Below are positions 1 to 64,000 of a stretch of 64,000 nt of DNA, one piece after another; within the stretch, counting starts at the first letter, position 1, and every line of letters begins with the position of its first letter. The stretch lies in contig JAWUZG010000036.1 in NCBI GenBank assembly GCA_036785705.1, positions 17,353,534 through 17,417,533 of the forward strand, written 5' to 3'. Source of the stretch: Acanthornis magna (taxonomy: Eukaryota; Chordata; Aves; Passeriformes; Acanthizidae). The notes below the pieces were generated by a model that worked only from the letters and a program-made list of their open reading frames with translations, was not told the origin of the DNA and searched no databases. A program made the translations under genes and the position numbers.

Positions 1-392
1 TGGCTCAAGCCAGGTGAAAGCGTCTCTTGGAGGCACTGGCACAGGGTCCTGCAGCTGCTTCTTTGTACATTTCCTGGTGATCTGTGTTCTGTGAGACATT
101 TTGGGGTGGATTAAGGGGAAATTCCCAGAAGCCTCAGTGAGCTGGGGCAATTCTGGGTGCAGGATGAGCAAAATGATTGAGTTGGTGAGCAAAAACCCAC
201 TCCTGTGGAGCAGGATCAAAACGCTGGGGAGCAAAAGCAAGGGATTGGGAGCAAATCACAAGGTTTGATCCACATGAGATGCAGCAGACTGAATCCCCGA
301 AGAGGGCAAGTGGCTGAAAGGCAGCATTTACAGTTTTTGGCTTCTTTCTGTGTGGCGGGGAAGCCAAAGTCTTCTTCGCTTTGATCTTGCAG

Positions 393-3062
393 GAGGCTCT
401 GGAGATGTTGCTCTCAGGAGGGCCTTCCACTCCTCAAGGCCATCCCTTGGCTGATTATCATTATGCAGGTAATCAAAGCAGAGCTTGTTCCTTCACTGGC
501 AGACACTGCCATGCCCTTGATTGCCATGTCAAGAATTTATGGTCAAACAAATAACACGAGAATGAGGTCTCACCTCTGGGGGCAGGGAAAGAAGCAGCAT
601 TTACTCCTTCAGTTTTACTTGTTTTCCATGTGGTTTTTTTCCCTTGGAAATGCCTACTCTTGTCTTCATTGCTTTCTGAGGGAGCAGAGATGTAGACAGG
701 TGAATGATGAATGGTGGTGATTTTGTTCTGGTGGCCAGTGATCCATTTAGCAGAGGATCTATTTCGAGTGGATAGAGAGATCAATTGACCTGCTGCTCTT
801 TATTGCCAGGCTCTGATAGGTGGACACATGAGGAGATGGAGTCCTTTCAAAAGGCTATTCGCACCTATGGCAAGGATTTTAATCTCATCCAGAAGGAGGT
901 AAAGCCACTGGACATTCTTTGCCTAGTGGACAAAACAAGGAAATGTTGAATATTTCTGCTACCAAATACCAGAATCCAGTCTCTCTCTTCTCAAATACCA
1001 AAAATATTAAAATAACAATGAAATGGGACACTGACTTCTGGCATGGAAGTGGTGATTCTGTCTTCCCAGCCCTTTTTTCCAAGCTGTTTTGGAAGAGGAA
1101 GGCTTATTCTCTGTCTCGTGCCTGTGCTGGTGCTTCCACAACATGTTGCCATGGGATAAGTGTGGTGGATGGGGGAAAGAAAAACTGTGCTAGGTGGATT
1201 TGTTGTTGATTGTGCTTTAAATGTATTACTATGTGGCAAAATACATTTCGCTCCATTCCATAATGCCTATTTGTCTCCCTCTTTATTTCATTTTACTCCC
1301 TTACTCAATTTTTTTTCATTGCCTACTTTACTCCATTCCCTAGTTTTTCTCCAATGCACCCTACAGGGTGGCCATTTTAGATTCCTTCTTTTTTTTCTGT
1401 CTCACAACAGGTTCAGACTAAGACTACTGCCCAGTGTGTGGAGTACTACTACTCCTTGAAAAAGGAACGTAAACTTGCCAGCGCTCCTGCTCAGGTGAGT
1501 GGGAAGAAAATCAAGACATGCCAGCAGGGCCAAGAGGCTGGAAGAAGGGGACAAAACCTGCTGGGCAGCTGTGCTAGATGCCGCTCTGTCAGGAGCACAT
1601 TGTCCCCTCCACTGGGAAAGGCGCAGCAGATGCTGCCCAGGGCTTCATTGCACTGCTGCTCTAAAATACTCAATTCTGGAGCATAACTTTGACCCAACAA
1701 AGCAGCACCATCACCAAGATGGGCTTGGACTCTGTACAGACTTGCTTCTCAAGTGCTGGCACCCTCACTAATTCCAATCAGACCCTTAATTCCCCACGGC
1801 TTGCTAACTTGAGAAATCCTGGCTGAATTCATGGAGATGCTGCAGATTTTGAGGGATCTTTTGTATCATCCTAGGGTACTCCCAAAAAAAGGAGCTGCTG
1901 ATGCTGTGGCTCTGCTAAAACTTTCCTGACCTGCAGACAGGAATTTGCTTCACAGAGAGAGAGAGAGAGATGATTTTGTAGATCCCAGTAGAAACTGGGT
2001 AACCATGTGCCTTCACTAATTGGACTGAATTGAAAACCCATTCCCTAGACATTTGTGGAGGGAAAATATGGATAAATAGATGTTAGGCAGAGAGCTCTAA
2101 CTAAGAAATGTAGATCTATAGATACCCACATATTTTCCCCCCACTTTGGGCAGCAGAAAGGAGGTGCTTTTTCCTCCAAGTGCTGTGTTTGTATGCCGCT
2201 GCACCCTGCAGCCAAATCCAGGCATTTTCTCAGCCCTTTAGGGCTTGGAGGAATTTGCTTGGGCTGCTACATTTTTGCGCTGGACGCTCTGATTTCCAGC
2301 TTTCTGAGAGGAAGGAAAAATTGATAAGGCTTCTTTGATTTCCAGACTGTGGGCAGAGCAAAGAGGAGGAAAAGCCCTCCCAGAGAGGAGAAAGGGGAGA
2401 CAGGGAAGAGAAGCCGCAAGAAGGCCCGCAACGCGGACTGTCCCTGCTGCCAGCCGCCCCCGCCACCCCATTCAGCGGGAGGCCCCTTTCCCTGCGGGCA
2501 GTGCCAATGGTGAGGAAGTCCTTCCTCTTTCTGCTGGAAGCCTGGCGCTTTGGACTAACACAGGCTGATCTTTCCAAAGGCACCATGGGGGAAGCTCAGG
2601 GCAGTTGGAGGATCACTCCTCCCAGCCGTGTTCAATACTACCACCCACTTTAAACCCAAACTTCTTCTTGAAACCCCAGCATTCAGAATGAAACCTTGCT
2701 GTGCCCCAACAAGACACAATTCATACAGGTAGTCATAGGAGCACCAAAGCTTGATGGATGGCGCTGATCAAATTAAAAATGGGATGTACTAAAAAGAGGG
2801 AGAAATTTGAGAGTTGAAACAAGAGGGACCAGATTCATGGTGCTGATCAAATTAAAAGGATGTCACAGCCCAAAACCACAGAAATTCATAGAAACGGCAA
2901 TCTCCAAGCTTGATTTAAAGGTGTGCATTGATTTAACAAGGAATGGTTTGTTTCCTGTCTTCCAGTGTTTTTGAAACAGTGAAGGCAAGGAATGCACATA
3001 GGAGAAGACATCGCCCACGCAAGGGAGCAGAGCCTCTTCCCAAGCAGAAAAGATCCAATTAG
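393..3062 (+). CDS. Copy 0: ELM2-SANT-C2H2 corepressor gene, 3' part
   Basis: Only the last five exons are in view, because the window opens inside the intron before exon f. Exons are f 393-468 (end of ELM2), g 810-898 and h 1411-1494 (SANT), i 2346-2509 (linker) and j 2966-3062 (zinc finger and TAG stop). Splice phases agree across every junction. Exon j codes 16 residues beyond the last zinc-binding His. A candidate ATTAAA poly(A) signal lies at 3312-3317. Nothing in these exons is broken, but the state of the 5' half cannot be judged. Confidence 0.85.
1954..1970 (+). repeat. AG microsatellite in the exon h-i intron
   Basis: A pure AG run of 17 nt. It is 17 nt in units 1, 2, 3, 5 and 6 (starts 1954, 9289, 16620, 31265, 38596) and 15 nt in units 4, 7, 8 and 9 (starts 23946, 45920, 53239, 60562). 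The rest of this 851-bp intron contains no other feature I can name. Confidence 0.9.
2763..2857 (+). repeat. Direct repeat in the exon i-j intron
   Basis: GCTGATCAAATTAAAA occurs twice, at 2763-2778 and 2842-2857, 79 bp apart, each preceded by GATGG- or CATGG-like sequence. It looks like an old local duplication that predates the array, since it is present in each unit. No coding or structural role is evident. Confidence 0.7.
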
Positions 3063-3158
3063 CTGTGGAGTTGTTCAGGGCAAGAAAGAGTTAGCTGTCA
3101 AGAGGACTAGATGGAAATAGAATGGGTTTTCAAGTTTTTAGGGTAATTTCTCTTCATA

Positions 3159-3250
3159 CTTAGTTTACTAGATAGGCATTTTTCAATGTATTAGTAAGGA
3201 TTCATTAGTATTCTTAAAGACTTACTAGTGTCATTAGATTTACTAGGAAA
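3159..3250 (+). repeat. TTACTAG/TTAGTA motif cluster in 3' UTR
   Basis: Within about 90 bp of the predicted 3' UTR TTACTAG occurs at 3165, 3222 and 3239 and TTAGTA at 3191 and 3205. It is the only short iterated pattern in the UTR and is the same in each unit. It may be a decayed minisatellite; no known regulatory element is recognised. Confidence 0.5.
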
Positions 3251-3311
3251 TGTAAGAGGTTTGGTGTTGTTTGCCATGTTCCATGTTTTGTCATTTTGTC
3301 TTTATCAAATC

Positions 3312-3350
3312 ATTAAACCAGAGTTTGTTCTGTTTTGCCTTTTTGGCTCT
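3312..3350 (+). promoter_or_regulatory. Candidate poly(A) signal of the repeated gene
   Basis: ATTAAA at 3312-3317 lies 250 bp after the TAG stop of copy 0 and is followed within 35 bp by a T/G-rich stretch (GTTTGTTCTGTTTTG), the usual layout of a vertebrate cleavage site. It recurs unchanged at 10647, 17978, 25298, 32623, 39954, 47272, 54595 and 61918. It implies a short 3' UTR of about 270 nt, contained within the unit. No AATAAA lies between the stop and this point. Confidence 0.6.
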
Positions 3351-4573
3351 ATGTCATCATTCGGCCCACATTTATGACACTTGTGGGCTGTTGCAAACAC
3401 AGCATTTGCCCTGAAAGAAGAACCTGGGCACGTGTGTACTTCTTCAGGCTCAACCCCTCACCCAGCTGCTGGGAGTTGCAAAATTGTGTCCTCAGTACTG
3501 CCACCAAAATAATGGTGGTGTTTTATCCTTTGATTCCTAAAAATCTTGAGTGAGAGTGGCAAGGTAGGCTTTGTTTAATTCAGTGAATTGGATCTAAATG
3601 AGTGGCCTTGTCTCATTCTACTTGGAGGGATAAAAGGTGCTTTTTTTCTCCTTTTTGTCACCAAGCCACATGGCTTTATTGAGTTTTGGTAGACAGATGG
3701 ACTTGACCACCTTGGAGAACTTTTCCACCCTCTCTGATTCTATAAAACTAATATCCACCTTCTTCAGTACAAAGAAATCAGTAGTTGCAATACCTCTTTA
3801 AAGGACCAAGCTCCCACTCCAGGCTCCCATGAACATTCTAAGCTCAAGAAGAGCGGGTGCGAACATTCTCCTCTCACTTCTCATAGCTTGTATTTGCACC
3901 AAAGCAGCATCAAAGTCCCTTCTTTATCGACCCTGGTGTATGGCATGGCCTGGCAAGGTTTTGGTAGCTGGGGTTGAGGAGGATGGGGAGGGGCCAAGGG
4001 ACAGGGATTACCAAGCTGGTTCTGGGAAGCTGCCAGAAGCTTGCCCTGGTCTGATGGAGCCAGTGCAGGTGGGATTTGGAGTCTACAGAGTATCTGCTTT
4101 GCCCAGGGCCTTTTTACAACCGCTCCCCTTAGATGGCTGGCATGCATGTAACAAGCAGGTTGGAAAGGAAGTGAGATTGGCTTTTGTCTAATTTTAAGCA
4201 GGAAAGAAGTAAAATTGGCTGGGTTTTGGCATATTTGGGACCTCAGTTATAAAACAAATATGAAGGCTATTAGTGTGAAAAAGTAATTCTGTTAGTGTTA
4301 GCCTCTTAGAGGAATCCCACAGTCCTTTGAGATGAACATCCAGCTTTTTCAAGGGAGCTGGAAGAAATTGGAATTCTCCATAGGAATATTGCTAAGGAAT
4401 TGCTGGTGTGGTATCCATGTGTGTGTCCCCATGGGTTACCCTGGAAAACATCCTGTTTCTCCAAGGTTCAGGGAATGAGTGTTGAGGTGAGAGACCAGCT
4501 CAGTGCCCCAAAGCATTGAAATCATCAAGTGACATTATTAGGCACCAGGGAATTTAGAAAGGATGCAGGATGA
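3336..4573 (+). other. Spacer between gene copies
   Basis: About 1.24 kb separates the poly(A) region of one copy from the first candidate codon of the next. Apart from the TATA-like motif I see no gene, transposon or RNA in it. A 5-bp GTGCG indel near 3861 separates units 1, 2 and 5 (present) from units 3, 4, 6, 7, 8 and 9 (absent); it opens or closes a 120-codon ORF at 3829 that has no recognisable product. Matching spacers start at 10671, 18002, 25322, 32647, 39978, 47296, 54619 and 61942. Any unit-borne promoter must lie here. Confidence 0.7.
3741..3747 (+). promoter_or_regulatory. TATA-like motif in the spacer
   Basis: TATAAAA stands in the spacer about 400 bp after the poly(A) region and about 830 bp before the first candidate start codon of the next copy. 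It is present in each unit at the matching place. A GTTGAG/GTGAGAG donor-like site near 4482 and the acceptor at 4644-4645 could bound a 5' UTR intron. No CpG-rich promoter is visible. The assignment is weak, because such motifs occur by chance in AT-rich spacer. Confidence 0.25.
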
Positions 4574-5005
4574 ATGCCTCCACTTCAAGAGAAAGTTTGG
4601 AGTTGGTTCTCCACTGAACGATTTCTAATCTCTGGCGCCTCTCAGAGCTGCAGGAGTCCTTCTGGTTCTCTTGCTCAGGCAACACGGTCTGCACCCTTTG
4701 GTGGAGCCAGGATTGTGAGCATGTTCAGCTGTAGGCACCTTCCAGAGAAGCACAGAGAGGACACACAGCCTTCCCTGCACTGCTTTGCCCTGTCCAGAGG
4801 GCTGACCAGAAATGCCCTGATGGGAAGGCCCTCAAAGCAAACTTGCCCCAGAAGAAGTAAACAGGCAAAGGAGACCCCAATTCCTGTTTACACCCCCTGG
4901 GTCCCTTGGTGATCTGCGTGGAATGTTGGGCTGTGCCCGTAGCAACTGTTGGTGTCTCCTGCTCCTGCAGCCGTTGGTGGAACACTGGTGGAGCAGCACC
5001 GGTGG

Positions 5006-5030
5006 AGCAGCAGCTGCAGGAGCTGCTGCT
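5006..5030 (+). repeat. Perfect 10-bp inverted repeat in exon b
   Basis: AGCAGCAGCT, a 5-nt loop GCAGG, then AGCTGCTGCT. It can form a strong hairpin in RNA, placed between the two candidate acceptors of exon b (4970 and 5048). It also encodes the Gln/Leu-rich QQLQELLL stretch if the upstream acceptor is used. It recurs in all nine units. Confidence 0.75.
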
Positions 5031-5757
5031 GGGTTGTCCTGGCTTCAGCATCACATCTGGCCTCTGGACCAATATCCTTATCTCCTCGTCTGCCACCAGG
5101 GATCCTTGAGAGCACTTTGGGACTGTCAAAGGTAAGAAAATCCCCGTTTGCCCTTGAACCAGTAACAGAACTGCAGGAGGCTCCAGTTGGTCGTCCCACC
5201 AACCACAGCAGACATAACCTGGGCCCACTTTCCCCAGAAGAGGTTACTGATGAAAGCAGGGTCCACCTTCTATGGGAATAAAAATGCCTGCAGTGGAAAT
5301 ACAGACCATTCCATAGAGGACATAGAGAGCTGTCACAGTGCAGCTTCAGATCCTCATCCACCTGGGACCTGATTAAAAGTTCTCAGTACCCATTTAAGTA
5401 GTCCTCAAACGATGTTGTGGTGACTCCAAAACAATCCTATCGTTACTGAGGAGTTCAGGAGTTCAGTGTTGACAAATCGTGTTAGGCCCTGGCTCTACTC
5501 ACTCCTCCACCAAAGCTTTGCAAACCAGAATGATGGGACTTTGCCTCTGTGATCCCTGTTGTTCAGGGGATGTAAGCAGTTTGCTGGGCTTGTCCTCCAA
5601 TACTGTCTTTCACCTACAAAAATGGTCTGCTTTCAGCGATTCTTACAGACTCACATACTTTCATAACTTAAGAGATACATCATATTTTAATATCTTTATA
5701 GATACTTCTTATTTTTCACCTGCATTGAACTGCTTTTCCATAGAGATATTGGTAGAA

Positions 5758-6098
5758 CAGAATCACAGAATCACAAGATTTTTCTGAGTTGGAAGGGACC
5801 CACAAAGAGTCTGGCTCCTGGCCCTGCACAGGACAGCCTCAGGAATCCCACCCTGTGCCTAAGAGCAATGTCCAAATGCTTCCTGAGCTCTGGCAGGCTT
5901 GGTGCTGTGACCCCTTGCCTGGGGAGGCTGTTCCGGTGCCCAACCACCCTCTGGGTGAAGAACCTGTCTCTGATATCCAACCTAAACATCACCTGGCACA
6001 ACTTCCATGCCATTCCCTTGGGTCTTGTCTCTAGTCACAAGAATGAAGGGAGCAGTGCCTGCCCTTCTGCTTTCCCTCCTGAGGAAGCTGCAGAATGC
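5758..6098 (-). mobile_element. CR1 LINE 3' fragment, unit 1
   Basis: The + strand has the reverse complement of the CR1 3' terminal repeat (CAGAATCACAGAATCACA), followed by sequence typical of an avian CR1 tail up to about 6098. Translated on the minus strand it gives FRLDIRDRFFTQRVVGH and SLPELRKHLDIALRH, which match what I remember of the C-terminus of the CR1 ORF2 reverse transcriptase. It is 5'-truncated at about 340 bp and lies wholly in the intron between exons b and c. The right edge is approximate. Confidence 0.9.
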
Positions 6099-7331
6099 TA
6101 GAGTCTTGCCTCGCAAACTGCAAGTGACAAATGCAGCAATTACACCAAACTCAGAGGAGCTGGGAAAGAAGAGTTTGTGGTTTGCAAGGATAAGGATGAG
6201 AAGGAAGGCTAATGGCCCATCTGGGGAGAAGGCTTTTTATCTGGAGCATTGTCTTGATCTCTTTCAGGCTGAAAGGAGAGGGATAATGAAAAGGAAATCA
6301 GGAGCCCACGTTCAGCCGTGAGTTTTCGCATAGGCATTAAAGAATGGCATATTTGAGGAATGGCAAGGAGGGAACAGCCATTTCAGAGCTGGAGTGGGAC
6401 TGGTTAAAGCCCGTGGGACCACGGGATGTGTCTCTTGATCACTTGCGTTTCTCACCTGCACCACCTCCTTCCTTTAGACACATCCGTGTTGGCAGTGACT
6501 TTCAGGCTGAGCTGCCTGAGCTGCAGAGCACACCCCCAGTTGAGGATGAAGAGCCTGCAACCCTGGTCTGGAAGCCCTGGGGGGATGATGACTCTGACAT
6601 GGAAAGACCTGACAGAGGTATCTGCCAAACCTTTCTTCCACCCGTGACGTACTTGGGTTTGGAAATCCCTAATTTCTTGGTCAAAAGGCAGCTTCTTGTG
6701 TTCTCTGCTTCTTTCCTTGTCTCGCCCATCTTCCTGCATGGGACTGTTAGAGGGAAGGAGAATGCTCCATTTTTGCAGCCAAGCAACTGTTTTCCTGCTC
6801 TCCAAATTGGTCAGGGCATTTGTCACTGAAAGAGGGGAGATTGGCCCCCACTTCTAATTCCCAAAGCTGCTTTGAAGGAAGTGCCAGCACTGCGTGGGCC
6901 TTTGCTTCAGCTGCCCCTTTCTTTGCTGTTCTCTTCATGCTCCCCAAGCCGTCGTCATTAGCTCTCGTGCCTTCCTTCTCCCTTATTGCTCAGCCTTTCC
7001 CCTTTCCTGGCTCAAGCCTGACTTTCAGTGGGTTTTTGTTGTGCTTGTAGTGAGAGAACTGCTGGACATGGCGAGCTCCCGTGGAGCAGCAGTGAACCTG
7101 GAGCGTGCCCTGCACTGCCTGCACCAGGCGCATGGCAGTGTCCCGGTAAGAAGCGGCTCTTTGGCTGCAGAGAGGAGTGGGCAGGGAATTGATAAGGCCT
7201 GGGCACTGGGACAGCCTCTCCTGGCAGCTCTTTGAAGAAGGGAGTTCACAAGAAGCAGAGCACTCGCTGCCTGCCATGTCTCCTCCAGGAGGCTCTCCAG
7301 TGCAGCAGCTGCACCAGGGATGAGCCCCAAA

Positions 7332-10300
7332 TGGCTCAAGCCAGGTGAAAGCGTCTCTTGGAGGCACTGGCACAGGGTCCTGCAGCTGCTTCTTTGTACA
7401 TTTCCTGGTGATCTGTGTTCTGTGAGACATTTTGGGGTGGATTAAGGGGAAATTCCCAGAAGCCCCAGTGAGCTGGGGCAATTCTGGGTGCAGGATGAGC
7501 AAAATGATTGAGTTGGTGAGCAAAAACCCACTCCTGTGGAGCAGGATCAAAACGCTGGGGAGCAAAAGCAAGGGATTGGGAGCAAATCACAAGGTTTGAT
7601 CCACATGAGATGCAGCAGACTGAATCCCCGAAGAGGGCAAGTGGCTGAAAGGCAGCATTTACAGTTTTTGGCTTCTTTCTGTGTGGCGGGGAAGCCAAAG
7701 CCTTCTTCGCTTTGATCTTGCAGGAGGCTCTGGAGATGTTGCTCTCAGGAGGGCCTTCCACTCCTCAAGGCCATCCCTTGGCTGATTATCATTATGCAGG
7801 TAATCAAAGCAGAGCTTGTTCCTTCACTGGCAGACACTGCCATGCCCTTGATTGCCATGTCAAGAATTTATGGTCAAACAAATAACACGAGAATGAGGTC
7901 TCACCTTCTCTGGGGGCAGGGAAAGAAGCGGCATTTACTCCTTCAGTTTTACTTGTTTTCCATGTGGTTTTTTTCCCTTGGAAATGCCTACTCTTGTCTT
8001 CATTGCTTTCTGAGGGAGCAGAGATGTAGACAGGTGAATGATGAATGGTGGTGATTTTGTTCTGGTGGCCAGTGATCCATTTAGCAGAGGATCTATTTCG
8101 AGTGGATAGAGAGATCAATTGACCTGCTGCTCTTTATTGCCAGGCTCTGATAGGTGGACACATGAGGAGATGGAGTCCTTTCAAAAGGCTATTCGCACCT
8201 ATGGCAAGGATTTTAATCTCATCCAGAAGGAGGTAAAGCCACTGGACATTCTTTGCCTAGTGGACAATGACAAGGAAATGTTGAATATTTCTGCTACCAA
8301 GTACCAGAATCCAGTCTCTCTCTTCTCAAATACCAAAAATATTAAAATAACAATGAAATGGGACACTGACTTCTGGCATGGAAGTGGTGATTCTGTCTTC
8401 CCAGCCCTTTTTTCCAAGCTGTTTTGGAAGAGGAAGGCTTATTCTCTGTCTCGTGCCTGTGCTGGTGCTTCCACAACATGTTGCCATGGGATAAGTGTGG
8501 TGGATGGGGGAAAGAAAAACTGTGCTAGGTGGATTTGTTGTTGATTGTGCTTTAAATGTATTACTATGTGGCAAAATACATTTCGCTCCATTCCATAATG
8601 CCTATTTGTCTCCCTCTTTATTTCATTTTACTCCCTTACTCAATTTTTTTTCATTGCCTACTTTACTCCATTCCCTAGTTTTTCTCCAATGCACCCTACA
8701 GGGTGGCCATTTTAGATTCCTTCTTTTTTTTCTGTCTCACAACAGGTTCAGACTAAGACTACTGCCCAGTGTGTGGAGTACTACTACTCCTTGAAAAAGG
8801 AACGTAAACTTGCCAGCGCTCCTGCTCAGGTGAGTGGGAAGAAAATCAAGACATGCCAGCAGGGCCAAGAGGCTGGAAGAAGGGGACAAAACCTGCTGGG
8901 CAGCTGTGCTAGATGCCGCTCTGTCAGGAGCACATTGTCCCCTCCACTGGGAAAGGCGCAGCAGATGCTGCCCAGGGCTTCATTGCACTGCTGCTCTAAA
9001 ATACTCAATTCTGGAGCATAACTTTGACCCAACAAAGCAGCACCATCACCAAGATGGGCTTGGACTCTGTACAGACTTGCTTCTCAAGTGCTGGCACCCT
9101 CACTAATTCCAATCAGACCCTTAATTCCCCACGGCTTGCTAACTTGAGAAATCCTGGCTGAATTCATGGAGATGCTGCAGATTTTGAGGGATCTTTTGTA
9201 TCATCCTAGGGTACTCCCAAAAAAAGGAGCTGCTGATGCTGTGGCTCTGCTAAAACTTTCCTGACCTGCAGACAGGAATTTGCTTCACAGAGAGAGAGAG
9301 AGAGATGATTTTGTAGATCCCAGTAGAAACTGGGTAACCATGTGCCTTCACTAATTGGACTGAATTGAAAACCCATTCCCTAGACATTTGTGGAGGGAAA
9401 ATATGGATAAATAGATGTTAGGCAGAGAGCTCTAACTAAGAAATGTAGATCTATAGATACCCACATATTTTCCCCCCACTTTGGGCAGCAGAAAGGAGGT
9501 GCTTTTTCCTCCAAGTGCTGTGTTTGTATGCCGCTGCACCCTGCAGCCAAATCCAGGCATTTTCTCAGCCCTTTAGGGCTTGGAGGAATTTGCTTGGGCT
9601 GCTACATTTTTGCGCTGGACGCTCTGATTTCCAGCTTTCTGAGAGGAAGGAAAAATTGATAAGGCTTCTTTGATTTCCAGACTGTGGGCAGAGCAAAGAG
9701 GAGGAAAAGCCCTCCCAGAGAGGAGAAAGGGGAGACAGGGAAGAGAAGCCGCAAGAAGGCCCGCAACGCGGACTGTCCCTGCTGCCAGCCGCCCCCGCCA
9801 CCCCATTCAGCGGGAGGCCCCTTTCCCTGCGGGCAGTGCCAATGGTGAGGAAGTCCTTCCTCTTTCTGCTGGAAGCCTGGCGCTTTGGACTAACACAGGC
9901 TGATCTTTCCAAAGGCACCATGGGGGAAGCTCAGGGCAGTTGGAGGATCACTCCTCCCAGCCGTGTTCAATACTACCACCCACTTTAAACCCAAACTTCT
10001 TCTTGAAACCCCAGCATTCAGAATGAAACCTTGCTGTGCCCCAACAAGACACAATTCATACAGGTAGTCATAGGAGCACCAAAGCTTGATGGATGGCGCT
10101 GATCAAATTAAAAATGGGATGTACTAAAAAGAGGGAGAAATTTGAGAGTTGAAACAAGAGGGATCAGATTCATGGTGCTGATCAAATTAAAAGGATGTCA
10201 CAGCCCAAAACCACAGAAATTCATAGAAACGGCAATCTCCAAGCTTGATTTAAAGGTGTGCATTGATTTAACAAGGAATGGTTTGTTTCCTGTCTTCCAG

Positions 10301-13300
10301 TGTTTTTGAAACAGTGAAGGCAAGGAATGCACATAGGAGAAGACATCGCCCACGCAAGGGAGCAGAGCCTCTTCCCAAGCAGAAAAGATCCAATTAGCTG
10401 TGGAGTTGTTCAGGGCAAGAAAGAGTTAGCTGTCAAGAGGACTAGATGGAAATAGAATGGGTTTTCAAGTTTTTAGGGTAATTTCTCTTCATACTTAGTT
10501 TACTAGATAGGCATTTTTCAATGTATTAGTAAGGATTCATTAGTATTCTTAAAGACTTACTAGTGTCATTAGATTTACTAGGAAATGTAAGAGGCTTGGT
10601 GTTGTTTGCCATGTTCCATGTTTTGTCATTTTGTCTTTATCAAATCATTAAACCAGAGTTTGTTCTGTTTTGCTTTTTTGGCTCTATGTCATCATTCGGC
10701 CCACATTTATGACACTTGTGGGCTGTTGCAAACACAGCATTTGCCCTGAAAGAAGAACCTGGGCACGTGTGTACTTCTTCAGGCTCAACCCCTCACCCAG
10801 CTGCTGGGAGTTGCAAAATTGTGTCCTCAGTACTGCCACCAAAATAATGGTGGTGTTTTATCCTTTGATTCCTAAAAATCTTGAGTGAGAGTGGCAAGGT
10901 AGGCTTTGTTTAATTCAGTGAATTGGATCTAAATGAGTGGCCTTGTCTCATTCTACTTGGAGGGATAAAAGGTGCTTTTTTTCTCCTTTTTGTCACCAAG
11001 CCACATGGCTTTATTGAGTTTTGGTAGACAGATGGACTTGACCACCTTGGAGAACTTTTCCACCCTCTCTGATTCTATAAAACTAATATCCACCTTCTTC
11101 AGTACAAAGAAATCAGTAGTTGCAATACCTCTTTAAAGGACCAAGCTCCCACTCCAGGCTCCCATGAACATTCTAAGCTCAAGAAGAGCGGGTGCGAACA
11201 TTCTCCTCTCACTTCTCATAGCTTGTATTTGCACCAAAGCAGCATCAAAGTCCCTTCTTTATCGACCCTGGTGTATGGCATGGCCTGGCAAGGTTTTGGT
11301 AGCTGGGGTTGAGGAGGATGGGGAGGGGCCAAGGGACAGGGATTACCAAGCTGGTTCTGGGAAGCTGCCAGAAGCTTGCCCTGGTCTGATGGAGCCAGTG
11401 CAGGTGGGATTTGGAGTCTACAGAGTATCTGCTTTGCCCAGGGCCTTTTTACAACCGCTCCCCTTAGATGGCTGGCATGCATGTAACAAGCAGGTTGGAA
11501 AGGAAGTGAGATTGGCTTTTGTCTAATTTTAAGCAGGAAAGAAGTAAAATTGGCTGGGTTTTGGCATATTTGGGACCTCAGTTATAAAACAAATATGAAG
11601 GCTATTAGTGTGAAAAAGTAATTCTGTTAGTGTTAGCCTCTTAGAGGAATCCCACAGTCCTTTGAGATGAACATCCAGCTTTTTCAAGGGAGCTGGAAGA
11701 AATTGGAATTCTCCATAGGAATATTGCTAAGGAATTGCTGCTGTGGTATCCATGTGTGTGTCCCCATGGGTTACCCTGGAAAACATCCTGTTTCTCCAAG
11801 GTTCAGGGAATGAGTGTTGAGGTGAGAGACCAGCTCAGTGCCCCAAAGCATTGAAATCATCAAGTGACATTATTAGGCACCAGGGAATTTAGAAAGGATG
11901 CAGGATGAATGCCTCCACTTCAAGAGAAAGTTTGGAGTTGGTTCTCCACTGAACGATTTCTAATCTCTGGCGCCTCTCAGAGCTGCAGGAGTCCTTCTGG
12001 TTCTCTTGCTCAGGCAACACGGTCTGCACCCTTTGGTGGAGCCAGGATTGTGAGCATGTTCAGCTGTAGGCACCTTCCAGAGAAGCACAGAGAGGACACA
12101 CAGCCTTCCCTGCACTGCTTTGCCCTGTCCAGAGGGCTGACCAGAAATGCCCTGATGGGAAGGCCCTCAAAGCAAACTTGCCCCAGAAGAAGTAAACAGG
12201 CAAAGGAGACCCCAATTCCTGTTTACACCCCCTGGGTCCCTTGGTGATCTGCGTGGAATGTTGGGCTGTGCCCGTAGCAACTGTTGGTGTCTCCTGCTCC
12301 TGCAGCCGTTGGTGGAACACTGGTGGAGCAGCACCGGTGGAGCAGCAGCTGCAGGAGCTGCTGCTGGGTTGTCCTGGCTTCAGCATCACATCTGGCCTCT
12401 GGACCAATATCCTTATCTCCTCGTCTGCCACCAGGGATCCTTGAGAGCACTTTGGGACTGTCAAAGGTAAGAAAATCCCCGTTTGCCCTTGAACCAGTAA
12501 CAGAACTGCAGGAGGCTCCAGTTGGTCGTCCCACCAACCACAGCAGACATAACCTGGGCCCACTTTCCCCAGAAGAGGTTACTGATGAAAGCAGGGTCCA
12601 CCTTCTATGGGAATAAAAATGCCTGCAGTGGAAATACAGACCATTCCATAGAGGACATAGAGAGCTGTCACAGTGCAGCTTCAGATCCTCATCCACCTGG
12701 GACCTGATTAAAAGTTCTCAGTACCCATTTAAGTAGTCCTCAAACGATGTTGTGGTGACTCCAAAACAATCCTATCGTTACTGAGGAGTTCAGGAGTTCA
12801 GTGTTGACAAATCGTGTTAGGCCCTGGCTCTACTCACTCCTCCACCAAAGCTTTGCAAACCAGAATGATGGGACTTTGCCTCTGTGATCCCTGTTGTTCA
12901 GGGGATGTAAGCAGTTTGCTGGGCTTGTCCTCCAATACTGTCTTTCACCTACAAAAATGGTCTGCTTTCAGCGATTCTTACAGACTTACATACTTTCATA
13001 ACTTAAGAGATACATCATATTTTAATATCTTTATAGATACTTCTTATTTTTCACCTGCATTGAATTGCTTTTCCATAGAGATATTGGTAGAACAGAATCA
13101 CAGAATCACAAGATTTTTCTGAGTTGGAAGGGACCCACAAAGAGTCTGGCTCCTGGCCCTGCACAGGACAGCCTCAGGAATCCCACCCTGTGCCTAAGAG
13201 CAATGTCCAAATGCTTCCTGAGCTCTGGCAGGCTTGGTGCTGTGACCCCTTGCCTGGGGAGGCTGTTCCGGTGCCCAACCACCCTCTGGGTGAAGAACCT

Positions 13301-14666
13301 GTCTCTGATATCCAACCTAAACATCACCTGGCACAACTTCCATGCCATTCCCTTGGGTCTTGTCTCTAGTCACAAGAATGAAGGGAGCAGTGCCTGCCCT
13401 TCTGCTTTCCCTCCTGAGGAAGCTGCAGAATGCTAGAGTCTTGCCTCGCAAACTGCAAGTGACAAATGCAGCAATTACACCAAACTCAGAGGAGCTGGGA
13501 AAGAAGAGTTTGTGGTTTGCAAGGATAAGGATGAGAAGGAAGGCTAATGGCCCATCTGGGGAGAAGGCTTTTTATCTGGAGCATTGTCTTGATCTCTTTC
13601 AGGCTGAAAGGAGAGGGATAATGAAAAGGAAATCAGGAGCCCACGTTCAGCCGTGAGTTTTCGCATAGGCATTAAAGAATGGCATATTTGAGGAATGGCA
13701 AGGAGGGAACAGCCATTTCAGAGCTGGAGTGGGACTGGTTAAAGCCCGTGGGACCACGGGATGTGTCTCTTGATCACTTGCGTTTCTCACCTGCACCACC
13801 TCCTTCCTTTAGACACATCCGTGTTGGCAGTGACTTTCAGGCTGAGCTGCCTGAGCTGCAGAGCACACCCCCAGTTGAGGATGAAGAGCCTGCAACCCTG
13901 GTCTGGAAGCCCTGGGGGGATGATGACTCTGACATGGAAAGACCTGACAGAGGTATCTGCCAAACCTTTCTTCCACCCGTGACGTACTTGGGTTTGGAAA
14001 TCCCTAATTTCTTGGTCAAAAGGCAGCTTCTTGTGTTCTCTGCTTCTTTCCTTGTCTCGCCCATCTTCCTGCATGGGACTGTTAGAGGGAAGGAGAATGC
14101 TCCATTTTTGCAGCCAAGCAACTGTTTTCCTGCTCTCCAAATTGGTCAGGGCATTTGTCACTGAAAGAGGGGAGATTGGCCCCCACTTCTAATTCCCAAA
14201 GCTGCTTTGAAGGAAGTGCCAGCACTGCGTGGGCCTTTGCTTCAGCTGCCCCTTTCTTTGCTGTTCTCTTCATGCTCCCCAAGCCGTCGTCATTAGCTCT
14301 CGTGCCTTCCTTCTCCCTTATTGCTCAGCCTTTCCCCTTTCCTGGCTCAAGCCTGACTTTCAGTGGGTTTTTGTTGTGCTTGTAGTGAGAGAACTGCTGG
14401 ACATGGCGAGCTCCCGTGGAGCAGCAGTGAACCTGGAGCGTGCCCTGCACTGCCTGCACCAGGCGCATGGCAGTGTCCCGGTAAGAAGCGGCTCTTTGGC
14501 TGCAGAGAGGAGTGGGCAGGGAATTGATAAGGCCTGGGCACTGGGACAGCCTCTCCTGGCAGCTCTTTGAAGAAGGGAGTTCACAAGAAGCAGAGCACTC
14601 GCTGCCTGCCATGTCTCCTCCAGGAGGCTCTCCAGTGCAGCAGCTGCACCAGGGATGAGCCCCAAA
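7332..14666 (+). repeat. Array unit 2 (7335 bp), with most private variants
   Basis: It holds the 3' half of gene copy 1 and the 5' half of copy 2. It shares with unit 5 T at 10164, the GTGCG insertion near 11195, T at 12987, T at 13065 and the TT frameshift. Private changes include a 3-bp insertion near 7906, a 1-bp insertion with substitutions near 8268, AAGTACC near 8300 and a G-to-C transversion near 11738 that it shares only with unit 5 in the same context. It looks like the oldest or least recently homogenised unit here. Confidence 0.95.
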
Positions 14667-17600
14667 TGGCTCAAGCCAGGTGAAAGCGTCTCTTGGAGGC
14701 ACTGGCACAGGGTCCTGCAGCTGCTTCTTTGTACATTTCCTGGTGATCTGTGTTCTGTGAGACATTTTGGGGTGGATTAAGGGGAAATTCCCAGAAGCCT
14801 CAGTGAGCTGGGGCAATTCTGGGTGCAGGATGAGCAAAATGATTGAGTTGGTGAGCAAAAACCCACTCCTGTGGAGCAGGATCAAAACGCTGGGGAGCAA
14901 AAGCAAGGGATTGGGAGCAAATCACAAGGTTTGATCCACATGAGATGCAGCAGACTGAATCCCCGAAGAGGGCAAGTGGCTGAAAGGCAGCATTTACAGT
15001 TTTTGGCTTCTTTCTGTGTGGCGGGGAAGCCAAAGTCTTCTTCGCTTTGATCTTGCAGGAGGCTCTGGAGATGTTGCTCTCAGGAGGGCCTTCCACTCCT
15101 CAAGGCCATCCCTTGGCTGATTATCATTATGCAGGTAATCAAAGCAGAGCTTGTTCCTTCACTGGCAGACACTGCCATGCCCTTGATTGCCATGTCAAGA
15201 ATTTATGGTCAAACAAATAACACGAGAATGAGGTCTCACCTCTGGGGGCAGGGAAAGAAGCAGCATTTACTCCTTCAGTTTTACTTGTTTTCCATGTGGT
15301 TTTTTTCCCTTGGAAATGCCTACTCTTGTCTTCATTGCTTTCTGAGGGAGCAGAGATGTAGACAGGTGAATGATGAATGGTGGTGATTTTGTTCTGGTGG
15401 CCAGTGATCCATTTAGCAGAGGATCTATTTCGAGTGGATAGAGAGATCAATTGACCTGCTGCTCTTTATTGCCAGGCTCTGATAGGTGGACACATGAGGA
15501 GATGGAGTCCTTTCAAAAGGCTATTCGCACCTATGGCAAGGATTTTAATCTCATCCAGAAGGAGGTAAAGCCACTGGACATTCTTTGCCTAGTGGACAAA
15601 ACAAGGAAATGTTGAATATTTCTGCTACCAAATACCAGAATCCAGTCTCTCTCTTCTCAAATACCAAAAATATTAAAATAACAATGAAATGGGACACTGA
15701 CTTCTGGCATGGAAGTGGTGATTCTGTCTTCCCAGCCCTTTTTTCCAAGCTGTTTTGGAAGAGGAAGGCTTATTCTCTGTCTCGTGCCTGTGCTGGTGCT
15801 TCCACAACATGTTGCCATGGGATAAGTGTGGTGGATGGGGGAAAGAAAAACTGTGCTAGGTGGATTTGTTGTTGATTGTGCTTTAAATGTATTACTATGT
15901 GGCAAAATACATTTCGCTCCATTCCATAATGCCTATTTGTCTCCCTCTTTATTTCATTTTACTCCCTTACTCAATTTTTTTTCATTGCCTACTTTACTCC
16001 ATTCCCTAGTTTTTCTCCAATGCACCCTACAGGGTGGCCATTTTAGATTCCTTCTTTTTTTTCTGTCTCACAACAGGTTCAGACTAAGACTACTGCCCAG
16101 TGTGTGGAGTACTACTACTCCTTGAAAAAGGAACGTAAACTTGCCAGCGCTCCTGCTCAGGTGAGTGGGAAGAAAATCAAGACATGCCAGCAGGGCCAAG
16201 AGGCTGGAAGAAGGGGACAAAACCTGCTGGGCAGCTGTGCTAGATGCCGCTCTGTCAGGAGCACATTGTCCCCTCCACTGGGAAAGGCGCAGCAGATGCT
16301 GCCCAGGGCTTCATTGCACTGCTGCTCTAAAATACTCAATTCTGGAGCATAACTTTGACCCAACAAAGCAGCACCATCACCAAGATGGGCTTGGACTCTG
16401 TACAGACTTGCTTCTCAAGTGCTGGCACCCTCACTAATTCCAATCAGACCCTTAATTCCCCACGGCTTGCTAACTTGAGAAATCCTGGCTGAATTCATGG
16501 AGATGCTGCAGATTTTGAGGGATCTTTTGTATCATCCTAGGGTACTCCCAAAAAAAGGAGCTGCTGATGCTGTGGCTCTGCTAAAACTTTCCTGACCTGC
16601 AGACAGGAATTTGCTTCACAGAGAGAGAGAGAGAGATGATTTTGTAGATCCCAGTAGAAACTGGGTAACCATGTGCCTTCACTAATTGGACTGAATTGAA
16701 AACCCATTCCCTAGACATTTGTGGAGGGAAAATATGGATAAATAGATGTTAGGCAGAGAGCTCTAACTAAGAAATGTAGATCTATAGATACCCACATATT
16801 TTCCCCCCACTTTGGGCAGCAGAAAGGAGGTGCTTTTTCCTCCAAGTGCTGTGTTTGTATGCCGCTGCACCCTGCAGCCAAATCCAGGCATTTTCTCAGC
16901 CCTTTAGGGCTTGGAGGAATTTGCTTGGGCTGCTACATTTTTGCGCTGGACGCTCTGATTTCCAGCTTTCTGAGAGGAAGGAAAAATTGATAAGGCTTCT
17001 TTGATTTCCAGACTGTGGGCAGAGCAAAGAGGAGGAAAAGCCCTCCCAGAGAGGAGAAAGGGGAGACAGGGAAGAGAAGCCGCAAGAAGGCCCGCAACGC
17101 GGACTGTCCCTGCTGCCAGCCGCCCCCGCCACCCCATTCAGCGGGAGGCCCCTTTCCCTGCGGGCAGTGCCAATGGTGAGGAAGTCCTTCCTCTTTCTGC
17201 TGGAAGCCTGGCGCTTTGGACTAACACAGGCTGATCTTTCCAAAGGCACCATGGGGGAAGCTCAGGGCAGTTGGAGGATCACTCCTCCCAGCCGTGTTCA
17301 ATACTACCACCCACTTTAAACCCAAACTTCTTCTTGAAACCCCAGCATTCAGAATGAAACCTTGCTGTGCCCCAACAAGACACAATTCATACAGGTAGTC
17401 ATAGGAGCACCAAAGCTTGATGGATGGCGCTGATCAAATTAAAAATGGGATGTACTAAAAAGAGGGAGAAATTTGAGAGTTGAAACAAGAGGGACCAGAT
17501 TCATGGTGCTGATCAAATTAAAAGGATGTCACAGCCCAAAACCACAGAAATTCATAGAAAGGGCAATCTCCAAGCTTGATTTAAAGGTGTGCATTGATTT

Positions 17601-17728
17601 AACAAGGAATGGTTTGTTTCCTGTCTTCCAGTGTTTTTGAAACAGTGAAGGCAAGGAATGCACATAGGAGAAGACATCGCCCACGCAAGGGAGCAGAGCC
17701 TCTTCCCAAGCAGAAAAGATCCAATTAG
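11909..17728 (+). pseudogene. Copy 2: ELM2-SANT-C2H2 gene with stop in exon b
   Basis: Exons are a 11909-12243 (tentative), b 12306-12466, c 13603-13652, d 13813-13952, e 14386-14480, f 15059-15134, g 15476-15564, h 16077-16160, i 17012-17175 and j 17632-17728. It carries the extra T in exon b, with the in-frame TGA at 12442-12444. The ELM2, SANT and zinc-finger exons show no other damage. Candidate poly(A) signal: 17978-17983. Confidence 0.8.
13093..13433 (-). mobile_element. CR1 LINE 3' fragment, unit 2
   Basis: Same insertion site and truncation point as in unit 1, inside the b-c intron of gene copy 2. The flanking intron just upstream has the unit 2/5 variants T at 12987 and T at 13065. 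The latter opens an extra upstream ATG-led frame across the element, which has no evident meaning. Confidence 0.88.
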
Positions 17729-20700
17729 CTGTGGAGTTGTTCAGGGCAAGAAAGAGTTAGCTGTCAAGAGGACTAGATGGAAATAGAATGGGTTTTCAAG
17801 TTTTTAGGGTAATTTCTCTTCATACTTAGTTTACTAGATAGGCATTTTTCAATGTATTAGTAAGGATTCATTAGTATTCTTAAAGACTTACTAGTGTCAT
17901 TAGATTTACTAGGAAATGTAAGAGGTTTGGTGTTGTTTGCCATGTTCCATGTTTTGTCATTTTGTCTTTATCAAATCATTAAACCAGAGTTTGTTCTGTT
18001 TTGCCTTTTTGGCTCTATGTCATCATTCGGCCCACATTTATGACACTTGTGGGCTGTTGCAAACACAGCATTTGCCCTGAAAGAAGAACCTGGGCACGTG
18101 TGTACTTCTTCAGGCTCAACCCCTCACCCAGCTGCTGGGAGTTGCAAAATTGTGTCCTCAGTACTGCCACCAAAATAATGGTGGTGTTTTATCCTTTGAT
18201 TCCTAAAAATCTTGAGTGAGAGTGGCAAGGTAGGCTTTGTTTAATTCAGTGAATTGGATCTAAATGAGTGGCCTTGTCTCATTCTACTTGGAGGGATAAA
18301 AGGTGCTTTTTTTCTCCTTTTTGTCACCAAGCCACATGGCTTTATTGAGTTTTGGTAGACAGATGGACTTGACCACCTTGGAGAACTTTTCCACCCTCTC
18401 TGATTCTATAAAACTAATATCCACCTTCTTCAGTACAAAGAAATCAGTAGTTGCAATACCTCTTTAAAGGACCAAGCTCCCACTCCAGGCTCCCATGAAC
18501 ATTCTAAGCTCAAGAAGAGCGGAACATTCTCCTCTCACTTCTCATAGCTTGTATTTGCACCAAAGCAGCATCAAAGTCCCTTCTTTATCGACCCTGGTGT
18601 ATGGCATGGCCTGGCAAGGTTTTGGTAGCTGGGGTTGAGGAGGATGGGGAGGGGCCAAGGGACAGGGATTACCAAGCTGGTTCTGGGAAGCTGCCAGAAG
18701 CTTGCCCTGGTCTGATGGAGCCAGTGCAGGTGGGATTTGGAGTCTACAGAGTATCTGCTTTGCCCAGGGCCTTTTTACAACCGCTCCCCTTAGATGGCTG
18801 GCATGCATGTAACAAGCAGGTTGGAAAGGAAGTGAGATTGGCTTTTGTCTAATTTTAAGCAGGAAAGAAGTAAAATTGGCTGGGTTTTGGCATATTTGGG
18901 ACCTCAGTTATAAAACAAATATGAAGGCTATTAGTGTGAAAAAGTAATTCTGTTAGTGTTAGCCTCTTAGAGGAATCCCACAGTCCTTTGAGATGAACAT
19001 CCAGCTTTTTCAAGGGAGCTGGAAGAAATTGGAATTCTCCATAGGAATATTGCTAAGGAATTGCTGGTGTGGTATCCATGTGTGTGTCCCCATGGGTTAC
19101 CCTGGAAAACATCCTGTTTCTCCAAGGTTCAGGGAATGAGTGTTGAGGTGAGAGACCAGCTCAGTGCCCCAAAGCATTGAAATCATCAAGTGACATTATT
19201 AGGCACCAGGGAATTTAGAAAGGATGCAGGATGAATGCCTCCACTTCAAGAGAAAGTTTGGAGTTGGTTCTCCACTGAACGATTTCTAATCTCTGGCGCC
19301 TCTCAGAGCTGCAGGAGTCCTTCTGGTTCTCTTGCTCAGGCAACACGGTCTGCACCCTTTGGTGGAGCCAGGATTGTGAGCATGTTCAGCTGTAGGCACC
19401 TTCCAGAGAAGCACAGAGAGGACACACAGCCTTCCCTGCACTGCTTTGCCCTGTCCAGAGGGCTGACCAGAAATGCCCTGATGGGAAGGCCCTCAAAGCA
19501 AACTTGCCCCAGAAGAAGTAAACAGGCAAAGGAGACCCCAATTCCTGTTTACACCCCCTGGGTCCCTTGGTGATCTGCGTGGAATGTTGGGCTGTGCCCG
19601 TAGCAACTGTTGGTGTCTCCTGCTCCTGCAGCCGTTGGTGGAACACTGGTGGAGCAGCACCGGTGGAGCAGCAGCTGCAGGAGCTGCTGCTGGGTTGTCC
19701 TGGCTTCAGCATCACATCTGGCCTCTGGACCAATATCCTTATCTCCTCGTCTGCCACCAGGGATCCTTGAGAGCACTTTGGGACTGTCAAAGGTAAGAAA
19801 ATCCCCGTTTGCCCTTGAACCAGTAACAGAACTGCAGGAGGCTCCAGTTGGTCGTCCCACCAACCACAGCAGACATAACCTGGGCCCACTTTCCCCAGAA
19901 GAGGTTACTGATGAAAGCAGGGTCCACCTTCTATGGGAATAAAAATGCCTGCAGTGGAAATACAGACCATTCCATAGAGGACATAGAGAGCTGTCACAGT
20001 GCAGCTTCAGATCCTCATCCACCTGGGACCTGATTAAAAGTTCTCAGTACCCATTTAAGTAGTCCTCAAACGATGTTGTGGTGACTCCAAAACAATCCTA
20101 TCGTTACTGAGGAGTTCAGGAGTTCAGTGTTGACAAATCGTGTTAGGCCCTGGCTCTACTCACTCCTCCACCAAAGCTTTGCAAACCAGAATGATGGGAC
20201 TTTGCCTCTGTGATCCCTGTTGTTCAGGGGATGTAAGCAGTTTGCTGGGCTTGTCCTCCAATACTGTCTTTCACCTACAAAAATGGTCTGCTTTCAGCGA
20301 TTCTTACAGACTCACATACTTTCATAACTTAAGAGATACATCATATTTTAATATCTTTATAGATACTTCTTATTTTTCACCTGCATTGAACTGCTTTTCC
20401 ATAGAGATATTGGTAGAACAGAATCACAGAATCACAAGATTTTTCTGAGTTGGAAGGGACCCACAAAGAGTCTGGCTCCTGGCCCTGCACAGGACAGCCT
20501 CAGGAATCCCACCCTGTGCCTAAGAGCAATGTCCAAATGCTTCCTGAGCTCTGGCAGGCTTGGTGCTGTGACCCCTTGCCTGGGGAGGCTGTTCCGGTGC
20601 CCAACCACCCTCTGGGTGAAGAACCTGTCTCTGATATCCAACCTAAACATCACCTGGCACAACTTCCATGCCATTCCCTTGGGTCTTGTCTCTAGTCACA

Positions 20701-21992
20701 AGAATGAAGGGAGCAGTGCCTGCCCTTCTGCTTTCCCTCCTGAGGAAGCTGCAGAATGCTAGAGTCTTGCCTCGCAAACTGCAAGTGACAAATGCAGCAA
20801 TTACACCAAACTCAGAGGAGCTGGGAAAGAAGAGTTTGTGGTTTGCAAGGATAAGGATGAGAAGGAAGGCTAATGGCCCATCTGGGGAGAAGGCTTTTTA
20901 TCTGGAGCATTGTCTTGATCTCTTTCAGGCTGAAAGGAGAGGGATAATGAAAAGGAAATCAGGAGCCCACGTTCAGCCGTGAGTTTTCGCATAGGCATTA
21001 AAGAATGGCATATTTGAGGAATGGCAAGGAGGGAACAGCCATTTCAGAGCTGGAGTGGGACTGGTTAAAGCCCGTGGGACCACGGGATGTGTCTCTTGAT
21101 CACTTGCGTTTCTCACCTGCACCACCTCCTTCCTTTAGACACATCCGTGTTGGCAGTGACTTTCAGGCTGAGCTGCCTGAGCTGCAGAGCACACCCCCAG
21201 TTGAGGATGAAGAGCCTGCAACCCTGGTCTGGAAGCCCTGGGGGGATGATGACTCTGACATGGAAAGACCTGACAGAGGTATCTGCCAAACCTTTCTTCC
21301 ACCCGTGACGTACTTGGGTTTGGAAATCCCTAATTTCTTGGTCAAAAGGCAGCTTCTTGTGTTCTCTGCTTCTTTCCTTGTCTCGCCCATCTTCCTGCAT
21401 GGGACTGTTAGAGGGAAGGAGAATGCTCCATTTTTGCAGCCAAGCAACTGTTTTCCTGCTCTCCAAATTGGTCAGGGCATTTGTCACTGAAAGAGGGGAG
21501 ATTGGCCCCCACTTCTAATTCCCAAAGCTGCTTTGAAGGAAGTGCCAGCACTGCGTGGGCCTTTGCTTCAGCTGCCCCTTTCTTTGCTGTTCTCTTCATG
21601 CTCCCCAAGCCGTCGTCATTAGCTCTCGTGCCTTCCTTCTCCCTTATTGCTCAGCCTTTCCCCTTTCCTGGCTCAAGCCTGACTTTCAGTGGGTTTTTGT
21701 TGTGCTTGTAGTGAGAGAACTGCTGGACATGGCGAGCTCCCGTGGAGCAGCAGTGAACCTGGAGCGTGCCCTGCACTGCCTGCACCAGGCACATGGCAGT
21801 GTCCCGGTAAGAAGCGGCTCTTTGGCTGCAGAGAGGAGTGGGCAGGGAATTGATAAGGCCTGGGCACTGGGACAGCCTCTCCTGGCAGCTCTTTGAAGAA
21901 GGGAGTTCACAAGAAGCAGAGCACTCGCTGCCTGCCATGTCTCCTCCAGGAGGCTCTCCAGTGCAGCAGCTGCACCAGGGATGAGCCCCAAA
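14667..21992 (+). repeat. Array unit 3 (7326 bp)
   Basis: It holds the 3' half of gene copy 2 and the 5' half of copy 3. It shares the rare G at 17561 (C elsewhere) only with unit 6. It lacks the GTGCG insertion near 18523 and carries the TT frameshift at 19767-19768. A synonymous GCG-to-GCA change in ELM2 exon e is private. Confidence 0.95.
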
Positions 21993-24900
21993 TGGCTCAA
22001 GCCAGGTGAAAGCGTCTCTTGGAGGCACTGGCACAGGGTCCTGCAGCTGCTTCTTTGTACATTTCCTGGTGATCTGTGTTCTGTGAGACATTTTGGGGTG
22101 GATTAAGGGGAAATTCCCAGAAGCCTCAGTGAGCTGGGGCAATTCTGGGTGCAGGATGAGCAAAATGATTGAGTTGGTGAGCAAAAACCCACTCCTGCGG
22201 AGCAGGATCAAAACGCTGGGGAGCAAAAGCAAGGGATTGGGAGCAAATCACAAGGTTTGATCCACATGAGATGCAGCAGACTGAATCCCCGAAGAGGGCA
22301 AGTGGCTGAAAGGCAGCATTTACAGTTTTTGGCTTCTTTCTGTGTGGCGGGGAAGCCAAAGTCTTCTTCGCTTTGATCTTGCAGGAGGCTCTGGAGATGT
22401 TGCTCTCAGGAGGGCCTTCCACTCCTCAAGGCCATCCCTTGGCTGATTATCATTATGCAGGTAATCAAAGCAGAGCTTGTTCCTTCACTGGCAGACACTG
22501 CCATGCCCTTGATTGCCATGTCAAGAATTTATGGTCAAACAAATAACACGAGAATGAGGTCTCACCTCTGGGGGCAGGGAAAGAAGCAGCATTTACTCCT
22601 TCAGTTTTACTTGTTTTCCATGTGGTTTTTTTCCCTTGGAAATGCCTACTCTTGTCTTCATTGCTTTCTGAGGGAGCAGAGATGTAGACAGGTGAATGAT
22701 GAATGGTGGTGATTTTGTTCTGGTGGCCAGTGATCCATTTAGCAGAGGATCTATTTCGAGTGGATAGAGAGATCAATTGACCTGCTGCTCTTTATTGCCA
22801 GGCTCTGATAGGTGGACACATGAGGAGATGGAGTCCTTTCAAAAGGCTATTCGCACCTATGGCAAGGATTTTAATCTCATCCAGAAGGAGGTAAAGCCAC
22901 TGGACATTCTTTGCCTAGTGGACAAAACAAGGAAATGTTGAATATTTCTGCTACCAAATACCAGAATCCAGTCTCTCTCTTCTCAAATACCAAAAATATT
23001 AAAATAGCAATGAAATGGGACACTGACTTCTGGCATGGAAGTGGTGATTCTGTCTTCCCAGCCCTTTTTTCCAAGCTGTTTTGGAAGAGGAAGGCTTATT
23101 CTCTGTCTCGTGCCTGTGCTGGTGCTTCCACAACATGTTGCCATGGGATAAGTGTGGTGGATGGGGGAAAGAAAAACTGTGCTAGGTGGATTTGTTGTTG
23201 ATTGTGCTTTAAATGTATTACTATGTGGCAAAATACATTTCGCTCCATTCCATAATGCCTATTTGTCTCCCTCTTTATTTCATTTTACTCCCTTACTCAA
23301 TTTTTTTTCATTGCCTACTTTACTCCATTCCCTAGTTTTTCTCCAATGCACCCTACAGGGTGGCCATTTTAGATTCCTTCTTTTTTTTCTGTCTCACAAC
23401 AGGTTCAGACTAAGACTACTGCCCAGTGTGTGGAGTACTACTACTCCTTGAAAAAGGAACGTAAACTTGCCAGCGCTCCTGCTCAGGTGAGTGGGAAGAA
23501 AATCAAGACATGCCAGCAGGGCCAAGAGGCTGGAAGAAGGGGACAAAACCTGCTGGGCAGCTGTGCTAGATGCCGCTCTGTCAGGAGCACATTGTCCCCT
23601 CCACTGGGAAAGGCGCAGCAGATGCTGCCCAGGGCTTCATTGCACTGCTGCTCTAAAATACTCAATTCTGGAGCATAACTTTGACCCAACAAAGCAGCAC
23701 CATCACCAAGATGGGCTTGGACTCTGTACAGACTTGCTTCTCAAGTGCTGGCACCCTCACTAATTCCAATCAGACCCTTAATTCCCCACGGCTCGCTAAC
23801 TTGAGAAATCCTGGCTGAATTCATGGAGATGCTGCAGATTTTGAGGGATCTTTTGTATCATCCTAGGGTACTCCCAAAAAAAGGAGCTGCTGATGCTGTG
23901 GCTCTGCTAAAACTTTCCTGACCTGCAGACAGGAATTTGCTTCACAGAGAGAGAGAGAGATGATTTTGTAGATCCCAGTAGAAACTGGGTAACCATGTGC
24001 CTTCACTAATTGGACTGAATTGAAAACCCATTCCCTAGACATTTGTGGAGGGAAAATATGGATAAATAGATGTTAGGCAGAGAGCTCTAAGAAATGTAGC
24101 TCTATAGATACCCACATATTTTCCCCCCACTTTGGGCAGCAGAAAGGAGGTGCTTTTTCCTCCAAGTGCTGTGTTTGTATGCCGCTGCACCCTGCAGCCA
24201 AATCCAGGCATTTTCTCAGCCCTTTAGGGCTTGGAGGAATTTGCTTGGGCTGCTACATTTTTGCGCTGGACGCTCTGATTTCCAGCTTTCTGAGAGGAAG
24301 GAAAAATTGATAAGGCTTCTTTGATTTCCAGACTGTGGGCAGAGCAAAGAGGAGGAAAAGCCCTCCCAGAGAGGAGAAAGGGGAGACAGGGAAGAGAAGC
24401 CGCAAGAAGGCCCACAACGCGGACTGTCCCTGCTGCCAGCCGCCCCCGCCACCCCATTCAGCGGGAGGCCCCTTTCCCTGCGGGCAGTGCCAATGGTGAG
24501 GAAGTCCTTCCTCTTTCTGCTGGAAGCCTGGCGCTTTGGACTAACACAGGCTGATCTTTCCAAAGGCACCATGGGGGAAGCTCAGGGCAGTTGGAGGATC
24601 ACTCCTCCCAGCCGTGTTCAATACTACCACCCACTTTAAACCCAAACTTCTTCTTGAAACCCCAGCATTCAGAATGAAACCTTGCTGTGCCCCAACAAGA
24701 CACAATTCATACAGGTAGTCATAGGAGCACCAAAGCTTGATGGATGGCGCTGATCAAATTAAAAATGGGATGTACTAAAAAGAGGGAGAAATTTGAGAGT
24801 TGAAACAAGAGGGACCAGATTCATGGTGCTGATCAAATTAAAAGGATGTCACAGCCCAAAACCACAGAAATTCATAGAAACGGCAATCTCCAAGCTTGAT

Positions 24901-25048
24901 TTAAAGGTGTGCATTGATTTAACAAGGAATGGTTTGTTTCCTGTCTTCCAGTGTTTTTGAAACAGTGAAGGCAAGGAATGCACATAGGAGAAGACATCGC
25001 CCACGCAAGGGAGCAGAGCCTCTTCCCAAGCAGAAAAGATCCAATTAG
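19235..25048 (+). pseudogene. Copy 3: ELM2-SANT-C2H2 gene with stop in exon b
   Basis: Exons are a 19235-19569 (tentative), b 19632-19792, c 20929-20978, d 21139-21278, e 21712-21806, f 22385-22460, g 22802-22890, h 23403-23486, i 24332-24495 and j 24952-25048. The extra T gives a TGA at 19768-19770. It also has the only amino-acid change I found in the downstream exons: codon 28 of exon i is CAC (His) instead of CGC (Arg), in the basic stretch before the zinc finger. Exon e has a silent GCA. An amino-acid change here fits relaxed constraint on an already broken copy, but one change proves nothing. Confidence 0.8.
20419..20759 (-). mobile_element. CR1 LINE 3' fragment, unit 3
   Basis: Orthologous within the array to the unit 1 element; intronic in gene copy 3. 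No unit-specific change noticed inside it. Confidence 0.88.
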
Positions 25049-28000
25049 CTGTGGAGTTGTTCAGGGCAAGAAAGAGTTAGCTGTCAAGAGGACTAGATGG
25101 AAATAGAATGGGTTTTCAAGTTTTTAGGGTAATTTCTCTTCATACTTAGTTTACTAGATAGGCATTTTTCAATGTATTAGTAAGGATTCATTAGTATTCT
25201 TAAAGACTTACTAGTGTCATTAGATTTACTAGGAAATGTAAGAGGTTTGGTGTTGTTTGCCATGTTCCATGTTTTGTCATTTTGTCTTTATCAAATCATT
25301 AAACCAGAGTTTGTTCTGTTTTGCCTTTTTGGCTCTATGTCATCATTCGGCCCACATTTATGACACTTGTGGGCTGTTGCAAACACAGCATTTGCCCTGA
25401 AAGAAGAACCTGGGCACGTGTGTACTTCTTCAGGCTCAACCCCTCACCCAGCTGCTGGGAGTTGCAAAATTGTGTCCTCAGTACTGCCACCAAAATAATG
25501 GTGGTGTTTTATCCTTTGATTCCTAAAAATCTTGAGTGAGAGTGGCAAGGTAGGCTTTGTTTAATTCAGTGAATTGGATCTAAATGAGTGGCCTTGTCTC
25601 ATTCTACTTGGAGGGATAAAAGGTGCTTTTTTTCTCCTTTTTGTCACCAAGCCACATGGCTTTATTGAGTTTTGGTAGACAGATGGACTTGACCACCTTG
25701 GAGAACTTTTCCACCCTCTCTGATTCTATAAAACTAATATCCACCTTCTTCAGTACAAAGAAATCAGTAGTTGCAATACCTCTTTAAAGGACCAAGCTCC
25801 CACTCCAGGCTCCCATGAACATTCTAAGCTCAAGAAGAGCGGAACATTCTCCTCTCACTTCTCATAGCTTGTATTTGCACCAAAGCAGCATCAAAGTCCC
25901 TTCTTTATCGACCCTGGTGTATGGCATGGCCTGGCAAGGTTTTGGTAGCTGGGGTTGAGGAGGATGGGGAGGGGCCAAGGGACAGGGATTACCAAGCTGG
26001 TTCTGGGAAGCTGCCAGAAGCTTGCCCTGGTCTGATGGAGCCAGTGCAGGTGGGATTTGGAGTCTACAGAGTATCTGCTTTGCCCAGGGCCTTTTTACAA
26101 CCGCTCCCCTTAGATGGCTGGCATGCATGTAACAAGCAGGTTGGAAAGGAAGTGAGATTGGCTTTTGTCTAATTTTAAGCAGGAAAGAAGTAAAATTGGC
26201 TGGGTTTTGGCATATTTGGGACCTCAGTTATAAAACAAATATGAAGGCTATTAGTGTGAAAAAGTAATTCTGTTAGTGTTAGCCTCTTAGAGGAATCCCA
26301 CAGTCCTTTGAGATGAACATCCAGCTTTTTCAAGGGAGCTGGAAGAAATTGGAATTCTCCATAGGAATATTGCTAAGGAATTGCTGGTGTGGTATCCATG
26401 TGTGTGTCCCCATGGGTTACCCTGGAAAACATCCTGTTTCTCCAAGGTTCAGGGAATGAGTGTTGAGGTGAGAGACCAGCTCAGTGCCCCAAAGCATTGA
26501 AATCATCAAGTGACATTATTAGGCACCAGGGAATTTAGAAAGGATGCAGGATGAATGCCTCCACTTCAAGAGAAAGTTTGGAGTTGGTTCTCCACTGAAC
26601 GATTTCTAATCTCTGGCGCCTCTCAGAGCTGCAGGAGTCCTTCTGGTTCTCTTGCTCAGGCAACACGGTCTGCACCCTTTGGTGGAGCCAGGATTGTGAG
26701 CATGTTCAGCTGTAGGCACCTTCCAGAGAAGCACAGAGAGGACACACAGCCTTCCCTGCACTGCTTTGCCCTGTCCAGAGGGCTGACCAGAAATGCCCTG
26801 ATGGGAAGGCCCTCAAAGCAAACTTGCCCCAGAAGAAGTAAACAGGCAAAGGAGACCCCAATTCCTGTTTACACCCCCTGGGTCCCTTGGTGATCTGCGT
26901 GGAATGTTGGGCTGTGCCCGTAGCAACTGTTGGTGTCTCCTGCTCCTGCAGCCGTTGGTGGAACACTGGTGGAGCAGCACCGGTGGAGCAGCAGCTGCAG
27001 GAGCTGCTGCTGGGTTGTCCTGGCTTCAGCATCACATCTGGCCTCTGGACCAATATCCTTATCTCCTCGTCTGCCACCAGGGATCCTGAGAGCACTTTGG
27101 GACTGTCAAAGGTAAGAAAATCCCCGTTTGCCCTTGAACCAGTAACAGAACTGCAGGAGGCTCCAGTTGGTCGTCCCACCAACCACAGCAGACATAACCT
27201 GGGCCCACTTTCCCCAGAAGAGGTTACTGATGAAAGCAGGGTCCACCTTCTATGGGAATAAAAATGCCTGCAGTGGAAATACAGACCATTCCATAGAGGA
27301 CATAGAGAGCTGTCACAGTGCAGCTTCAGATCCTCATCCACCTGGGACCTGATTAAAAGTTCTCAGTACCCATTTAAGTAGTCCTCAAACGATGTTGTGG
27401 TGACTCCAAAACAATCCTATCGTTACTGAGGAGTTCAGGAGTTCAGTGTTGACAAATCGTGTTAGGCCCTGGCTCTACTCACTCCTCCACCAAAGCTTTG
27501 CAAACCAGAATGATGGGACTTTGCCTCTGTGATCCCTGTTGTTCAGGGGATGTAAGCAGTTTGCTGGGCTTGTCCTCCAATACTGTCTTTCACCTACAAA
27601 AATGGTCTGCTTTCAGCGATTCTTACAGACTCACATACTTTCATAACTTAAGAGATACATCATATTTTAATATCTTTATAGATACTTCTTATTTTTCACC
27701 TGCATTGAACTGCTTTTCCATAGAGATATTGGTAGAACAGAATCACAGAATCACAAGATTTTTCTGAGTTGGAAGGGACCCACAAAGAGTCTGGCTCCTG
27801 GCCCTGCACAGGACAGCCTCAGGAATCCCACCCTGTGCCTAAGAGCAATGTCCAAATGCTTCCTGAGCTCTGGCAGGCTTGGTGCTGTGACCCCTTGCCT
27901 GGGGAGGCTGTTCCGGTGCCCAACCACCCTCTGGGTGAAGAACCTGTCTCTGATATCCAACCTAAACATCACCTGGCACAACTTCCATGCCATTCCCTTG

Positions 28001-29311
28001 GGTCTTGTCTCTAGTCACAAGAATGAAGGGAGCAGTGCCTGCCCTTCTGCTTTCCCTCCTGAGGAAGCTGCAGAATGCTAGAGTCTTGCCTCGCAAACTG
28101 CAAGTGACAAATGCAGCAATTACACCAAACTCAGAGGAGCTGGGAAAGAAGAGTTTGTGGTTTGCAAGGATAAGGATGAGAAGGAAGGCTAATGGCCCAT
28201 CTGGGGAGAAGGCTTTTTATCTGGAGCATTGTCTTGATCTCTTTCAGGCTGAAAGGAGAGGGATAATGAAAAGGAAATCAGGAGCCCACGTTCAGCCGTG
28301 AGTTTTCGCATAGGCATTAAAGAATGGCATATTTGAGGAATGGCAAGGAGGGAACAGCCATTTCAGAGCTGGAGTGGGACTGGTTAAAGCCCGTGGGACC
28401 ACGGGATGTGTCTCTTGATCACTTGCGTTTCTCACCTGCACCACCTCCTTCCTTTAGACACATCCGTGTTGGCAGTGACTTTCAGGCTGAGCTGCCTGAG
28501 CTGCAGAGCACACCCCCAGTTGAGGATGAAGAGCCTGCAACCCTGGTCTGGAAGCCCTGGGGGGATGATGACTCTGACATGGAAAGACCTGACAGAGGTA
28601 TCTGCCAAACCTTTCTTCCACCCGTGACGTACTTGGGTTTGGAAATCCCTAATTTCTTGGTCAAAAGGCAGCTTCTTGTGTTCTCTGCTTCTTTCCTTGT
28701 CTCGCCCATCTTCCTGCATGGGACTGTTAGAGGGAAGGAGAATGCTCCATTTTTGCAGCCAAGCAACTGTTTTCCTGCTCTCCAAATTGGTCAGGGCATT
28801 TGTCACTGAAAGAGGGGAGATTGGCCCCCACTTCTAATTCCCAAAGCTGCTTTGAAGGAAGTGCCAGCACTGCGTGGGCCTTTGCTTCAGCTGCCCCTTT
28901 CTTTGCTGTTCTCTTCATGCTCCCCAAGCCGTCGTCATTAGCTCTCGTGCCTTCCTTCTCCCTTATTGCTCAGCCTTTCCCCTTTCCTGGCTCAAGCCTG
29001 ACTTTCAGTGGGTTTTTGTTGTGCTTGTAGTGAGAGAACTGCTGGACATGGCGAGCTCCCGTGGAGCAGCAGTGAACCTGGAGCGTGCCCTGCACTGCCT
29101 GCACCAGGCGCATGGCAGTGTCCCGGTAAGAAGCGGCTCTTTGGCTGCAGAGAGGAGTGGGCAGGGAATTGATAAGGCCTGGGCACTGGGACAGCCTCTC
29201 CTGGCAGCTCTTTGAAGAAGGGAGTTCACAAGAAGCAGAGCACTCGCTGCCTGCCATGTCTCCTCCAGGAGGCTCTCCAGTGCAGCAGCTGCACCAGGGA
29301 TGAGCCCCAAA
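21993..29311 (+). repeat. Array unit 4 (7319 bp)
   Basis: It holds the 3' half of gene copy 3 and the 5' half of copy 4. It shares with unit 7 the C at 23794, a 4-bp deletion near 24090, the adjacent A-to-C change and a 15-nt GA run (23946-23960). It has the single-T (open) allele of exon b and a private CGC-to-CAC (Arg to His) change at 24414 in linker exon i. Confidence 0.95.
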
Positions 29312-32300
29312 TGGCTCAAGCCAGGTGAAAGCGTCTCTTGGAGGCACTGGCACAGGGTCCTGCAGCTGCTTCTTTGTACATTTCCTGGTGATCTGTGTTC
29401 TGTGAGACATTTTGGGGTGGATTAAGGGGAAATTCCCAGAAGCCTCAGTGAGCTGGGGCAATTCTGGGTGCAGGATGAGCAAAATGATTGAGTTGGTGAG
29501 CAAAAACCCACTCCTGCGGAGCAGGATCAAAACGCTGGGGAGCAAAAGCAAGGGATTGGGAGCAAATCACAAGGTTTGATCCACATGAGATGCAGCAGAC
29601 TGAATCCCCGAAGAGGGCAAGTGGCTGAAAGGCAGCATTTACAGTTTTTGGCTTCTTTCTGTGTGGCGGGGAAGCCAAAGTCTTCTTCGCTTTGATCTTG
29701 CAGGAGGCTCTGGAGATGTTGCTCTCAGGAGGGCCTTCCACTCCTCAAGGCCATCCCTTGGCTGATTATCATTATGCAGGTAATCAAAGCAGAGCTTGTT
29801 CCTTCACTGGCAGACACTGCCATGCCCTTGATTGCCATGTCAAGAATTTATGGTCAAACAAATAACACGAGAATGAGGTCTCACCTCTGGGGGCAGGGAA
29901 AGAAGCAGCATTTACTCCTTCAGTTTTACTTGTTTTCCATGTGGTTTTTTTCCCTTGGAAATGCCTACTCTTGTCTTCATTGCTTTCTGAGGGAGCAGAG
30001 ATGTAGACAGGTGAATGATGAATGGTGGTGATTTTGTTCTGGTGGCCAGTGATCCATTTAGCAGAGGATCTATTTCGAGTGGATAGAGAGATCAATTGAC
30101 CTGCTGCTCTTTATTGCCAGGCTCTGATAGGTGGACACATGAGGAGATGGAGTCCTTTCAAAAGGCTATTCGCACCTATGGCAAGGATTTTAATCTCATC
30201 CAGAAGGAGGTAAAGCCACTGGACATTCTTTGCCTAGTGGACAAAACAAGGAAATGTTGAATATTTCTGCTACCAAATACCAGAATCCAGTCTCTCTCTT
30301 CTCAAATACCAAAAATATTAAAATAACAATGAAATGGGACACTGACTTCTGGCATGGAAGTGGTGATTCTGTCTTCCCAGCCCTTTTTTCCAAGCTGTTT
30401 TGGAAGAGGAAGGCTTATTCTCTGTCTCGTGCCTGTGCTGGTGCTTCCACAACATGTTGCCATGGGATAAGTGTGGTGGATGGGGGAAAGAAAAACTGTG
30501 CTAGGTGGATTTGTTGTTGATTGTGCTTTAAATGTATTACTATGTGGCAAAATACATTTCGCTCCATTCCATAATGCCTATTTGTCTCCCTCTTTATTTC
30601 ATTTTACTCCCTTACTCAATTTTTTTTCATTGCCTACTTTACTCCATTCCCTAGTTTTTCTCCAATGCACCCTACAGGGTGGCCATTTTAGATTCCTTCT
30701 TTTTTTTCTGTCTCACAACAGGTTCAGACTAAGACTACTGCCCAGTGTGTGGAGTACTACTACTCCTTGAAAAAGGAACGTAAACTTGCCAGCGCTCCTG
30801 CTCAGGTGAGTGGGAAGAAAATCAAGACATGCCAGCAGGGCCAAGAGGCTGGAAGAAGGGGACAAAACCTGCTGGGCAGCTGTGCTAGATGCCGCTCTGT
30901 CAGGAGCACATTGTCCCCTCCACTGGGAAAGGCGCAGCAGATGCTGCCCAGGGCTTCATTGCACTGCTGCTCTAAAATACTCAATTCTGGAGCATAACTT
31001 TGACCCAACAAAGCAGCACCATCACCAAGATGGGCTTGGACTCTGTACAGACTTGCTTCTCAAGTGCTGGCACCCTCACTAATTCCAATCAGACCCTTAA
31101 TTCCCCACGGCTTGCTAACTTGAGAAATCCTGGCTGAATTCATGGAGATGCTGCAGATTTTGAGGGATCTTTTGTATCATCCTAGGGTACTCCCAAAAAA
31201 AGGAGCTGCTGATGCTGTGGCTCTGCTAAAACTTTCCTGACCTGCAGACAGGAATTTGCTTCACAGAGAGAGAGAGAGAGATGATTTTGTAGATCCCAGT
31301 AGAAACTGGGTAACCATGTGCCTTCACTAATTGGACTGAATTGAAAACCCATTCCCTAGACATTTGTGGAGGGAAAATATGGATAAATAGATGTTAGGCA
31401 GAGAGCTCTAACTAAGAAATGTAGATCTATAGATACCCACATATTTTCCCCCCACTTTGGGCAGCAGAAAGGAGGTGCTTTTTCCTCCAAGTGCTGTGTT
31501 TGTATGCCGCTGCACCCTGCAGCCAAATCCAGGCATTTTCTCAGCCCTTTAGGGCTTGGAGGAATTTGCTTGGGCTGCTACATTTTTGCGCTGGACGCTC
31601 TGATTTCCAGCTTTCTGAGAGGAAGGAAAAATTGATAAGGCTTCTTTGATTTCCAGACTGTGGGCAGAGCAAAGAGGAGGAAAAGCCCTCCCAGAGAGGA
31701 GAAAGGGGAGACAGGGAAGAGAAGCCGCAAGAAGGCCCGCAACGCGGACTGTCCCTGCTGCCAGCCGCCCCCGCCACCCCATTCAGCGGGAGGCCCCTTT
31801 CCCTGCGGGCAGTGCCAATGGTGAGGAAGTCCTTCCTCTTTCTGCTGGAAGCCTGGCGCTTTGGACTAACACAGGCTGATCTTTCCAAAGGCACCATGGG
31901 GGAAGCTCAGGGCAGTTGGAGGATCACTCCTCCCAGCCGTGTTCAATACTACCACCCACTTTAAACCCAAACTTCTTCTTGAAACCCCAGCATTCAGAAT
32001 GAAACCTTGCTGTGCCCCAACAAGACACAATTCATACAGGTAGTCATAGGAGCACCAAAGCTTGATGGATGGCGCTGATCAAATTAAAAATGGGATGTAC
32101 TAAAAAGAGGGAGAAATTTGAGAGTTGAAACAAGAGGGATCAGATTCATGGTGCTGATCAAATTAAAAGGATGTCACAGCCCAAAACCACAGAAATTCAT
32201 AGAAACGGCAATCTCCAAGCTTGATTTAAAGGTGTGCATTGATTTAACAAGGAATGGTTTGTTTCCTGTCTTCCAGTGTTTTTGAAACAGTGAAGGCAAG

Positions 32301-32373
32301 GAATGCACATAGGAGAAGACATCGCCCACGCAAGGGAGCAGAGCCTCTTCCCAAGCAGAAAAGATCCAATTAG
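26555..32373 (+). CDS. Copy 4: intact ELM2-SANT-C2H2 HDAC-corepressor-like gene
   Basis: This is the reference copy. Exons are a 26555-26889, b 26952-27111 (alternative acceptor gives 27030-27111), c 28248-28297, d 28458-28597, e 29031-29125, f 29704-29779, g 30121-30209, h 30722-30805, i 31657-31820 and j 32277-32373. Seen: exon b encodes SGLWTNILIS. Exons c-d join as HVQPHIRVGSDFQAELPEL, the opening of an ELM2 domain, followed by TLVWKPWGD, ALHCLHQAHG and, in f, HPLADYHYAGSD. SANT exons read GSDRWTHEEM and KTTAQCVEYYYSLKK. Exon i has basic clusters (GRAKRRK, GKRSRKKAR). Exons i-j encode CGQC then HRRRH, a C-x2-C-x12-H-x3-H finger. Known: MIDEAS, TRERF1 and ZNF541 share this order, and their ELM2-SANT module binds HDAC1/2 in nuclear MiDAC-type complexes. 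Inference: a nuclear corepressor of about 403-429 residues, far shorter than those proteins. Exon a and the ATG at 26555 (directly after an in-frame TGA, weak Kozak) are tentative. Which of the three family members is closest is unresolved. Confidence 0.88.
27738..28078 (-). mobile_element. CR1 LINE 3' fragment, unit 4
   Basis: Intronic in the intact gene copy 4, so the element does not prevent an open gene. Same boundaries relative to exons b and c as in the other units. Confidence 0.88.
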
Positions 32374-35300
32374 CTGTGGAGTTGTTCAGGGCAAGAAAGA
32401 GTTAGCTGTCAAGAGGACTAGATGGAAATAGAATGGGTTTTCAAGTTTTTAGGGTAATTTCTCTTCATACTTAGTTTACTAGATAGGCATTTTTCAATGT
32501 ATTAGTAAGGATTCATTAGTATTCTTAAAGACTTACTAGTGTCATTAGATTTACTAGGAAATGTAAGAGGTTTGGTGTTGTTTGCCATGTTCCATGTTTT
32601 GTCATTTTGTCTTTATCAAATCATTAAACCAGAGTTTGTTCTGTTTTGCCTTTTTGGCTCTATGTCATCATTCGGCCCACATTTATGACACTTGTGGGCT
32701 GTTGCAAACACAGCATTTGCCCTGAAAGAAGAACCTGGGCACGTGTGTACTTCTTCAGGCTCAACCCCTCACCCAGCTGCTGGGAGTTGCAAAATTGTGT
32801 CCTCAGTACTGCCACCAAAATAATGGTGGTGTTTTATCCTTTGATTCCTAAAAATCTTGAGTGAGAGTGGCAAGGTAGGCTTTGTTTAATTCAGTGAATT
32901 GGATCTAAATGAGTGGCCTTGTCTCATTCTACTTGGAGGGATAAAAGGTGCTTTTTTTCTCCTTTTTGTCACCAAGCCACATGGCTTTATTGAGTTTTGG
33001 TAGACAGATGGACTTGACCACCTTGGAGAACTTTTCCACCCTCTCTGATTCTATAAAACTAATATCCACCTTCTTCAGTACAAAGAAATCAGTAGTTGCA
33101 ATACCTCTTTAAAGGACCAAGCTCCCACTCCAGGCTCCCATGAACATTCTAAGCTCAAGAAGAGCGGGTGCGAACATTCTCCTCTCACTTCTCATAGCTT
33201 GTATTTGCACCAAAGCAGCATCAAAGTCCCTTCTTTATCGACCCTGGTGTATGGCATGGCCTGGCAAGGTTTTGGTAGCTGGGGTTGAGGAGGATGGGGA
33301 GGGGCCAAGGGACAGGGATTACCAAGCTGGTTCTGGGAAGCTGCCAGAAGCTTGCCCTGGTCTGATGGAGCCAGTGCAGGTGGGATTTGGAGTCTACAGA
33401 GTATCTGCTTTGCCCAGGGCCTTTTTACAACCGCTCCCCTTAGATGGCTGGCATGCATGTAACAAGCAGGTTGGAAAGGAAGTGAGATTGGCTTTTGTCT
33501 AATTTTAAGCAGGAAAGAAGTAAAATTGGCTGGGTTTTGGCATATTTGGGACCTCAGTTATAAAACAAATATGAAGGCTATTAGTGTGAAAAAGTAATTC
33601 TGTTAGTGTTAGCCTCTTAGAGGAATCCCACAGTCCTTTGAGATGAACATCCAGCTTTTTCAAGGGAGCTGGAAGAAATTGGAATTCTCCATAGGAATAT
33701 TGCTAAGGAATTGCTGCTGTGGTATCCATGTGTGTGTCCCCATGGGTTACCCTGGAAAACATCCTGTTTCTCCAAGGTTCAGGGAATGAGTGTTGAGGTG
33801 AGAGACCAGCTCAGTGCCCCAAAGCATTGAAATCATCAAGTGACATTATTAGGCACCAGGGAATTTAGAAAGGATGCAGGATGAATGCCTCCACTTCAAG
33901 AGAAAGTTTGGAGTTGGTTCTCCACTGAACGATTTCTAATCTCTGGCGCCTCTCAGAGCTGCAGGAGTCCTTCTGGTTCTCTTGCTCAGGCAACACGGTC
34001 TGCACCCTTTGGTGGAGCCAGGATTGTGAGCATGTTCAGCTGTAGGCACCTTCCAGAGAAGCACAGAGAGGACACACAGCCTTCCCTGCACTGCTTTGCC
34101 CTGTCCAGAGGGCTGACCAGAAATGCCCTGATGGGAAGGCCCTCAAAGCAAACTTGCCCCAGAAGAAGTAAACAGGCAAAGGAGACCCCAATTCCTGTTT
34201 ACACCCCCTGGGTCCCTTGGTGATCTGCGTGGAATGTTGGGCTGTGCCCGTAGCAACTGTTGGTGTCTCCTGCTCCTGCAGCCGTTGGTGGAACACTGGT
34301 GGAGCAGCACCGGTGGAGCAGCAGCTGCAGGAGCTGCTGCTGGGTTGTCCTGGCTTCAGCATCACATCTGGCCTCTGGACCAATATCCTTATCTCCTCGT
34401 CTGCCACCAGGGATCCTTGAGAGCACTTTGGGACTGTCAAAGGTAAGAAAATCCCCGTTTGCCCTTGAACCAGTAACAGAACTGCAGGAGGCTCCAGTTG
34501 GTCGTCCCACCAACCACAGCAGACATAACCTGGGCCCACTTTCCCCAGAAGAGGTTACTGATGAAAGCAGGGTCCACCTTCTATGGGAATAAAAATGCCT
34601 GCAGTGGAAATACAGACCATTCCATAGAGGACATAGAGAGCTGTCACAGTGCAGCTTCAGATCCTCATCCACCTGGGACCTGATTAAAAGTTCTCAGTAC
34701 CCATTTAAGTAGTCCTCAAACGATGTTGTGGTGACTCCAAAACAATCCTATCGTTACTGAGGAGTTCAGGAGTTCAGTGTTGACAAATCGTGTTAGGCCC
34801 TGGCTCTACTCACTCCTCCACCAAAGCTTTGCAAACCAGAATGATGGGACTTTGCCTCTGTGATCCCTGTTGTTCAGGGGATGTAAGCAGTTTGCTGGGC
34901 TTGTCCTCCAATACTGTCTTTCACCTACAAAAATGGTCTGCTTTCAGCGATTCTTACAGACTTACATACTTTCATAACTTAAGAGATACATCATATTTTA
35001 ATATCTTTATAGATACTTCTTATTTTTCACCTGCATTGAATTGCTTTTCCATAGAGATATTGGTAGAACAGAATCACAGAATCACAAGATTTTTCTGAGT
35101 TGGAAGGGACCCACAAAGAGTCTGGCTCCTGGCCCTGCACAGGACAGCCTCAGGAATCCCACCCTGTGCCTAAGAGCAATGTCCAAATGCTTCCTGAGCT
35201 CTGGCAGGCTTGGTGCTGTGACCCCTTGCCTGGGGAGGCTGTTCCGGTGCCCAACCACCCTCTGGGTGAAGAACCTGTCTCTGATATCCAACCTAAACAT

Positions 35301-36642
35301 CACCTGGCACAACTTCCATGCCATTCCCTTGGGTCTTGTCTCTAGTCACAAGAATGAAGGGAGCAGTGCCTGCCCTTCTGCTTTCCCTCCTGAGGAAGCT
35401 GCAGAATGCTAGAGTCTTGCCTCGCAAACTGCAAGTGACAAATGCAGCAATTACACCAAACTCAGAGGAGCTGGGAAAGAAGAGTTTGTGGTTTGCAAGG
35501 ATAAGGATGAGAAGGAAGGCTAATGGCCCATCTGGGGAGAAGGCTTTTTATCTGGAGCATTGTCTTGATCTCTTTCAGGCTGAAAGGAGAGGGATAATGA
35601 AAAGGAAATCAGGAGCCCACGTTCAGCCGTGAGTTTTCGCATAGGCATTAAAGAATGGCATATTTGAGGAATGGCAAGGAGGGAACAGCCATTTCAGAGC
35701 TGGAGTGGGACTGGTTAAAGCCCGTGGGACCACGGGATGTGTCTCTTGATCACTTGCGTTTCTCACCTGCACCACCTCCTTCCTTTAGACACATCCGTGT
35801 TGGCAGTGACTTTCAGGCTGAGCTGCCTGAGCTGCAGAGCACACCCCCAGTTGAGGATGAAGAGCCTGCAACCCTGGTCTGGAAGCCCTGGGGGGATGAT
35901 GACTCTGACATGGAAAGACCTGACAGAGGTATCTGCCAAACCTTTCTTCCACCCGTGACGTACTTGGGTTTGGAAATCCCTAATTTCTTGGTCAAAAGGC
36001 AGCTTCTTGTGTTCTCTGCTTCTTTCCTTGTCTCGCCCATCTTCCTGCATGGGACTGTTAGAGGGAAGGAGAATGCTCCATTTTTGCAGCCAAGCAACTG
36101 TTTTCCTGCTCTCCAAATTGGTCAGGGCATTTGTCACTGAAAGAGGGGAGATTGGCCCCCACTTCTAATTCCCAAAGCTGCTTTGAAGGAAGTGCCAGCA
36201 CTGCATGGGCCTTTGCTTCAGCTGCCCCTTTCTTTGCTGTTCTCTTCATGCTCCCCAAGCCGTCGTCATTAGCTCTCGTGCCTTCCTTCTCCCTTATTGC
36301 TCAGCCTTTCCCCTTTCCTGGCTCAAGCCTGACTTTCAGTGGGTTTTTGTTGTGCTTGTAGTGAGAGAACTGCTGGACATGGCGAGCTCCCGTGGAGCAG
36401 CAGTGAACCTGGAGCGTGCCCTGCACTGCCTGCACCAGGCGCATGGCAGTGTCCCGGTAAGAAGCGGCTCTTTGGCTGCAGAGAGGAGTGGGCAGGGAAT
36501 TGATAAGGCCTGGGCACTGGGACAGCCTCTCCTGGCAGCTCTTTGAAGAAGGGAGTTCACAAGAAGCAGAGCACTCGCTGCCTGCCATGTCTCCTCCAGG
36601 AGGCTCTCCAGTGCAGCAGCTGCACCAGGGATGAGCCCCAAA
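29312..36642 (+). repeat. Array unit 5 (7331 bp)
   Basis: It holds the 3' half of gene copy 4 and the 5' half of copy 5. It repeats the unit 2 haplotype: T at 32140, the GTGCG insertion near 33167, T at 34963, T at 35041 and the TT frameshift at 34417-34418. It lacks the 3-bp and 1-bp insertions private to unit 2. Confidence 0.95.
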
Positions 36643-39600
36643 TGGCTCAAGCCAGGTGAAAGCGTCTCTTGGAGGCACTGGCACAGGGTCCTGCAGCTGC
36701 TTCTTTGTACATTTCCTGGTGATCTGTGTTCTGTGAGACATTTTGGGGTGGATTAAGGGGAAATTCCCAGAAGCCTCAGTGAGCTGGGGCAATTCTGGGT
36801 GCAGGATGAGCAAAATGATTGAGTTGGTGAGCAAAAACCCACTCCTGTGGAGCAGGATCAAAACGCTGGGGAGCAAAAGCAAGGGATTGGGAGCAAATCA
36901 CAAGGTTTGATCCACATGAGATGCAGCAGACTGAATCCCCGAAGAGGGCAAGTGGCTGAAAGGCAGCATTTACAGTTTTTGGCTTCTTTCTGTGTGGCGG
37001 GGAAGCCAAAGTCTTCTTCGCTTTGATCTTGCAGGAGGCTCTGGAGATGTTGCTCTCAGGAGGGCCTTCCACTCCTCAAGGCCATCCCTTGGCTGATTAT
37101 CATTATGCAGGTAATCAAAGCAGAGCTTGTTCCTTCACTGGCAGACACTGCCATGCCCTTGATTGCCATGTCAAGAATTTATGGTCAAACAAATAACACG
37201 AGAATGAGGTCTCACCTCTGGGGGCAGGGAAAGAAGCAGCATTTACTCCTTCAGTTTTACTTGTTTTCCATGTGGTTTTTTTCCCTTGGAAATGCCTACT
37301 CTTGTCTTCATTGCTTTCTGAGGGAGCAGAGATGTAGACAGGTGAATGATGAATGGTGGTGATTTTGTTCTGGTGGCCAGTGATCCATTTAGCAGAGGAT
37401 CTATTTCGAGTGGATAGAGAGATCAATTGACCTGCTGCTCTTTATTGCCAGGCTCTGATAGGTGGACACATGAGGAGATGGAGTCCTTTCAAAAGGCTAT
37501 TCGCACCTATGGCAAGGATTTTAATCTCATCCAGAAGGAGGTAAAGCCACTGGACATTCTTTGCCTAGTGGACAAAACAAGGAAATGTTGAATATTTCTG
37601 CTACCAAATACCAGAATCCAGTCTCTCTCTTCTCAAATACCAAAAATATTAAAATAACAATGAAATGGGACACTGACTTCTGGCATGGAAGTGGTGATTC
37701 TGTCTTCCCAGCCCTTTTTTCCAAGCTGTTTTGGAAGAGGAAGGCTTATTCTCTGTCTCGTGCCTGTGCTGGTGCTTCCACAACATGTTGCCATGGGATA
37801 AGTGTGGTGGATGGGGGAAAGAAAAACTGTGCTAGGTGGATTTGTTGTTGATTGTGCTTTAAATGTATTACTATGTGGCAAAATACATTTCGCTCCATTC
37901 CATAATGCCTATTTGTCTCCCTCTTTATTTCATTTTACTCCCTTACTCAATTTTTTTTCATTGCCTACTTTACTCCATTCCCTAGTTTTTCTCCAATGCA
38001 CCCTACAGGGTGGCCATTTTAGATTCCTTCTTTTTTTTCTGTCTCACAACAGGTTCAGACTAAGACTACTGCCCAGTGTGTGGAGTACTACTACTCCTTG
38101 AAAAAGGAACGTAAACTTGCCAGCGCTCCTGCTCAGGTGAGTGGGAAGAAAATCAAGACATGCCAGCAGGGCCAAGAGGCTGGAAGAAGGGGACAAAACC
38201 TGCTGGGCAGCTGTGCTAGATGCCGCTCTGTCAGGAGCACATTGTCCCCTCCACTGGGAAAGGCGCAGCAGATGCTGCCCAGGGCTTCATTGCACTGCTG
38301 CTCTAAAATACTCAATTCTGGAGCATAACTTTGACCCAACAAAGCAGCACCATCACCAAGATGGGCTTGGACTCTGTACAGACTTGCTTCTCAAGTGCTG
38401 GCACCCTCACTAATTCCAATCAGACCCTTAATTCCCCACGGCTTGCTAACTTGAGAAATCCTGGCTGAATTCATGGAGATGCTGCAGATTTTGAGGGATC
38501 TTTTGTATCATCCTAGGGTACTCCCAAAAAAAGGAGCTGCTGATGCTGTGGCTCTGCTAAAACTTTCCTGACCTGCAGACAGGAATTTGCTTCACAGAGA
38601 GAGAGAGAGAGATGATTTTGTAGATCCCAGTAGAAACTGGGTAACCATGTGCCTTCACTAATTGGACTGAATTGAAAACCCATTCCCTAGACATTTGTGG
38701 AGGGAAAATATGGATAAATAGATGTTAGGCAGAGAGCTCTAACTAAGAAATGTAGATCTATAGATACCCACATATTTTCCCCCCACTTTGGGCAGCAGAA
38801 AGGAGGTGCTTTTTCCTCCAAGTGCTGTGTTTGTATGCCGCTGCACCCTGCAGCCAAATCCAGGCATTTTCTCAGCCCTTTAGGGCTTGGAGGAATTTGC
38901 TTGGGCTGCTACATTTTTGCGCTGGACGCTCTGATTTCCAGCTTTCTGAGAGGAAGGAAAAATTGATAAGGCTTCTTTGATTTCCAGACTGTGGGCAGAG
39001 CAAAGAGGAGGAAAAGCCCTCCCAGAGAGGAGAAAGGGGAGACAGGGAAGAGAAGCCGCAAGAAGGCCCGCAACGCGGACTGTCCCTGCTGCCAGCCGCC
39101 CCCGCCACCCCATTCAGCGGGAGGCCCCTTTCCCTGCGGGCAGTGCCAATGGTGAGGAAGTCCTTCCTCTTTCTGCTGGAAGCCTGGCGCTTTGGACTAA
39201 CACAGGCTGATCTTTCCAAAGGCACCATGGGGGAAGCTCAGGGCAGTTGGAGGATCACTCCTCCCAGCCGTGTTCAATACTACCACCCACTTTAAACCCA
39301 AACTTCTTCTTGAAACCCCAGCATTCAGAATGAAACCTTGCTGTGCCCCAACAAGACACAATTCATACAGGTAGTCATAGGAGCACCAAAGCTTGATGGA
39401 TGGCGCTGATCAAATTAAAAATGGGATGTACTAAAAAGAGGGAGAAATTTGAGAGTTGAAACAAGAGGGACCAGATTCATGGTGCTGATCAAATTAAAAG
39501 GATGTCACAGCCCAAAACCACAGAAATTCATAGAAAGGGCAATCTCCAAGCTTGATTTAAAGGTGTGCATTGATTTAACAAGGAATGGTTTGTTTCCTGT

Positions 39601-39704
39601 CTTCCAGTGTTTTTGAAACAGTGAAGGCAAGGAATGCACATAGGAGAAGACATCGCCCACGCAAGGGAGCAGAGCCTCTTCCCAAGCAGAAAAGATCCAA
39701 TTAG
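33885..39704 (+). pseudogene. Copy 5: ELM2-SANT-C2H2 gene with stop in exon b
   Basis: Exons are a 33885-34219 (tentative), b 34282-34442, c 35579-35628, d 35789-35928, e 36362-36456, f 37035-37110, g 37452-37540, h 38053-38136, i 38988-39151 and j 39608-39704. The extra T makes a TGA at 34418-34420. Its 5' half belongs to the same haplotype as copy 2, so the two lesions are probably one event copied with the unit. Candidate poly(A) signal: 39954-39959. Confidence 0.8.
35069..35409 (-). mobile_element. CR1 LINE 3' fragment, unit 5
   Basis: Intronic in gene copy 5. The upstream flank repeats the unit 2 variants (T at 34963 and 35041), which ties the two units together. Confidence 0.88.
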
Positions 39705-42700
39705 CTGTGGAGTTGTTCAGGGCAAGAAAGAGTTAGCTGTCAAGAGGACTAGATGGAAATAGAATGGGTTTTCAAGTTTTTAGGGTAATTTCTCTTCATA
39801 CTTAGTTTACTAGATAGGCATTTTTCAATGTATTAGTAAGGATTCATTAGTATTCTTAAAGACTTACTAGTGTCATTAGATTTACTAGGAAATGTAAGAG
39901 GTTTGGTGTTGTTTGCCATGTTCCATGTTTTGTCATTTTGTCTTTATCAAATCATTAAACCAGAGTTTGTTCTGTTTTGCCTTTTTGGCTCTATGTCATC
40001 ATTCGGCCCACATTTATGACACTTGTGGGCTGTTGCAAACACAGCATTTGCCCTGAAAGAAGAACCTGGGCACGTGTGTACTTCTTCAGGCTCAACCCCT
40101 CACCCAGCTGCTGGGAGTTGCAAAATTGTGTCCTCAGTACTGCCACCAAAATAATGGTGGTGTTTTATCCTTTGATTCCTAAAAATCTTGAGTGAGAGTG
40201 GCAAGGTAGGCTTTGTTTAATTCAGTGAATTGGATCTAAATGAGTGGCCTTGTCTCATTCTACTTGGAGGGATAAAAGGTGCTTTTTTTCTCCTTTTTGT
40301 CACCAAGCCACATGGCTTTATTGAGTTTTGGTAGACAGATGGACTTGACCACCTTGGAGAACTTTTCCACCCTCTCTGATTCTATAAAACTAATATCCAC
40401 CTTCTTCAGTACAAAGAAATCAGTAGTTGCAATACCTCTTTAAAGGACCAAGCTCCCACTCCAGGCTCCCATGAACATTCTAAGCTCAAGAAGAGCGGAA
40501 CATTCTCCTCTCACTTCTCATAGCTTGTATTTGCACCAAAGCAGCATCAAAGTCCCTTCTTTATCGACCCTGGTGTATGGCATGGCCTGGCAAGGTTTTG
40601 GTAGCTGGGGTTGAGGAGGATGGGGAGGGGCCAAGGGACAGGGATTACCAAGCTGGTTCTGGGAAGCTGCCAGAAGCTTGCCCTGGTCTGATGGAGCCAG
40701 TGCAGGTGGGATTTGGAGTCTACAGAGTATCTGCTTTGCCCAGGGCCTTTTTACAACCGCTCCCCTTAGATGGCTGGCATGCATGTAACAAGCAGGTTGG
40801 AAAGGAAGTGAGATTGGCTTTTGTCTAATTTTAAGCAGGAAAGAAGTAAAATTGGCTGGGTTTTGGCATATTTGGGACCTCAGTTATAAAACAAATATGA
40901 AGGCTATTAGTGTGAAAAAGTAATTCTGTTAGTGTTAGCCTCTTAGAGGAATCCCACAGTCCTTTGAGATGAACATCCAGCTTTTTCAAGGGAGCTGGAA
41001 GAAATTGGAATTCTCCATAGGAATATTGCTAAGGAATTGCTGCTGCGGTATCCATGTGTGTGTCCCCATGGGTTACCCTGGAAAACATCCTGTTTCTCCA
41101 AGGTTCAGGGAATGAGTGTTGAGGTGAGAGACCAGCTCAGTGCCCCAAAGCATTGAAATCATCAAGTGACATTATTAGGCACCAGGGAATTTAGAAAGGA
41201 TGCAGGATGAATGCCTCCACTTCAAGAGAAAGTTTGGAGTTGGTTCTCCACTGAACGATTTCTAATCTCTGGCGCCTCTCAGAGCTGCAGGAGTCCTTCT
41301 GGTTCTCTTGCTCAGGCAACACGGTCTGCACCCTTTGGTGGAGCCAGGATTGTGAGCATGTTCAGCTGTAGGCACCTTCCAGAGAAGCACAGAGAGGACA
41401 CACAGCCTTCCCTGCACTGCTTTGCCCTGTCCAGAGGGCTGACCAGAAATGCCCTGATGGGAAGGCCCTCAAAGCAAACTTGCCCCAGAAGAAGTAAACA
41501 GGCAAAGGAGACCCCAATTCCTGTTTACACCCCCTGGGTCCCTTGGTGATCTGCGTGGAATGTTGGGCTGTGCCCGTAGCAACTGTTGGTGTCTCCTGCT
41601 CCTGCAGCCGTTGGTGGAACACTGGTGGAGCAGCACCGGTGGAGCAGCAGCTGCAGGAGCTGCTGCTGGGTTGTCCTGGCTTCAGCATCACATCTGGCCT
41701 CTGGACCAATATCCTTATCTCCTCGTCTGCCACCAGGGATCCTGAGAGCACTTTGGGACTGTCAAAGGTAAGAAAATCCCCGTTTGCCCTTGAACCAGTA
41801 ACAGAACTGCAGGAGGCTCCAGTTGGTCGTCCCACCAACCACAGCAGACATAACCTGGGCCCACTTTCCCCAGAAGAGGTTACTGATGAAAGCAGGGTCC
41901 ACCTTCTATGGGAATAAAAATGCCTGCAGTGGAAATACAGACCATTCCATAGAGGACATAGAGAGCTGTCACAGTGCAGCTTCAGATCCTCATCCACCTG
42001 GGACCTGATTAAAAGTTCTCAGTACCCATTTAAGTAGTCCTCAAACGATGTTGTGGTGACTCCAAAACAATCCTATCGTTACTGAGGAGTTCAGGAGTTC
42101 AGTGTTGACAAATCGTGTTAGGCCCTGGCTCTACTCACTCCTCCACCAAAGCTTTGCAAACCAGAATGATGGGACTTTGCCTCTGTGATCCCTGTTGTTC
42201 AGGGGATGTAAGCAGTTTGCTGGGCTTGTCCTCCAATACTGTCTTTCACCTACAAAAATGGTCTGCTTTCAGCGATTCTTACAGACTCACATACTTTCAT
42301 AACTTAAGAGATACATCATATTTTAATATCTTTATAGATACTTCTTATTTTTCACCTGCATTGAACTGCTTTTCCATAGAGATATTGGTAGAACAGAATC
42401 ACAGAATCACAAGATTTTTCTGAGTTGGAAGGGACCCACAAAGAGTCTGGCTCCTGGCCCTGCACAGGACAGCCTCAGGAATCCCACCCTGTGCCTAAGA
42501 GCAATGTCCAAATGCTTCCTGAGCTCTGGCAGGCTTGGTGCTGTGACCCCTTGCCTGGGGAGGCTGTTCCGGTGCCCAACCACCCTCTGGGTGAAGAACC
42601 TGTCTCTGATATCCAACCTAAACATCACCTGGCACAACTTCCATGCCATTCCCTTGGGTCTTGTCTCTAGTCACAAGAATGAAGGGAGCAGTGCCTGCCC

Positions 42701-43966
42701 TTCTGCTTTCCCTCCTGAGGAAGCTGCAGAATGCTAGAGTCTTGCCTCGCAAACTGCAAGTGACAAATGCAGCAATTACACCAAACTCAGAGGAGCTGGG
42801 AAAGAAGAGTTTGTGGTTTGCAAGGATAAGGATGAGAAGGAAGGCTAATGGCCCATCTGGGGAGAAGGCTTTTTATCTGGAGCATTGTCTTGATCTCTTT
42901 CAGGCTGAAAGGAGAGGGATAATGAAAAGGAAATCAGGAGCCCACGTTCGCCGTGAGTTTTCGCATAGGCATTAAAGAATGGCATATTTGAGGAATGGCA
43001 AGGAGGGAACAGCCATTTCAGAGCTGGAGTGGGACTGGTTAAAGCCCGTGGGACCACGGGATGTGTCTCTTGATCACTTGCGTTTCTCACCTGCACCACC
43101 TCCTTCCTTTAGACACATCCGTGTTGGCAGTGACTTTCAGGCTGAGCTGCCTGAGCTGCAGAGCACACCCCCAGTTGAGGATGAAGAGCCTGCAACCCTG
43201 GTCTGGAAGCCCTGGGGGGATGATGACTCTGACATGGAAAGACCTGACAGAGGTATCTGCCAAACCTTTCTTCCACCCGTGACGTACTTGGGTTTGGAAA
43301 TCCCTAATTTCTTGGTCAAAAGGCAGCTTCTTGTGTTCTCTGCTTCTTTCCTTGTCTCGCCCATCTTCCTGCATGGGACTGTTAGAGGGAAGGAGAATGC
43401 TCCATTTTTGCAGCCAAGCAACTGTTTTCCTGCTCTCCAAATTGGTCAGGGCATTTGTCACTGAAAGAGGGGAGATTGGCCCCCACTTCTAATTCCCAAA
43501 GCTGCTTTGAAGGAAGTGCCAGCACTGCGTGGGCCTTTGCTTCAGCTGCCCCTTTCTTTGCTGTTCTCTTCATGCTCCCCAAGCCGTCGTCATTAGCTCT
43601 CGTGCCTTCCTTCTCCCTTATTGCTCAGCCTTTCCCCTTTCCTGGCTCAAGCCTGACTTTCAGTGGGTTTTTGTTGTGCTTGTAGTGAGAGAACTGCTGG
43701 ACATGGCGAGCTCCCGTGGAGCAGCAGTGAACCTGGAGCGTGCCCTGCACTGCCTGCACCAGGCGCATGGCAGTGTCCCGGTAAGAAGCGGCTCTTTGGC
43801 TGCAGAGAGGAGTGGGCAGGGAATTGATAAGGCCTGGGCACTGGGACAGCCTCTCCTGGCAGCTCTTTGAAGAAGGGAGTTCACAAGAAGCAGAGCACTC
43901 GCTGCCTGCCATGTCTCCTCCAGGAGGCTCTCCAGTGCAGCAGCTGCACCAGGGATGAGCCCCAAA
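36643..43966 (+). repeat. Array unit 6 (7324 bp)
   Basis: It holds the 3' half of gene copy 5 and the 5' half of copy 6. It shares the G at 39537 with unit 3 but has the single-T allele of exon b, unlike unit 3. One A is missing between 42949 and 42950, which breaks exon c. Its CTGCTGCGG state near 41040 is shared with unit 8. Confidence 0.95.
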
Positions 43967-46900
43967 TGGCTCAAGCCAGGTGAAAGCGTCTCTTGGAGGC
44001 ACTGGCACAGGGTCCTGCAGCTGCTTCTTTGTACATTTCCTGGTGATCTGTGTTCTGTGAGACATTTTGGGGTGGATTAAGGGGAAATTCCCAGAAGCCT
44101 CAGTGAGCTGGGGCAATTCTGGGTGCAGGATGAGCAAAATGATTGAGTTGGTGAGCAAAAACCCACTCCTGCGGAGCAGGATCAAAACGCTGGGGAGCAA
44201 AAGCAAGGGATTGGGAGCAAATCACAAGGTTTGATCCACATGAGATGCAGCAGACTGAATCCCCGAAGAGGGCAAGTGGCTGAAAGGCAGCATTTACAGT
44301 TTTTGGCTTCTTTCTGTGTGGCGGGGAAGCCAAAGTCTTCTTCGCTTTGATCTTGCAGGAGGCTCTGGAGATGTTGCTCTCAGGAGGGCCTTCCACTCCT
44401 CAAGGCCATCCCTTGGCTGATTATCATTATGCAGGTAATCAAAGCAGAGCTTGTTCCTTCACTGGCAGACACTGCCATGCCCTTGATTGCCATGTCAAGA
44501 ATTTATGGTCAAACAAATAACACGAGAATGAGGTCTCACCTCTGGGGGCAGGGAAAGAAGCAGCATTTACTCCTTCAGTTTTACTTGTTTTCCATGTGGT
44601 TTTTTTCCCTTGGAAATGCCTACTCTTGTCTTCATTGCTTTCTGAGGGAGCAGAGATGTAGACAGGTGAATGATGAATGGTGGTGATTTTGTTCTGGTGG
44701 CCAGTGATCCATTTAGCAGAGGATCTATTTCGAGTGGATAGAGAGATCAATTGACCTGCTGCTCTTTATTGCCAGGCTCTGATAGGTGGACACATGAGGA
44801 GATGGAGTCCTTTCAAAAGGCTATTCGCACCTATGGCAAGGATTTTAATCTCATCCAGAAGGAGGTAAAGCCACTGGACATTCTTTGCCTAGTGGACAAA
44901 ACAAGGAAATGTTGAATATTTCTGCTACCAAATACCAGAATCCAGTCTCTCTCTTCTCAAATACCAAAAATATTAAAATAACAATGAAATGGGACACTGA
45001 CTTCTGGCATGGAAGTGGTGATTCTGTCTTCCCAGCCCTTTTTTCCAAGCTGTTTTGGAAGAGGAAGGCTTATTCTCTGTCTCGTGCCTGTGCTGGTGCT
45101 TCCACAACATGTTGCCATGGGATAAGTGTGGTGGATGGGGGAAAGAAAAACTGTGCTAGGTGGATTTGTTGTTGATTGTGCTTTAAATGTATTACTATGT
45201 GGCAAAATACATTTCGCTCCATTCCATAATGCCTATTTGTCTCCCTCTTTATTTCATTTTACTCCCTTACTCAATTTTTTTTCATTGCCTACTTTACTCC
45301 ATTCCCTAGTTTTTCTCCAATGCACCCTACAGGGTGGCCATTTTAGATTCCTTCTTTTTTTTCTGTCTCACAACAGGTTCAGACTAAGACTACTGCCCAG
45401 TGTGTGGAGTACTACTACTCCTTGAAAAAGGAACGTAAACTTGCCAGCGCTCCTGCTCAGGTGAGTGGGAAGAAAATCAAGACATGCCAGCAGGGCCAAG
45501 AGGCTGGAAGAAGGGGACAAAACCTGCTGGGCAGCTGTGCTAGATGCCGCTCTGTCAGGAGCACATTGTCCCCTCCACTGGGAAAGGCGCAGCAGATGCT
45601 GCCCAGGGCTTCATTGCACTGCTGCTCTAAAATACTCAATTCTGGAGCATAACTTTGACCCAACAAAGCAGCACCATCACCAAGATGGGCTTGGACTCTG
45701 TACAGACTTGCTTCTCAAGTGCTGGCACCCTCACTAATTCCAATCAGACCCTTAATTCCCCACGGCTCGCTAACTTGAGAAATCCTGGCTGAATTCATGG
45801 AGATGCTGCAGATTTTGAGGGATCTTTTGTATCATCCTAGGGTACTCCCAAAAAAAGGAGCTGCTGATGCTGTGGCTCTGCTAAAACTTTCCTGACCTGC
45901 AGACAGGAATTTGCTTCACAGAGAGAGAGAGAGATGATTTTGTAGATCCCAGTAGAAACTGGGTAACCATGTGCCTTCACTAATTGGACTGAATTGAAAA
46001 CCCATTCCCTAGACATTTGTGGAGGGAAAATATGGATAAATAGATGTTAGGCAGAGAGCTCTAAGAAATGTAGCTCTATAGATACCCACATATTTTCCCC
46101 CCACTTTGGGCAGCAGAAAGGAGGTGCTTTTTCCTCCAAGTGCTGTGTTTGTATGCCGCTGCACCCTGCAGCCAAATCCAGGCATTTTCTCAGCCCTTTA
46201 GGGCTTGGAGGAATTTGCTTGGGCTGCTACATTTTTGCGCTGGACGCTCTGATTTCCAGCTTTCTGAGAGGAAGGAAAAATTGATAAGGCTTCTTTGATT
46301 TCCAGACTGTGGGCAGAGCAAAGAGGAGGAAAAGCCCTCCCAGAGAGGAGAAAGGGGAGACAGGGAAGAGAAGCCGCAAGAAGGCCCGCAACGCGGACTG
46401 TCCCTGCTGCCAGCCGCCCCCGCCACCCCATTCAGCGGGAGGCCCCTTTCCCTGCGGGCAGTGCCAATGGTGAGGAAGTCCTTCCTCTTTCTGCTGGAAG
46501 CCTGGCGCTTTGGACTAACACAGGCTGATCTTTCCAAAGGCACCATGGGGGAAGCTCAGGGCAGTTGGAGGATCACTCCTCCCAGCCGTGTTCAATACTA
46601 CCACCCACTTTAAACCCAAACTTCTTCTTGAAACCCCAGCATTCAGAATGAAACCTTGCTGTGCCCCAACAAGACACAATTCATACAGGTAGTCATAGGA
46701 GCACCAAAGCTTGATGGATGGCGCTGATCAAATTAAAAATGGGATGTACTAAAAAGAGGGAGAAATTTGAGAGTTGAAACAAGAGGGACCAGATTCATGG
46801 TGCTGATCAAATTAAAAGGATGTCACAGCCCAAAACCACAGAAATTCATAGAAACGGCAATCTCCAAGCTTGATTTAAAGGTGTGCATTGATTTAACAAG

Positions 46901-47022
46901 GAATGGTTTGTTTCCTGTCTTCCAGTGTTTTTGAAACAGTGAAGGCAAGGAATGCACATAGGAGAAGACATCGCCCACGCAAGGGAGCAGAGCCTCTTCC
47001 CAAGCAGAAAAGATCCAATTAG
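41211..47022 (+). pseudogene. Copy 6: ELM2-SANT-C2H2 gene, frameshift in exon c
   Basis: Exons are a 41211-41545 (tentative), b 41608-41767, c 42904-42952, d 43113-43252, e 43686-43780, f 44359-44434, g 44776-44864, h 45377-45460, i 46306-46469 and j 46926-47022. Exon b has the open single-T allele. Exon c is 49 bp because one A is missing (GTTCGCC instead of GTTCAGCC just before the donor). The shifted frame stays open through exon d by chance, then meets TGA as the first codon of exon e (43686-43688). Most of ELM2 and everything after it is lost. The change is found in this unit only, so a sequencing or assembly indel is possible. Confidence 0.75.
42394..42734 (-). mobile_element. CR1 LINE 3' fragment, unit 6
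   Basis: Intronic in gene copy 6, ending about 170 bp before the damaged exon c. The missing base in exon c is outside the element. Confidence 0.88.
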
Positions 47023-50000
47023 CTGTGGAGTTGTTCAGGGCAAGAAAGAGTTAGCTGTCAAGAGGACTAGATGGAAATAGAATGGGTTTTCAAGTTTTTA
47101 GGGTAATTTCTCTTCATACTTAGTTTACTAGATAGGCATTTTTCAATGTATTAGTAAGGATTCATTAGTATTCTTAAAGACTTACTAGTGTCATTAGATT
47201 TACTAGGAAATGTAAGAGGTTTGGTGTTGTTTGCCATGTTCCATGTTTTGTCATTTTGTCTTTATCAAATCATTAAACCAGAGTTTGTTCTGTTTTGCCT
47301 TTTTGGCTCTATGTCATCATTCGGCCCACATTTATGACACTTGTGGGCTGTTGCAAACACAGCATTTGCCCTGAAAGAAGAACCTGGGCACGTGTGTACT
47401 TCTTCAGGCTCAACCCCTCACCCAGCTGCTGGGAGTTGCAAAATTGTGTCCTCAGTACTGCCACCAAAATAATGGTGGTGTTTTATCCTTTGATTCCTAA
47501 AAATCTTGAGTGAGAGTGGCAAGGTAGGCTTTGTTTAATTCAGTGAATTGGATCTAAATGAGTGGCCTTGTCTCATTCTACTTGGAGGGATAAAAGGTGC
47601 TTTTTTTCTCCTTTTTGTCACCAAGCCACATGGCTTTATTGAGTTTTGGTAGACAGATGGACTTGACCACCTTGGAGAACTTTTCCACCCTCTCTGATTC
47701 TATAAAACTAATATCCACCTTCTTCAGTACAAAGAAATCAGTAGTTGCAATACCTCTTTAAAGGACCAAGCTCCCACTCCAGGCTCCCATGAACATTCTA
47801 AGCTCAAGAAGAGCGGAACATTCTCCTCTCACTTCTCATAGCTTGTATTTGCACCAAAGCAGCATCAAAGTCCCTTCTTTATCGACCCTGGTGTATGGCA
47901 TGGCCTGGCAAGGTTTTGGTAGCTGGGGTTGAGGAGGATGGGGAGGGGCCAAGGGACAGGGATTACCAAGCTGGTTCTGGGAAGCTGCCAGAAGCTTGCC
48001 CTGGTCTGATGGAGCCAGTGCAGGTGGGATTTGGAGTCTACAGAGTATCTGCTTTGCCCAGGGCCTTTTTACAACCGCTCCCCTTAGATGGCTGGCATGC
48101 ATGTAACAAGCAGGTTGGAAAGGAAGTGAGATTGGCTTTTGTCTAATTTTAAGCAGGAAAGAAGTAAAATTGGCTGGGTTTTGGCATATTTGGGACCTCA
48201 GTTATAAAACAAATATGAAGGCTATTAGTGTGAAAAAGTAATTCTGTTAGTGTTAGCCTCTTAGAGGAATCCCACAGTCCTTTGAGATGAACATCCAGCT
48301 TTTTCAAGGGAGCTGGAAGAAATTGGAATTCTCCATAGGAATATTGCTAAGGAATTGCTGGTGTGGTATCCATGTGTGTGTCCCCATGGGTTACCCTGGA
48401 AAACATCCTGTTTCTCCAAGGTTCAGGGAATGAGTGTTGAGGTGAGAGACCAGCTCAGTGCCCCAAAGCATTGAAATCATCAAGTGACATTATTAGGCAC
48501 CAGGGAATTTAGAAAGGATGCAGGATGAATGCCTCCACTTCAAGAGAAAGTTTGGAGTTGGTTCTCCACTGAACGATTTCTAATCTCTGGCGCCTCTCAG
48601 AGCTGCAGGAGTCCTTCTGGTTCTCTTGCTCAGGCAACACGGTCTGCACCCTTTGGTGGAGCCAGGATTGTGAGCATGTTCAGCTGTAGGCACCTTCCAG
48701 AGAAGCACAGAGAGGACACACAGCCTTCCCTGCACTGCTTTGCCCTGTCCAGAGGGCTGACCAGAAATGCCCTGATGGGAAGGCCCTCAAAGCAAACTTG
48801 CCCCAGAAGAAGTAAACAGGCAAAGGAGACCCCAATTCCTGTTTACACCCCCTGGGTCCCTTGGTGATCTGCGTGGAATGTTGGGCTGTGCCCGTAGCAA
48901 CTGTTGGTGTCTCCTGCTCCTGCAGCCGTTGGTGGAACACTGGTGGAGCAGCACCGGTGGAGCAGCAGCTGCAGGAGCTGCTGCTGGGTTGTCCTGGCTT
49001 CAGCATCACATCTGGCCTCTGGACCAATATCCTTATCTCCTCGTCTGCCACCAGGGATCCTGAGAGCACTTTGGGACTGTCAAAGGTAAGAAAATCCCCG
49101 TTTGCCCTTGAACCAGTAACAGAACTGCAGGAGGCTCCAGTTGGTCGTCCCACCAACCACAGCAGACATAACCTGGGCCCACTTTCCCCAGAAGAGGTTA
49201 CTGATGAAAGCAGGGTCCACCTTCTATGGGAATAAAAATGCCTGCAGTGGAAATACAGACCATTCCATAGAGGACATAGAGAGCTGTCACAGTGCAGCTT
49301 CAGATCCTCATCCACCTGGGACCTGATTAAAAGTTCTCAGTACCCATTTAAGTAGTCCTCAAACGATGTTGTGGTGACTCCAAAACAATCCTATCGTTAC
49401 TGAGGAGTTCAGGAGTTCAGTGTTGACAAATCGTGTTAGGCCCTGGCTCTACTCACTCCTCCACCAAAGCTTTGCAAACCAGAATGATGGGACTTTGCCT
49501 CTGTGATCCCTGTTGTTCAGGGGATGTAAGCAGTTTGCTGGGCTTGTCCTCCAATACTGTCTTTCACCTACAAAAATGGTCTGCTTTCAGCGATTCTTAC
49601 AGACTCACATACTTTCATAACTTAAGAGATACATCATATTTTAATATCTTTATAGATACTTCTTATTTTTCACCTGCATTGAACTGCTTTTCCATAGAGA
49701 TATTGGTAGAACAGAATCACAGAATCACAAGATTTTTCTGAGTTGGAAGGGACCCACAAAGAGTCTGGCTCCTGGCCCTGCACAGGACAGCCTCAGGAAT
49801 CCCACCCTGTGCCTAAGAGCAATGTCCAAATGCTTCCTGAGCTCTGGCAGGCTTGGTGCTGTGACCCCTTGCCTGGGGAGGCTGTTCCGGTGCCCAACCA
49901 CCCTCTGGGTGAAGAACCTGTCTCTGATATCCAACCTAAACATCACCTGGCACAACTTCCATGCCATTCCCTTGGGTCTTGTCTCTAGTCACAAGAATGA

Positions 50001-51285
50001 AGGGAGCAGTGCCTGCCCTTCTGCTTTCCCTCCTGAGGAAGCTGCAGAATGCTAGAGTCTTGCCTCGCAAACTGCAAGTGACAAATGCAGCAATTACACC
50101 AAACTCAGAGGAGCTGGGAAAGAAGAGTTTGTGGTTTGCAAGGATAAGGATGAGAAGGAAGGCTAATGGCCCATCTGGGGAGAAGGCTTTTTATCTGGAG
50201 CATTGTCTTGATCTCTTTCAGGCTGAAAGGAGAGGGATAATGAAAAGGAAATCAGGAGCCCACGTTCAGCCGTGAGTTTTCGCATAGGCATTAAAGAATG
50301 GCATATTTGAGGAATGGCAAGGAGGGAACAGCCATTTCAGAGCTGGAGTGGGACTGGTTAAAGCCCGTGGGACCACGGGATGTGTCTCTTGATCACTTGC
50401 GTTTCTCACCTGCACCACCTCCTTCCTTTAGACACATCCGTGTTGGCAGTGACTTTCAGGCTGAGCTGCCTGAGCTGCAGAGCACACCCCCAGTTGAGGA
50501 TGAAGAGCCTGCAACCCTGGTCTGGAAGCCCTGGGGGGATGATGACTCTGACATGGAAAGACCTGACAGAGGTATCTGCCAAACCTTTCTTCCACCCGTG
50601 ACGTACTTGGGTTTGGAAATCCCTAATTTCTTGGTCAAAAGGCAGCTTCTTGTGTTCTCTGCTTCTTTCCTTGTCTCGCCCATCTTCCTGCATGGGACTG
50701 TTAGAGGGAAGGAGAATGCTCCATTTTTGCAGCCAAGCAACTGTTTTCCTGCTCTCCAAATTGGTCAGGGCATTTGTCACTGAAAGAGGGGAGATTGGCC
50801 CCCACTTCTAATTCCCAAAGCTGCTTTGAAGGAAGTGCCAGCACTGCGTGGGCCTTTGCTTCAGCTGCCCCTTTCTTTGCTGTTCTCTTCATGCTCCCCA
50901 AGCCGTCGTCATTAGCTCTCGTGCCTTCCTTCTCCCTTATTGCTCAGCCTTTCCCCTTTCCTGGCTCAAGCCTGACTTTCAGTGGGTTTTTGTTGTGCTT
51001 GTAGTGAGAGAACTGCTGGACATGGCGAGCTCCCGTGGAGCAGCAGTGAACCTGGAGCGTGCCCTGCACTGCCTGCACCAGGCGCATGGCAGTGTCCCGG
51101 TAAGAAGCGGCTCTTTGGCTGCAGAGAGGAGTGGGCAGGGAATTGATAAGGCCTGGGCACTGGGACAGCCTCTCCTGGCAGCTCTTTGAAGAAGGGAGTT
51201 CACAAGAAGCAGAGCACTCGCTGCCTGCCATGTCTCCTCCAGGAGGCTCTCCAGTGCAGCAGCTGCACCAGGGATGAGCCCCAAA
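43967..51285 (+). repeat. Array unit 7 (7319 bp)
   Basis: It holds the 3' half of gene copy 6 and the 5' half of copy 7. It has the same length as unit 4 and the same diagnostic set: C at 45768, the 4-bp deletion near 46064 and a 15-nt GA run at 45920-45934. Exon b has the open single-T allele. Confidence 0.95.
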
Positions 51286-54200
51286 TGGCTCAAGCCAGGT
51301 GAAAGCGTCTCTTGGAGGCACTGGCACAGGGTCCTGCAGCTGCTTCTTTGTACATTTCCTGGTGATCTGTGTTCTGTGAGACATTTTGGGGTGGATTAAG
51401 GGGAAATTCCCAGAAGCCTCAGTGAGCTGGGGCAATTCTGGGTGCAGGATGAGCAAAATGATTGAGTTGGTGAGCAAAAACCCACTCCTGCGGAGCAGGA
51501 TCAAAACGCTGGGGAGCAAAAGCAAGGGATTGGGAGCAAATCACAAGGTTTGATCCACATGAGATGCAGCAGACTGAATCCCCGAAGAGGGCAAGTGGCT
51601 GAAAGGCAGCATTTACAGTTTTTGGCTTCTTTCTGTGTGGCGGGGAAGCCAAAGTCTTCTTCGCTTTGATCTTGCAGGAGGCTCTGGAGATGTTGCTCTC
51701 AGGAGGGCCTTCCACTCCTCAAGGCCATCCCTTGGCTGATTATCATTATGCAGGTAATCAAAGCAGAGCTTGTTCCTTCACTGGCAGACACTGCCATGCC
51801 CTTGATTGCCATGTCAAGAATTTATGGTCAAACAAATAACACGAGAATGAGGTCTCACCTCTGGGGGCAGGGAAAGAAGCAGCATTTACTCCTTCAGTTT
51901 TACTTGTTTTCCATGTGGTTTTTTTCCCTTGGAAATGCCTACTCTTGTCTTCATTGCTTTCTGAGGGAGCAGAGATGTAGACAGGTGAATGATGAATGGT
52001 GGTGATTTTGTTCTGGTGGCCAGTGATCCATTTAGCAGAGGATCTATTTCGAGTGGATAGAGAGATCAATTGACCTGCTGCTCTTTATTGCCAGGCTCTG
52101 ATAGGTGGACACATGAGGAGATGGAGTCCTTTCAAAAGGCTATTCGCACCTATGGCAAGGATTTTAATCTCATCCAGAAGGAGGTAAAGCCACTGGACAT
52201 TCTTTGCCTAGTGGACAAAACAAGGAAATGTTGAATATTTCTGCTACCAAATACCAGAATCCAGTCTCTCTCTTCTCAAATACCAAAAATATTAAAATAA
52301 CAATGAAATGGGACACTGACTTCTGGCATGGAAGTGGTGATTCTGTCTTCCCAGCCCTTTTTTCCAAGCTGTTTTGGAAGAGGAAGGCTTATTCTCTGTC
52401 TCGTGCCTGTGCTGGTGCTTCCACAACATGTTGCCATGGGATAAGTGTGGTGGATGGGGGAAAGAAAAACTGTGCTAGGTGGATTTGTTGTTGATTGTGC
52501 TTTAAATGTATTACTATGTGGCAAAATACATTTCGCTCCATTCCATAATGCCTATTTGTCTCCCTCTTTATTTCATTTTACTCCCTTACTCAATTTTTTT
52601 TCATTGCCTACTTTACTCCATTCCCTAGTTTTTCTCCAATGCACCCTACAGGGTGGCCATTTTAGATTCCTTCTTTTTTTTCTGTCTCACAACAGGTTCA
52701 GACTAAGACTACTGCCCAGTGTGTGGAGTACTACTACTCCTTGAAAAAGGAACGTAAACTTGCCAGTGCTCCTGCTCAGGTGAGTGGGAAGAAAATCAAG
52801 ACATGCCAGCAGGGCCAAGAGGCTGGAAGAAGGGGACAAAACCTGCTGGGCAGCTGTGCTAGATGCCGCTCTGTCAGGAGCACATTGTCCCCTCCACTGG
52901 GAAAGGCGCAGCAGATGCTGCCCAGGGCTTCATTGCACTGCTGCTCTAAAATACTCAATTCTGGAGCATAACTTTGACCCAACAAAGCAGCACCATCACC
53001 AAGATGGGCTTGGACTCTGTACAGACTTGCTTCTCAAGTGCTGGCACCCTCACTAATTCCAATCAGACCCTTAATTCCCCACGGCTTGCTAACTTGAGAA
53101 ATCCTGGCTGAATTCATGGAGATGCTGCAGATTTTGAGGGATCTTTTGTATCATCCTAGGGTACTCCCAAAAAAAGGAGCTGCTGATGCTGTGGCTCTGC
53201 TAAAACTTTCCTGACCTGCAGACAGGAATTTGCTTCACAGAGAGAGAGAGAGATGATTTTGTAGATCCCAGTAGAAACTGGGTAACCATGTGCCTTCACT
53301 AATTGGACTGAATTGAAAACCCATTCCCTAGACATTTGTGGAGGGAAAATATGGATAAATAGATGTTAGGCAGAGAGCTCTAACTAAGAAATGTAGATCT
53401 ATAGATACCCACATATTTTCCCCCCACTTTGGGCAGCAGAAAGGAGGTGCTTTTTCCTCCAAGTGCTGTGTTTGTATGCCGCTGCACCCTGCAGCCAAAT
53501 CCAGGCATTTTCTCAGCCCTTTAGGGCTTGGAGGAATTTGCTTGGGCTGCTACATTTTTGCGCTGGACGCTCTGATTTCCAGCTTTCTGAGAGGAAGGAA
53601 AAATTGATAAGGCTTCTTTGATTTCCAGACTGTGGGCAGAGCAAAGAGGAGGAAAAGCCCTCCCAGAGAGGAGAAAGGGGAGACAGGGAAGAGAAGCCGC
53701 AAGAAGGCCCGCAACGCGGACTGTCCCTGCTGCCAGCCGCCCCCGCCACCCCATTCAGCGGGAGGCCCCTTTCCCTGCGGGCAGTGCCAATGGTGAGGAA
53801 GTCCTTCCTCTTTCTGCTGGAAGCCTGGCGCTTTGGACTAACACAGGCTGATCTTTCCAAAGGCACCATGGGGGAAGCTCAGGGCAGTTGGAGGATCACT
53901 CCTCCCAGCCGTGTTCAATACTACCACCCACTTTAAACCCAAACTTCTTCTTGAAACCCCAGCATTCAGAATGAAACCTTGCTGTGCCCCAACAAGACAC
54001 AATTCATACAGGTAGTCATAGGAGCACCAAAGCTTGATGGATGGCGCTGATCAAATTAAAAATGGGATGTACTAAAAAGAGGGAGAAATTTGAGAGTTGA
54101 AACAAGAGGGATCAGATTCATGGTGCTGATCAAATTAAAAGGATGTCACAGCCCAAAACCACAGAAATTCATAGAAACGGCAATCTCCAAGCTTGATTTA

Positions 54201-54345
54201 AAGGTGTGCATTGATTTAACAAGGAATGGTTTGTTTCCTGTCTTCCAGTGTTTTTGAAACAGTGAAGGCAAGGAATGCACATAGGAGAAGACATCGCCCA
54301 CGCAAGGGAGCAGAGCCTCTTCCCAAGCAGAAAAGATCCAATTAG
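48529..54345 (+). CDS. Copy 7: intact ELM2-SANT-C2H2 gene
   Basis: Exons are a 48529-48863 (tentative), b 48926-49085 (alternative start 49004), c 50222-50271, d 50432-50571, e 51005-51099, f 51678-51753, g 52095-52183, h 52696-52779, i 53629-53792 and j 54249-54345. All phases connect and no premature stop is present. In the exons I compared, the predicted protein is the same as copy 4; a silent AGC-to-AGT in exon h (52767) is the only coding difference seen. Candidate poly(A) signal: 54595-54600. Confidence 0.87.
49712..50052 (-). mobile_element. CR1 LINE 3' fragment, unit 7
   Basis: Intronic in the intact gene copy 7, with the same truncation point as the others. Confidence 0.88.
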
Positions 54346-57300
54346 CTGTGGAGTTGTTCAGGGCAAGAAAGAGTTAGCTGTCAAGAGGACTAGATGGAAA
54401 TAGAATGGGTTTTCAAGTTTTTAGGGTAATTTCTCTTCATACTTAGTTTACTAGATAGGCATTTTTCAATGTATTAGTAAGGATTCATTAGTATTCTTAA
54501 AGACTTACTAGTGTCATTAGATTTACTAGGAAATGTAAGAGGTTTGGTGTTGTTTGCCATGTTCCATGTTTTGTCATTTTGTCTTTATCAAATCATTAAA
54601 CCAGAGTTTGTTCTGTTTTGCCTTTTTGGCTCTATGTCATCATTCGGCCCACATTTATGACACTTGTGGGCTGTTGCAAACACAGCATTTGCCCTGAAAG
54701 AAGAACCTGGGCACGTGTGTACTTCTTCAGGCTCAACCCCTCACCCAGCTGCTGGGAGTTGCAAAATTGTGTCCTCAGTACTGCCACCAAAATAATGGTG
54801 GTGTTTTATCCTTTGATTCCTAAAAATCTTGAGTGAGAGTGGCAAGGTAGGCTTTGTTTAATTCAGTGAATTGGATCTAAATGAGTGGCCTTGTCTCATT
54901 CTACTTGGAGGGATAAAAGGTGCTTTTTTTCTCCTTTTTGTCACCAAGCCACATGGCTTTATTGAGTTTTGGTAGACAGATGGACTTGACCACCTTGGAG
55001 AACTTTTCCACCCTCTCTGATTCTATAAAACTAATATCCACCTTCTTCAGTACAAAGAAATCAGTAGTTGCAATACCTCTTTAAAGGACCAAGCTCCCAC
55101 TCCAGGCTCCCATGAACATTCTAAGCTCAAGAAGAGCGGAACATTCTCCTCTCACTTCTCATAGCTTGTATTTGCACCAAAGCAGCATCAAAGTCCCTTC
55201 TTTATCGACCCTGGTGTATGGCATGGCCTGGCAAGGTTTTGGTAGCTGGGGTTGAGGAGGATGGGGAGGGGCCAAGGGACAGGGATTACCAAGCTGGTTC
55301 TGGGAAGCTGCCAGAAGCTTGCCCTGGTCTGATGGAGCCAGTGCAGGTGGGATTTGGAGTCTACAGAGTATCTGCTTTGCCCAGGGCCTTTTTACAACCG
55401 CTCCCCTTAGATGGCTGGCATGCATGTAACAAGCAGGTTGGAAAGGAAGTGAGATTGGCTTTTGTCTAATTTTAAGCAGGAAAGAAGTAAAATTGGCTGG
55501 GTTTTGGCATATTTGGGACCTCAGTTATAAAACAAATATGAAGGCTATTAGTGTGAAAAAGTAATTCTGTTAGTGTTAGCCTCTTAGAGGAATCCCACAG
55601 TCCTTTGAGATGAACATCCAGCTTTTTCAAGGGAGCTGGAAGAAATTGGAATTCTCCATAGGAATATTGCTAAGGAATTGCTGCTGCGGTATCCATGTGT
55701 GTGTCCCCATGGGTTACCCTGGAAAACATCCTGTTTCTCCAAGGTTCAGGGAATGAGTGTTGAGGTGAGAGACCAGCTCAGTGCCCCAAAGCATTGAAAT
55801 CATCAAGTGACATTATTAGGCACCAGGGAATTTAGAAAGGATGCAGGATGAATGCCTCCACTTCAAGAGAAAGTTTGGAGTTGGTTCTCCACTGAACGAT
55901 TTCTAATCTCTGGCGCCTCTCAGAGCTGCAGGAGTCCTTCTGGTTCTCTTGCTCAGGCAACACGGTCTGCACCCTTTGGTGGAGCCAGGATTGTGAGCAT
56001 GTTCAGCTGTAGGCACCTTCCAGAGAAGCACAGAGAGGACACACAGCCTTCCCTGCACTGCTTTGCCCTGTCCAGAGGGCTGACCAGAAATGCCCTGATG
56101 GGAAGGCCCTCAAAGCAAACTTGCCCCAGAAGAAGTAAACAGGCAAAGGAGACCCCAATTCCTGTTTACACCCCCTGGGTCCCTTGGTGATCTGCGTGGA
56201 ATGTTGGGCTGTGCCCGTAGCAACTGTTGGTGTCTCCTGCTCCTGCAGCCGTTGGTGGAACACTGGTGGAGCAGCACCGGTGGAGCAGCAGCTGCAGGAG
56301 CTGCTGCTGGGTTGTCCTGGCTTCAGCATCACATCTGGCCTCTGGACCAATATCCTTATCTCCTCGTCTGCCACCAGGGATCCTGAGAGCACTTTGGGAC
56401 TGTCAAAGGTAAGAAAATCCCCGTTTGCCCTTGAACCAGTAACAGAACTGCAGGAGGCTCCAGTTGGTCGTCCCACCAACCACAGCAGACATAACCTGGG
56501 CCCACTTTCCCCAGAAGAGGTTACTGATGAAAGCAGGGTCCACCTTCTATGGGAATAAAAATGCCTGCAGTGGAAATACAGACCATTCCATAGAGGACAT
56601 AGAGAGCTGTCACAGTGCAGCTTCAGATCCTCATCCACCTGGGACCTGATTAAAAGTTCTCAGTACCCATTTAAGTAGTCCTCAAACGATGTTGTGGTGA
56701 CTCCAAAACAATCCTATCGTTACTGAGGAGTTCAGGAGTTCAGTGTTGACAAATCGTGTTAGGCCCTGGCTCTACTCACTCCTCCACCAAAGCTTTGCAA
56801 ACCAGAATGATGGGACTTTGCCTCTGTGATCCCTGTTGTTCAGGGGATGTAAGCAGTTTGCTGGGCTTGTCCTCCAATACTGTCTTTCACCTACAAAAAT
56901 GGTCTGCTTTCAGCGATTCTTACAGACTCACATACTTTCATAACTTAAGAGATACATCATATTTTAATATCTTTATAGATACTTCTTATTTTTCACCTGC
57001 ATTGAACTGCTTTTCCATAGAGATATTGGTAGAACAGAATCACAGAATCACAAGATTTTTCTGAGTTGGAAGGGACCCACAAAGAGTCTGGCTCCTGGCC
57101 CTGCACAGGACAGCCTCAGGAATCCCACCCTGTGCCTAAGAGCAATGTCCAAATGCTTCCTGAGCTCTGGCAGGCTTGGTGCTGTGACCCCTTGCCTGGG
57201 GAGGCTGTTCCGGTGCCCAACCACCCTCTGGGTGAAGAACCTGTCTCTGATATCCAACCTAAACATCACCTGGCACAACTTCCATGCCATTCCCTTGGGT

Positions 57301-58608
57301 CTTGTCTCTAGTCACAAGAATGAAGGGAGCAGTGCCTGCCCTTCTGCTTTCCCTCCTGAGGAAGCTGCAGAATGCTAGAGTCTTGCCTCGCAAACTGCAA
57401 GTGACAAATGCAGCAATTACACCAAACTCAGAGGAGCTGGGAAAGAAGAGTTTGTGGTTTGCAAGGATAAGGATGAGAAGGAAGGCTAATGGCCCATCTG
57501 GGGAGAAGGCTTTTTATCTGGAGCATTGTCTTGATCTCTTTCAGGCTGAAAGGAGAGGGATAATGAAAAGGAAATCAGGAGCCCACGTTCAGCCGTGAGT
57601 TTTCGCATAGGCATTAAAGAATGGCATATTTGAGGAATGGCAAGGAGGGAACAGCCATTTCAGAGCTGGAGTGGGACTGGTTAAAGCCCGTGGGACCACG
57701 GGATGTGTCTCTTGATCACTTGCGTTTCTCACCTGCACCACCTCCTTCCTTTAGACACATCCGTGTTGGCAGTGACTTTCAGGCTGAGCTGCCTGAGCTG
57801 CAGAGCACACCCCCAGTTGAGGATGAAGAGCCTGCAACCCTGGTCTGGAAGCCCTGGGGGGATGATGACTCTGACATGGAAAGACCTGACAGAGGTATCT
57901 GCCAAACCTTTCTTCCACCCGTGACGTACTTGGGTTTGGAAATCCCTAATTTCTTGGTCAAAAGGCAGCTTCTTGTGTTCTCTGCTTCTTTCCTTGTCTC
58001 GCCCATCTTCCTGCATGGGACTGTTAGAGGGAAGGAGAATGCTCCATTTTTGCAGCCAAGCAACTGTTTTCCTGCTCTCCAAATTGGTCAGGGCATTTGT
58101 CACTGAAAGAGGGGAGATTGGCCCCCACTTCTAATTCCCAAAGCTGCTTTGAAGGAAGTGCCAGCACTGCGTGGGCCTTTGCTTCAGCTGCCCCTTTCTT
58201 TGCTGTTCTCTTCATGCTCCCCAAGCCGTCGTCATTAGCTCTCGTGCCTTCCTTCTCCCTTATTGCTCAGCCTTTCCCCTTTCCTGGCTCAAGCCTGACT
58301 TTCAGTGGGTTTTTGTTGTGCTTGTAGTGAGAGAACTGCTGGACATGGCGAGCTCCCGTGGAGCAGCAGTGAACCTGGAGCGTGCCCTGCACTGCCTGCA
58401 CCAGGCGCATGGCAGTGTCCCGGTAAGAAGCGGCTCTTTGGCTGCAGAGAGGAGTGGGCAGGGAATTGATAAGGCCTGGGCACTGGGACAGCCTCTCCTG
58501 GCAGCTCTTTGAAGAAGGGAGTTCACAAGAAGCAGAGCACTCGCTGCCTGCCATGTCTCCTCCAGGAGGCTCTCCAGTGCAGCAGCTGCACCAGGGATGA
58601 GCCCCAAA
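51286..58608 (+). repeat. Array unit 8 (7323 bp)
   Basis: It holds the 3' half of gene copy 7 and the 5' half of copy 8. It shares a synonymous T at 52767 in SANT exon h and a 15-nt GA run (53239-53253) with unit 9, and T at 54112 with units 2, 5 and 9. Exon b has the open single-T allele. Confidence 0.95.
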
Positions 58609-61600
58609 TGGCTCAAGCCAGGTGAAAGCGTCTCTTGGAGGCACTGGCACAGGGTCCTGCAGCTGCTTCTTTGTACATTTCCTGGTGATCTGTGTTCTGT
58701 GAGACATTTTGGGGTGGATTAAGGGGAAATTCCCAGAAGCCTCAGTGAGCTGGGGCAATTCTGGGTGCAGGATGAGCAAAATGATTGAGTTGGTGAGCAA
58801 AAACCCACTCCTGCGGAGCAGGATCAAAACGCTGGGGAGCAAAAGCAAGGGATTGGGAGCAAATCACAAGGTTTGATCCACATGAGATGCAGCAGACTGA
58901 ATCCCCGAAGAGGGCAAGTGGCTGAAAGGCAGCATTTACAGTTTTTGGCTTCTTTCTGTGTGGCGGGGAAGCCAAAGTCTTCTTCGCTTTGATCTTGCAG
59001 GAGGCTCTGGAGATGTTGCTCTCAGGAGGGCCTTCCACTCCTCAAGGCCATCCCTTGGCTGATTATCATTATGCAGGTAATCAAAGCAGAGCTTGTTCCT
59101 TCACTGGCAGACACTGCCATGCCCTTGATTGCCATGTCAAGAATTTATGGTCAAACAAATAACACGAGAATGAGGTCTCACCTCTGGGGGCAGGGAAAGA
59201 AGCAGCATTTACTCCTTCAGTTTTACTTGTTTTCCATGTGGTTTTTTTCCCTTGGAAATGCCTACTCTTGTCTTCATTGCTTTCTGAGGGAGCAGAGATG
59301 TAGACAGGTGAATGATGAATGGTGGTGATTTTGTTCTGGTGGCCAGTGATCCATTTAGCAGAGGATCTATTTCGAGTGGATAGAGAGATCAATTGACCTG
59401 CTGCTCTTTATTGCCAGGCTCTGATAGGTGGACACATGAGGAGATGGAGTCCTTTCAAAAGGCTATTCGCACCTATGGCAAGGATTTTAATCTCATCCAG
59501 AAGGAGGTAAAGCCACTGGACATTCTTTGCCTAGTGGACAAAACAAGGAAATGTTGAATATTTCTGCTACCAAATACCAGAATCCAGTCTCTCTCTTCTC
59601 AAATACCAAAAATATTAAAATAACAATGAAATGGGACACTGACTTCTGGCATGGAAGTGGTGATTCTGTCTTCCCAGCCCTTTTTTCCAAGCTGTTTTGG
59701 AAGAGGAAGGCTTATTCTCTGTCTCGTGCCTGTGCTGGTGCTTCCACAACATGTTGCCATGGGATAAGTGTGGTGGATGGGGGAAAGAAAAACTGTGCTA
59801 GGTGGATTTGTTGTTGATTGTGCTTTAAATGTATTACTATGTGGCAAAATACATTTCGCTCCATTCCATAATGCCTATTTGTCTCCCTCTTTATTTCATT
59901 TTACTCCCTTACTCAATTTTTTTTCATTGCCTACTTTACTCCATTCCCTAGTTTTTCTCCAATGCACCCTACAGGGTGGCCATTTTAGATTCCTTCTTTT
60001 TTTTCTGTCTCACAACAGGTTCAGACTAAGACTACTGCCCAGTGTGTGGAGTACTACTACTCCTTGAAAAAGGAACGTAAACTTGCCAGTGCTCCTGCTC
60101 AGGTGAGTGGGAAGAAAATCAAGACGTGCCAGCAGGGCCAAGAGGCTGGAAGAAGGGGACAAAACCTGCTGGGCAGCTGTGCTAGATGCCGCTCTGTCAG
60201 GAGCACATTGTCCCCTCCACTGGGAAAGGCGCAGCAGATGCTGCCCAGGGCTTCATTGCACTGCTGCTCTAAAATACTCAATTCTGGAGCATAACTTTGA
60301 CCCAACAAAGCAGCACCATCACCAAGATGGGCTTGGACTCTGTACAGACTTGCTTCTCAAGTGCTGGCACCCTCACTAATTCCAATCAGACCCTTAATTC
60401 CCCACGGCTTGCTAACTTGAGAAATCCTGGCTGAATTCATGGAGATGCTGCAGATTTTGAGGGATCTTTTGTATCATCCTAGGGTACTCCCAAAAAAAGG
60501 AGCTGCTGATGCTGTGGCTCTGCTAAAACTTTCCTGACCTGCAGACAGGAATTTGCTTCACAGAGAGAGAGAGAGATGATTTTGTAGATCCCAGTAGAAA
60601 CTGGGTAACCATGTGCCTTCACTAATTGGACTGAATTGAAAACCCATTCCCTAGACATTTGTGGAGGGAAAATATGGATAAATAGATGTTAGGCAGAGAG
60701 CTCTAACTAAGAAATGTAGATCTATAGATACCCACATATTTTCCCCCCACTTTGGGCAGCAGAAAGGAGGTGCTTTTTCCTCCAAGTGCTGTGTTTGTAT
60801 GCCGCTGCACCCTGCAGCCAAATCCAGGCATTTTCTCAGCCCTTTAGGGCTTGGAGGAATTTGCTTGGGCTGCTACATTTTTGCGCTGGACGCTCTGATT
60901 TCCAGCTTTCTGAGAGGAAGGAAAAATTGATAAGGCTTCTTTGATTTCCAGACTGTGGGCAGAGCAAAGAGGAGGAAAAGCCCTCCCAGAGAGGAGAAAG
61001 GGGAGACAGGGAAGAGAAGCCGCAAGAAGGCCCGCAACGCGGACTGTCCCTGCTGCCAGCCGCCCCCGCCACCCCATTCAGCGGGAGGCCCCTTTCCCTG
61101 CGGGCAGTGCCAATGGTGAGGAAGTCCTTCCTCTTTCTGCTGGAAGCCTGGCGCTTTGGACTAACACAGGCTGATCTTTCCAAAGGCACCATGGGGGAAG
61201 CTCAGGGCAGTTGGAGGATCACTCCTCCCAGCCGTGTTCAATACTACCACCCACTTTAAACCCAAACTTCTTCTTGAAACCCCAGCATTCAGAATGAAAC
61301 CTTGCTGTGCCCCAACAAGACACAATTCATACAGGTAGTCATAGGAGCACCAAAGCTTGATGGATGGCGCTGATCAAATTAAAAATGGGATGTACTAAAA
61401 AGAGGGAGAAATTTGAGAGTTGAAACAAGAGGGATCAGATTCATGGTGCTGATCAAATTAAAAGGATGTCACAGCCCAAAACCACAGAAATTCATAGAAA
61501 CGGCAATCTCCAAGCTTGATTTAAAGGTGTGCATTGATTTAACAAGGAATGGTTTGTTTCCTGTCTTCCAGTGTTTTTGAAACAGTGAAGGCAAGGAATG

Positions 61601-61668
61601 CACATAGGAGAAGACATCGCCCACGCAAGGGAGCAGAGCCTCTTCCCAAGCAGAAAAGATCCAATTAG
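55852..61668 (+). CDS. Copy 8: intact ELM2-SANT-C2H2 gene
   Basis: Exons are a 55852-56186 (tentative), b 56249-56408 (alternative start 56327), c 57545-57594, d 57755-57894, e 58328-58422, f 59001-59076, g 59418-59506, h 60019-60102, i 60952-61115 and j 61572-61668. The frame is open throughout. Exon h has the same silent AGT codon (60090) as copy 7, so neighbouring intact copies look recently homogenised or duplicated. Candidate poly(A) signal: 61918-61923. Confidence 0.87.
57035..57375 (-). mobile_element. CR1 LINE 3' fragment, unit 8
   Basis: Intronic in the intact gene copy 8. Unit 9 ends at the window edge before its own element would begin, so this is the last of eight. Confidence 0.88.
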
Positions 61669-64000
61669 CTGTGGAGTTGTTCAGGGCAAGAAAGAGTTAG
61701 CTGTCAAGAGGACTAGATGGAAATAGAATGGGTTTTCAAGTTTTTAGGGTAATTTCTCTTCATACTTAGTTTACTAGATAGGCATTTTTCAATGTATTAG
61801 TAAGGATTCATTAGTATTCTTAAAGACTTACTAGTGTCATTAGATTTACTAGGAAATGTAAGAGGTTTGGTGTTGTTTGCCATGTTCCATGTTTTGTCAT
61901 TTTGTCTTTATCAAATCATTAAACCAGAGTTTGTTCTGTTTTGCCTTTTTGGCTCTATGTCATCATTCGGCCCACATTTATGACACTTGTGGGCTGTTGC
62001 AAACACAGCATTTGCCCTGAAAGAAGAACCTGGGCACGTGTGTACTTCTTCAGGCTCAACCCCTCACCCAGCTGCTGGGAGTTGCAAAATTGTGTCCTCA
62101 GTACTGCCACCAAAATAATGGTGGTGTTTTATCCTTTGATTCCTAAAAATCTTGAGTGAGAGTGGCAAGGTAGGCTTTGTTTAATTCAGTGAATTGGATC
62201 TAAATGAGTGGCCTTGTCTCATTCTACTTGGAGGGATAAAAGGTGCTTTTTTTCTCCTTTTTGTCACCAAGCCACATGGCTTTATTGAGTTTTGGTAGAC
62301 AGATGGACTTGACCACCTTGGAGAACTTTTCCACCCTCTCTGATTCTATAAAACTAATATCCACCTTCTTCAGTACAAAGAAATCAGTAGTTGCAATACC
62401 TCTTTAAAGGACCAAGCTCCCACTCCAGGCTCCCATGAACATTCTAAGCTCAAGAAGAGCGGAACATTCTCCTCTCACTTCTCATAGCTTGTATTTGCAC
62501 CAAAGCAGCATCAAAGTCCCTTCTTTATCGACCCTGGTGTATGGCATGGCCTGGCAAGGTTTTGGTAGCTGGGGTTGAGGAGGATGGGGAGGGGCCAAGG
62601 GACAGGGATTACCAAGCTGGTTCTGGGAAGCTGCCAGAAGCTTGCCCCGGTCTGATGGAGCCAGTGCAGGTGGGATTTGGAGTCTACAGAGTATCTGCTT
62701 TGCCCAGGGCCTTTTTACAACCGCTCCCCTTAGATGGCTGGCATGCATGTAACAAGCAGGTTGGAAAGGAAGTGAGATTGGCTTTTGTCTAATTTTAAGC
62801 AGGAAAGAAGTAAAATTGGCTGGGTTTTGGCATATTTGGGACCTCAGTTATAAAACAAATATGAAGGCTATTAGTGTGAAAAAGTAATTCTGTTAGTGTT
62901 AGCCTCTTAGAGGAATCCCACAGTCCTTTGAGATGAACATCCAGCTTTTTCAAGGGAGCTGGAAGAAATTGGAATTCTCCATAGGAATATTGCTAAGGAA
63001 TTGCTGGTGTGGTATCCATGTGTGTGTCCCCATGGGTTACCCTGGAAAACATCCTGTTTCTCCAAGGTTCAGGGAATGAGTGTTGAGGTGAGAGACCAGC
63101 TCAGTGCCCCAAAGCATTGAAATCATCAAGTGACATTATTAGGCACCAGGGAATTTAGAAAGGATGCAGGATGAATGCCTCCACTTCAAGAGAAAGTTTG
63201 GAGTTGGTTCTCCACTGAACGATTTCTAATCTCTGGCGCCTCTCAGAGCTGCAGGAGTCCTTCTGGTTCTCTTGCTCAGGCAACACGGTCTGCACCCTTT
63301 GGTGGAGCCAGGATTGTGAGCATGTTCAGCTGTAGGCACCTTCCAGAGAAGCACAGAGAGGACACACAGCCTTCCCTGCACTGCTTTGCCCTGTCCAGAG
63401 GGCTGACCAGAAATGCCCTGATGGGAAGGCCCTCAAAGCAAACTTGCCCCAGAAGAAGTAAACCAGGCAAAGGAGACCCCAATTCCTGTTTACACCCCCT
63501 GGGTCCCTTGGTGATCTGCGTGGAATGTTGGGCTGTGCCCGTAGCAACTGTTGGTGTCTCCTGCTCCTGCAGCCGTTGGTGGAACACTGGTGGAGCAGCA
63601 CCGGTGGAGCAGCAGCTGCAGGAGCTGCTGCTGGGTTGTCCTGGCTTCAGCATCACATCTGGCCTCTGGACCAATATCCTTATCTCCTCGTCTGCCACCA
63701 GGGATCCTGAGAGCACTTTGGGACTGTCAAAGGTAAGAAAATCCCCGTTTGCCCTTGAACCAGTAACAGAACTGCAGGAGGCTCCAGTTGGTCGTCCCAC
63801 CAACCACAGCAGACATAACCTGGGCCCACTTTCCCCAGAAGAGGTTACTGATGAAAGCAGGGTCCACCTTCTATGGGAATAAAAATGCCTGCAGTGGAAA
63901 TACAGACCATTCCATAGAGGACATAGAGAGCTGTCACAGTGCAGCTTCAGATCCTCATCCACCTGGGACCTGATTAAAAGTTCTCAGTACCCATTTAAGT
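58609..64000 (+). repeat. Array unit 9, cut by the window edge
   Basis: The first 5392 bp of a unit. It holds the 3' half of gene copy 8 and the first two candidate exons of copy 9. It shares T at 60090 with unit 8. Private changes are A-to-G near 60126, T-to-C near 62647 and one extra C at 63463-63464 in exon a. Confidence 0.95.
63175..64000 (+). CDS. Copy 9: 5' part, truncated by window end
   Basis: Only exon a (63175-63510) and exon b (63573-63732, or from 63651) are in view; the window stops inside the intron after b. Exon b has the open single-T allele. Exon a has one extra C at 63463-63464, which breaks the frame that would end in PIPVYTPWVP. The same insertion joins that frame to the frame of exon b without splicing, so an unspliced ORF of 235 codons runs from 63175 to 63882. 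If exon a is coding this copy is damaged unless the short intron is retained; if the gene starts elsewhere the change is harmless. Confidence 0.55.

Follow-up and report, generated by a model that had tools for sequence, protein, structure and literature searches.

What gene is repeated along this stretch of songbird DNA, do its copies still encode a protein, where does the repeat lie, and what could maintain it? The window (the whole stretch analyzed, 64,000 nucleotides) comprises positions 17353534-17417533 of contig JAWUZG010000036.1 (hereafter C36; 17.4 Mb), which ends at 17417533. Counts of distances between exact words give one dominant period, 7,318-7,335 bp, across the whole window, which is a head-to-tail array of about 8.7 units of that length. 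Eight complete units, u1-u8, delimited by an arbitrarily chosen anchor in the 5' exon region, were aligned; between any two of them there are 2-15 substitutions and 0-17 gap columns, corresponding to about 99.8% identity or more. The word distances and the eight-unit alignment bear out the tandem repetition every ~7.32 kb that an initial annotation of this DNA had described.

Each complete unit contains an eight-exon plus-strand gene with GT-AG introns and a predicted 258-aa ELM2-SANT-C2H2 product. In the reference unit, u1 (4983..12317, plus strand; 7,335 bp, with borders at the arbitrary anchor), the exons, all on the plus strand, are x0 (6268..6317; first in-frame ATG at 6286, MKRK...), A (6478..6617; ELM2 motif, HIRVGSDFQAELPELQ...LVWKPW), B (7051..7145; ELM2 helices), C (7724..7799; linker), D (8144..8232; SANT first half), E (8746..8829; SANT second half), F (9681..9844; basic linker and Cys pair of the C2H2 finger), and G (10301..10397; His pair of the finger, basic tail, and TAG stop). 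Two annotated relatives from blue tit and crow, P0004 and P0010, also start with MKRK. Exon B is three residues short, after the first ELM2 helix, relative to 14 other aligned passerine rows. A probable 5' untranslated exon (4943..5131, plus strand), which ends at a GT donor and whose start is not fixed, resembles 5' parts of predicted Vidua and Chiroxiphia proteins and has no in-frame ATG upstream of x0. Within 1.3 kb past the stop there is a single poly(A)-like signal, ATTAAA at 10647, 250 bp downstream. The unit also carries a CR1-like interspersed repeat (5761..6094) with a 70.6% match to the C36 flank segment L009. A scan of positions 4983-12400 detects no CpG-rich stretch in the unit, with CpG observed/expected values of 0.05-0.30 throughout; CpG-rich stretches are present in the flanking SCAMP1 and AP3B1 regions. 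An Rfam scan of window positions 1-16000 gave no match.

The spliced reading frame is open in seven of the eight complete copies in the window. Beyond u1, open copies, all on the plus strand, lie in u2 (13603..17728), u3 (20929..25048, with one Arg-to-His change in exon F), u4 (28248..32373), u5 (35579..39704), u7 (50222..54345), and u8 (57545..61668). The exception is the plus-strand copy in u6 (unit, 41620-48937; gene copy, 42904..47022), which is broken by a 1-bp deletion, and hence a frameshift, in exon x0. The unit alignment also places a partial unit, u0 (1..4982, plus strand; exons C-G of a copy, with exon G at 2966-3062), at the left end, and 416 bases of a further plus-strand unit (63585..64000), cut by the end of C36, at the right end. 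The array extends past the left edge of the window and into a second contig, C121: an ELM2-exon search of the genome contigs (30 matches in total; 43/43 candidates scored) finds 11 copies on C36 and 14 on C121, and a search with exon F finds the same 25 copies, which is a lower bound since 147/212 candidates were scored. Neither search finds array copies on other contigs. Most C121 copies are known only from exon matches; three more complete copies were read there and all are open, so that 10/11 fully read copies are open, and the two broken copies known among the 25 are u6 and the C121:5740650 copy, which has a 1-bp deletion in exon F.

The initial annotation had proposed a profile search as its own check, and with Pfam both domains of the window protein score above cut-offs: ELM2 (PF01448) at 1.2e-10 and 42.6 bits (cut-off 21.7), and Myb/SANT (PF00249) at 1e-11 and 45.2 bits. 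The zf-C2H2 profile scores 12.1 bits, as against a cut-off of 25.2, and the Cys/His spacing spans the exon F-G junction. Among solved structures, the closest relatives are MIDEAS chains from the MiDAC complex (PDB 6z2j and 9r4i), which match the ELM2-SANT region over 160 residues at 1.1e-43. A structural model of the zebra finch relative P0001 (mean pLDDT 65.9, pTM 0.34) is confident for the SANT domain and the finger (finger pLDDT about 90), fair for the ELM2 helices, and low elsewhere; its best Foldseek match is a chain of the MiDAC complex 9r4i, at 3.2e-7.

With SANT numbering fixed on the MIDEAS residues named in PMC7319964, the window protein keeps the equivalents of K843, K850, Y871, Y872, K875, and K876. 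It has E, G, L, and R at the positions of K839, K849, Y874, and V878. We assume HDAC and inositol-phosphate roles for K850, Y871, Y872, K875, and K876 by transfer from SMRT and MTA1. As described for MIDEAS in PMC7319964, the ELM2 domain binds DNTTIP1, and K849, Y874, and V878 of the SANT domain make the tetramer contact. The G, L, and R at those three positions mean that the window protein lacks this feature of MiDAC. None of the seven further rows compared, among them the ZNF541-type ones, retains the MIDEAS residue at Y874 or V878, and those two positions therefore do not discriminate.

A protein search finds 40 relatives, of which 17, all from passerines, carry the name 'zinc finger protein 541-like'; the other named relatives are passerine proteins that are hypothetical or otherwise named and proteins from two doves, a cuckoo, a plover, and a pangolin, and the rest are unnamed. 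The best relative is T. guttata P0001, at 80% identity. A single zebra finch cluster comprises 14 sequences, a figure that may include isoforms or several assemblies and is not a copy count. Two Passer domesticus proteins, P0031 and P0032, labelled 'REST corepressor 2-like' and 'transcriptional-regulating factor 1-like', are encoded on a 46.5 Mb contig different from that of P0012 and look like misnamed members of the ZNF541-like family. Manis javanica has several short ZNF541-like proteins (P0021, P0034, P0035), hinting at a separate ZNF541-like duplication in a mammal, the pangolin.

In a tree of 23 rows, the window protein falls within the passerine clade (100/99), in a loose group (80/83) that also contains T. 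guttata, Vidua, and Anomalospiza. A 98/97 split sets MIDEAS, on a long branch, and two rows taken to be TRERF1-type apart from the window protein and all rows named ZNF541. With the root set at the midpoint, a 95/90 branch separates the ZNF541-type rows P0020 and P0021 from the window protein and leaves them with MIDEAS/TRERF1; given that placement ZNF541 does not form a single clade, and the tree fits descent from ZNF541 without proving it. The initial annotation's identification of a MiDAC-type ELM2-SANT-zinc-finger gene at high copy number is upheld by the domains, the tree, and the copies; the family is already known in birds from the passerine 'zinc finger protein 541-like' entries among the 40 proteins. 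On sequence evidence, the gene is best placed with ZNF541, as a putative passerine-specific, N-terminally shortened ZNF541-like gene.

The shortening lies upstream of ELM2. Human MIDEAS, TRERF1, and ZNF541 are all described as having a moderately conserved region of ~80 residues before ELM2 (PMC4344507). We used the stretch before ELM2 of ZNF541-type P0020, taken as the equivalent of this region, as a query against the genome, and obtained seven matches at E<=10 (10/10 candidates scored), of which two are significant (1e-13 and 5e-12), at separate MIDEAS (L016; contig C10) and TRERF1 (L017) loci, and five are weak (0.395-7.69). The names of those two loci are our own assignments, made by similarity. 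The strongest of the weak matches, on C122 (E 0.395), consists of fragments that do not share a frame and are out of sequence, and was taken as chance. The genome search gives no match on C36 or C121, and hence none in the array, and no coding exon upstream of x0 was recognised in the unit. The array gene is therefore a shortened form and not a whole ZNF541. Since the pre-ELM2 block is significant at the MIDEAS and TRERF1 loci alone, this search detects no full-length ZNF541 in the assembly; an assembly gap, limited search sensitivity, or a missing GC-rich microchromosome could hide one. The ELM2 search reaches five places outside the array. A bird would presumably have more ELM2 genes than that, and so the search misses some. 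A bolder reading, in which songbird ZNF541 was reduced to the core that docks HDAC, relocated to the Z chromosome, and raised to at least 25 copies as the sole remaining gene of its class, such that a Z-linked dosage array replaced a single-copy meiosis regulator, is one that we hold tentatively and consider on balance doubtful.

Our main reading, to which we assign a probability of roughly 0.6, is that the array is a Z-chromosome amplicon of the shortened passerine ZNF541-like gene with a putative role as an HDAC scaffold in the male germ line. According to this reading, the copies would have arisen, and would stay alike, by unequal exchange between repeats; the 258-aa protein would be made in the male germ line, would wrap HDAC1/2 through its ELM2-SANT region with the inositol-phosphate pocket intact, and would probably join DNTTIP1; and this HDAC-docking, inositol-phosphate-responsive core may form a smaller assembly. 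The outcome could be a high-dose meiotic HDAC scaffold, as ZNF541 is in mammals, or a modulation of HDAC1/2 that lacks the N-terminal targeting region. The ELM2-SANT region of MIDEAS is reported to be enough to bind HDAC1 and DNTTIP1 in a tight complex (PMC4344507). ZNF541 is described as almost testis-only and as a proposed builder of an alternative MiDAC (PMC7319964), and spermatocytes of mouse Zfp541 mutants are reported to fail to exit pachytene (PMC8104389), for which reasons male germ-line expression is our leading guess and a male-germline function of the array appears likely.

Variation among copies bears on the alternative that survives best, namely that the array is a passive amplicon, in which a truncated remnant of ZNF541, functionless or nearly so, is expanded and homogenised like a satellite by unequal crossing-over and its frames are open because the copies are young. 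The alignment of the eight units has 41 variable columns among 7,336, of which four fall among 795 exon positions and 37 among 6,541 other columns; exon variation is as dense as variation elsewhere, and recent selection between copies is therefore invisible. This equal density is what a passive amplicon would give, and the two frameshifted copies, the lack of a CpG-rich stretch in the unit, and the turnover seen at the C36 start of the array (~17335606), where an edge copy that matches u1 at 94.5% identity across 920 bp adjoins copies at 99.9%, point the same way. Units three apart are the most alike (mean distance 7.4, as against 10.3-13.7 at lags 1, 2, 4, and 5; 31 collapsed events), a pattern that 400 of the 40,320 orders of eight units equal in extremity; because five lags were tested, the pattern is suggestive and not strong, and it suggests growth of the array in blocks of about three units.

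Comparison across relatives speaks against passivity. When exons and introns are compared as translated sequence, which is feasible where relatives carry intron read-through, exons are more identical than introns in 29/29 rows with >=12 intron positions (40 proteins queried), as in Anomalospiza (exons 136/161, introns 44/72), Passer P0031 (77/104, 63/107), and the unnamed P0036 (40/46, 43/83), the contrast being rough in that some rows include spurious intron alignments. Predicted proteins of the family are also present in many passerine species. Taking both sides together, we regard the passive amplicon as a possible but rather unlikely explanation.

The window protein differs at eight ELM2-SANT positions that are invariant in 14 other passerine rows, and at a ninth such site, 211, compared in six rows. 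Accelerated evolution of the array protein was considered and rejected, the relative-rate test giving p<0.05 in only 2/22 comparisons. That result, together with the restriction of the copies to two contigs in the genome searches, makes it improbable that the array is a conflict element, in which Z copies over-produce an HDAC-binding core devoid of targeting parts that is in competition with other scaffolds of HDAC1/2 and either skews the formation of gametes or answers a driver, even though the high copy number on a sex chromosome, the retained HDAC-contact positions, and the absent pre-ELM2 block would suit such an element.

C36 and C121 both end inside the array, in opposite orientations; the C121 part starts at 5724092, and the assembled array amounts to about 82 + 104 kb, or about 186 kb. 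Because the two contigs end in the array in orientations that suit a single array and have fitting flanks, the simplest reading, and the one that we infer, is that at least 25 copies form one array, split by an assembly gap, with the two contigs as its two ends; two separate arrays would be a less simple arrangement. The left edge copy is split by an unrelated stretch of ~700 bp (L010:4897-5606; C36:17334897-17335606) that is LTR-like by eye, at the left border of which is sequence resembling the 5' part of the manakin relative P0005. The assembly totals 1.48 Gb, which seems large for a songbird. The break of both contigs within the array would be in keeping with an assembly artefact that multiplied one or two real copies; however, individual copies have substitutions and indels of their own, which follow a period-3 pattern and for which simple assembler stutter is inadequate. 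In addition, the copy at the edge is diverged, and each contig has its own flank, the two fitting one another; we therefore judge an artefact very improbable.

The flanks also indicate the chromosome. C36 carries three minus-strand SCAMP1 exons, at 17284224, 17295123, and 17299274; one of these matches the SCAMP domain at 2.9e-13 and the other two have no such match, and the assignment to SCAMP1 rather than to other SCAMP genes is a probable one, made from the exon sequences. A nearby CpG-rich stretch (C36:17321501-17323000) is taken for the SCAMP1 promoter. The C121 flank has a first exon on the minus strand, at 5703214, that matches AP-3 beta-1 residues 1-43 (9.6e-6) and adjoins a CpG-rich stretch. 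SCAMP1 and AP3B1 thus flank the array, both transcribed away from it, and inspection by eye of the longest other open frames in the flanks named no further gene. In human, AP3B1 and SCAMP1 are divergent neighbors. Zebra finch SCAMP1 is reported to be Z-encoded (PMC3585881) and chicken AP3B1 to be Z-linked (PMC6591452), and since both flanking genes are reported as Z-linked, the array most likely lies on the Z chromosome, between SCAMP1 and AP3B1. The initial annotation had suggested a sex-limited or germline-restricted chromosome, for which the ampliconic gene families reported on the blue tit germline-restricted chromosome (PMC10172847) offer a precedent, but with genes reported as Z-linked next to the array on both contigs, a C36 of 17.4 Mb, and all 25 copies found lying on C36 and C121, location on the W or a germline-restricted chromosome can practically be dismissed.

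A songbird array whose likely partner is HDAC1/2 and whose mouse relative is linked to pachytene would make the causes of such arrays (dosage in male meiosis, sexual antagonism on the Z, or conflict) open to test, and, if full-length ZNF541 is truly gone, would offer a test of how a male-meiosis regulator can be replaced. Among known systems, the closest in protein is ZNF541/ZFP541, which has ELM2-SANT ahead of a C-terminal C2H2 finger (an order also seen in ZNF541-type P0020 and P0021 and predicted for the array protein), which shares through the rows so named the array gene's side of the 98/97 split from MIDEAS/TRERF1-type rows, and whose name the passerine relatives of the array gene carry in databases. 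However, ZNF541/ZFP541 is given as 1,363 aa in mouse (PMC8104389), as against 258 aa for the array protein, and the array gene differs from it in having no pre-ELM2 block, in its probable Z linkage, and in its at least 25 copies. MIDEAS shares the ELM2-SANT region and the inositol-phosphate/HDAC positions with the array protein, but is a protein of 1,045 aa (PMC7319964), has a separate locus, on C10, and differs in the tetramer-contact residues. Among the literature matches listed (published papers, judged by title and abstract opening), none describes ZNF541 copies in birds. HINTW, the ampliconic W gene of birds, is likewise a high-copy sex-chromosome gene, with concerted evolution, but is W-linked and a different protein (PMC4468903), and testis-biased amplicons are reported on chicken dot chromosomes (PMC9974502). 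The closest in arrangement are the large tandem arrays of four testis gene families on the chicken Z, reported as absent in duck (PMC7787181), which are likewise tandem and on an avian Z; the passage describing them leaves the four families unnamed, testis expression is shown for the chicken arrays, and the array described here belongs to a passerine. The Z array described here would thus be a songbird addition to the testis-gene arrays of the avian Z, with a distinctive protein.
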